37,618 bases of DNA from Terriglobia bacterium. Its GTDB lineage: Bacteria > Acidobacteriota > Vicinamibacteria > Vicinamibacterales > CAVVIG01. The stretch spans positions 1 through 37,618 of the forward strand of contig JAIQFX010000057.1 in the NCBI GenBank assembly GCA_020073005.1. The letters are read 5' to 3'. Both the position numbers and the translations under genes were made by a program. Below are positions 1 through 37,618 of this stretch, piece by piece; the stretch's first letter is position 1; each line of letters begins with the position of its first letter. The notes under the pieces are model-generated. The model was not told where the DNA came from. It saw nothing but the letters and a program-made list of their open reading frames with translations, and did no database searches.

Positions 1-507
1 TGGGGCACGTCCGACGACGACGGCAACATCGTGTGGGGCACGGCCAATCAGCTGAGCACCGTGTGGCTGTCGAACTCGGTCGAGGGCTCGCGGACGGCGC
101 TGAGCGGAAGCGACGTGTTCGATCGGCTCAGGGACAAGCAGCTGCTGAAGTTGCTCCAGTTCAAGCCGCCGGCCGTCGTACCGCCGCCGCCGCCGCCGCC
201 GTCGGATCCGCCGCCGCCGCCGCCCGACACGTCGACGCCGGACACGGGCACGCCGCCGCCGCCGCCGCCGGACACGGGAACGACGACGGACTCGAGCACG
301 CCGCCGCCATCTGATCCGCCGCCGCCGGACCTGGGCACGACGACGCCGCCGCCGGATTCGACGACACCGCCGCCGCCGGCGGAGCCGACACCGGACCCGA
401 CGACCACGACGACGGTCACGGATCCGGACACCGGAATCACGACGACGACCGTCACGAATCTGGTGACGGGCGAAGTCACCATCACGACAACTGGCGAGAG
501 CTTCTAG
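1..507 (+). CDS. C-terminal part of a probable S8 (subtilisin-like) secreted peptidase, 5' truncated
   Basis: The reading frame is open from base 1, so the gene starts upstream of the window and only its last 168 codons are here. The visible part opens with a tryptophan-glycine-threonine pattern (WGTSDDDGNIVWGT). From family knowledge this kind of 'NIVWGT' repeat is common near the end of acidobacterial S8 subtilases, but the catalytic triad lies outside the window. From about residue 55 the protein becomes a low-complexity tail of proline runs broken by DTGT/TTT segments, then a Thr/Val-rich end (TTTTTVTDPDTG). Such a tail is probably an extended wall- or surface-exposed spacer. The CCG runs could slip during replication. 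The next gene starts two bases after the stop, so the two may be co-transcribed. The peptidase label is inference. Confidence 0.5.
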   Translation, partial: WGTSDDDGNIVWGTANQLSTVWLSNSVEGSRTALSGSDVFDRLRDKQLLKLLQFKPPAVVPPPPPPPSDPPPPPPDTSTPDTGTPPPPPPDTGTTTDSSTPPPSDPPPPDLGTTTPPPDSTTPPPPAEPTPDPTTTTTVTDPDTGITTTTVTNLVTGEVTITTTGESF

Positions 508-509
508 CC

Positions 510-1160
510 ATGGAAAAGATGCCGTACCAGTCGACACTGGACGTGCAATTGGTCCAGACGCCCACTGCCGACGTTGTCAGCACCGACTGGAAATCTGGCC
601 TGCCGGTGCTCAGTGGGAATCAGGTGACGCTGCGGGAACTGCGGACCTCGGACGCGCAGTCGCTGTTCGCGATGCTGACGACCGAAGAAGTCTCGCGGTT
701 CATCTCGCCGCCGCCGACCACGGTGGAAGGCTTCGAGAAGTTCATCGCGTGGACGCACCGGCAGCGTCGCGCGGGATCGTATGTCTGCTTCGCGGTGACG
801 GTGGACGGCACCGACACGGCGATTGGCATCTTCCAACTCCGCGAGCTCGAGCCGGGGTTCGGCACGGCGGAGTGGGGATTCGCGATTGGATCAGCGTATT
901 GGGGCACGGGCGTGTTCCAGGAAGGAGCGGAGCTTATGGTGAATTTCGCGTTCGACTCGGTCGGCGTTCACCGGCTCGAGGCGCGCGCAGCCGTCCGCAA
1001 TGGACGTGGAAACGGCGCCCTCCGGAAGATCGGCGCCATCCAGGAAGGGCTTCTCAGAAAGTCCTTCTACAAGAACGGCGAATATCTCGATCAGGCGTTG
1101 TGGACCATCCTTGACGAAGATTGGAAAGCCAAGGCTGTTTGGGAGGGTCCGGTCCACTAA
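510..1160 (+). CDS. GNAT-family N-acetyltransferase (RimJ/RimL type)
   Basis: A 216-residue protein. After an unusual N-terminal extension of about 35 residues the acetyltransferase fold begins (VTLRELRTSDAQSLFAML). A central strand pair carries GIFQLRELEPGF, and the acetyl-CoA pyrophosphate-loop region is seen as WGTGVFQEGAELMVNFAF followed by RNGRGNGALRKIG. The end (GLLRKSFYKNGEYLDQALW) is typical of RimJ/RimL-like enzymes, which acetylate protein N-termini or small amines using acetyl-CoA in the cytoplasm. The substrate cannot be told. The start lies two bases after the preceding stop with no strong ribosome-binding site, so translation may be coupled. A terminator-like hairpin follows the gene. 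Confidence 0.85.
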   Translation: MEKMPYQSTLDVQLVQTPTADVVSTDWKSGLPVLSGNQVTLRELRTSDAQSLFAMLTTEEVSRFISPPPTTVEGFEKFIAWTHRQRRAGSYVCFAVTVDGTDTAIGIFQLRELEPGFGTAEWGFAIGSAYWGTGVFQEGAELMVNFAFDSVGVHRLEARAAVRNGRGNGALRKIGAIQEGLLRKSFYKNGEYLDQALWTILDEDWKAKAVWEGPVH

Positions 1161-1186
1161 CAGACTCACATCGGTTAGTGACCATG

Positions 1187-1223
1187 AGGGCGGGATAGGC
1201 AGGGCAGACCTGGATCCCGCCCT
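1187..1223 (+). terminator. Probable intrinsic terminator after the GNAT gene
   Basis: Inverted repeat AGGGCGGGAT (1187-1196) and ATCCCGCCCT (1214-1223) with a 17-nt loop, followed after a few bases by a short T-run (CTTTT, 1228-1232). It sits 26 bp after the GNAT stop and before the next promoter. Confidence 0.6.
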
Positions 1224-1249
1224 TCCGCTTTTCTGACGGATGTTGGTGC

Positions 1250-1255
1250 TACGAT
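1250..1255 (+). promoter_or_regulatory. -10-like box for a possible leaderless alpha/beta hydrolase transcript
   Basis: TACGAT lies exactly 7 nt before the ATG at 1263, so transcription would begin at or next to the start codon. No convincing -35 box is seen. No Shine-Dalgarno sequence precedes either candidate ATG (1254 or 1263), which fits a leaderless message. Confidence 0.35.
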
Positions 1256-1262
1256 GCGCCGC

Positions 1263-3209
1263 ATGCGTCCTCACGCACTTGCCGCTGTCGCCCTCGCGGC
1301 CGGCGTCCTGAGCGCCGCCGCGCCGGCCCGCGCCGATGTCATCCGGGCCGTAATCACGACCCGCGCTGACGTCGGCGCCTCTGGTTACGAGAAGATCGCC
1401 GGCACTGTCCACTTCGCCGTCGATCCCGCCGATCCACACAATCGTCTTGTCGTCGATCTCGACAAGGCGCCGCGCAACGCCGCCGGTCTCGTTGAATTTT
1501 CCGCGGACATGTATGTCTTGCGCCCCAAGGACGAGCGGCGCGCGAACGGCGCGGCCCTCGTCGAGGTGTCGAACCGCGGCAATCGTGGCGCGCTCGCTGG
1601 CTTCGATCGCGGCGGCTTCCCCGACCCGAAGACGGAAAACGATCTCGGTGATCGGTTCTTGATGCGATTCGGGTTCACACTCGCCTGGGTCGGCTGGGAA
1701 TTCGATGTGCCCGATCAGCCCGGCCTCATGCGCATTCACGTGCCGGTTGCGACGGATCAAGGCAAGACGATCACCGGCATCGTCCGCGCGGCGTTCACGC
1801 CGGCTGCTCGCGTGACGGATTTCACCGTCAGAGATCTGGCGAGTTACGAGCCGGTCGATCCCTCCGGTCCGGACAGCCAGCTCACGGTGCGATCCACGTT
1901 TCTCGGACGCGGGGGGCCAATCGCGCGCGCGAAGTGGCGCGTGGCGGGGCACACGGTGACGCTGGAAGGCGGATTCGATGCGGGGAAGACGTACGAGATC
2001 GCCTATCGCGCCGCGAATCCGCCCGTGACGGGCCTCGGCTTCGTGGCGATGCGTGACTTCGCCGCCTGGCTGAAACACGAGCCTGCGGCTGTCGCGCCCG
2101 TGCGGTACGCGTACGCGTTCGGCGCCTCGCAAAGCGGCCGATTCCTGCGCAGCTTCCTCTACGAAGGGTTCAACACCGACGAGCACGACCGGCAGGTGTT
2201 CGATGGGGTCATGGCGCACATCGCCGGCGCGGCGCGCATCAACCTCAACGAGCGCTGGGCGACGCCGATCGGGCTCGGCGTCCATAGCGCGACGGCGTTT
2301 CCCTTCGCCGACGCGAGCCTGCGCGATTCGGTCAGCGGCGCGCAGGAGGGATTGCTGGACAATCCGCGCGCGCGCGCGCATCAACCGAAAGTGTTCTACA
2401 CGAATACGCCGGTCGAGTACTGGGGCACGGGGCGCGTCGCGGCGCTGATTCACACGACGCCCGACGGCTCGGCGGACATCCCGTTGCCTGATAACGTTCG
2501 CGTCTACTTCTTCGCGGGCACGCAGGATTCGCCGGCGCGGTTGCCGCCGATCCGGAACGCCGGCCAGCAACTGGACAACCCGGTGGACTACTGGTGGTCG
2601 CTGCGCGCGCTCCTGCTGGCGATGCACCGGTGGGTGAGCGCAGGCGCGCCGCCGCCCGCGAGCGTCTATCCGAAGCTGATGGAACACACGCTGGTCACGG
2701 CGACTACGGTTGTGTTTCCGGCGATTCCCGGTGTCGCGTCGCCGCGCGCACTGACCGCGGGCACGCGGATCGCGAATCCATTTCTGAAAGCCAACGGGAA
2801 TGGCGGCGCGGGCGCGCCGCTGCCGCTGCTCGTGCCGGACGTCGACGCCGACGGCAACGAGCGCGCCGGCGTCAGATTGCCGGACGTCGCCGTGCCGCTC
2901 GGCACCTACACCGGCTGGAACTTCCGGCTGCCGTCGACGGGTTCGCCGGGCGAACTGGTCTCGCTGCTGGGATCGTTCGTTCCATTCGCCGCGACGCCGG
3001 CCGATCGCACGGCCGGCGACCTGCGCCGCTCGATCCAGGAACGCTACGCCTCACGCGACGCCTATCTGGACAGAGCGCGGCAGGCCGCCGAAGCGCTCGT
3101 CGCTCAGCAACTGCTGCTGGTCGACGATGTCGATCGCGTCGTGCAGCGCGCGACCGACACCTGGGACACGTACGCGGTTACTGGGCGATCGCCTGGACCG
3201 AAACGCTGA
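1263..3209 (+). CDS. Secreted alpha/beta hydrolase-domain protein (PF20091-like)
   Basis: About 648 residues with a clear signal peptide (MRPHALAAVALAAGVLSA, cleavage near APARA-DV). The body matches from memory the large 'alpha/beta hydrolase domain' family: a beta-rich N-terminal third with VEVSNRGNR, then FGASQSGRFLRSFLYEGFN holding the nucleophile elbow (Ser about residue 291, A-S-Q-S-G), and a long C-terminal half with TPVEYWGTGR, FAGTQD and a 'GNERAGVRLPDVAVPLGTYT' block usual for the family. It is likely an exported esterase or lactonase; the substrate is unknown. ATG 1263 is chosen because a -10-like box ends 7 nt upstream; ATG 1254 in the same frame would add three residues. The gene end overlaps the convergent yceI-like gene by 32 bp. 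Confidence 0.8.
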   Translation: MRPHALAAVALAAGVLSAAAPARADVIRAVITTRADVGASGYEKIAGTVHFAVDPADPHNRLVVDLDKAPRNAAGLVEFSADMYVLRPKDERRANGAALVEVSNRGNRGALAGFDRGGFPDPKTENDLGDRFLMRFGFTLAWVGWEFDVPDQPGLMRIHVPVATDQGKTITGIVRAAFTPAARVTDFTVRDLASYEPVDPSGPDSQLTVRSTFLGRGGPIARAKWRVAGHTVTLEGGFDAGKTYEIAYRAANPPVTGLGFVAMRDFAAWLKHEPAAVAPVRYAYAFGASQSGRFLRSFLYEGFNTDEHDRQVFDGVMAHIAGAARINLNERWATPIGLGVHSATAFPFADASLRDSVSGAQEGLLDNPRARAHQPKVFYTNTPVEYWGTGRVAALIHTTPDGSADIPLPDNVRVYFFAGTQDSPARLPPIRNAGQQLDNPVDYWWSLRALLLAMHRWVSAGAPPPASVYPKLMEHTLVTATTVVFPAIPGVASPRALTAGTRIANPFLKANGNGGAGAPLPLLVPDVDADGNERAGVRLPDVAVPLGTYTGWNFRLPSTGSPGELVSLLGSFVPFAATPADRTAGDLRRSIQERYASRDAYLDRARQAAEALVAQQLLLVDDVDRVVQRATDTWDTYAVTGRSPGPKR

Positions 3210-3738
3210 TCTTCACCTCGTCTCCGACCAGGAAGCCGCCGGCTTCGAGCGCCGCGTTCCACGTGAGGCCGAAGTCTTTCCGGTTGATCGTGATCTCAGT
3301 CTCGAATCCGACGCGCGTGTTGCCCCACGGGTCCTTGGCCGTTCCCAGATAGGTCACGGGCAGCGTGACCTCTTTGCTGACGCCGCGGATGGTCAGCGCG
3401 CCGGCAACGTCGAATTGCTCCGGGCCCTTGCGCACGACGCGCGCGCTGGTGAACGTCAGGGTGGGGTACTTGTCCACGAAGAAGAAGTCCTCCGATCGCA
3501 GGTGCTGATCCCGATCGGGCGTCGCCGTGTCGATGCTCGCGACGGCGACGGAGAACGACACGGACGATGTCTCCAGGGCCTCGGGCCGCGCCTCGTCGAA
3601 CTGGACGGTGCCGGAGAAGTCCGTGAAGCGGCCGCGGACCCTGGTGACGAGGTGCCGGACCTGGAACTGCACTTCCGAGTGCGTTTTATCGATCGTGAAC
3701 GTCCGGACGGGGGCGGCGGTCGTCGTGGCGGTGATCAT
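3178..3738 (-). CDS. YceI-family protein
   Basis: A 186-residue lipocalin-like protein of the YceI family (polyisoprenoid-binding in characterised members). Hallmarks are FTIDKTHSEVQFQVRHL at the start, GRFTDFSGTV, the repeated 'VASIDTATPDRDQHLRS' block, YPTLTFTSARV, the 'LTIRGVSKEVTLPV' strand and the C-terminal FETEITINRKDFGLTW. No signal peptide is present, so it is probably cytoplasmic, unlike E. coli YceI. The start ATG at 3738 is preceded by AGGAGAG at good spacing, which decides against longer in-frame starts. Directly upstream lies the marR gene in the same direction, and an operator-like motif shared with the marR promoter sits at 3774-3792. The MarR protein therefore probably controls this gene. 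Confidence 0.92.
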   Translation of the reverse strand: MITATTTAAPVRTFTIDKTHSEVQFQVRHLVTRVRGRFTDFSGTVQFDEARPEALETSSVSFSVAVASIDTATPDRDQHLRSEDFFFVDKYPTLTFTSARVVRKGPEQFDVAGALTIRGVSKEVTLPVTYLGTAKDPWGNTRVGFETEITINRKDFGLTWNAALEAGGFLVGDEVKISVSVQAIAQ

Positions 3739-3773
3739 GATGGCTCTCCTGAATGAACGTGACGTGTTGATGG

Positions 3774-3792
3774 TTGACGAATCAAGTATTGG
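3774..3792 (-). promoter_or_regulatory. Operator-like motif upstream of the YceI gene (site A)
   Basis: TTGA-N4-TCAAGTATTGG on the plus strand, an inverted TTGA/TCAA pair with a fixed GTATTGG flank. The same 19-base layout recurs at 4307-4325 over the marR promoter. It lies 36 bp upstream of the YceI start. Binding by the local MarR protein is inferred. Confidence 0.5.
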
Positions 3793-3805
3793 CCGCAAAA
3801 AAGAA

Positions 3806-4282
3806 CTACTGGTGGGGCGCGCGGATGGCCTCCATCAGCCGGATGAACGTCGCGCGATCCTTCGTCTTCAAGCCCTTCATCGAGTCCTCGTGCGAGCGCA
3901 GCGTCGCCTCGTCGAGCTTCTGCAGCAGCGCGAGGCCTTTCGGCGTGATCCAGCACAGATGCTGCCGGCGATCTTTGGGGCAGCGCTGCCGCCGGACGAG
4001 CTCCTTGGCCTCGAGCCGGTCGAGCAGCCGGGTGACGCCGGGGGTCTGCTCGATCATGCGGTCGGCGATCTCGAGCGTCGGGACGCCGTCGCGCGCCTCG
4101 GTGTCCGCGCCGCGCAGAATCCGCAGCACGTTGAACTGCTGCAGGGTGATGCCGTGCGGCTCGACGAGGGCCGTCATGTGACGGCGGACCAGGTCGGCCG
4201 TCCGAATCAGCCCGACGACGGCCTCGTGGGCCGTCGACTGGAACGGCCGGTTCTGGCGCAGCTCGCGTTGCAGGCGACCCAT
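3806..4282 (-). CDS. MarR-family transcriptional regulator
   Basis: A 158-residue winged-helix regulator. A helical dimerisation start (ELRQNRPFQSTAHEAVVGLI) leads to the DNA-binding helices (LQQFNVLRILRG, LEIADRMIEQTPGVTRLLDR) and the wing with RQRCPKDRRQHLCWITPKG, the D-x-R motif region conserved in MarR proteins. MarR regulators usually bind a pseudo-palindrome near their own gene and release it on contact with a small ligand. The start at 4282 is favoured because a TTGACA-N17-TAATCT promoter ends 7 nt upstream. The gene is divergent from the oxidoreductase and is followed 67 bp on by the YceI gene in the same direction; both flanking regions carry the same motif. Ligand unknown. Confidence 0.9.
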   Translation of the reverse strand: MGRLQRELRQNRPFQSTAHEAVVGLIRTADLVRRHMTALVEPHGITLQQFNVLRILRGADTEARDGVPTLEIADRMIEQTPGVTRLLDRLEAKELVRRQRCPKDRRQHLCWITPKGLALLQKLDEATLRSHEDSMKGLKTKDRATFIRLMEAIRAPHQ

Positions 4283-4289
4283 GGGCAAT

Positions 4290-4318
4290 AGATTACATGT
4301 CAATAGTTGATATGTCAA
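4290..4318 (-). promoter_or_regulatory. Strong sigma-70-type promoter of marR, apparently leaderless
   Basis: Read on the minus strand: TTGACA (4318-4313), a 17-nt spacer, TAATCT (4295-4290), then 7 nt to the ATG at 4282. The expected transcription start falls on or beside the start codon. The -35 box lies inside the operator-like motif at 4307-4325, so repressor binding would block it. Confidence 0.65.
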
Positions 4319-4325
4319 GTATTGG
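4307..4325. promoter_or_regulatory. Operator-like motif between marR and the oxidoreductase gene (site B)
   Basis: TTGA-N4-TCAAGTATTGG, the same layout as site A at 3774-3792. It overlaps the marR -35 box and lies just before a -10-like TAGGAT (4326-4331) of the divergent oxidoreductase gene, so one bound dimer could control both directions. A second TTGACA (minus strand, 4303-4298) forms a half-site next to it. Confidence 0.55.
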
Positions 4326-4340
4326 TAGGATGGCGGCCCT

Positions 4341-5369
4341 ATGCCCCCACGGCCAGCGACCAATCGCCAGATCCGCCTCAAGAGCCGCCCCGCCGGCATG
4401 CCCTCGGCCGGCAACTTCGAGATCGCCGACGCGCCGATGCCCGCTGCCGGCGACGGCGCCGTCCTGCGGCGGACCATCTATCTCTCGCTCGATCCCTACA
4501 TGCGCGGCCGCATGAGCGACGCCGAGTCGTACGCACCGCCGGTGGCCGTCGGCGACATCATGTGCGGCCATACCGTCAGCCAGGTCGTCGAGTCGCGGAA
4601 TCCGGACTTCCGTGTCGGGGATTTCGTGACCGGTTACGACGGCTGGCAGCAGTTCGCCGTCTCGAACGGCAAGGATCTGCGCGTGCTCGATCCGAAGAGC
4701 GCACCGATCTCGACGGCCATCGGCGTGCTCGGCATGCCCGGCATGACCGCATTCGTCGGGTTGATGGACATCGGCCAGCCGAAACCCGGCGAGACCGTGG
4801 TCGTGTCAGCGGCGTCGGGCGCGGTCGGCGCGATTGTCGGTCAGCTCGCGAAGATCAAAGGCTGCCGCGCCGTCGGCGTCGCGGGATCCCCGGACAAGTG
4901 CCGATACGTGGTCGACGAGCTCGGATTCGACGCCTGCGTCAACTACAAGACCGACGATCTCGCGCCGGCGCTGCGCGCGGCGTGTCCAGGCGGCGTCGAC
5001 ATCTACTTCGAGAACGTCGGCGGCAGGCTGTTCGCCGCGGTGCTGCGCGTGATCAACCGCGGCGCGCGCATTCCGCTCTGCGGCCAGATTTCGGAGTACA
5101 ACGCGACCGCCGATCCTGGCGGGCCGAATCTCCGCCCGCTGCTCATCAAGCGCGCCATGATCAAAGGGTTCATCGTCAGCGATCATCCCGATCGCGCGCC
5201 GGCGTTTCTGAAGGAGTGCGCGCCGCTCGTCAAGGCGGGTCGTCTGAAGTATCGCGAAGACATCGTCGAGGGATTGGACAAGGCACCGGCGGCGCTGATC
5301 GGGCTGTTCGAGGGCCGGAACTTCGGCAAGATGCTCGTGCGCGTATCCGCTGATCCGACCCGGACCTGA
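4341..5369 (+). CDS. Zinc-independent NADP-dependent oxidoreductase (CurA / leukotriene B4 reductase type)
   Basis: A 342-residue medium-chain reductase. It starts with the family's N-terminal pattern (NRQIRLKSRPAGMPSAGNF) and has SLDPYMRGRMSDAESY and GDIMCGHTVSQVVES, typical of the curcumin-reductase/LTB4 12-hydroxydehydrogenase branch that lacks zinc ligands. The Rossmann glycine motif is at about residues 155-165 (SAASGAVGAIVGQLAKIKG). The 'VDIYFENVGG' and 'GARIPLCGQISEYN' blocks follow. Members reduce alkenal or enone double bonds with NADPH in the cytoplasm. It is divergent from marR across a shared operator-like motif, which suggests regulated detoxification of reactive electrophiles. 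No Shine-Dalgarno is obvious, and TAGGAT ends 9 nt before the ATG, so the message may be leaderless. Confidence 0.88.
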   Translation: MPPRPATNRQIRLKSRPAGMPSAGNFEIADAPMPAAGDGAVLRRTIYLSLDPYMRGRMSDAESYAPPVAVGDIMCGHTVSQVVESRNPDFRVGDFVTGYDGWQQFAVSNGKDLRVLDPKSAPISTAIGVLGMPGMTAFVGLMDIGQPKPGETVVVSAASGAVGAIVGQLAKIKGCRAVGVAGSPDKCRYVVDELGFDACVNYKTDDLAPALRAACPGGVDIYFENVGGRLFAAVLRVINRGARIPLCGQISEYNATADPGGPNLRPLLIKRAMIKGFIVSDHPDRAPAFLKECAPLVKAGRLKYREDIVEGLDKAPAALIGLFEGRNFGKMLVRVSADPTRT

Positions 5370-5496
5370 TGTTCGGATCCGGACGGCATCGTCCCACCAA
5401 CGGGCGGTCGTGCGACCGTCAACCCAGCGTGGCCATTACTGGTCAAATGGTTACGACCCTGGACGTCGGGCACGGAACGTGCCTTGCCGAGGCGCG

Positions 5497-7998
5497 ATGG
5501 ATACCCTTCTCAAAGATGTGATGTACGCGGGCCGCGGCCTGAGGAAGAACCTCGGGTTCGCGACCGTGGCCACCCTGACGATTGCGCTGGGCATCGGCGC
5601 ATGCACGGCGATCTTCAGTGTCGTCAACGCCGTGTTGCTGCGGCCGCTCCCGTACTCCAACGCCCAGCGTCTGGTGATCGTGTGGGGCGAGCTGCGTGCG
5701 CGGAACGTTCAGGACTGGCCGTTCGCGCCGCCGGACCTCCGCGACTTGCGCCTCCAGTCGACGAACACCTTCAAGGACTTCGCGGGCGTGACGCCTGCCG
5801 GGCGGACGCCGATCAGCGAGACGACGGGCGAGCCTGAACAGATTCGGGTCGCGGGCGCGACGCCGAATATCTTTCGGCTGCTCGGCGCGCGCATCATCGC
5901 GGGGCGCGACTTCATCGAGGATGATGCGCTGCCGCAGCCCCAGCCGCCGCCGGGGCAGGCGCCACCGGGACAGCAGCCGCTACCGCGCCTGCCGCAGATC
6001 GCGATCATCAGTCATGGTCTCTGGATCCGCCGCTACGGCGGCGACCCGGCCATCGTCGGCCGGAGCGTCGATCTGGGCGGGGGCCGCGCGCAGATTGTCG
6101 GCGTCCTCGGCCCGGAATTCGAGCTGCTGTTTCCGCCGCGCGTCAACATGGAGCGCGTCCCCGACATGTGGACGGCGGCCCGGATCAACTACGAGACCGC
6201 GAACCGCAACAACGTCGTGTTTCGCGTGGTCGCCCGGCTCAAGCCGGGCGTAACGATTGATCAGGCGAACGCGCAGGCCGAACGGGTCGCGTCCGACCTG
6301 CGCGACCACTTTGCGATCAAGAAGACCTCCGGCTTGTACTTCCATGTCGTGCCGATGTACGAGGATCTCGTGAGCGGCGTGCGGCCGGCGATTCTGTCGC
6401 TGATGGGCGCGGTCGCCTTCGTCCTGCTCATCGCGTGCGCCAACGTCGCGAATCTGCTCGTCGTGCGCGCCTCCGCGCGCAGCCGCGAACTGGCGGTGCG
6501 GGCCGCAATCGGCGCCAATCGCGCGCAGCTCGTGCGCCAGATGCTTGCCGAGAGTCTCGTGATCGCGGCGTTGGGCACGTTCTTCGGGCTGGGATTCGCG
6601 CGCGCCGGCATTCAATGGCTGATCGCGCTCGGCCCCAAGGATCTCCCGCGCCTCGACGCCGTGCGGATGGATCCGATCGTCCTCACGTTTGCCGCGCTGG
6701 CCGGGCTCGTCACGGCCGTTTTGTGCGGCGTCGTTCCGGCGCTGCGCGCGTCGCGGGCGGATGTGATGGAGGTGCTGCGTGATGCGGGCGGCCGTTCGTC
6801 CGGTCTGCGCGGCGGGCGGCGGTTGCGTCAGGGCGTCGTGATCGCGGAGGTGGCGCTGTCGTTCATCCTGCTCATCGGCGCGGGGCTGATGTTGCGCAGC
6901 ATCATCGAGCTCAGCCGCATCCATCCGGGGTACGACGCCAATAACGTCCTGACGTTCTTCGTGCAGCCGCAGTCGCGGCAGGCGGGCGAGCGGCAGGCGT
7001 TCATGCAGCAGGTGCGCCAGCGCGTGTCGGCGATTCCCGGCGTCCTCGGCGTGACGGCCGCCTTGCCGCTGCCGCTCGACGGCCAGTTGATTAACGGCCG
7101 GTACGGCACGGAAGCCGCCGCGTCGGATCCGGCGGCGTTCCGGCAGGCCAACTACCACGCCGTGCTGCCCGGCTACTTCGAGACCATGCGCACGCGGCTG
7201 ATTGCGGGACGCACGTTCACCGACGCCGACAACAATCGCGATCCGAACGCGCCGAAGCAGATCATCATCGATGACATGCTCGCGGCGAAGGCGTTTCCGA
7301 ACGAGTCGCCGGTCGGCAAACGGCTGCTGATCCGCATTGTCACGCCGGAAGCGGAATGGGCCGACATCATCGGCGTCGTCGCGCATCAGCGTCACGCGTC
7401 GCTGGCCGACCCCGGACCCGAGGCGATCTTCATCACGGACAGCGTCTTCGGTCACGGCGCGACGGGACGCTGGGCCGTCCGGACCAGCGGCGATCCGAAC
7501 CTGATCACCACGGCTGTGCGGGCGGCGGTTGCCGACGTCGACAAGCGCGTTGCGCTCGCCGAAGTGCAGCCGATGAGCGCGTTCGTCGACAAGGCGATGG
7601 CGCCGGTGCGGTTCACGGCGACGCTGATCGGCATGTTCGCGGTCGTCGCAATGCTGCTGGCGGCGGTCGGGCTCTATGGCGTGCTCTCGACGATTGTCAG
7701 GATGCGCACCGCTGAAATCGGGCTGCGTATGGTGTTCGGCGCCGAGTCGGGGAGCATCCTGGGCCTCGTGGTCGGCGAGGGGCTGAAGCTGAGCGTCGGC
7801 GGCATGGCCGTCGGCCTCGCCGGTGCGCTTGCGATCACGCGGGTGATGGCGAGCATGCTCATCGGCATCCAGCCCACGGACCCGGTCACGTTCGGCGGGA
7901 TCATCGTGTTGTTCGCCGTGATCGCGCTGGCGGCCTCCTGGGTACCCGCCTTTCGCGCCTCCCGGTTGGACCCGATGGCGGCTCTCCGTGAGGAATAA
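5497..7998 (+). CDS. ADOP-type orphan permease with two FtsX/MacB modules
   Basis: An 833-residue membrane protein. The start MDTLLKDVMYAGRGLRKN is the standard opening of the acidobacterial duplicated orphan permease family. TM1 lies in about residues 20-42, followed by a periplasmic MacB-type core and an FtsX module (about 297-415: LLIACANVANLLVVRASARS). Then comes a second transmembrane segment, a second periplasmic core and a second FtsX module (about 705-833: LLAAVGLYGVLSTIVRMRT ... WVPAFRASRLDPMAALREE). No ATPase gene is next to it, as usual for this family; its job is unknown. An unusual proline/glutamine-rich insert (about residues 145-167, QPQPPPGQAPPGQQPLP) sits in the first periplasmic domain just before IISHGLWIRRYGGDP. 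ATG 5497 is chosen over upstream codons because it gives the family's N terminus. Confidence 0.9.
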   Translation: MDTLLKDVMYAGRGLRKNLGFATVATLTIALGIGACTAIFSVVNAVLLRPLPYSNAQRLVIVWGELRARNVQDWPFAPPDLRDLRLQSTNTFKDFAGVTPAGRTPISETTGEPEQIRVAGATPNIFRLLGARIIAGRDFIEDDALPQPQPPPGQAPPGQQPLPRLPQIAIISHGLWIRRYGGDPAIVGRSVDLGGGRAQIVGVLGPEFELLFPPRVNMERVPDMWTAARINYETANRNNVVFRVVARLKPGVTIDQANAQAERVASDLRDHFAIKKTSGLYFHVVPMYEDLVSGVRPAILSLMGAVAFVLLIACANVANLLVVRASARSRELAVRAAIGANRAQLVRQMLAESLVIAALGTFFGLGFARAGIQWLIALGPKDLPRLDAVRMDPIVLTFAALAGLVTAVLCGVVPALRASRADVMEVLRDAGGRSSGLRGGRRLRQGVVIAEVALSFILLIGAGLMLRSIIELSRIHPGYDANNVLTFFVQPQSRQAGERQAFMQQVRQRVSAIPGVLGVTAALPLPLDGQLINGRYGTEAAASDPAAFRQANYHAVLPGYFETMRTRLIAGRTFTDADNNRDPNAPKQIIIDDMLAAKAFPNESPVGKRLLIRIVTPEAEWADIIGVVAHQRHASLADPGPEAIFITDSVFGHGATGRWAVRTSGDPNLITTAVRAAVADVDKRVALAEVQPMSAFVDKAMAPVRFTATLIGMFAVVAMLLAAVGLYGVLSTIVRMRTAEIGLRMVFGAESGSILGLVVGEGLKLSVGGMAVGLAGALAITRVMASMLIGIQPTDPVTFGGIIVLFAVIALAASWVPAFRASRLDPMAALREE

Positions 7999-8061
7999 GT
8001 AGTCGCCAGCAGCCAACGGCCGTGGAATTGATCAGGCACGCCTTATGCGACCTTCACCTGT

Positions 8062-8096
8062 ATCCGGCGAACTTGCCGGATTTCCGGCAGGAGGTG
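8062..8096 (+). promoter_or_regulatory. Leader hairpin next to a strong ribosome-binding site
   Basis: ATCCGGC (8062-8068) pairs with GCCGGAT (8075-8081) across a 6-nt loop. A further CCGGC (8084-8088) directly abuts AGGAGGTG (8089-8096) and could instead pair with the same GCCGG. The Shine-Dalgarno sequence is well placed for ATG 8102 and decides that start. A regulatory role is speculative. Confidence 0.3.
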
Positions 8097-8101
8097 CGTT
8101 T

Positions 8102-8560
8102 ATGCGGAGACTGGCACTCGTCCTTAAGCGCAGGATCGCGCTGAGCGCGCTGGCCGTGTTCTTCGCGGGGGCGTGCAGTTCGGTGACACCGTTGCCGATT
8201 CACGCCGGCGACCTGTGTTTCCGGTGCAGGCGGCCGATCGTTGATACCCGTCTCGCCGCGCAGACGATCGGCGGAGGCCTCGCCTCGAACTTCAGGACGC
8301 CGGGCTGCCTCGCGAAATACCTGGCCGATCATCCCGCGGAAGTAAACATCGTATTCGTGACCGATTACGCGAGCGGCAAGATGCTGCTGGCGCAGTCGGC
8401 GGTGTTCGTCCCGACGCTCGATCGAGACAACGGCGAACGCGATTACATCGCCTTCAGGGATCGCGCCGCGGCGAATACAGAAGCGATGGCGCGCCAGACG
8501 TCGCCGGTCTTGTGGATCGACGTACTCGGCCAGGCGAAGAGCGATCAGCGCGGCAACTGA
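8102..8560 (+). CDS. NosL-like lipoprotein (putative metal-binding)
   Basis: A 152-residue lipoprotein: a basic start and hydrophobic stretch end in a lipobox (FAGAC, Cys about residue 25), so the mature protein is lipid-anchored. After the anchor there is a C-x-x-C motif (DLCFRCRRPI), then DTRLAAQ, FRTPGCLAKYLADHP and a 'VFVTDY..GKMLLAQSAVFV' block. This order resembles the NosL/copper-chaperone family, where the first motif is normally CxMxI; here the Met is replaced, so metal choice may differ. The start is set by the strong AGGAGGTG. It is downstream of the ADOP permease and overlaps the convergent Asp-box gene by 16 bp. The family assignment is tentative. Confidence 0.55.
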   Translation: MRRLALVLKRRIALSALAVFFAGACSSVTPLPIHAGDLCFRCRRPIVDTRLAAQTIGGGLASNFRTPGCLAKYLADHPAEVNIVFVTDYASGKMLLAQSAVFVPTLDRDNGERDYIAFRDRAAANTEAMARQTSPVLWIDVLGQAKSDQRGN

Positions 8561-11500
8561 GTCGACGTGCGCCGGGCCGGCGCCGCGATTGGCGTCGGCT
8601 TGGACGGCAGATCGGTCAGCACGCGATTCAGTGCGGCTACGATCCGCGAGACGTCGTCGAAGGCCCAGTCGAGCTGCCGCCGCTGATCGGCGGTCGGCAG
8701 ACCCGAGTAGCCTTCGATCGCGCGCGACAGGCTCGTCGCCGTGCCGAGGTGCGCGGCGATCTCGGTCTGCGCCTGCGCCAGCCGCCCTTCCATTCCCTCG
8801 TCCACGACGCTTCGGCCCCGGCCCAGCGCGTCCAGTTCTCCGATCGCGGCACGCGCGGCGGCTCGCGCGGATCCCAGCGTCTTCTGCAGGTCGTACAACG
8901 AGAGCAGCACCGATTGACGCGCGCGCCGATCCGCGTCCGTCATCGAGACGCGCGGGTCGCTCTCGACGCGCAGCTGCCCCTTGAGCTCGCGCCCGCCGGC
9001 TCGCACCGTGACCGTGTAGGTGCCCGGCAGAACCAGCGGTCCCTGGGGCGCGCCGCCGAATCCGCCGGCGGCCGGTGACTCGCGGTCCGGTGTCGGCGGC
9101 TCCATCCGCAGATCCCACGACACGCGATTGAGGCCGCGCCGTACCGGTCCGCGAATCGTGCGCAGCGTCGTGCCGCTGGAGTCGGCAAACGCGATTTGCG
9201 CATCGTCGGCCGCGCCGTCGCGCAGGTAGTAATCGACGATGCCGCCGAAATCCGGATTTGGCGCGAAGTACTGGCCGGCGCCGTACCACGCTTGGGGGTT
9301 GTAGATGCTCAGCAGCCGCGCGCGCGCGGGCGGCACGAGGAACGCCTCGCTCGCCATCGATTGCGCGGTCAGCGCTTCGAGCGGCCCGATGTTGTCGAGG
9401 ATCCAGAGGCCACGGCCGTGCGTGCCGGCGATCAGATCGTTCTCGCGCGGATGGATGATGATGTCGTCGACCGGCACGGCCGGCATGTTGAGCGTCAACG
9501 GCGACCAGTTCGTACCGCCGTCAATCGACACGTGGATGCCGCGCTCGTGTCCTACGAACAGCAGCTTGACGTTGCGCGGATGTTCGCGGAGCTTGTGCAC
9601 CGACGTCTCCGGCAGCCCGGCCGTGATCGACCGCCACGTCTGGCCGTAATCTTCGCTGACGTAGACGTACGCGCGATAGTCGTCCTGGTAGTGGCCGTCG
9701 AAGGTCGCGTAAACGCGGCCGGCGGCGTGCCGCGAGGGCAGGACGCTGCTCACGTACATGTTCGGTGGCAGCGCCGGCACGCGACTCGTGAGGTTTGTCC
9801 ACTTCTGGCCGCCATCCCTCGTCACCGAGATCTGGCCGTCGTCGCTGCCCGTGTAGATCAGCTTTGCATCGAGCGGCGATTCGCCGATCGTCGTGAGCGT
9901 GGAAAACGACGTCTGGCCGTCGTGGCGCGAGAGCGCGTCCTCGGACACGGGCCCGCCCATCATCTCCAGCGTCTCGCGATTCACGTTCGCGGTCAGGTCC
10001 GGGCTGATCGCCTTCCACGTGACGCCGCGATCGGCCGACCGGAACACGATATTCGATCCGATGTAGAGCACTTTCGGATCGAAGGCGGACATCGCGATCG
10101 GCGTGTTCCAGTTCCAGCGATCAGCGGGGGACGGGTCTCCCCTCTGTCCCGCCGGGAGACCCGTCCCCCGGCGCGTGAGCGGCGCGATCGCCTGCCGTTC
10201 GAGCGTCGTGACGTTGACGCGGTTCGCGCGGCCGTCCTGCGATTCGACGACGACCGTCCGGGCATCGGTCGGATCGACGCGCGTGTAGAAACCGTCGCCG
10301 CTGCCGATGTTGAAGCCGTCGTGATTCGAGATGCCGTTGCGGTTGCGCGTGGCGCTCGGCACGCACCAGTGGCCGTTGTCCTGCAGCCCGCCGCAGATCA
10401 CGTACGGGTCGGCGTTGTCGGCGCTGATCTCGTAGAACTGGCCGACGGGCAGGTTGTCGCGGAACAGCCACGTCGCGCCGCGATCCCACGAGATCGACAC
10501 GCCGCCGTCGCCGCCGACGAGCAGGTGATTGGGATCGTCGGGATCGATCCACAGCGCGTGATCCTCGGAGTGGACGGTGCTGAACACGTCGCGGAACGTG
10601 CGCCCGCCGTCATCGGAAATGTAGAAGCCGCGATTCGATCCCAGCAGGTACACGTGGTTGCGATCCTTCGGATCGACGCGGATCTGGCTGAAGTACATCG
10701 GACGCGGGTTGAGCGGCGCGAGCTTGTCCCACGAATCGCCGCCGTCGGTCGTGCGATAGACGCCGCTCTCGCGGTTCGAGGCTTCGACGACGGCGAAGAC
10801 GACGCGAGGATCGGCGCGGTAGATGTCGAGGCCGATGCGGCCCTTGTCGCTCGACGGGAGGCCCTTCGTGAGACGCGTCCACGTCGCGCCGCCGTCGCGC
10901 GTCCGGTAGATGCCGCTGCCGGGGCCGCCGCCGTTGAAGCCCCAGGCCTTGCGCTGGCGTTGGTACATCGCCGCGTACAGCGTGTCCGGATTCCGCGGAT
11001 CGATCACGAGGTCCGTCGCGCCCGTGTTGTCGTCGACGAACAGCGACTTCGTCCACGTCGCGCCGCCGTCAATCGTCTTGAACACGCCGCGCTCTGAGTT
11101 CGATCCCCACAGATGGCCGACGGCCGCGACGTACGCGATGTCGGGGTTCTCCGGGTGGACGATGACGCGGCCGATGTGCCGCGTGTCGCGCAGACCCATC
11201 GCGCGCCACGTGCGGCCGGCGTCGGTCGACTTGTACACGCCGTCGCCCCACGACGAGCTCTGCCGGTTGTTGGCTTCGCCGGTGCCGGCCCAGACAACGT
11301 TCGGATTCGACGGCGCGACCGCGATGGCGCCGATGGACATCATCGCGTCGACGCGATCGAAAACCGCGGTCCACGACGTGCCCTGATTGGTGCTCTTGAA
11401 CACGCCGCCGCTCGCCGCGGCGACGTAAATCGCGTCGGGCACGCCCGCCATGCGCGCGATCGCGAAGTCGTCGATGCGGCCGCCCGTGTTCGCGGGCCCG

Positions 11501-11661
11501 ATGCCGCGCCAGTGCAGGCCGCCGAAGAGCGTCGGATCGAACGCGGCCGTGCGCTGGCCGACGACGACGCGCGCGCTTCCGCCGACAATGAGCGTGCAGA
11601 CGATGAGCGTCAGCGCGGCACGAAGCACACGCAGCGAAGAGGATTTCACGGAGCACTCCAT
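8545..11661 (-). CDS. Large secreted Asp-box (BNR/VPS10-sortilin-like) beta-propeller protein
   Basis: A 1038-residue exported protein. A signal peptide (LRVLRAALTLIVCTLIVGG) is followed by two beta-propeller-like regions with at least ten Asp-box motifs of the form SxDxGxTW (STNQGTSW, STDAGRTW, TIDGGATW, TTDGGDSW, SADRGVTW, TRDGGQKW, SEDYGQTW, SIDGGTNW). The 'GLHWRGIGPANTGGRI' opening is typical of the family often annotated as VPS10-like or 'glycosyl hydrolase'; no catalytic residues are evident. The C-terminal part has a fibronectin-like block (LNRVSWDLRMEPPTPDRES, LPGTYTVTVRAGG) and a helical end. Residues about 498-512 are encoded by a perfect 16-bp palindrome (10126-10169). TATACT ends 8 nt before the ATG. 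A GTG four codons in, preceded by GGAG, is an alternative start. Function unknown. Confidence 0.85.
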   Translation of the reverse strand: MECSVKSSSLRVLRAALTLIVCTLIVGGSARVVVGQRTAAFDPTLFGGLHWRGIGPANTGGRIDDFAIARMAGVPDAIYVAAASGGVFKSTNQGTSWTAVFDRVDAMMSIGAIAVAPSNPNVVWAGTGEANNRQSSSWGDGVYKSTDAGRTWRAMGLRDTRHIGRVIVHPENPDIAYVAAVGHLWGSNSERGVFKTIDGGATWTKSLFVDDNTGATDLVIDPRNPDTLYAAMYQRQRKAWGFNGGGPGSGIYRTRDGGATWTRLTKGLPSSDKGRIGLDIYRADPRVVFAVVEASNRESGVYRTTDGGDSWDKLAPLNPRPMYFSQIRVDPKDRNHVYLLGSNRGFYISDDGGRTFRDVFSTVHSEDHALWIDPDDPNHLLVGGDGGVSISWDRGATWLFRDNLPVGQFYEISADNADPYVICGGLQDNGHWCVPSATRNRNGISNHDGFNIGSGDGFYTRVDPTDARTVVVESQDGRANRVNVTTLERQAIAPLTRRGTGLPAGQRGDPSPADRWNWNTPIAMSAFDPKVLYIGSNIVFRSADRGVTWKAISPDLTANVNRETLEMMGGPVSEDALSRHDGQTSFSTLTTIGESPLDAKLIYTGSDDGQISVTRDGGQKWTNLTSRVPALPPNMYVSSVLPSRHAAGRVYATFDGHYQDDYRAYVYVSEDYGQTWRSITAGLPETSVHKLREHPRNVKLLFVGHERGIHVSIDGGTNWSPLTLNMPAVPVDDIIIHPRENDLIAGTHGRGLWILDNIGPLEALTAQSMASEAFLVPPARARLLSIYNPQAWYGAGQYFAPNPDFGGIVDYYLRDGAADDAQIAFADSSGTTLRTIRGPVRRGLNRVSWDLRMEPPTPDRESPAAGGFGGAPQGPLVLPGTYTVTVRAGGRELKGQLRVESDPRVSMTDADRRARQSVLLSLYDLQKTLGSARAAARAAIGELDALGRGRSVVDEGMEGRLAQAQTEIAAHLGTATSLSRAIEGYSGLPTADQRRQLDWAFDDVSRIVAALNRVLTDLPSKPTPIAAPARRTSTQLPR
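10126..10169. repeat. Type-A palindromic element inside the Asp-box gene
   Basis: Perfect 16-bp inverted repeat GGGGGACGGGTCTCCC (10126-10141) and its complement (10154-10169) around a 12-nt loop. The same stem core (GGGGACGGGTCTC) with the same 16/12 geometry occurs at 17459-17502. It is translated in frame as part of GTGLPAGQRGDPSPA, between two propeller segments. Confidence 0.8.
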
Positions 11662-11669
11662 CGGGGCGC

Positions 11670-11675
11670 AGTATA
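11670..11675 (-). promoter_or_regulatory. -10 box of the Asp-box gene
   Basis: TATACT on the minus strand, ending 8 nt before the ATG at 11661. No good -35 box is visible. The position implies a leaderless or nearly leaderless message. Confidence 0.4.
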
Positions 11676-11762
11676 AGCTGTCACAGATATTTCACGTCGC
11701 CTGCGGACTGTGCGCTTACAATTTTCATATATGCCATTTGCCGCCCGCTTCGAAGGGATCGC

Positions 11763-12197
11763 ATGAGAGTCAGGTTTCTTCTCTCCGTGCTCGTCAGCGC
11801 GCTCGCAATCGGCTGCTCGCAGAGCAGCACCGACACGAGCAGCACGACGACGTCGACGACTGCGCCCACCGGCAACCCCACGACGGAGAACTTCACGGGC
11901 ACCGTTGCCGTCGGCGGCAGTGACGTGCACTCGTTCACGGTCGTATTGTCCGGCGGTCAGCTGAACGTGATCCTAACCGCGGCGGGCCCGCCGCCGACGA
12001 TTCAGATGGGCCTGGGCATCGGGTCGTACAGCGGGACGACGTGCACGCTGTTCTCGAACGGATCCCTGACGACGCCCGCCGGGTCGATTGCGCAGTTGAC
12101 GGGCACGGCGAACGCCGGCACGTATTGCGTGCAGGTGTCCGACGTCGGCAACCAGACGGCGCCGGTCAACTACGCCGTCACCGTCACGCATTTCTGA
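11763..12197 (+). CDS. Small lipoprotein with a PPC-like beta domain
   Basis: A 144-residue protein. The signal sequence ends in a lipobox (LAIGCSQS, Cys 18), so it should be lipid-anchored. A Ser/Thr-rich linker (STTTSTTAPTGNPTT) leads to a beta domain with ENFTGTVAVGGSDVHSFTV, LNVILTAAGPPPTIQMGLGI and GTYCVQVSDVGNQTAPVNYAVTV. This resembles bacterial pre-peptidase C-terminal (PPC) domains or similar beta-sandwich folds. Two cysteines (GTTCTLF, GTYCVQV) could form a disulfide. An AAGGGA sequence precedes the ATG. The gene is divergent from the Asp-box gene, with TACAAT in the 101-bp gap as a candidate -10. Function unknown. Confidence 0.75.
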   Translation: MRVRFLLSVLVSALAIGCSQSSTDTSSTTTSTTAPTGNPTTENFTGTVAVGGSDVHSFTVVLSGGQLNVILTAAGPPPTIQMGLGIGSYSGTTCTLFSNGSLTTPAGSIAQLTGTANAGTYCVQVSDVGNQTAPVNYAVTVTHF

Positions 12198-12216
12198 GGG
12201 GAGCAGTCCCGAGGGG

Positions 12217-13152
12217 CTAGCGCCGGCCGCCAGCGGCGCGCCGCACGGTGAGGCGCTCGGCCTGACGCAGCGCGAGAGCCAGCGCGGCGTCGAACCGGTC
12301 GAGCACGGTGCGCCGGTGGCTGCGCGTGTGGAGTTTCAGATAGTCGGATTGCAGCCGCACTTGATCGGGCGACCGCCAGGTCGCCGCCCGCCGCCGGAGA
12401 TGCCATCCGTACAGCTGCCGGCACGCCGCTTCGAGTAGTGGCGCCGGAAGACCCAGCACCAGCTCGAGCGACCATTTCGCGCGCGCGAGCCAGCGCGGGA
12501 ACGTCCACGCGAGCGCCGCCGGCGCCTGGCCGACGCTCGCGTTCGGATAGACACGCGCGACGAAGGGATTGTCCGCGCGCAGCGTCGCGAGCACGTCGGC
12601 GCCGATGAGCGGCTTGAGATGAATCACCTGGTTGGCCGTGAACAGGTCCTGCGGCTCGAGCCGCAGATGGGAATCGGCCAGGATGAAGTTGATGCACACG
12701 TCGCGGCGTCGGCCGAGCAGCTTCGTCAGCACGATCGCGGCCAGCGTCACCGTCCACACGCGCGGACCGCGCGTCACGATGAACAGATCGAGATCGCCGT
12801 TGGGTTCCAGGTTGAGATGCGCGACGCTGCCCGACAGCGCGACGGCGCGCGTGAAGGGGAGCGCGCACAGCAACTGCAGCAGCCGCCGGTGCCGCGCGAG
12901 GAACGCGAGGCTGCGCGTTTCACGCCGCCGCCGTTCGGGTAACAAGTCGTCGCGGCCCGCGGGAAAGAACAAGCCGTCCCGGTACTCGACGATGTGCTGC
13001 AGGCTCTCGCTGCCGTCGAACACGGCGAGGATCTCTTCCGGCGTCTGCTCGGACTCGATCAGGCTGACGTGGAGCTGATCGAGCGTCAGCGGATAGTCGA
13101 AGAGCGCGGCGTAGATGACCGTGCGCGCGATGGCGAGCTCGCGAGGTGTCAC
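12217..13152 (-). CDS. Nucleotidyltransferase-fold protein with N-terminal winged-helix-like region
   Basis: A 311-residue protein. Residues 1-60 look like a winged helix (ARTVIYAALFDYPLTLDQLH). Residues 108-126 hold the polymerase-beta-type nucleotidyltransferase motif GS-x(10)-D-x-D (Gly108, Ser109, Asp120, Asp122). The C-terminal half is helical and rich in Arg and Trp. Proteins of this type transfer NMP groups, but the target is unknown; an activated-sugar or protein-modifying role beside a flippase is only a guess. The GTG start overlaps the stop of the upstream flippase as GTGA, so translation is coupled and the two form an operon transcribed leftward. Confidence 0.7.
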   Translation of the reverse strand: MTPRELAIARTVIYAALFDYPLTLDQLHVSLIESEQTPEEILAVFDGSESLQHIVEYRDGLFFPAGRDDLLPERRRRETRSLAFLARHRRLLQLLCALPFTRAVALSGSVAHLNLEPNGDLDLFIVTRGPRVWTVTLAAIVLTKLLGRRRDVCINFILADSHLRLEPQDLFTANQVIHLKPLIGADVLATLRADNPFVARVYPNASVGQAPAALAWTFPRWLARAKWSLELVLGLPAPLLEAACRQLYGWHLRRRAATWRSPDQVRLQSDYLKLHTRSHRRTVLDRFDAALALALRQAERLTVRRAAGGRR

Positions 13153-14516
13153 AGCGCCACCTCCGCCCCCGGCACCCTGGCACCCGGCACGGCACCGAGC
13201 ACCTCAGCACCCGGCACCTCGGCACCCGATCGCCTGGAACCGATCACCCAAATCCCCGCCAGGCACCCCATCGTCAGAAACACTTCCGTCCCCAGCGTCG
13301 ACCACGCGGCCCCGTCGATCGCGAGCAGCGGAATCAGCCGCGCGTTGAGCGCGACGTTGACGGCGAGCGCCAGCCCGCACAACGCGGCGTACGTGCGCTG
13401 GCCGTCCCAGGCGATCAGCTGGTGCGTCAGCGCGTAGTTCAGTGAGAGCAACGGGAACGACAACAGCAGAATCCGGAACGCCGGGACCGCCGCCGCGTAG
13501 TGCGCGCCGTACACGAGCGGGATCACCCAGCCGGCGGTGAGCCACAGGACCACCGTCGCGATCACCGCGAAGACCGTAGCCGGCGCCGAGACCTGAAGCA
13601 GCGGCCGGAGATCGCGTGCGCGAACGAGCGACGGCAACGTCACCGCGAGAACGGCGGCGGGAAACAGTCGCAGCGCTTCGACCAGACGGAACACGGCGTT
13701 GTAGAGCGCGACCGACTCGGTGCCCGACCAGAGCTGGACGAGGAAGACGTCGATGCGGAAGTAGAGGGCCGAGAGCACGATGCCGGCGCCGATGGGGAAG
13801 ACGTCGCGCAGGAACGTTCTGTAGGCCGGGTCCTTTGGACCCGCCACGGCTGCCGGGTCCGAAAGGACCAGGCCTAGATCTGAACCGCTCAAGCGCAACG
13901 CAATCCGCAGACTGACGGCGAGCGTCACCGCGACCGGCAGCAGCATCGCGATGGCGAGCACCGTCACGTCCGGCTTCCACGCGAGCGCCAGCAGTCCGCA
14001 GACGAGCGTGCCGCCGCGCTGCCAGAGGATCAACGACGACTCGACGTCGCTGCGCGACAGGCCCCGATAGAAGTAGTGCAGGAACTCGATCAAGCTGCTG
14101 CCCGCGTACATCACGGCGAAGACCGTCACCGGCGCGCCGTAGGCCGCTCGCCACGGTGCCCCGGGAGCAATGCCCGCGCCGATGCCCACCATCGCGACCG
14201 CGACGGCCGCCATCCAGACCCGAACCCGCAGCCACGTCCGCAGCAGGGCGGCGGCATCCGCGGGGCGTCGGGCAACTGCCCTCGCCAGGTGCAACTGAAT
14301 TCCGAAATCGGTCGCGACCGCGACCAGCCATCCCAGCGTGGCGCCGATCGAGAAAACGCCGAACGCGCCGGGTGACAGCCGCCGCGCCGCGGCGACGGTG
14401 ATCACGAACAGCGATCCCTTGCCCGCCAGATCGGCGAATGCTTTGTACGCGATCAACAGCGCACGGCGCAGTTTCGCGTTTCGAAACGAGCTTTCGTCCA
14501 CCGTAAAGGTTTCCAT
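13149..14516 (-). CDS. Polysaccharide flippase (Wzx/MOP-type lipopolysaccharide biosynthesis protein)
   Basis: A membrane protein of 455 residues with about twelve hydrophobic segments in the usual MOP-family order. It opens with LIAYKAFADLAGKGSLFVITV and ARRLSPGAFGVFSIGATLGWL, where most Wzx proteins have a similar LGPEEYG-like turn. Middle segments (FPIGAGIVLSALYFRIDVFLV) and the end (LIPLLAIDGAAWSTLGTEVF) also fit. It should flip lipid-linked sugars across the inner membrane. Residues about 214-232 (SDPAAVAGPKDP) are encoded by a palindromic element, and the last 25 residues (GAEVPGAEVLGAVPGARVP) are encoded by a GCACC-type tandem repeat; both look like in-frame insertions or extensions. 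ATG 14516 is chosen; ATG 14543 is possible. It is divergent from the polymerase/ligase gene. Confidence 0.85.
   Translation of the reverse strand: METFTVDESSFRNAKLRRALLIAYKAFADLAGKGSLFVITVAAARRLSPGAFGVFSIGATLGWLVAVATDFGIQLHLARAVARRPADAAALLRTWLRVRVWMAAVAVAMVGIGAGIAPGAPWRAAYGAPVTVFAVMYAGSSLIEFLHYFYRGLSRSDVESSLILWQRGGTLVCGLLALAWKPDVTVLAIAMLLPVAVTLAVSLRIALRLSGSDLGLVLSDPAAVAGPKDPAYRTFLRDVFPIGAGIVLSALYFRIDVFLVQLWSGTESVALYNAVFRLVEALRLFPAAVLAVTLPSLVRARDLRPLLQVSAPATVFAVIATVVLWLTAGWVIPLVYGAHYAAAVPAFRILLLSFPLLSLNYALTHQLIAWDGQRTYAALCGLALAVNVALNARLIPLLAIDGAAWSTLGTEVFLTMGCLAGIWVIGSRRSGAEVPGAEVLGAVPGARVPGAEVAL
13152..13226. repeat. GGCACC-type short tandem repeat at the flippase 3' end
   Basis: Imperfect tandem copies of GGCACC/GGCACCC (for example GGCACCCGGCACGGCACC) run from the GTGA junction into the flippase gene and encode its repetitive last residues. 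No CRISPR-like spacer structure is seen. Confidence 0.6.
13823..13875. repeat. Type-B palindromic element inside the flippase gene
   Basis: Left arm 13823-13841 (AGGCCGGGTCCTTTGGACC) pairs with right arm 13856-13875 with one mismatch and one bulge around a 14-nt loop. Each arm is itself a small hairpin (GGGTCC-TTT-GGACCC; GGTCC-GAAA-GGACC). The same arm sequences flank a type-A hairpin at 17429-17526. It is translated in frame in a loop of the flippase. Confidence 0.7.
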
Positions 14517-14619
14517 TGCAATCAGATGCTTGCGAGCGCGCATTCGAGCTATATGCAGCACGCGTGCCTTGATTTCGCGTGCCACCGCTCGTGGCAAGCT
14601 TCTTGGACTGTGTTGCCGC
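14517..14619. promoter_or_regulatory. Divergent intergenic region with a 10-bp palindrome
   Basis: The 103 bp between the flippase and the polymerase/ligase start hold an AT-rich core (GCTATATGC, 14549-14557) and a perfect palindrome GCACGCGTGC (14558-14567). These are candidates for a shared promoter and operator. No clear -35/-10 pair can be fixed by eye. Confidence 0.3.
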
Positions 14620-16317
14620 GTGGCGACAACTGCATTCATCGGAGTTGCGCTGCTCGCCCTCGTCGCGCCGTTCGAAATGACGCAACCCCTGGTGCGTTTC
14701 CCGCAGCAGTCGGTCAGCAACCTCGAGGCGGCGCTGTTGTGTGCGTTTGCAGCGTGGGGCCTCTCGATCGTGAGGTCGCGGCGGCTTCCGGCCTGGCGCA
14801 CGCCGTTGACCCTGCCTTGGGTCGCCCTCCTGATCGTGCTCATCGTGGCGTCGGTCGCGGCGCCCGCGTTTCGAGTGAACGCCTTCCACATGACCGGCCG
14901 GCTGACGGCGGCCTTCGGCATTTTCCTGCTGACGGTCACCGGCCTGACGACGGGGAAGCGCGTGCGCGCGGCCCTGAGCCTGGTGATCGCGACGGGCGTC
15001 ATCGTCAGCGTACTCGCCATCCTGGAATACGCGCAGGTCGGGCCCGTGCTGAACGCGCTCAAGGCGTTCCGGCCGGGCATCACCGTCGTCGGATCGCAGC
15101 TGCGCGCCGGCGGGTCGTTGCAGTACCCGACGATTGCGTCGATGTACCTCGAAGTCGTCTTCGCGTTCGGTGTCGGCCTGTTGCTGTCGGACGTCGACGC
15201 CGGCCGCCGCGGCCGCGCGGCGGTGTGGTTCGTCGCGCTGCTGATCGTCGCCGAGGCCATCACGCTGACGTTCACGCGCGCCGGAATCATCTCGATGGCC
15301 GCGGTCCTGGTGCTGATGGGCGCAATCCGGTGCAGACGGCGCGGACGCGACGTCGGCGTCGGACTGCTGGCCGCGCTGTCTGTTCTGGTCGTCGTGATCT
15401 TCGCGGGATCGCGATCCGCCGAGTGGATGTGGCTGCGGTTCACGAGCGGGGGACAGGAGTCCTGGTATCGCGCGCAGGTGACGGCCCCGGCCGACCTCGC
15501 GATGGCGAGCGGCGCGACGTCCGTGGTTCCGATCGAAGTCACCAACACCGGGCGGCTGACCTGGGACTCGCAAGGCGATCCGCCGTTTCTTCTCTCGTAT
15601 CACTGGATGCCCGCCGAGGGCGATCGCTTCGTCACGTTCGACGGCTTGCGCACGCCGTTTCCGGCGCCGGTCGAGCCCGGGGCGACGATCGCGATGCAGG
15701 CCGACGTCCGTGCGCCGCGGCAGCCGGGTCAGTACCGGCTCGGATGGGACGTGGTCGTCGAGCAACGCCTCTGGTTCAGCACCGAGCCGGGCGCCGCGCC
15801 GATGCTGTCGCGCGCCACGGTGTCCGGTGACGCGCTCGACACCATCGTCCGCACCACGCCGCCGCCGAAGCCGACGGTTCGGCCCGGACGTTTTCAACTG
15901 TGGACGGCCGCCGTGAAGATGATCGCCGCGCATCCGTTGCTCGGCGTCGGTCCGGACAACTTCCGGCTCCTGTACGGCGACTACGCCGGCCTGACGGCCG
16001 CCGATCCCCGCACGCACAGCAACGACATGTATCTCGAAGTGCTCGCGGGCAGCGGGCTCGTCGGCGGACTCGCGTTCGCGTGGCTGCTGTGGCGCGCCGC
16101 CGGCGTGCTGCTTCCGGATCTTCGCGCGCCGGCGGCGGCCGCGACGGCGATGGGCGTCGGCGCGGCTTTGATCGCCGTCGCGCTTCACGGCGTCGTCGAC
16201 TCGTTTCTCAGCTTTGGCCCGACCTACGTGCTCTTTTCCCTGACACTTGGATTCGCCGTCGCGTGCTCGCGCGGCCCTTTGAGAATTGAAATGGAAGCCG
16301 ATGCGCATCGCCTTTGA
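14620..16317 (+). CDS. O-antigen polymerase/ligase (Wzy/WaaL-type) with a periplasmic Ig-like insert
   Basis: About 565 residues. Around ten hydrophobic segments are interrupted between about residues 282 and 392 by a soluble beta domain (VVPIEVTNTGRLTWDS, FLLSYHW, FDGLRTPFPAPVEPGATI, PGQYRLGWDVVVEQRLWFS). That domain looks like an NBR1/Ig-type sandwich. After it comes the Wzy_C hallmark AAHPLLGVGPDNF and HSNDMYLEVLAGSGLVGG. These enzymes join lipid-linked glycan units in the periplasm. No ATG is available near the expected N terminus. GTG 14620 (VATTAFIGVALLALVAP) gives a proper first membrane segment and is chosen, but without a clear ribosome-binding site. The 3' end overlaps the next gene by 17 bp, so they are likely co-transcribed. 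Confidence 0.8.
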   Translation: MATTAFIGVALLALVAPFEMTQPLVRFPQQSVSNLEAALLCAFAAWGLSIVRSRRLPAWRTPLTLPWVALLIVLIVASVAAPAFRVNAFHMTGRLTAAFGIFLLTVTGLTTGKRVRAALSLVIATGVIVSVLAILEYAQVGPVLNALKAFRPGITVVGSQLRAGGSLQYPTIASMYLEVVFAFGVGLLLSDVDAGRRGRAAVWFVALLIVAEAITLTFTRAGIISMAAVLVLMGAIRCRRRGRDVGVGLLAALSVLVVVIFAGSRSAEWMWLRFTSGGQESWYRAQVTAPADLAMASGATSVVPIEVTNTGRLTWDSQGDPPFLLSYHWMPAEGDRFVTFDGLRTPFPAPVEPGATIAMQADVRAPRQPGQYRLGWDVVVEQRLWFSTEPGAAPMLSRATVSGDALDTIVRTTPPPKPTVRPGRFQLWTAAVKMIAAHPLLGVGPDNFRLLYGDYAGLTAADPRTHSNDMYLEVLAGSGLVGGLAFAWLLWRAAGVLLPDLRAPAAAATAMGVGAALIAVALHGVVDSFLSFGPTYVLFSLTLGFAVACSRGPLRIEMEADAHRL

Positions 16318-19093
16318 CGGAACCGCCCTTCGCCCGCGGCGGACGGGCATCGGGTACTACACCGAGCACCTCCTGCACCATCTGGCGCGCCAGGCGTCGG
16401 ACGACGAACTCATTGTTCTGTCGAACCGGCCGATCGAGACGACGGCGCCGCTGCCGCCGCGCGTGCGCGTGGCCGCGCCGTCGTGGCACGCGCCGCGGCT
16501 CGTGTGGATGCAGGGCCTGGCGCCGACGGCGCTGCGGCAGGTCGAAGCCGACGTCGCGCACTTCACCAACGGCATGGTGCCGCTCGCGTCGCCCGTGCCG
16601 ACCGTCGTGACGATTCACGACATGAGCCTGCGCCTCTATCCGCGGTTTCATCCGCCGCGGCGCGTGCTGCTGAACGGTCCGCTCGTGGATCTGGCGGCGC
16701 GGCGCGCCGACGCGGTCATCACGGTTTCCGAGAGCGCGAAGCGCGACATCGTTCGTCTCTACGGCCTCCCGCCGGAGCGCGTGCACGTCGTGTACGAAGC
16801 GGCGGCGCCGGGCTTTCAACCCGTGCGCGATCCCGAGGTGCTCGATCGCGTGCGCCGGCGATACGGGCTGGACGAGCGCATCATCCTCTACGTCGGCACG
16901 ATCGAGCCGCGCAAGAATCTGCCGAAGCTCATCGACGCGTTCGCGGCGCGCCGGCGGACCGGCGATCTCAGTCACCAGCTCGTGTGCGTCGGGCCGTACG
17001 GATGGCTGTCGCGCGGGCTCGAGGAGCGCATCACGCGATCGAACGTGGCGCACGCGATCAACTTCACGGGCTACGTGCCGTTCGAGGATCTCGCCGCGAT
17101 CTACAGCCTCGCCGAGATCTTCGTCTACCCGTCGATGTACGAAGGGTTCGGGTTGCCGGTGATCGAAGCGATGGCGTGCGGCACGCCCGTCGTGACGGGC
17201 GGCGCGGCGGCCCTGCTCGAGATCGGCGGCAACGCCATCGTGCACGTCGACGAGGTCGAGGTGGATGCGCTCGGCGAGACGCTGGTGGCGCTGGCGCGCG
17301 ATGAAGAACGGCGCCGCGCACTTTCTGCGGCCGGACTCGCGCGGGCGGCGGAGTTCTCCTGGGAGCGCGCGGCGCGCGAGAGCCTCGCGATCTATCGGCA
17401 CGTCGCGGCCGGCGAGCCGGTCCCTGCTCAGGCGGGTCCGGAAGGACCCGCCGTGATTCGGGGACGGGTCTCGGCGCGCGTCGTCTCCGAGACCCGTCCC
17501 CGATTGCCGGGTCCTTTCGGACCTGGTACGCCAGCTCCGGCGATGACGCCGTCGACCGACGTGCTGTTCGGCCAGGCGTACTTCCTTCGCTTCGATCCGA
17601 AGCTGTGGGAGGCGCGGCAGCCCTACGCGCCGCTCGGGGCGCTGTACGCGGCCGCCTGCGTGCGCGATCGCGGCTACCAGGTCGCGCTGTTCGACGCCAT
17701 GCTCGCCGAATCGGTCACCGAGTGGTCGGCGGCGCTCGATCGCCATCGCCCGCGCTTCGCGGTGATCTACGAGGACAATTTCAACTACCTCAGCAAGATG
17801 TGCCTGCTGCGCATGCGCGAGGCCGCGCTGGCGATGATCGACGCCGCGCGCGCGCGCGGCATCGCCACGATCGTCGCCGGCTCGGACGCCAGCGATCATC
17901 CCGCGACGTACCTCGGCCGCGGCGCCGACGTCGTGGTCACCGGCGAAGGGGAAGTCACGCTCGTCGAACTGCTCGACGTCCTGTCCGGCAGGCGCGAGGG
18001 TGGCCTCGAGCAGGTGCGCGGGCTCTGCCGCTTCGGCACCGACGGCCGCGTCGTCCGGACGCCGCCGCGCGAGATCATCCGCGACCTGGACGCGATGCCG
18101 TTCCCCGCGTGGGATCTCGTCGAGGTCGAGCGCTACCGGTCGATCTGGAAATCGCGTCACGGCTACTACTCGATGAACCTCGTGACGACGCGCGGCTGTC
18201 CGTTTCATTGCAACTGGTGCGCGAAGCCGATCTACGGCCAGCGCTACACCGCGCGCTCGCCGGAGAACGTCGTCGAGGAGATGGCGTGGCTCAAGCGGAC
18301 GTTCCATCCCGACCATCTCTGGATCGCGGACGACATCTTCGGCCTCAAGCCGGCGTGGATCGAGCGGTTCGCGGAGCTGCTGCGCGCGCGCGACGCGGCG
18401 ATCCCGTTCCGCTGCCTGCTGCGCGCCGATCAGGTGACGGCCGACGTGGCCCGCGCGCTGCGGGCGGCGTCGTGCCAGACGGTCTGGGTCGGCGCGGAAT
18501 CCGGATCGCAGCGGATTCTCGACGCGATGGAGAAGGGCACGCGCGTGGATCAGATTGAACTCGCGACGCGGCTGCTGCGCGAGGCGGGCGTCGCGGTCGG
18601 CTTCTTCCTGCAGTTCGGATATCCGGGCGAGACGCGCGACGACATCGAGCGCACGCTGCAGATGGTCCGTGACTGCGCGCCCGACGACATCGGCGTGTCG
18701 GTGTCGTACCCGCTGCCGGGCACGACGTTCTATCACCGCGTGCAGGCGCAGCTCGGGCGGAAGCAGAACTGGGTGGACTCGAACGATCTCGCGATGATGT
18801 ACCACGCGACGTACGTGCCGGACTTCTACCGCGCCTTGCACGCGCTCGTGCACACCGAATTCCGCGCCCGCAAGTCGGCGGCGGCGCTGCGGCACGCCCT
18901 CAAACACCCGCTCGACGTGCGGGTCCGCCATGCGCGCGCGCTGCTGCACTATGTCGCGCACCGCGTGATGCAGCCGGTTCTGCAGTCGCGCGTCGATCGC
19001 CTGGCGCGGTTGGCGCCTGCGCAGCCGACGGTCGTGCCGCTGCCGATGCTGACGCCGCAGGCGGCAGCCGTCCCCAGCGAGCAGCCCCGCTAG
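16301..19093 (+). CDS. Fused GT4 glycosyltransferase and cobalamin-type radical SAM protein
   Basis: One open frame of 930 residues holds two usually separate proteins. Residues 1-372 are a GT4 glycosyltransferase: MRIAFDGTALRPRRTGIGYY, TIHDMSLRLYP, VSESAKRDIV, ILYVGTIEPRKNL and the E-x7-E region YEGFGLPVIEAMACGTPVV. Residues 373-414 are a Pro/Gly/Arg-rich linker encoded by the palindromic element at 17429-17526. From Met415 (MTPSTDVLFGQAYFLRF) runs a B12-binding-like Rossmann domain without a DxHxxG motif, then a radical SAM core with CPFHCNWC (Cys633-Cys640), GAESGSQRILDAMEKG and FFLQFGYPGET. The radical SAM part probably methylates or rearranges an unreactive carbon of the locus product. 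Natural fusion, frame-preserving insertion or internal initiation at 17543 cannot be told apart; no Shine-Dalgarno precedes 17543. Confidence 0.8.
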   Translation: MRIAFDGTALRPRRTGIGYYTEHLLHHLARQASDDELIVLSNRPIETTAPLPPRVRVAAPSWHAPRLVWMQGLAPTALRQVEADVAHFTNGMVPLASPVPTVVTIHDMSLRLYPRFHPPRRVLLNGPLVDLAARRADAVITVSESAKRDIVRLYGLPPERVHVVYEAAAPGFQPVRDPEVLDRVRRRYGLDERIILYVGTIEPRKNLPKLIDAFAARRRTGDLSHQLVCVGPYGWLSRGLEERITRSNVAHAINFTGYVPFEDLAAIYSLAEIFVYPSMYEGFGLPVIEAMACGTPVVTGGAAALLEIGGNAIVHVDEVEVDALGETLVALARDEERRRALSAAGLARAAEFSWERAARESLAIYRHVAAGEPVPAQAGPEGPAVIRGRVSARVVSETRPRLPGPFGPGTPAPAMTPSTDVLFGQAYFLRFDPKLWEARQPYAPLGALYAAACVRDRGYQVALFDAMLAESVTEWSAALDRHRPRFAVIYEDNFNYLSKMCLLRMREAALAMIDAARARGIATIVAGSDASDHPATYLGRGADVVVTGEGEVTLVELLDVLSGRREGGLEQVRGLCRFGTDGRVVRTPPREIIRDLDAMPFPAWDLVEVERYRSIWKSRHGYYSMNLVTTRGCPFHCNWCAKPIYGQRYTARSPENVVEEMAWLKRTFHPDHLWIADDIFGLKPAWIERFAELLRARDAAIPFRCLLRADQVTADVARALRAASCQTVWVGAESGSQRILDAMEKGTRVDQIELATRLLREAGVAVGFFLQFGYPGETRDDIERTLQMVRDCAPDDIGVSVSYPLPGTTFYHRVQAQLGRKQNWVDSNDLAMMYHATYVPDFYRALHALVHTEFRARKSAAALRHALKHPLDVRVRHARALLHYVAHRVMQPVLQSRVDRLARLAPAQPTVVPLPMLTPQAAAVPSEQPR
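17429..17526. repeat. Composite palindromic element (type B arms around a type A hairpin)
   Basis: GGCGGGTCC-GGAA-GGACCCGCC (17431-17452), then a perfect 16-bp stem CGGGGACGGGTCTCGG (17459-17474) with its complement (17487-17502) around a 12-nt loop, then CCGGGTCCTTTCGGACC (17507-17523). The outer arms are also roughly complementary to each other. The whole unit is open in the reading frame and links the glycosyltransferase to the radical SAM part. Confidence 0.8.
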
Positions 19094-19097
19094 CGCC

Positions 19098-20159
19098 ATG
19101 TCCATGATGTCCGCCCGCGTTTCGCCTGCGGCGCTCACGACGGCCGTGCTCGTGCGGCTGGGCGAGGTGAGCAATCGCACCTTCGTCCTGCCGCTCGTGA
19201 TCTTTTATCCGACGTCCCGCTGCAACAGCCGGTGCGTGTCGTGCGACTGGTGGAAGCAGAGCGGCGCGGGCGACCTGACGCTCGGCGAGATCGACGGCGT
19301 CGCCGCCGCGCTGCCGCCGCTCGGCACGCAGCTCGTGGTCTTTTCCGGCGGCGAGCCGCTGCTGCGGCCTGAAGTCTTCGAAGCGGCCGGCATGTTTCGC
19401 GGGCGCGGGATGACGCTGCATCTGCTGACGAGCGGCGTGCTGCTGGAGCGATGCGCCGATCGCGTCGCCAGGGATTTCGCCCGCGTCACCATCTCGCTCG
19501 ACGCGTCCACGCCGGCGCTCTACGCCCGCATCCGCGGCGTCGACGCGCTGGAGACGATCGAGCGCGGCGTCGCGCGGCTGCGCGCGCTGGCGCCGGGCAT
19601 CCCGGTGACCGCGCGCGCCACGCTGCATCGCGAGAACTTCCGCGAGCTCCCGCGCCTGATCGACCGCGCGAAGGCGCTGGGGCTCGAGGGCATTTCGTTT
19701 CTGCCGGCCGACGTTTCGTCACGCGCGTTCGGCCGTGCCGAGGCGCCGGATCGCGCGCCGCTCGCGCTGGACCGCGCCGAGATCGCGGACTTCGAGCGGA
19801 CCGTGGAGCGGGCGATCTCCGCGTATGAGGCGGACTTCACGTCCGGGTTCGTCGCGGAATCGCCCGACAAGCTGCGCCGCCTGCCGCGGTACTACGCGGC
19901 GCTCGACGGCGACGGATCGTTTCCGGCGGTGACCTGCAACGCGCCGTGGGTGTCGGTCGTCATCGAAGCCAACGGCGCGGTGCGCCCGTGCTTCTTCCAC
20001 GAGGCAATTGGCAACATCAGGGAGACGCCGCTCGACGCGATCGTCGGCCGGGACCTCCGCGCGTTCCGGCAGTCGTTCGACGTGTCCGGCAATGCCGTCT
20101 GCCAGCGCTGCGTCTGCTCGCTCAACGCGTCCTGGAGGCATGCGCCGTGGGCCTCATGA
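19098..20159 (+). CDS. Radical SAM/SPASM-domain protein
   Basis: A 353-residue enzyme. The radical SAM cluster motif is CNSRCVSC (Cys42, Cys46, Cys49). The strand motifs FSGGEPLLRPE and VTISLDA follow. The C-terminal SPASM-type cysteines are at about 280, 298, 335, 338 and 340 (TCNAPW, RPCFFHEAIGNI, CQRCVC), enough for at least one auxiliary iron-sulfur cluster. SPASM enzymes modify peptides or carry out dehydrogenation and epimerisation on sugars; in this glycan-type locus a sugar or cyclitol substrate is plausible but unproven. The gene starts 4 bp after the fusion gene. Its TGA overlaps the in-frame ATG of the following methyltransferase as ATGA. Confidence 0.85.
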   Translation: MSMMSARVSPAALTTAVLVRLGEVSNRTFVLPLVIFYPTSRCNSRCVSCDWWKQSGAGDLTLGEIDGVAAALPPLGTQLVVFSGGEPLLRPEVFEAAGMFRGRGMTLHLLTSGVLLERCADRVARDFARVTISLDASTPALYARIRGVDALETIERGVARLRALAPGIPVTARATLHRENFRELPRLIDRAKALGLEGISFLPADVSSRAFGRAEAPDRAPLALDRAEIADFERTVERAISAYEADFTSGFVAESPDKLRRLPRYYAALDGDGSFPAVTCNAPWVSVVIEANGAVRPCFFHEAIGNIRETPLDAIVGRDLRAFRQSFDVSGNAVCQRCVCSLNASWRHAPWAS

Positions 20160-21010
20160 CGGCCGATGGCCGCGGGCACGCGACGGTGGCGCTCGATCTG
20201 GCGCTGCGCGAGACGCAGCGCGCCTTCGACGGCGTGGCCGCGGGGTACGACCGTTCGAATGCCGAGAACGTCACGCTGTGCGACATGCGCCAGCGGGCGC
20301 GACAGGCGCTGGAATCCGCGGTCGCCCCGGGATCGCACGTGCTCGATCTCGGGTGCGGGCCGGGAACAGACGACGAGCCGCTGGCGGCGCGTGGATATCG
20401 CGTGACCGCGATCGACTGGTCGCGCGCCATGGTCGACGAGGCCCGGCGGCGCGTCGCGCGCGCGGGCGTCGAGCACCGCGTCGACGTGCTGCACCTCGGC
20501 ATCCACCAGCTCGACGCGCTGGCGCCGGCGACGTTCGACGCGGCGTACTCCAATTTCGGCCCGCTCAACTGCGTGCCCGATCTCGACGCGGCCGCGCGGT
20601 TGATCGCGGCGCGGCTGCGGCCCGGCGGCGTGCTCGTCGCGTCGGTCATCGGCCGCGTGTGTCCGTGGGAGATCGCGCTCTACGGCGCGCGAGGGCAGTG
20701 GCGGCGCGCCACGATTCGCTTCGCGCGCGATTTCGTGCCCGTGCCGCTCGAAGGCCGCACGGTGTGGACGCGGTACTACGCGCCTCGCGCCTTCGAGCGC
20801 TCGTTCGCGGCGGCCGGCTTCGACCGTGTGTCGCTGCGCGCGCTCGGCCTGTTCGTGCCGCCGCCGTACGCCCGCGCGTTCGCCGAGCGCCACCGGACGC
20901 TCGTGTCAGGGCTGCAATGGATCGAAGACGCCGTCGGCGCTCTGCCAGGTCTGCGCGCCTGGGGCGATCACTTCTTGATTGTGCTGAAGAAGGCCGCGGC
21001 TGACGACTAA
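20147..21010 (+). CDS. Class I SAM-dependent methyltransferase
   Basis: A 287-residue protein with motif I at about residues 65-73 (VLDLGCGPG). The acidic motif (VTAIDWSRAMVDEARRR), the 'FDAAYSNFGPLNCVPD' motif IV region and LRPGGVLVASVIG follow, and the end (LRAWGDHFLIVLKK) is typical of this branch. It transfers a methyl group from SAM to O, N or C of an unknown acceptor. Two starts are possible. GTG 20147 has GGAGG 8 nt upstream and overlaps the preceding gene by 13 bp. ATG 20156 would make the common ATGA overlap. Either way translation is coupled to the SPASM gene. Confidence 0.85.
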   Translation: MGLMTADGRGHATVALDLALRETQRAFDGVAAGYDRSNAENVTLCDMRQRARQALESAVAPGSHVLDLGCGPGTDDEPLAARGYRVTAIDWSRAMVDEARRRVARAGVEHRVDVLHLGIHQLDALAPATFDAAYSNFGPLNCVPDLDAAARLIAARLRPGGVLVASVIGRVCPWEIALYGARGQWRRATIRFARDFVPVPLEGRTVWTRYYAPRAFERSFAAAGFDRVSLRALGLFVPPPYARAFAERHRTLVSGLQWIEDAVGALPGLRAWGDHFLIVLKKAAADD

Positions 21011-21040
21011 CGACCGACGACTAATGACTCACGACCATTC
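21004..21040. repeat. Short direct-repeat linker between the methyltransferase and the radical SAM gene
   Basis: Imperfect repeats of ACGACTAA/GACTAATGA-type units fill the whole gap between two genes of the locus. Similar simple linkers occur at 22517-22557 and 25661-25689, each with a different unit. Confidence 0.5.
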
Positions 21041-22519
21041 ATGATTGTCCTCTTCAACCCCCTCTCGACCTCGCCCGGCAAGCAGCCGCTGCCGCTGTCG
21101 CTGATGTCGCTCGCCGCGGTACTCGAGGCGCGCGAACCCTGGACGCTCGTCGACGGAAATCTCGTCGCGGATCCCGCCAGCGCGATCGTCGAGCGCCTAT
21201 CCCGCGTCCCGCGCTCCGAGCTCACGTTGCTCGCCGTCACCGTGATGCCCGGCCCGCAGGTGGCGCAGGCCGTGAAGGTCTGTCGCGCGGTCAGGGCCGC
21301 CCTGCCGCACGTGCCGATCGTCTGGGGCGGGTATTTCCCGACGCAGCACGCCGACATCGTGCTGCGGGCGCCGTACGTCGACTTCGTCGTGCGATCGCAG
21401 GGGGAACAGGCGCTGCTGCAGCTCGTGGAAGCGCTGCGCACGAACGCGTCGCTCGACCGCGTCGGCGGGCTTTCGTGGAAGGCGGGCAGTCACGTCATCG
21501 ACAATCCGATCCAGCCGTTCGCCGAGCTCGACTCGCTGCCGGATCTGCCGTACCACCGTGTGGACATGCGCAAGTATCTCCACGACAACTACCTCGGTCG
21601 CCGCACGGTCGCCTACAACTCATCGTTCGGCTGTCCGTTCGCGTGCAGCTTCTGCGCGGTCGTGGCGATGTCGAACCGGCGATGGCTCGCGCAGTCGCCC
21701 GCGCGCATGGAACGCACGCTGCGCCATCTCGCGTCGACCTATCGCGTCGACGCCGTGCAGATGCACGACATGGACTTCTTCATCAACGAAGCGCGGACGG
21801 CGGAATTCTGCGGGCGCATCGCGGATCTCGGAGTCGCGTGGTGGGGACTCGGTCGCGTCGACATGCTGATGCAGTACTCCGATGCGACCTGGCGTCTCAT
21901 GGCGAAGTCCGGATTGAAGATGGTGTTCTCCGGCGCCGAGTCCGGATCCGACGCGACGCTGGCGACGATGAACAAAGGCGGGAAGTCCGCCGCGCATCTG
22001 ACGCTGGATCTGGCGCGCCGCATGCGCGAGTACGGCATCGTGCCGGAATTCTCGTTCGTGCTCGGCAGCCCGCCCGATCCGGAGAAGGATGTCACGACGA
22101 CGTTCGACTTCATTCGCCGGCTCAAGCGGATCAATCCGTCGGCCGAGCTGGTGCTCTACACGTACACGCCGGTGCCGCTCGAGGGTTCGCTGTACACCGA
22201 GGCGAAGCGCTCCGGGTTCGCGTTTCCGGAAACGCTCGACGAGTGGGCGTCGCCGCGCTGGGAGCAGCTCTCGATGCGCCGCGGGGACGGCCTGCCGTGG
22301 ATGGAAGGCGGCGTGCGGCGGCGCGTCCGCGACTTCGAGCGCGTGATCAACGCGTTCTACCCGACGATCACCGACACGCGGCTGACCGGCTGGCGTCGCG
22401 CAGTCTTGAAGACGCTTGGCGGCTGGCGGTACGCGCTGAAGTGGTACGACGCGCCGTACGAGCTCCGCGCCATCCACTGGCTGATGCGTTATCAGCGGCC
22501 GGAGACGACCGGATTCTAA
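21041..22519 (+). CDS. B12-binding-domain-type radical SAM protein
   Basis: A 492-residue enzyme with a Rossmann-like N-terminal domain (MIVLFNPLSTSPGKQPLPLS, VWGGYFPTQHADIVLRA, RSQGEQALLQLVEAL). It lacks a DxHxxG motif, so cobalamin, if bound, would not use that His. The radical SAM motif is CPFACSFC (Cys198, Cys202, Cys205). VQMHDMDFFIN, GAESGSDATLATMNKGG and FSFVLGSPPDPEKD follow, and a helical C-terminal extension rich in Trp and Arg ends the protein. Relatives perform methylation on inert carbons, ring closure or oxidative chemistry. It is the second such enzyme in this locus. No Shine-Dalgarno is clear; the start follows a repeat linker. Confidence 0.85.
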   Translation: MIVLFNPLSTSPGKQPLPLSLMSLAAVLEAREPWTLVDGNLVADPASAIVERLSRVPRSELTLLAVTVMPGPQVAQAVKVCRAVRAALPHVPIVWGGYFPTQHADIVLRAPYVDFVVRSQGEQALLQLVEALRTNASLDRVGGLSWKAGSHVIDNPIQPFAELDSLPDLPYHRVDMRKYLHDNYLGRRTVAYNSSFGCPFACSFCAVVAMSNRRWLAQSPARMERTLRHLASTYRVDAVQMHDMDFFINEARTAEFCGRIADLGVAWWGLGRVDMLMQYSDATWRLMAKSGLKMVFSGAESGSDATLATMNKGGKSAAHLTLDLARRMREYGIVPEFSFVLGSPPDPEKDVTTTFDFIRRLKRINPSAELVLYTYTPVPLEGSLYTEAKRSGFAFPETLDEWASPRWEQLSMRRGDGLPWMEGGVRRRVRDFERVINAFYPTITDTRLTGWRRAVLKTLGGWRYALKWYDAPYELRAIHWLMRYQRPETTGF

Positions 22520-22557
22520 ATTCTGAATTCTGAATTAGGAATGAAGAATCAGGAATT
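22517..22557. repeat. AT-rich AATTCTGAATTC repeat linker
   Basis: AAATTCTGAATTCTGAATTA followed by GGAATGAAGAATCAGGAATT fills the gap before the second methyltransferase. It is far more AT-rich than its surroundings and includes the AGGA that may serve as ribosome-binding site. Confidence 0.5.
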
Positions 22558-23238
22558 ATGAAGAGCGATGTTCTGACGCCGCAGGCGGCCTATGACCTCT
22601 GGTCGCAGACCTATCCGCCGATCGCGCACAACCCGCTCATGCGCGTGGAGCAGGACGTCGTGGAGCGCCTCATCGCGCAGCAGCGCGCGACGCGGGCGCT
22701 CGACGTCGGCACCGGGTCCGGGCGTTATCTCCCGCTCCTCGCCGCGACCGGCGCGCGTGTCGTCGTCGGTCTGGATTTCTCGAGCGCGATGCTCGCCCGC
22801 TGCGCGGGCTCGCCTCGCCGCGGCCTCGTGCTCGCCGATGCGTGCCGGCTGCCGTTTCGACGCGCGGCGTTCGATTTGATCAACGCGTCGCTCATGGTCG
22901 GCGACGTCCGCGATCTCGACGGCTGGACGCGCGAGCTGGCGCGGACGCTGACGTACGGCGGACACCTCATCTACTCGGACTTCCATCCGTCGTGGGCGCA
23001 GCACAGCTGGCGGCGCACGTTCCGCGACGCAGATGGCCGCACGCACGAAGTGGCGTTTCAGCCGCACGCCATCGACGATCATCTTGCGGCGCTCGAGCGC
23101 GCGGGACTCGCCGTGCAGGCGATTCGCGAACCGCGCTTCAAAGACGATGACACGTCGGTGAGGGAGTTCCGGCGGCAGTGGGGCAACCCGCCCGTCGTCG
23201 CGGTCTTCCACGCCGTGAAGCCGCACGGGCCCCAATGA
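22558..23238 (+). CDS. Class I SAM-dependent methyltransferase
   Basis: A 226-residue methyltransferase of the UbiE/COQ5-like shape. It opens with AAYDLWSQTYPPIAHNPLMRVEQ-type sequence, has motif I DVGTGSG at residues 49-55, VVGLDFSSAMLARC, LADACRLPFR and FDLINASLMVGDV, and ends with the GGHLIYSDFHP motif. The substrate is unknown; in this setting O-, N- or C-methylation of the locus product is likely. An AGGA precedes the ATG. Its TGA overlaps the next gene's ATG as ATGA, so it is translationally coupled to the amidohydrolase. Confidence 0.87.
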   Translation: MKSDVLTPQAAYDLWSQTYPPIAHNPLMRVEQDVVERLIAQQRATRALDVGTGSGRYLPLLAATGARVVVGLDFSSAMLARCAGSPRRGLVLADACRLPFRRAAFDLINASLMVGDVRDLDGWTRELARTLTYGGHLIYSDFHPSWAQHSWRRTFRDADGRTHEVAFQPHAIDDHLAALERAGLAVQAIREPRFKDDDTSVREFRRQWGNPPVVAVFHAVKPHGPQ

Positions 23239-24449
23239 TCTGGTCGCGCGCGGTCTCGTTCGTCAACGCGCGGGTGGTCGCGGACGCGGGCGTCGCCGAT
23301 TCGGTGCGCTTCAGCTCGCGCGTGCTCGCGATCGGCGACCGGCCGCGCGGCGGCGACACCGTCGTCGATCTCAACGGCGCGGTCGTCCTGCCGGGCCTCG
23401 TCAACGCGCACGATCATCTCGAGCTGAACCACTACGGGCGCATCAAGTTCCGCGACCGGTACGAGAACGCGTCGGAGTGGAGTCAGGATCTGGCGCCGCG
23501 GCTCGCGGGCGACAAGGCGATCGCGCGGGCGCGCGCCCATCCGCTGATCGAGCGGCTCTTCATCGGCGCGCTGAAGAATCTGCTCGCGGGCGTGACGATG
23601 GTCGCGCATCACAATCCGTTTTATCCGGAACTGCGGCGGACGATTCCGATTCGCGTCCTGCGCCGCTACGGATGGGCGCACTCGTTTTATCTCGAGCGCC
23701 GTCCGTCCGGTGCGTACGGCGAACCCGGCGGCGATGTGGCGGGGCGATGGCGCGCGACGCCGCCCGGCCTTCCGTTCTTCGTGCACCTCGCCGAAGGCGT
23801 GGACGTCGAGGCGCGCAGCGAGCTGCCGCGGCTCGAGGCGCTCGGCTGTGTGGGGCCGAACACGGCGATCGTGCACGGCATCGCGATCGACGGCGGCGAG
23901 TGGGCACGCGTCGCCAGCCGCGGCGCCGGGCTCGTGTGGTGTCCCGCCTCGAACGCGTTTCTGTTCGGACAGACTGCGGCGGTGCGCCAGGCGCTGGACG
24001 GCGGCGCGCGGATGACGATCGCGCTGGCGACCGACTCGCGGTTGACGGGATCGCGCGATCTGCTCGACGAGCTGCGCGTCGCGCGCGACGGCGCATGCGT
24101 GACGCCCGACGAGCTGCTGCGGATGGTGACGAGCGACGCGGCTGCGCTCCTGCGGCAGCCTCGCGCCGGGCGGACCGTCGTCGGCGCGCCCGCGGACCTG
24201 GTCGTGATTCCGCCGCTCGCGCCGACGCCTGCGGCCTCGCTGGTCGCGTCCGAGCGGAAAGACGTCGGGCTCGTGATGATCGACGGCCGTCCGCTCGTCG
24301 GCGATCACGCCTTCGCCTCCGTGTTCAAGGCGCGCCGTGTGACGCCACGCGCGGTGACCGTCGACGCGGCGCCGAAACTGATGGACTCGGCGCTGGTGCG
24401 CCGGATTGCGGGCTGTCCCATCGCGGAGCCCGGCGTGGCGATCGCATGA
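23235..24449 (+). CDS. Metal-dependent amidohydrolase (deaminase/chlorohydrolase-like)
   Basis: A 404-residue TIM-barrel hydrolase. The metal ligands expected for the superfamily are visible: HxH at His59 and His61 (LVNAHDHLELN), His184 (FFVHLAEG), His214 (IVHGIAI) and Asp267 (LATDSRLTGS). The small N- and C-terminal beta domain is seen as VVDLNGAVVLPG and APADLVVIPPL. This arrangement fits deaminases or hydrolases of N-substituted heterocycles, such as the guanine-deaminase group, in the cytoplasm. In this locus it might hydrolyse an amide or amidine of the assembled molecule, which is inference. It is coupled by ATGA to genes on both sides. Confidence 0.82.
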   Translation: MIWSRAVSFVNARVVADAGVADSVRFSSRVLAIGDRPRGGDTVVDLNGAVVLPGLVNAHDHLELNHYGRIKFRDRYENASEWSQDLAPRLAGDKAIARARAHPLIERLFIGALKNLLAGVTMVAHHNPFYPELRRTIPIRVLRRYGWAHSFYLERRPSGAYGEPGGDVAGRWRATPPGLPFFVHLAEGVDVEARSELPRLEALGCVGPNTAIVHGIAIDGGEWARVASRGAGLVWCPASNAFLFGQTAAVRQALDGGARMTIALATDSRLTGSRDLLDELRVARDGACVTPDELLRMVTSDAAALLRQPRAGRTVVGAPADLVVIPPLAPTPAASLVASERKDVGLVMIDGRPLVGDHAFASVFKARRVTPRAVTVDAAPKLMDSALVRRIAGCPIAEPGVAIA

Positions 24450-25783
24450 CGCCGTTCGCGCGGATCCTCCGCTTGAGCGCCGCGTATCTCAGCTCGAACC
24501 TCGCGCGCGCCGCGATCGCGTTCGGACTCTCGCTCGTGCTCGGCCGGGCGCTCGGCGCGGAACGCTTCGGGCGCTGGATTCTCTGCACGACATGGGCGTC
24601 GACGTTGACGGTCGTCGCCGATCTGGGATTCGGCGTGCTGCTCACGCGCGACGGCGCACGGCCCGACGCGCCGGCGGGCCGTCTGCTTCTCAGCTCGCTG
24701 CTGATGCGGCTCGCTGTCGTCGTGCCGCTCGGCGCGATCCTCGTGCTGGCGGCGCCGCGTCTGGTCACGGATCCTGAAGCGGTCGCCGGCGTGCAGGCCG
24801 GCGCGCTGCTCGGAATCGCTGGCGCGGCGTACGGATGCTTCGGCGCGCTGTTTCGCGCGCAGCCACGCTGGCTGCCGGCCGTGCTCGCGGCTGAGACCGC
24901 ATGCCTCGCCGCGCAGCTCGGCGGATCGTGGTGGATCGTGCATCAGGGCGGCGGCGTCGTGTCGCTCGTCGCGCTGGCCACGCTGCTGCAGGTAGTGCAG
25001 ATCGCCGTCGCGATCGCTTTGTGGACGATTGTGTTCGGCGCTCGCGCCTCGGTCGGGCGCCCATCGCTGGACGATCTGCGCGTGCTGCTGCGCCGCGCGA
25101 TCCCGTTCGCCGCCTCGAGCATCGTCGCCAACCTGCAGACGCGCGTCGCGCCGTTGCTGCTCGGCTACTGGTCGACGGAGATCGATCTCGGCTGGTTCGC
25201 GGCGGCGTCGCGGTTCGGCAAGGCCGCGCGGCTCGCGCCGCAGGCGATGTTTGCCGGCGCGCTGCCCGTGTTGTCGCACGAGTACGGCAGGCAAGGACGG
25301 GATGCCCGCCGGATGTTCCGCACGTTCGATCGCGCGCTCGTCGCGCTCAGCCTGGCGATGGCGGCGCCGTGCATTCTTCTCGCGGTCCCGCTGCTGCGCC
25401 TGCTGTACGGCCCATCCTTTATGAATGCGGCGCCCGCGCTCGTCTGGGTCGGTCTCGGGCTGGCGCCGGCCCTGGTGAATTCAGGAAGGAAAGTCGCGCT
25501 GTTTGCCGTGGGCGGCGAGGCGATCGTCCTGCGATGGAGCGCCGCCTCACTCGCCGTGCAGATGGTCGCAGCGGCGTTGTTGATTCAGCCGTTCGGATCG
25601 GTCGGCGCTGCAATCAGCATCGCGATTGCCGAGGCCGCCGTCTGGTATCCGCTGCGCGCGGCTGAAGTCTCGAGGCTGAAGGCTGAAGACATTTCACGCG
25701 CCGGCCAGCTCGCGGTAGATCGCTTCGAACCGCGTGGCGGTCCACTCGGCATCGTGCCCGAGCGCCCAGGCACGCGCGGCTGA
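24446..25783 (+). CDS. Second polysaccharide flippase-like protein (MOP family)
   Basis: About 445 residues with roughly twelve hydrophobic segments. LSAAYLSSNLARAAIAFGLS and RALGAERFGRWILCTTW at the start are typical of Wzx-like proteins, as are AIPFAASSIVANLQTRVAP and YGPSFMNAAPALVW later on. It likely translocates a lipid-linked product. Two different flippases in one locus suggest two substrates or two steps. The last true membrane segment ends near AAVWYPLRAAE. The remaining 36 residues come from a GCTGAAG repeat and then run 90 bp into the antisense strand of the convergent glycosyltransferase, so the original stop may have been lost. Coupled by ATGA to the amidohydrolase. Confidence 0.82.
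   Translation: MTPFARILRLSAAYLSSNLARAAIAFGLSLVLGRALGAERFGRWILCTTWASTLTVVADLGFGVLLTRDGARPDAPAGRLLLSSLLMRLAVVVPLGAILVLAAPRLVTDPEAVAGVQAGALLGIAGAAYGCFGALFRAQPRWLPAVLAAETACLAAQLGGSWWIVHQGGGVVSLVALATLLQVVQIAVAIALWTIVFGARASVGRPSLDDLRVLLRRAIPFAASSIVANLQTRVAPLLLGYWSTEIDLGWFAAASRFGKAARLAPQAMFAGALPVLSHEYGRQGRDARRMFRTFDRALVALSLAMAAPCILLAVPLLRLLYGPSFMNAAPALVWVGLGLAPALVNSGRKVALFAVGGEAIVLRWSAASLAVQMVAAALLIQPFGSVGAAISIAIAEAAVWYPLRAAEVSRLKAEDISRAGQLAVDRFEPRGGPLGIVPERPGTRG
25661..25689. repeat. GCTGAAG direct repeat at the 3' end of the second flippase gene
   Basis: Three copies of GCTGAAG-like units (25661, 25674, 25681) just before the gene runs into the convergent glycosyltransferase. It has the same character as the other simple linkers in this locus. 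Confidence 0.4.
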
Positions 25784-26806
25784 CGCGATGTGCTCGCGGC
25801 GCGCCGGGTCGCGGATGAGCTGCACGACCGCGTCCGCCAGAGTCGCGGAATCGCCGACCGCTACCGCGACCGCGCGATCGGCGGACCAGTCCGCGACGTA
25901 GCCGACGCGTGTGCCGACGGTCGGCAGGCCGCTGCACGCCGCTTCCAGCACGACGACGCCCGCGGCTTCGTGACGCGAAGACGTCACGTGGACGTGCGCA
26001 GCCGCGTAGAATGTCGCGAGCCGATCGGTCGGCTGAACTCCGTGGAAGGTCACATGGCTCTCCAGATCGAGAGTGCGCGTCAGCGACTGCACGCCGCCGT
26101 CCAGGGTGTCTTCGCCCACGACGTCGAGATGGACCTCCGGAATCTCGCGGACGATGCGCGCCATCGCGTGAAGCAGCATCGGATAATCCTTCACGCGATT
26201 GAGACTGCCGACGCGGAGCAGCCGCCATGGCGGCCCAGGCGGCCGCCTCGCGGGCGGGAAGGCGTTCGGATCGACGCCGATCGGCACGACGTCCGGCGGT
26301 CGACCGTGACGCGCCGCGAGCTCCGCCATGAATTGCGTGCCGACGGTCACGCGCGTCGCGTCGCGCATCGTGCGGGCGATCGCGCGCCGGTCGATCCATC
26401 GCCGCTGCAGTCCGTAATCGATGTCATCGAGCGCGACGAACTCGCCGCTGTCGAACGTCACGACGATCGGCACGCCCGCGCGGCGCGCGACCTGCGTGCC
26501 GACGACGCCGGCCGGCATCCCCGAGTATGCGTGGAGCACGTCGAACGGACCGGCCGTCTCGAGCGCGGCGGCCAGGCGCGCACGCAAACGCAGTCGCCGC
26601 AGTCCGGGTGGACCATCCACGCGGCCGACGTCGTGGACCGTGGCGCCGAGCAGCGGATACGTGCACGGCTCCGGATAGTAGTGAAGGGCGAAGACGTGGG
26701 CCTCGTGCCGGCGCGCGAGGCGCTCGATCAGCCACAGCAGCGCGGGGACGACGCGCTCGCGCCCCGAGCGATCGACGCCGCCGGTGACCACCAGTCCGAT
26801 CCGCAC
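25694..26806 (-). CDS. GT4-family glycosyltransferase
   Basis: A 370-residue GT-B fold enzyme. The N-terminal part has MRIGLVVTGGVDRSGRERVV, the usual glycine-rich opening, then FDVLHAYSGMPAGVVG and IVVTFDSGEF. The C-terminal half has LRVGSLNRVKDYPMLLHAM, VHLDVVGEDTLDG and the donor-binding HEAAGVVVLEAACSGLPTVG with the E-x7-E pair. It transfers a sugar from a nucleotide-sugar donor at the cytoplasmic membrane face. The start is GTG; a TATGCT box ends 6 nt upstream and a GAAGG lies in between, so either a leaderless or a short-leader start is possible. It is convergent with the second flippase and divergent from the DUF218 gene, 23 bp away. Confidence 0.88.
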   Translation of the reverse strand: MRIGLVVTGGVDRSGRERVVPALLWLIERLARRHEAHVFALHYYPEPCTYPLLGATVHDVGRVDGPPGLRRLRLRARLAAALETAGPFDVLHAYSGMPAGVVGTQVARRAGVPIVVTFDSGEFVALDDIDYGLQRRWIDRRAIARTMRDATRVTVGTQFMAELAARHGRPPDVVPIGVDPNAFPPARRPPGPPWRLLRVGSLNRVKDYPMLLHAMARIVREIPEVHLDVVGEDTLDGGVQSLTRTLDLESHVTFHGVQPTDRLATFYAAAHVHVTSSRHEAAGVVVLEAACSGLPTVGTRVGYVADWSADRAVAVAVGDSATLADAVVQLIRDPARREHIASAARAWALGHDAEWTATRFEAIYRELAGA

Positions 26807-26812
26807 GCCTTC

Positions 26813-26818
26813 AGCATA
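26813..26818 (-). promoter_or_regulatory. -10-like box of the GT4 gene
   Basis: TATGCT on the minus strand, 6 nt before the GTG at 26806, inside a divergent gap of only 23 bp shared with the DUF218 gene. Confidence 0.3.
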
Positions 26819-26829
26819 CCTGCAGCGTG

Positions 26830-27447
26830 ATGAAGCGTCTGCTCGCGCTGACGATTGTGCTCGCGGTCATCATCGCGGTCGTGCCCGCCGCGCGGCGCGC
26901 CGTGCTGCAGCGGGTGGGCGCGGTCCTCGTCGTCAGCGATCCGGACGCGCCGGCTGACGTCGGCGTCATGACGGAGAGCGGCGAGGGCGACGAGATCGGC
27001 GTCAGCGATCTGTACCAGCGCCATGCGTTCTCGCGCGTGCTAATGCTCGCGCCGTCTCCGGACTCGGTTGATCTCGAGTTGAAGACGCGCGGCGTTCACC
27101 TCGAGGATCGCGCCTTGAGCGCGCTGCGCCAGCTCGGCGTGCCGTCTTCTGCCATCACGACGATCGACGCGGGTGAAGGTGGAACCAACGACAGCGCGCG
27201 CGCGCTCGCGGACTGGGCGCGCGACCATCCGTCGCGTGTCCTCGTGGTGATCAGTCCGACGCACGCGCGCCGGTACCGCAGGACGCTGCTGCGCGTCTGG
27301 CCGGCCGGCGTGACGCCGCCTCGCGTCACCTGGTCGCCGCACGCGCTGTTTCGATCGGACGACTGGTGGCAGTCGCGGCGGACGCTGCGCGAAGGGCTCT
27401 TCGAACTGGAGAAGCTGGCATGGGACTACGTCACGCATCCGTTCTGA
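26830..27447 (+). CDS. DUF218 (ElyC/SanA/YdcF-type) membrane-anchored protein
   Basis: A 205-residue protein with one N-terminal membrane anchor (LLALTIVLAVIIAVV). The body resembles the DUF218 family: VGAVLVVSDPD at the start of the domain, SRVLMLAP, LGVPSSAITTIDAGEGGTND with the conserved acidic/Asn patch, ARALADWA and VLVVISPTHARRYRRTLLRVW. E. coli relatives such as ElyC affect lipid-carrier glycan metabolism in the envelope, which fits this locus. The ATG is 23 bp from the divergent glycosyltransferase. The end overlaps the following gene by 28 bp. Confidence 0.72.
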   Translation: MKRLLALTIVLAVIIAVVPAARRAVLQRVGAVLVVSDPDAPADVGVMTESGEGDEIGVSDLYQRHAFSRVLMLAPSPDSVDLELKTRGVHLEDRALSALRQLGVPSSAITTIDAGEGGTNDSARALADWARDHPSRVLVVISPTHARRYRRTLLRVWPAGVTPPRVTWSPHALFRSDDWWQSRRTLREGLFELEKLAWDYVTHPF

Positions 27448-28424
27448 TCGCGGCGTTCGTCATGACGCTTGCGGCGCATCCCCTCAAGACGCTCGACTTC
27501 TATTTCATCGACGTCGAAGGCGGACAGTCCACGCTGATCGTGACGCCGGCGGGGGAGTCGATGCTGGTCGACGCCGGGTACGGCGGCTTCGACGGCCGCG
27601 ATCCCGGACGCGTCATGGCCGCCGCGAACGACGCCGGTCTCACGCAGATCGACTATCTGGTGACCACGCACTTTCACGGCGATCACGTGGGCGGAGTACC
27701 GGAGCTGTCGCGGCGGATTCCGATTCGCACGTTCGTCGACTACGGCGAGCCGGTCGAAAACGGATTCGGCGCGCGGCGGCTCTACGACGCGTACTCGCTC
27801 GTCCGCGCGAACGGCCAGTACATCCGGCCCAGGCCCGGCGACCGGCTGCCGCTGAAAGGACTCGACGTCGACGTCGTCAGCGCCGGCGGCGCGCTGATCA
27901 CGAAGCCGCTCGCGCACGGCGGCGGCGCCAACCCCGCGTGCGCGGCGCTCGTGCGGAAGGAGAACGACGAGACGGAGAATCCGCGGTCGCTGGGCATCCG
28001 GCTGCGGTTCGGCCGCTTTCAGTTCGTCGACCTGGGCGATTTGAGCAACGCGAATCTCGCGGCGCTGTTCTGTCCCGACAACCTGATCGGCCGCGTCCCG
28101 CTGTACCTCGTCACGCACCACGGCAACAGCGACACGAACATTCCCGCCGTGCTGGCCGCGCTGCATCCGCGCGTGGCCGTCATGAACAACGGGATCACGA
28201 AGGGCGGGTCGTACGACACGTTCCGGGAGCTGCACACGGCCGCGTGGCTCGAGGACGTCTGGCAGCTGCACAGGTCGCAGAACACCGAAGAGAATTACGC
28301 CGACGATCGCATCGCTAATCTGGATGACACGACGGGTTACGCGATCAAAGCGAGCGCGAGTGAGGACGGATCGTTTACGGTGACGAACATGCGCACCGGC
28401 GAGACGAAGCGCTATAAGAAGTAG
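27420..28424 (+). CDS. Secreted metallo-beta-lactamase-fold hydrolase (ComEC C-domain-like)
   Basis: A 334-residue protein with a signal peptide (LRHASVLIAAFVMTLAAHP). The domain opens with LDFYFIDVEGGQSTLIVTP and has the zinc motif THFHGDHVGG (His84, His86, Asp88, His89). It continues with SLGIRLRFGRFQFVDLGDL, YLVTHHGNSDTN and HPRVAVMNNG, all close to the MBL domain of ComEC-like proteins. It should act outside the cytoplasm on a phosphodiester or ester substrate not identifiable here. The start overlaps the DUF218 gene, indicating co-transcription. A compact hairpin separates it from the convergent DUF4159 gene. Confidence 0.8.
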   Translation: MGLRHASVLIAAFVMTLAAHPLKTLDFYFIDVEGGQSTLIVTPAGESMLVDAGYGGFDGRDPGRVMAAANDAGLTQIDYLVTTHFHGDHVGGVPELSRRIPIRTFVDYGEPVENGFGARRLYDAYSLVRANGQYIRPRPGDRLPLKGLDVDVVSAGGALITKPLAHGGGANPACAALVRKENDETENPRSLGIRLRFGRFQFVDLGDLSNANLAALFCPDNLIGRVPLYLVTHHGNSDTNIPAVLAALHPRVAVMNNGITKGGSYDTFRELHTAAWLEDVWQLHRSQNTEENYADDRIANLDDTTGYAIKASASEDGSFTVTNMRTGETKRYKK

Positions 28425-28442
28425 TGTCCGGAGAGGCGTGGC

Positions 28443-28460
28443 GTCCGGCTTCAGCCGGAC
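28443..28460. terminator. Compact type-C hairpin between convergent genes
   Basis: GTCCGGCT-TC-AGCCGGAC, an 8-bp perfect stem between the MBL-fold gene and the DUF4159 gene. The preceding GTGGCGTCCGGC matches the element inside the cyclase gene at 37173-37183, so it belongs to the same repeat family. It may act as a two-way terminator; no T-run follows. Confidence 0.45.
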
Positions 28461-28463
28461 CGT

Positions 28464-29339
28464 TCAATGCGTCAGCGAGTAGATCAGGACGTCGACGCCG
28501 AACGCATAGCCGGCGCCGGCGAATGCTTCGAAGTACTCGCGGCTCTCGCCTTCGCGTTCGAACGCGTCGCCGAAGTCGGTGTTGTGCGTCATCACCACGA
28601 GAATGCGACCGTCTCTGTCGCTGATGGCGCGCACGTGCGGCGTGGCGCTCAGCGATCCGCGCTCGGACGTGCGGCCGCCGCTGTTGTACCAGTAGCCAAT
28701 CGACGGGATTTGCGGGATCGCCTTCACGTCGTACAACGTGTGGAAGAGCGGATGGTCGAGCGGCACGTCGAAGAGCGGATAATCGGCTGACGGAAGCGCC
28801 TTGCGAATTTCGTTCTCCCAGTGATCGAACGCGTAGTCGCTCCAGAAATCATCGGCCCACAGGAACCCGCCCTTCTGCAGATACGTCCGCAGGCCCGCGG
28901 CTTCCGCGTCGTCGAAGTACGCGCCGCCGGGTTCCGTCAACATGATGAACGGACACTTGCCGAGCAGTTCCGCGTCGGTGAGCTGCAGCAGGACGTGGTT
29001 GTAATTGCCGAGGGCGTCGCGGCTGACAATCGTGCGCGTCAGTTCTGAGAAGCGGAAGGAAAGGTTCTCGTCCGCGCGCGGGTAGTCGACCATCCAGCCC
29101 GCGCCGTCGCCGTTGCTCGCGTTCCGGAACATGACGCGGCAGAACATGAACGCGCCGTCGTACTGCGGGTTCGCCGGGATTCCGCGATAGCCGAAGTTCC
29201 GCCCGCCGCCGCGTCCGCCGCCGCGCCCGCCGCGAAAGCCGCGGCCGCCCTGGAATTGCGCCGACGCCGTCGTCGCCAGCGCGGCGAGCGTCACCGCAAT
29301 CAGAAAGGGCGTTCGCAGCCGGCGCAGAAGAAGGGCCAT
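28464..29339 (-). CDS. DUF4159-domain secreted protein with Gly/Arg-rich N terminus
   Basis: A 291-residue exported protein. The signal peptide (FLIAVTLAALATTASAQ) is followed by an RGG-like stretch (GGRGFRGGRGGGRGGGR) and then a DUF4159 domain: QYDGAFMFCRVMF, WMVDYPRADENLSFRFSELT, FIMLTEPGGAYFDDAEA, LRTYLQKGGFLWADDFW, HPLFHTLYDV and RILVVMTHNTDFGDAFERE. The 'GGFLWADDFW' and end blocks are family hallmarks. Function is unknown, though such domains resemble ThuA/GATase-like folds. The Gly/Arg stretch could bind nucleic acid or polyanions, which is a guess. Confidence 0.8.
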   Translation of the reverse strand: MALLLRRLRTPFLIAVTLAALATTASAQFQGGRGFRGGRGGGRGGGRNFGYRGIPANPQYDGAFMFCRVMFRNASNGDGAGWMVDYPRADENLSFRFSELTRTIVSRDALGNYNHVLLQLTDAELLGKCPFIMLTEPGGAYFDDAEAAGLRTYLQKGGFLWADDFWSDYAFDHWENEIRKALPSADYPLFDVPLDHPLFHTLYDVKAIPQIPSIGYWYNSGGRTSERGSLSATPHVRAISDRDGRILVVMTHNTDFGDAFEREGESREYFEAFAGAGYAFGVDVLIYSLTH

Positions 29340-29356
29340 GCGCGTGTGAGCTCAGT

Positions 29357-30277
29357 CTACTCTCGGTAGTACACCGCGTCGACCGGGACTTTCGATCCGA
29401 CGTAGTCGCGATCCTTGAACGGGTACCGCGGCCGCGGTTTCGACGTGATGAACGCCGCCACCTGCTGCGCTTCCGCGTCGGTCAGGCTGTTCGGATTGAG
29501 GTACGGCATCGCGTAACGGATGATGCCGGCGAGCGTGTAGACGCGCGCGGCGCCGGCGCCGTCGTTCCACGACTCGGGCCCCCACAGCGGTCCGGCTTTC
29601 TTGTCGCCGACCTGCACGCCCTGGCCATCGACGCCGTGGCACGACGTGCAGCGCTCCATGTAGATCGCTTCGCCCTTCGCCGTGTCGAGCTTGTCGACGG
29701 GAACCAGGTGCTCCTTGGCGATCGTGTTCTGCCCGCGCCACGACGGATTCTTCCCGACCGCCGCGCCGCGCGACAGCCACGTGATGTACGCGCTGACGGC
29801 GAGCACTTCCTTCGACGTCGGCGTCGGCAGCGATTCGGTGGCGGGGATGACGTCGGTGCCGTGCGGCGACGTCGCGTTCTCGCTGCGCAGAAAACAGTCG
29901 ACGACGCGATCGGGGAGGCTGATGAGCCGGGCGGAGCGGTTGTTGTACTCCGGGAACATGCCGGCGACGGCGACCAGCGGCAGCGAGCGTTCCCGCTGGC
30001 CGGCGTTGAGGTGGCAGTTGTTGCAGGCGACCTTGCCGCCCGTGTATTGCGGCGCCGCCTTGGGCGTGTCGACGAAGATCCGATAGCCCAGCCGAATCTG
30101 ATCCGCCAGCTTGGGATCGGACGGCAGGGAATCCTTCATCGGATCCTGCGGCACCTGCCACGCCGTGACCATGGTCGTGTTCGCCGGGACCAGCGGGCCG
30201 GCGGCCGGCGGCCGGGAGCACGCGCCGGCGGCGATCGCCGCCAGGACGCACGCGCCCGCGCCAAAGATGATGCGCAC
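29357..30277 (-). CDS. TsdA-like diheme cytochrome c lipoprotein
   Basis: About 306 residues. GTG 30277 gives a lipoprotein signal (LAAIAAGACSRPP). The protein has two heme sites, CNNCH (Cys85-His89) and CTSCH (Cys210-His214). Between them lie LNAGQRERSLPLVAVAG, FPEYNNRS and VVDCFLRSENA with Cys128. In thiosulfate dehydrogenase TsdA a Cys in this place is an axial ligand of the active-site heme. The order NCHLxAG, R-x-x-x-L, C-x-x-R-S, AYITWLS agrees with TsdA. It may oxidise thiosulfate to tetrathionate or do the reverse at the cell surface. It is divergent from a heme-quinoprotein, suggesting a small periplasmic electron-transfer unit. TAGAAT lies 7 nt before the GTG, so the message may be leaderless. 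Confidence 0.75.
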   Translation of the reverse strand: MRIIFGAGACVLAAIAAGACSRPPAAGPLVPANTTMVTAWQVPQDPMKDSLPSDPKLADQIRLGYRIFVDTPKAAPQYTGGKVACNNCHLNAGQRERSLPLVAVAGMFPEYNNRSARLISLPDRVVDCFLRSENATSPHGTDVIPATESLPTPTSKEVLAVSAYITWLSRGAAVGKNPSWRGQNTIAKEHLVPVDKLDTAKGEAIYMERCTSCHGVDGQGVQVGDKKAGPLWGPESWNDGAGAARVYTLAGIIRYAMPYLNPNSLTDAEAQQVAAFITSKPRPRYPFKDRDYVGSKVPVDAVYYRE

Positions 30278-30284
30278 GAGCCAA

Positions 30285-30290
30285 ATTCTA
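30285..30290 (-). promoter_or_regulatory. -10 box of the TsdA-like gene
   Basis: TAGAAT on the minus strand, exactly 7 nt before the GTG at 30277. There is no Shine-Dalgarno sequence before the GTG. Confidence 0.4.
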
Positions 30291-30327
30291 TTACCATTGC
30301 GCTCACCCGGCCACCCAGGAGAGGCGA

Positions 30328-32181
30328 ATGCGGCCACGAAGCCACGAAATCACGACGAAGAGATTGGTGCGCGCTTGCACGTTCGTGCTGTCGCTCCTCG
30401 CGACCGCGACGTCCGCGCGCGCGCAGGCGATCCAGGCGCTCGGCATGTTCGAACAACGCTGCGGCGTATGCCACACCAAACCCGCGGACGACCGCACGCC
30501 GACGAGGGAATCGCTGCGGCAGCGGACGCCCGAGGCCGTGCTCGATGCGATCACCACCGGCTCGATGAAGGTGAACGCCGACGGCCTCACCGACACGCAG
30601 AAGCGGATGATCGCCGAGTACATCACCGATCGGCCGCTCGGCTCGGCGCTGGCCGGACAGGCATCGGCGATGCCGAATCGTTGTCCGAGCAAGCCGCTCG
30701 GCAATCCGCTCGCGGGCCCGTCGTGGAACGGGTGGGGCGCGGACGAAGGCAATTCGCGCTTTCAGCCGGCCGCCGCGGCGGGGCTGACGGCGGGGTCGGT
30801 GCCGAAGCTGAAGCTGAAATGGGCGTTTGGATTCCCGAACGGCAGCTCAGCGTATGCACAGCCGACGATCGCCGGCGGCCGCGTGTTCGTCGGTTCGGAC
30901 AACGGTTTCGTCTACTCGCTCGATGCCGCGAGCGGGTGCGTCTACTGGTCGTTCCAGGCGCAGGGCGGCGTGCGGACGGCGATTAGCATCGGCAAGAGCA
31001 GCTCCCGCTACGCGGTGTACTTCGGCGACGTCAAGGCGAACGTGTATGCCGTCGACGCTGAAAACGGCGCGCTGCTGTGGACCAGGAGCGCCGAGTCGCA
31101 TCCGCTCGCGCGCATCACCGGCGCGCCCGTCCTCTACGACGGCCGGCTGTACGTGCCGGTCGCGTCCTTCGAGGAAGGCTCGGGCCCGAATCCCAAGTAC
31201 GAGTGCTGCACGTTCCGCGGCTCCGTCGTCGCGTACGCCGCGGCCAACGGCGAGCAGATCTGGAAGACCTACACGATTCCGGAGAAGCCGAGGCCGACGA
31301 AGAAGAACTCGATCGGCACGCAGCTGTGGGGACCGGCGGGCGCGGCCGTCTGGTCGGCGCCGACGATCGACGCCAGGCGCGGAGCGCTCTACGTCGCGAC
31401 CGGCGACGCGTACACGTTCCCGGCCGCCGACACGAGCGATGCGATCATGGCCTTCGATCTGAAGTCGGGCATTCCATTGTGGACGCACCAGTTCACGGCG
31501 AACGACGCGTTCCTCGTCGGCTGTCCGAGCGGGCCGACCACGCGCGACAACTGTCCCGACGTCGTCGGACCCGATTTTGATTTCGGCAACTCGCCGATCC
31601 TCCGCACGCTGCCGAACGGCAAGTCGGTCCTGGTGATCGGACAGAAGTCCGGCGCGGCGTGGGCGATCGATCCCGACAAGGACGGCGCGCTGCTGTGGCA
31701 GCACAAGGTCGGCGCGGGCAGCGCGCTTGGCGGTGTGGAGTGGGGCTCAGCCGCTGACGATCAGAACGGCTACTTCGCGGCGGCCGACGCGCAGCTGGGA
31801 CCGAATGCCGGCGGACTGTCCGCGCTGAAACTGACCACGGGCGAGGAAGTGTGGAAGGTGCTGCCGCCGCCGGTGGAGTGCGCGCCGGGCCGCAACTGTC
31901 CGCAGGCGCAGTCGGCGGCGATCACCGTGATCCCCGGCGTCGTCTTCTCCGGGACGACCAACGGCATCATGCGCGCCTACGCCGCGAGCGACGGCCGCAT
32001 CCTCTGGGACTACAACACCGCGCACGAGTTCACGGCGGTGAACGGCGTGAAAGCCAAGGGCGGCTCGCTCAACGGCCCGGGTCCGGTCGTCGCCGGCGGC
32101 ATGCTGTTCATGAACTCCGGTTACAACTACCTGGGATACGGCGCGGCGGGCAACGTCCTGCTGGCGTTCGGCATCGATTAG
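30328..32181 (+). CDS. Cytochrome c-quinoprotein (polyvinyl-alcohol-dehydrogenase-like, PQQ beta-propeller)
   Basis: A 617-residue exported protein. The signal peptide ends near ATSARAQ. A short cytochrome c domain carries CGVCH (Cys45-His49). The rest is a PQQ-type propeller with many DAxSGxxYW/AxxGxxxW repeats (SLDAASGCVYWSF, AVDAENGALLWT, AFDLKSGIPLWTH, ALKLTTGEEVWK, AYAASDGRILWDY). The domain order and CCTFRGSVVAY match PVA dehydrogenases, which oxidise secondary alcohols and pass electrons to the heme. A periplasmic alcohol oxidation is likely; the true substrate is unknown. AGGAGAG precedes the ATG. The gene is divergent from the TsdA-like cytochrome and is followed by a strong hairpin. 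Confidence 0.82.
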   Translation: MRPRSHEITTKRLVRACTFVLSLLATATSARAQAIQALGMFEQRCGVCHTKPADDRTPTRESLRQRTPEAVLDAITTGSMKVNADGLTDTQKRMIAEYITDRPLGSALAGQASAMPNRCPSKPLGNPLAGPSWNGWGADEGNSRFQPAAAAGLTAGSVPKLKLKWAFGFPNGSSAYAQPTIAGGRVFVGSDNGFVYSLDAASGCVYWSFQAQGGVRTAISIGKSSSRYAVYFGDVKANVYAVDAENGALLWTRSAESHPLARITGAPVLYDGRLYVPVASFEEGSGPNPKYECCTFRGSVVAYAAANGEQIWKTYTIPEKPRPTKKNSIGTQLWGPAGAAVWSAPTIDARRGALYVATGDAYTFPAADTSDAIMAFDLKSGIPLWTHQFTANDAFLVGCPSGPTTRDNCPDVVGPDFDFGNSPILRTLPNGKSVLVIGQKSGAAWAIDPDKDGALLWQHKVGAGSALGGVEWGSAADDQNGYFAAADAQLGPNAGGLSALKLTTGEEVWKVLPPPVECAPGRNCPQAQSAAITVIPGVVFSGTTNGIMRAYAASDGRILWDYNTAHEFTAVNGVKAKGGSLNGPGPVVAGGMLFMNSGYNYLGYGAAGNVLLAFGID

Positions 32182-32222
32182 ACCGCTCCCACGGCGCTTC
32201 TCCGGCGTCCCACCGAGCTTTG

Positions 32223-32248
32223 GCGACGGGATCCCGTGATCCCGTCGC
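32223..32248 (+). terminator. Strong hairpin after the quinoprotein gene
   Basis: GCGACGGGATC (32223-32233), loop CCGT, GATCCCGTCGC (32238-32248): an 11-bp perfect stem. A TTCTTTT run follows at 32260-32266. It probably ends the quinoprotein transcript; it also lies upstream of a sigma-54 promoter. Confidence 0.55.
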
Positions 32249-32287
32249 GCGATCCTGCCTTCTTTTGAAGAATCAGACCCGAAATAG

Positions 32288-32304
32288 CTGGCACGTCCGT
32301 TGCT
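32288..32304 (+). promoter_or_regulatory. Sigma-54 (RpoN) promoter
   Basis: CTGGCACGTCCGTTGCT holds the -24 element TGGCAC and the -12 element TTGCT with the invariant GG-N10-GC spacing. The predicted start is near 32315, about 40 nt before the ATG of the small secreted protein. Use of such a promoter requires an enhancer-binding activator, not found in this window. Confidence 0.8.
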
Positions 32305-32353
32305 CGTTGTCCGATTCGGGCTATTTTCTTCATCTCATACTTGGAGGAGCTTT

Positions 32354-32722
32354 ATGAACCGATTCCTCGTAGCATGCGGCGTCGTGGCGATGCTCGCGTT
32401 CCCCGTCTTCGCCTCGGCGCAGGACACTCACGCACCAAGCAAGGTGGCGGACTTCCACCTGTCCACGGCGCTCAAGGTCGGCACGACGACGCTCAAACCG
32501 GGCGACTACAAGTTCCAGTGCATCTTCGTCGACGGCGGCCACTTCATGGTCGTGAAGTCCGAGGACGGGAAGGAAGTCGCGCGCGTGCCGTGCACGCCGG
32601 AAGACCTTGGCAGGAGGAATGAAGTCTCGGAGTTCAGATCGATCACCCGTCCCGACGGGACGCGCGACCTGAGCGCCGTCCGCTTCAAGGGCGAGACCAT
32701 CTCGCACCGCGTCGCCACCTAA
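32354..32722 (+). CDS. Small secreted protein of unknown function under sigma-54 control
   Basis: A 122-residue protein with a signal peptide (FLVACGVVAMLAFPVFASAQ). The mature part is a small beta-rich domain: STALKVGTTTLKPGDYKFQC, GGHFMVVKSEDGKEVARVPC, EFRSITRPDGTRDLSAVRFKG. Its two cysteines (FQC, VPC) could form a disulfide. From memory, proteins with this 'VGTTTLKPGDYK' pattern are frequent in Acidobacteriota, but no function is known. The start is certain: GGAGGAG sits 4-6 nt upstream of the ATG. A textbook sigma-54 promoter lies in front, which is notable for such a small gene. A hairpin separates it from the convergent FKBP gene. Confidence 0.8.
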   Translation: MNRFLVACGVVAMLAFPVFASAQDTHAPSKVADFHLSTALKVGTTTLKPGDYKFQCIFVDGGHFMVVKSEDGKEVARVPCTPEDLGRRNEVSEFRSITRPDGTRDLSAVRFKGETISHRVAT

Positions 32723-32759
32723 GATCCGCAGGATCGCAACGACACCGGCGCCCGATCGG

Positions 32760-32783
32760 GGGCGGGTCCAACAGGATCCGCCC
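32760..32783. terminator. Two-way hairpin between convergent genes
   Basis: GGGCGGGTCC (32760-32769) pairs with GGATCCGCCC (32774-32783) with one G-T type mismatch and a 4-nt loop. It lies between the small secreted protein and the FKBP gene. The arm resembles the type-B elements (GGCGGGTCC). Confidence 0.5.
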
Positions 32784-32789
32784 TCCGTC

Positions 32790-33236
32790 TCACTGCACGT
32801 TCAGCAGCGTGATATCGAAGATTAGCGTGGCGTTGCCGGGGATCGTCGACCCGGAGCCGCTGGTGCCGTACGCCAGCTCCGGTGGGACGATGAGCCGCCG
32901 CTGCCCGCCGACTTTCATTCCCGGAATACCCTGCACCCAACCCGCGATCAGATTGCCCGACGCGAGCGTGAAGAGAGTACTGGTCGACGTGTCGAACTGC
33001 GTGCCCTTCCCGTCGGGGTTCGCCGTGTTGTACAGCCAGCCGGTGTAGGCGACGGTGATGCGATTGCCGACGGCGGCCGTCGCGCCGGTGCCAATTGTGA
33101 GATCCGTGATCGTGAACGGCGCCGTCGACGTCGGCGCGGTGGCGGTCGTCGAGGTGCTGCTGCCGCAGGCGGCGCACGCGATGAGCATCGCGGCGATCGC
33201 GACGCGGGAGAGTCGAACGGACAACCGGGTCAGCAT
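32790..33236 (-). CDS. FKBP-type peptidyl-prolyl isomerase lipoprotein
   Basis: A 148-residue lipoprotein with lipobox LIACAACG and a Thr/Ser linker (SSTSTTATAPTSTAP). The FKBP domain follows: DLTIGTGATAAVGNRITVAY, TGWLYNTANPDGKGTQFDTS, FTLASGNLIAGWVQGIPGM, VGGQRRLIVPPELAYGTSG and the final TLIFDITLLNV. The active-site residues of FKBPs (Tyr in VAYTGWL, Phe-Asp in FDTS, Trp in GWVQG, Tyr in LAYG) are present, so it should isomerise prolyl bonds in exported proteins. AAGGAG lies 11 nt before ATG 33236, which is chosen because it gives a good signal peptide. Confidence 0.93.
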   Translation of the reverse strand: MLTRLSVRLSRVAIAAMLIACAACGSSTSTTATAPTSTAPFTITDLTIGTGATAAVGNRITVAYTGWLYNTANPDGKGTQFDTSTSTLFTLASGNLIAGWVQGIPGMKVGGQRRLIVPPELAYGTSGSGSTIPGNATLIFDITLLNVQ

Positions 33237-33279
33237 GAATCTTCGGGCTCCTTGGCTCAGAACAGCAGGTCCCCACATT

Positions 33280-33831
33280 TTACTTCTTCAGCGGGACCGC
33301 GAAGCCCGAGGTGAACCGGAACTGGAAGCCGTTCTGGTTGCCTTGCTTGTCGGGGCCGATGAAGCGTGCGCCGAGCTCCATGCGGAGCGTCAGCCGCTTC
33401 GCGAGCGGAAAATCCAGCCCAACCCCCGGCTGAACGATGAGATGGGGCGTCGTGCTCACCAGTGTGGCATCGCTCCCGCTGGCGCTCACGCGCCCCGCCA
33501 GCACCTGCCCGTATTCACGCAGCTTCCAGAGTTTGGTGCTCAGGCGAGCGCCCGCCATGATGCTGTTGTCCCTGTAGATTACGTTCCGCTCGATGACGAG
33601 ATCGCCGACGACGAAGTCCTTCGCCACGTACGTCTGGCTGCCTTCGACGACGATCTCGATGTTGGGGCGGATCCGCGTGGCGCCTTCCACGTACCATCCG
33701 AGGAGCTTGACGTCGTTTTTCTGATCGCGAACGATGGCCGCTCCGCCTGAGAGCTCCAGTGTGGGTTGCGCCGCGGCCGGGCGCGGCGCCAGGGCGATGA
33801 GCACGGCGATGACAGAGAGTCGTCGAATCAT
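33280..33831 (-). CDS. Outer-membrane beta-barrel-like protein
   Basis: A 183-residue protein with a signal peptide (LSVIAVLIALAPRPAAAQ). The rest alternates polar and hydrophobic residues as in small outer-membrane barrels: LELSGGAAIVRD, GWYVEGATRIRPNIEIVVEG, GARLSTKLWKLREYGQVLAG, PHLIVQPGVGLDFPLAKRLTLR and the final FQFRFTSGFAVPLKK. No known family is certain. The start at ATG 33831 gives the signal peptide; TATGAT (minus strand, 33846-33841) lies 9 nt upstream and no Shine-Dalgarno is seen. It is divergent from a glycosidase gene only 22 bp away. Confidence 0.7.
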   Translation of the reverse strand: MIRRLSVIAVLIALAPRPAAAQPTLELSGGAAIVRDQKNDVKLLGWYVEGATRIRPNIEIVVEGSQTYVAKDFVVGDLVIERNVIYRDNSIMAGARLSTKLWKLREYGQVLAGRVSASGSDATLVSTTPHLIVQPGVGLDFPLAKRLTLRMELGARFIGPDKQGNQNGFQFRFTSGFAVPLKK

Positions 33832-33839
33832 TTGCGGAG

Positions 33840-33846
33840 TATCATA
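33840..33846. promoter_or_regulatory. Overlapping divergent -10 boxes
   Basis: TATCAT (plus strand, 33840-33845) ends 8 nt before GTG 33854, and TATGAT (minus strand, 33846-33841) ends 9 nt before ATG 33831. The two boxes overlap, so both genes would have leaderless messages that compete for one site. Confidence 0.4.
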
Positions 33847-33853
33847 TTCCACC

Positions 33854-34777
33854 GTGACACGGAACACACTGGCCTTCGCCGCCGCCTTCTGTCTGACCGC
33901 CCACGCCGCGCTCGCGCAGAACATGCACTACGGCGTGAACGCGCACTACCTGACGGCGCCGATGGCCGACAAAATGGCGGAGTTGGGCGCCGGCGTCGCG
34001 CGCGTCGACTTCAACTGGGATGTGATCGAAACGAACTGCAAGGGCTGCTTCGACTGGACCGCCACCGATGCGACGGTCGCGCAGGCGCGCCGCGTGCACG
34101 TGCAGTTGTTTCCCACGCTGTCGTACACGCCGAAGTGGGCCAACGGCGGACAGCCGCAGAGTTATCCGCCGCTCAACTACCAGGATTGGTACGACTTCGT
34201 GTTCGCGATCGCGTCGCGTTACCCGGACATCATCTACTGGGGCATCTGGAACGAGCCCAACCTCGGTCCCTTCTGGAAGAATCAGGATCTGCGCGCGTAC
34301 CGCACGCTGACGATCCAGGCGCGCGCGGCGATTCTCGCCGCGAATCCGAGGGCGCTCATCCTCGGACCCGAGGTCAGCTGGCACGCCACCAAGGACGGCT
34401 GGCTGCAGGCGGCGATGGACGACTACGGCGACCTGTTCGACATCGTCACCGTGCACTGGTACGCCGATGGGCCGGAGCCGATCGACGTGTTCATGGACCA
34501 GTTCGTGCGGCCGACCGCGCCGAACAAGCCGATCTGGCTGACCGAGATCGGCATGAAGCCGTGCTATACGATGTTCGGCGAATTCGGGCAGGCGCTCTTC
34601 TATCAGCGTGTGCTCGAGGCGTATCAGAAGCACCGCGACTGGTGGACGAACACGCTGTTCTACGATCTCTACGAGCCGCCGTCGTCCACGAACTGCGGCT
34701 CGGCGATCGTGCGCGAAAACTACACCAACACGCTGGCGTTCCGCATCCTGCAGGCCTTCATCAAGGTTTTCCCGTAG
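33854..34777 (+). CDS. Secreted clan-A glycoside hydrolase (GH39/cellulase-like)
   Basis: A 307-residue exported protein. GTG 33854 gives a signal peptide (FAAAFCLTAHAALAQ). A TIM-barrel follows with the clan GH-A marks: acid/base Glu134 in WGIWNEPNLG and candidate nucleophile Glu231 in IWLTEIGMKPC. MHYGVNAHYL opens the barrel, GVARVDFNWDVIE and FPTLSYTPKWANG are typical for GH39-like proteins, and DIVTVHWYADGP carries the conserved His-Trp-Tyr. It should cleave a beta-linked glycan outside the cell; the sugar is unknown. The GTG has no Shine-Dalgarno but is 8 nt after TATCAT. Confidence 0.8.
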   Translation: MTRNTLAFAAAFCLTAHAALAQNMHYGVNAHYLTAPMADKMAELGAGVARVDFNWDVIETNCKGCFDWTATDATVAQARRVHVQLFPTLSYTPKWANGGQPQSYPPLNYQDWYDFVFAIASRYPDIIYWGIWNEPNLGPFWKNQDLRAYRTLTIQARAAILAANPRALILGPEVSWHATKDGWLQAAMDDYGDLFDIVTVHWYADGPEPIDVFMDQFVRPTAPNKPIWLTEIGMKPCYTMFGEFGQALFYQRVLEAYQKHRDWWTNTLFYDLYEPPSSTNCGSAIVRENYTNTLAFRILQAFIKVFP

Positions 34778-34786
34778 CCTGCCCCT

Positions 34787-34863
34787 CGATCTCACGTACG
34801 TCGCGGCGCGTCCGCGCAGGTACTACCTGACGATCGAGTCGCCGAACGTCGACTGGACACTTC
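34787..34863 (+). pseudogene. Inverted C-terminal fragment of a lipoprotein-type gene
   Basis: The plus strand reads LDLTYVAARPRRYYLTIES followed by PNVDWTL. This looks like the last strands of the protein family whose N-terminal part lies next to it on the opposite strand (ends near 34864). No start codon or signal is present. The sudden change of coding strand at about 34861, where GTCGA and TCGAC flank the joint, suggests a small inversion. The family match is from memory. Confidence 0.4.
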
Positions 34864-35085
34864 GACGATCTCCCGTCCGCTGTCGCCGCTCCGGAACACC
34901 ACCTTCAACACGCCGGCGCCGGGCGTCGTTTCGTTCGTCGTCTCCCACCGCAGACGGAAACCGCCGGTGTCGCTCGTGAAGGTTTCCGTCTGCTTGTTGC
35001 CATGTCCGGACCACGCGCCGACCTGTTTCCAGATGATGACGGGACGTAGAGGAGGAGGCGCCTCGGACCGGCATCCGCCGACCAC
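34864..35085 (-). pseudogene. Broken small lipoprotein gene (N-terminal part)
   Basis: The minus strand encodes VVGGCRSEAPPPLRPV, a lipobox-like Cys, then WKQVGAWSGHGNKQTETFTS, GFRLRWETTNETTPGAG and LKVVFRSGDSGREIVEV, which reads as a genuine beta-rich protein. The signal peptide is cut short: only a GTG four residues before the Cys is available, because the frame runs straight into the end of the esterase gene. After REIVEV the frame turns into the antisense of the inverted fragment. Both ends therefore look damaged. It would have been the last gene of the cyclase operon. Together with the inverted fragment it accounts for the 321 bp between the glycosidase and esterase genes. Confidence 0.45.
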
Positions 35086-35098
35086 AAGGATCAGCGCG

Positions 35099-35752
35099 TC
35101 AGCGGCCGAACCACTCGAACGCGTCGCGCACGATCGCGGGCGTCACGCCGTGGCGGCCTTCGTACTCGCGGTAGGTGACGTCGTAGCCCAGGCGCTTCAG
35201 CCGCGGGACGAACACGCGGCTCGTGACGTCGATCGGCATGATCGGATCGCTGAGGCCGTGCGAGATGAAGATCTTCGGCTTGCCGTGCACTTCCGCCGGC
35301 CGCATGACGCCGGCGGAATGCCCGAACAATCCGCGTCGCCGGCGATCGACGTTTAGACGGCTCTGCACGCGCGTGAGCGCGGCGCCGATGAACTCGACGT
35401 CCGGGCCGTATCCGTGCAGCAGCAGATCCCAGGTGCCTTCGTCGCGCGAGTCGGGCGCGAGGATGATGACGCCGAACTCGTCGGCGAGCGGAAACGCATA
35501 CGCCGTCGAGCGTCCCGTCCCGCCCGCGCCGTGCAGCAGGACGATGAGCGGCCAGGCCTTGTCCGGCGAGTAGCTCTTCGGGATGTACAGCGTGCCGTCG
35601 CGATCGCCGTCGCCGAGCTTCAGGTCGTGCTGGCCGGGCGCGAGCTCGCGATCGGGAGCCGCGGGCGCCTGCGGAGCAGGATCCTGGCGGGCCCAGGCGA
35701 CAGTGCTCGCGGCCGCCGTCATCGCGAGAAACGCGCGTCGAGTGAGGGTCAT
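35099..35752 (-). CDS. Tat-exported esterase (PHB-depolymerase-like), apparently missing its nucleophile elbow
   Basis: A 217-residue alpha/beta hydrolase with a twin-arginine type start (LTRRAFLAMTAAAS). The front half is normal: PLIVLLHGAGGTG, IILAPDSRDEGTWDLL, FIGAALTRVQSRLNVDRRR. Family members then have a GFSDGAS nucleophile elbow and about 25-30 more residues before MRPAEVHGKP-like sequence. Here RRR is joined almost directly to GLFGHSAGVMRPAEV. The end is normal (KIFISHGLSDPIMPID, DVTYREYEGRHGV with the expected Asp and His). The GHSAG string only looks like a G-x-S-x-G motif. A perfect 10-bp inverted repeat (35291-35318) sits at the joint. The enzyme is probably inactive. It starts one base into the preceding stop (TGATG). 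Confidence 0.75.
   Translation of the reverse strand: MTLTRRAFLAMTAAASTVAWARQDPAPQAPAAPDRELAPGQHDLKLGDGDRDGTLYIPKSYSPDKAWPLIVLLHGAGGTGRSTAYAFPLADEFGVIILAPDSRDEGTWDLLLHGYGPDVEFIGAALTRVQSRLNVDRRRRGLFGHSAGVMRPAEVHGKPKIFISHGLSDPIMPIDVTSRVFVPRLKRLGYDVTYREYEGRHGVTPAIVRDAFEWFGR
35291..35318. repeat. Perfect 10-bp inverted repeat at the esterase deletion joint
   Basis: TTCCGCCGGC (35291-35300), 8-nt loop, GCCGGCGGAA (35309-35318). It lies exactly where the esterase seems to lack its catalytic segment and could have promoted a slipped deletion. Confidence 0.55.
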
Positions 35753-36267
35753 CAGAGGATCTGGTAGATGCGGTACGCGACCTTGCCCGGCATCGTGCGA
35801 TGCACGCCGACCGCGACGATGTTGTTCAGCCAGGCGTATTTCTCCGCGCCGGTTTCGAACACGGGCACGATGCGCCAGTATTGCGTGCCGCCCTGCGGCG
35901 TGATGCTGATCCCGCGGTACGTCATGTAGATTTTCTGGTTGTCGTCGGTCTGCAGAATGATGCGGACGTCGAGGATGCTCGATCCGTCCGGCCGCCGCAG
36001 AATCCAGTCGCCACCGGGTCCGACAACCGTGCCCTTCAGTTTCGGACCGGTGAACGTGCCGCCGGAGACCGGCACGATCACGCGATTGACGCCGGGCGAT
36101 CCGACGTTGTTCGCCGGCTGCGTGTCGAGCACGAGATCCAGCAGGAATTCCGACTTCAGCGTCTTGTCGTCGCCGGCGCCGGTCGTCGATTGCGCGCCGA
36201 GCGACGTCGATCCCACGGCCGCGGCGGCGGCGAATTTCGCAAATCGTCGTCTGGTGGTGGCAGGCAT
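35752..36267 (-). CDS. DUF3237-domain protein with Tat-type signal
   Basis: A 171-residue protein. It opens with a twin-arginine signal (ATTRRRFAKFAAAAAVG). The DUF3237 domain follows: LKSEFLLDLVLDTQPANNVG, RVIVPVSGGTFTGPKLKGTV, GGDWILRRPDGSSILDVRI, IYMTYRGI and AWLNNIVAVGVHR. These match the 'GGxFxGPxLxGxVxxGGxDW' signature of the family. The function is unknown; it is often found beside catabolic enzymes. It lies 2 bp after the cyclase stop and its own stop overlaps the esterase start, so the three genes form an operon. Confidence 0.85.
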   Translation of the reverse strand: MPATTRRRFAKFAAAAAVGSTSLGAQSTTGAGDDKTLKSEFLLDLVLDTQPANNVGSPGVNRVIVPVSGGTFTGPKLKGTVVGPGGDWILRRPDGSSILDVRIILQTDDNQKIYMTYRGISITPQGGTQYWRIVPVFETGAEKYAWLNNIVAVGVHRTMPGKVAYRIYQIL

Positions 36268-36269
36268 GG

Positions 36270-37325
36270 CTAGAACATCGCGATCGCGTTGATCGGGAAT
36301 CCCGTGCCGCCGGTGACCGGGACCGGGTTGATCGTCAGCATGAACTCCCAGCGATTGAGTCGCGCGGCCGCTTCGCCCAGCGCTTCGAGGTCCTGATTGT
36401 CGAGCAGGTTGACGCCGAGGCCCGTGATCATCAGCGTGTGAATCGGCAGCGCGACGCCTTCCACCATCGATGGCGTGACGTCTTCGGCGGCATCGCTGCC
36501 GAGCAGCGCGACGCCGCGCGCCTTGATCCACGGCGCCACCGACGCGTGGAGTCCCGCCGCCGACTGGCCGACGTTCCACGGCCCGAGTGTCTCGCGCCGC
36601 GCCCAGCGTCCGGTGCGCAGCAGCACGGCGTCACCGGCGGCGATCGTCACGCCGGATTTCTTTTCCCACGCTTCGAGATCCTCGACGTAGATCGCCGTGC
36701 CGGGCTCGAGATACGGCACGCCGCGCAGCCGCGGGATGTCGATCAGCACGCCGCGCGTCACGATGCCGTTCTTCAGATTCTGGATGCCGAGCTTGGTGCA
36801 GCCCTTGTCGGTGTTGACGTCGGCGCGCGCGTAGCCGTTATACGTCTGGTCCTTGTAGAGGATGTGGCAGAGCGCGTCGATGTGGCTGTGCGCGTAGCCG
36901 TGGTACGACACGGCGTAGCGATCCATGTTGTTGCCGCGCAGCATCGTGTGCTCGAACGGGTTGTTGTTGTCCTCGGCGCGCTCCGTGATCGGGTTGTGCG
37001 CGAGCGACACGGTCTCGCCGGTTTTCGCCAGCGCCAGCGCCTGCTTGCGCTTGGCGACGGTGATCAGGTTGACCGAGCCGAGCTGGTCGTCCTTGCCCCA
37101 GCGGCCCCAGTTCTTCACCTGCTGAAACAACTCGTCGAACTCCGCGGCATTCCTCGGAGCACGCGTGGCCTGTGGCGTCCGGCCCGCGCCGGACCCTGAA
37201 GTCTGGCTGAAGCCAGACACGACAGGACTCAAGCGAGACAGCAGTGCACCCGGATCCGAGAGGTGCGGCAACCCGATGGACAGGCAGCCGGCCATCGCGG
37301 CGGCGCGAAGAATTCTGGAAGTCAT
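36270..37325 (-). CDS. Cyclase-family (kynurenine-formamidase-like) exported hydrolase
   Basis: A 351-residue protein of the cyclase family (PF04199). After a signal-like start (ILRAAAMAGCLSIGL) there is a spacer whose residues about 34-53 (VSGFSQTSGSGAGRTP) are encoded by two hairpins of a palindromic element. Then comes the enzyme: FDELFQQVKNWGRWGKDDQ, LGSVNLIT, the metal-binding YHGYAHSHIDALCH, TRGVLIDIPRLRGV, AIYVEDLEAWEKKSGV, DAVLLRTGRW and LLGSDAAEDVTPS. It likely hydrolyses an aryl formamide or cyclic amide. GGAGGA lies well upstream of ATG 37325. It heads the operon with the DUF3237 and esterase genes. Confidence 0.85.
   Translation of the reverse strand: MTSRILRAAAMAGCLSIGLPHLSDPGALLSRLSPVVSGFSQTSGSGAGRTPQATRAPRNAAEFDELFQQVKNWGRWGKDDQLGSVNLITVAKRKQALALAKTGETVSLAHNPITERAEDNNNPFEHTMLRGNNMDRYAVSYHGYAHSHIDALCHILYKDQTYNGYARADVNTDKGCTKLGIQNLKNGIVTRGVLIDIPRLRGVPYLEPGTAIYVEDLEAWEKKSGVTIAAGDAVLLRTGRWARRETLGPWNVGQSAAGLHASVAPWIKARGVALLGSDAAEDVTPSMVEGVALPIHTLMITGLGVNLLDNQDLEALGEAAARLNRWEFMLTINPVPVTGGTGFPINAIAMF
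37169..37226. repeat. Type-C palindromic element inside the cyclase gene
   Basis: GTCCGGC-CCGC-GCCGGAC (37177-37194) and GTCTGGCT-GA-AGCCAGAC (37201-37218) lie within outer, imperfectly complementary arms that begin CCTGTGGC and end ACGACAGG. The GTGGCGTCCGGC part is shared with the intergenic hairpin at 28443-28460. It is translated in frame just after the signal peptide. Confidence 0.7.
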
Positions 37326-37349
37326 GGCGTGCGTTCCTCCGACTGGCGC

Positions 37350-37373
37350 TATAGTATGCGGCGAAAGGGGAGG
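37350..37373 (+). promoter_or_regulatory. -10 box and ribosome-binding site of the last gene
   Basis: TATAGT (37350-37355) and, further on, GGGGAGG (37367-37373), which is 6 nt before the ATG at 37380. The 54-bp gap is shared with the divergent cyclase gene. Confidence 0.4.
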
Positions 37374-37379
37374 ACACCA

Positions 37380-37618
37380 ATGAAGAAGGTTGTGCTGAGT
37401 GTGATGGGAGTCCTGTTGCTGGCCCCAGCAGTCGTCTTCACGCAGATGAAGCCGACGGCGGCCACGTACATCACGGATGAAGAGGTGAAGGCCGTCAACG
37501 CGTTGCCCGGCGTCGATCGTCAGATCCGCGTCGTGGATATCGGCAGCGAGAATTTCGCGGTCGGCATCGTTCACCGCGCGGCTCCGGCGCCTCGTGGCGG
37601 CGGCGCGGGCGCGGCGGC
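37380..37618 (+). CDS. Secreted protein, probably cupin-like, 3' end outside the window
   Basis: The first 79 codons are visible and the frame is open to the window end. A signal peptide (MKKVVLSVMGVLLLAPAVVF) is followed by TYITDEEVKAVNALPGVDRQ, IRVVDIGSENFAVGIVHR and an Ala/Gly/Pro-rich stretch. From memory this start matches small secreted cupin-domain proteins of Acidobacteriota, but the cupin motifs themselves would lie beyond the window. A strong GGGGAGG sets the start. It is divergent from the cyclase gene. Confidence 0.6.
   Translation, partial: MKKVVLSVMGVLLLAPAVVFTQMKPTAATYITDEEVKAVNALPGVDRQIRVVDIGSENFAVGIVHRAAPAPRGGGAGAA

Follow-up and report, generated by a model that had tools for sequence, protein, structure and literature searches.

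Palindromes in four genes of one window

The 37,618-nucleotide stretch of DNA analyzed here (the window; contig JAIQFX010000057.1 of a Terriglobia bacterium) raises the question of what kind of element lies inside its protein genes and how such an element could have entered them while leaving their reading frames open. The initial annotation had described palindromes within four genes, and palindromes are indeed present at all four places (Table 1). None of the 4 host ORFs has an internal stop, in agreement with the statement that the frame is never broken. The two unlinked copies said to share a core do so, with GGGGACGGGTCTC arms and a 12-nt loop at both 10125-10170 and 17458-17503.

Table 1. 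Palindromic elements of the window and the genes that contain them
Feature	Position	Strand	Details
T-type palindrome, in frame in the Asp-box/sortilin-like gene	10125..10170		17-bp perfect stem, 12-nt loop, core GGGGACGGGTCTC
Asp-box/Sortilin-Vps10 repeat protein, host ORF, open across the element	8548..11691	-	PF15902, PF02012
GTAG-class REP hairpin pair (GTAGGCCGGGTCC...), in frame	13821..13879		
Host ORF termed flippase in the initial annotation	13207..16350	-	Pfam: none at E<=1e-5
Composite in-frame insert: GTAG-type hairpin, T-type palindrome (17458-17503), GTAG-type hairpin	17429..17526		
Glycosyltransferase/B12-binding/radical SAM protein, host ORF	16283..19090	+	
Third-family hairpin pair, in frame in the N-terminal stretch of the cyclase	37169..37226		GTCCGGC..GCCGGAC + GTCTGGC..GCCAGAC
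Putative cyclase, host ORF	36270..37616	-	PF04199
Third-family hairpin, outside all four host genes	28443..28460		GTCCGGCTTCAGCCGGAC
Hairpin, probably a decayed GTAG-type unit, by eye	32758..32786		GGGGGCGGGTCC-AACA-GGATCCGCCC...

The idea of a single family had to be given up, since the palindromes of the window belong to three unrelated families. GGGTCC arms, which had been ascribed to both remaining genic elements, occur at 13821-13879 and in the outer hairpins of the 17429-17526 insert, but not at 37169-37226, which has the form GTCYGGC-N4-GCCRGAC together with the hairpin at 28443. Of the two hairpins proposed as relatives between genes, the one at 28443 falls into this third family, and the one at 32758-32786 was likened to the GTAG type by eye only. 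The flippase label stayed unconfirmed in Pfam. According to Pfam, the composite insert falls between the glycosyltransferase and B12-binding matches of its host ORF. The cyclase element follows a signal-peptide-like start.

Copy numbers in this genome and its relatives

Further copies of the cores had been expected elsewhere in the genome, and they are plentiful. In the assembly that contains the window (5.86 Mb, 179 contigs), the T core has 93 exact matches and the reversed core, which served as control, has 0; its sister, the A core GGGACGGGAGTCGG, has 73 (control, 1), and the third-family pattern accounts for 141 palindromes (control, 5). The GTAG-class REP GTAGGSCGGGTCC, the GGGTCC family with the tetranucleotide GTAG at the hairpin foot (present at window position 13821), is matched only 11 times here (control, 1), compared with 544 matches in G001 and 414 in G002, two sister species (control, 3); nine other genomes have 0-4 matches, and the control there reaches up to 4.

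Perfect T pairs were sought in 149 genomes, including the one studied here, which contains 36 of them. There are 2 in G001, 1 in G002, and 1 in G072, and none in the remaining 145. A T scan of a collection of named genomes, which may omit our own, returned four stretches, all titled Acidobacteria. Perfect hairpins with a stem of at least 13 bp number 52 in 384 kb picked around T copies, a choice that biases their density, compared with 1 after shuffling.

Position relative to genes and reading frames

T and A hairpins occur within genes at nearly the frequency of random positions, which sets them apart from ordinary REPs. Frames were called in the same 384 kb (T place C9 was left out, and A copies entered only where that sample included them) with a three-periodic order-4 model, which replaced a poorly separating codon-usage caller, and control positions lay 600 or 1000 bases from the clusters. 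For the 59 T/A clusters scored (one more lay at an edge), the frames on the two sides were the same in 30, shifted on the same strand in 11, on opposite strands in 8, and weak in 10, and a stop lay between the flanks in 2 of the 30. The 11 same-strand shifts were interpreted as junctions between genes or as in-frame inserts close to the end of a gene (6 from translations, 5 from the position of the stop). An ORF was open across 28 of the 59 clusters, compared with 138 of 226 control positions (p 0.075), and T/A are therefore not mainly extragenic as REPs are. Translational bypassing was dropped as an explanation because an open frame runs through the element, and DNA uptake sequences were discarded, the copies being too few against the density typical of such sequences.

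The GTAG clusters of G001, scored in 1.28 Mb of that genome, are mainly extragenic, with 14 of 88 in an open ORF compared with 222 of 343 control positions. Another 17 are flanked by the same frame with a stop in between, a group that may include cut genes, and at 21 frame-shifted clusters stop positions place the end of the upstream gene at the element or close to it. The in-gene shares of T/A and GTAG, measured in two different genomes, differ (p 7e-5). A simple model of frame-blind insertion followed by loss of the frame breakers predicts that 34% of T/A clusters lie in genes, where 47% were observed (p 0.025), and that 38% of the GTAG clusters of G001 do so, where 16% were observed. The simple model thus fits poorly for both families; it had fitted a G001 count based on the same frame only (31), but did not fit the open-ORF count (14). 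The T/A arms contain no stop in any of six frames, and those of the GTAG and third families contain one, in one frame. Translated 5' arms use the three phases 12, 6, and 6 times, which does not amount to a significant preference (p 0.22).

The hosts are diverse: they include QueC, a ThiF/rhodanese protein, a MOFRL protein, a DEAD helicase, gyrase A, DnaE, an aldo/keto reductase, an MrfA-like helicase whose ORF contains six clusters, an MFS protein, kinases, a glycosyltransferase of family 9, and a uracil-DNA glycosylase. Domains recognized by Pfam extend across the insert or lie beside it in QueC, DnaE, two kinases, the DEAD helicase, the MFS protein, and the aldo/keto reductase; 6 of the 29 ORFs scanned had no Pfam match.

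Orthologues without the inserts

Clean absence of the encoded residues from orthologues, which had been named as support for insertion, was found only in part: many orthologues lack them, but others vary or keep decayed or different inserts. We did not encounter the opposite situation, in which every distant orthologue has identical residues at the site. For the aldo/keto reductase, three of four genomes (G003, G004, and G009) are 9-10 residues shorter, and G001 has a decayed element of equal length; a PDB search with this protein gave nothing at 1e-30. One site of the MrfA-like gene is 8-11 residues shorter in 7 of 8 genomes, the eighth, G002, having no coverage of the site, and the remaining sites of this gene vary both ways, certain orthologues having longer unrelated inserts. 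The Asp-box site is 7 residues shorter in G012, has a rearranged insert in G001, and is occupied by a different palindrome in G017. The cyclase site, which has one hairpin in common with G001, is shorter in G007, G012, and G017, members of three other genera, whose continuous homology stops just before the element. The DnaE insert is located where the linker of a solved polymerase III alpha structure (5fku) is shorter. The gyrase A alignment ends before reaching the element.

At L052, 74 nt are gained at a TGATG stop-start overlap that G001 retains, with 3 nt between the flanks there. By our judgment, a recognizable arm or element is retained in G001 at 9 of the 25 T/A sites compared, and thus not all of the insertions are recent.

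Transposase genes bordered by the arms

A search of the genome for a RAYT/IS200-like mobilizing enzyme had been suggested, and four PF01797 genes, on contigs C106, C114, C118, and C124, were found, all above the Pfam cut-off. The C106 gene is flanked by A-type palindromes: a complete A palindrome lies upstream of it, and GACTCCCGTCCCC occurs twice on the downstream side. The C124 gene is flanked on both sides by GGGTCCGACCCCGG palindromes and the C114 gene on both sides by GCGACCCTTTCAGGGTCGCG hairpins. The NCBIfam model for REP-associated tyrosine transposases matches all four, C114 and C118 above its cut-off and C106 and C124 below it (for C106 on NF047646, 68 bits against a cut-off of 80, E 6e-19). 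With respect to A, the C106 gene has the arrangement of a TIRYT, namely, a Y1/HUH gene with the arms as its terminal inverted repeats, and the T/A arms, which read GGGGACGG, match the TIR motif GGGGWSAS at 7 of 8 positions, the seventh being off. The 11- to 12-kb stretches around the four genes contain no exact T core, although the assembly may miss genes. Since no RAYT of this genome is flanked by the T core, the link between T and C106 rests on the common GGGGACGGG and on the TIR family.

Homologues of C106 are present in 61 of the 149 genomes, our own counted, and at E<=1e-10 there is none in G001 (91% complete) or G002 (85% complete). Of the 29 homologues whose surroundings were compared, our own not counted, 22 show inverted repeats of 14 nt or longer close to the two ends of the gene, a count made without a chance control and with some genes cut by contig ends, and 11 carry GGGG[AT]CGG at each end, likewise without a chance control. 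The closest homologue (59% identical) has GGGGACGGGAGCCC. The RAYT genes of G001 (L212) and G002 (L204) sit amid GTAGGSCGGGTCC GTAG hairpins; the C114 gene is the nearest relative of the G001 enzyme in our genome (48% identical), and no GTAG hairpin was seen flanking any of its four RAYTs. A and T thus accompany C106 here and GTAG accompanies a RAYT in the sister species, which indicates that element family and enzyme go together.

Constant arms and variable loops

The T arms are nearly invariant. Over 26 nt of arm, 36 elements of our sample have 0 mismatches, 10 have one, 2 have two, and 0 have three, which corresponds to a divergence of ~1%; the classes at four and five mismatches of the scan are A copies or a stray arm, and at six mismatches there are four hits (control, 0.7). 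For A, 11 elements have no mismatch and none has one to three. The T-like pairs of G001, which lacks the C106 enzyme, are spread across 0-5 mismatches. Our sample was chosen by exact cores and so favors perfect arms, but this choice cannot make the loops unrelated. The 12-nt T loops are indeed unrelated between copies, no pair exceeding shuffled loops in either identity or alignment; the copies at L040 4186 and window 17460 look related in the loop start and nearest flanks, yet not beyond shuffles. One A loop pair is related, and both of its members lie in L048, 166 nt apart.

T and A copies therefore have only the arm in common, that is, a core of 13-15 nt with varying, mostly complementary end pairs, of which two lie outside the core in T and A and others inside as well in T only. 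In T, the outermost two bases are complementary in 27/36 and 29/36 (shuffles, ~10) and the third in 3/36 (7); on the inner side, two variable pairs are complementary in 35/36 each (~20) and the next in none (~11).

Because the loops are unrelated, simple copying does not predict the T pattern. Either a transposase-dependent process rewrites both arms of every dispersed hairpin, including the genic ones, or each insertion receives a fresh loop, a proposal that we offer tentatively and regard as less than probable. The mostly decayed arms at the sites shared with G001, which lacks the C106 enzyme, are as the arm-rewriting option predicts. Spacers that are alike in length but not in sequence have been described for some REP dimers by Di Nocera et al. 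(PMC3733652), and T/A may thus be a pronounced example of a habit already on record.

Origin of the genic palindromes

Considering these data, we think it quite probable that the palindromes are REP-like elements borne by RAYT/TIRYT enzymes that persist in genes when they are in frame. In this scenario, the elements would be nonautonomous REP/TIR elements of several RAYT (REP-associated, IS200-like HUH/Y1) transposases, which presumably move them. T and A would each consist of two terminal repeats of a TIRYT-type transposon, inverted and set close together; a gene with A arms lies on contig C106, and its enzyme may serve T as well; the GGGTCC type would be a GTAG-class REP whose RAYT survives in the sister species. 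Insertion may strike genes and intergenic DNA alike, with frame breakers presumably lost by selection, and in-frame insertions would persist as inserts of ~14-43 residues in loops and linkers, probably neutral and placed at the protein surface.

The near-identity of the arms could instead mean that the T/A hairpins are functional sites of the host, bound by a protein or acting as RNA structure, that arrived long ago and have been kept by selection on the arms while the loops drifted. Arms diverged by ~1% around unrelated loops are what such selection would leave, as are variable end pairs complementary in 27/36 and 29/36 copies, and some places are common to G001, where the arms are mostly decayed. 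On the other side, the copies are scattered over unrelated genes and intergenic DNA, in all three phases (12, 6, and 6), 145 of the 149 genomes (our own counted) have no perfect pair, and the A arms form the two termini of a transposase gene; we consider a host function unlikely.

Could the hairpins have formed in place, template switching having made the host DNA beside a single inserted arm palindromic, so that the loop is host sequence? Some G001 sites have one good and one poor arm (L050 3994 and L055 3821), and certain sites show a net gain of 15-30 nt rather than 46, as this would require. At L052, however, the gain is 74 nt and the G001 flanks lie 3 nt apart. Moreover, the loops match the same G001 site no better than other sites in a permutation test (p 0.55) covering 15 of the 25 sites, with nine dropped for keeping an arm or element in G001 and L059 12749 for a long segment. 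We therefore rejected captured host DNA as the source of the loops at the sites compared and consider formation in place to be very unlikely. Least credible of all is that these are Rickettsia-type palindromic elements (RPE) in the strict sense: the palindromes are dispersed and in frame within genes as RPE are, but the arms are carried here by a RAYT/TIRYT enzyme and a second family bears the GTAG tag, RPE having been compared by description. The resemblance noted in the initial annotation consequently stands as an analogy in genic, in-frame residence, whereas arms and enzyme are those of RAYT/TIRYT REP/TIR systems.

The preferred reading, transposase-borne elements retained in frame, places the palindromes in a known kind; what is new is the combination of near-identical arms with a loop that differs in every T copy. 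On this reading they would be RAYT/TIRYT-borne REP-like elements, unusual, in the T/A types, in a genic frequency that is about that of chance. The genome and its sister species constitute a natural experiment on the entry of transposase-borne palindromes into proteins, the sister genomes having opposite enzymes and element families. About thirty in-frame clusters, in hosts that include gyrase A, DnaE, and the MrfA-like helicase with its six clusters, together with at least one loop of a protein, in the Asp-box gene, that a different palindrome occupies in another genus, make two questions testable: whether proteins regularly gain new linkers from such elements, and why the arms stay alike despite unlike loops.

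Relation to known elements

REPINs, which Bertels and Rainey are said to have described in 2011, reportedly consist of two inverted REPs acting as one unit with a RAYT and reportedly have conserved spacers. The T/A hairpins resemble them in the inverted pair and the RAYT and differ in the ~12-nt loop, which is unrelated in each copy.

The initial annotation knew of no equivalent in Acidobacteriota. Di Nocera et al. (2013; PMC3733652) already report for the phylum TIRYT transposases as well as a repeated TIR family, that of a Koribacter gene, and they report in-frame intragenic REPs for other phyla; the literature searched yielded no description of copies within genes of Acidobacteriota. The TIR families described there are like T/A in their inverted arms ending a Y1 transposase gene, dispersed repeats, many dimers, and phylum; ours differ in matching GGGGWSAS at 7/8 positions, in having 28/59 clusters in open ORFs, and in combining near-invariant arms with copy-specific loops. 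According to that paper, the motif is not common to other TIRs.

The GTAG REP/RAYT system of that paper is matched by the tandem and inverted GTAGGSCGGGTCC hairpins around the RAYTs of G001 and G002 and by copies within ORFs, as in Opitutus terrae and others; our own genome differs, with only 11 matches and four RAYTs unflanked by the hairpin. RPE-1/4/6, also treated in PMC3733652, are likewise palindromic and in frame in genes of many functions, and RPE-4/6 are assigned there to the CGTC class, without a dedicated transposase, unlike the elements studied here. In the same paper, dnaE, a host in our genome, is a host in Rickettsia conorii as well.

Other palindromes and repeats

Two long GGGTCCGACCCCGGTCCGA palindromes bracket the second RAYT (REP-associated IS200-like transposase) gene of the genome itself (contig C124, L035 5473-6317, local coordinates as for all L stretches) and probably constitute a further REP/TIR family. 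The third such gene (contig C114, L037 5380-6025) has paired GCGACCCTTTCAGGGTCGCG-like hairpins on either side. In G017, a genome of another genus, at least eight CCGGTAGCGCGAGC units flank the RAYT gene (L209) and look like another family of the GTAG class. The protein loop in G017 that is orthologous to the site of the palindrome at window position 10126 is filled by a different palindrome, GGGGGTCCGACACGTGTCGGACC... (L137).

In places, the loop of a palindrome of the dispersed sister types T and A, or of a T-like one, itself harbors another palindrome, T or T-like.

Nested palindromes
Arrangement	Stretch	Position
T inside A	L051	3682-3764
T-like inside T	L057	3852-3936
T inside T-like	L067	3759

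Six T and A clusters lie within a single open MrfA-like helicase frame (L058 6104-8776), and orthologue lengths differ at their positions. At the start of the window, a CGCCGCCGC-rich imperfect repeat (191-424) lies within an open frame.
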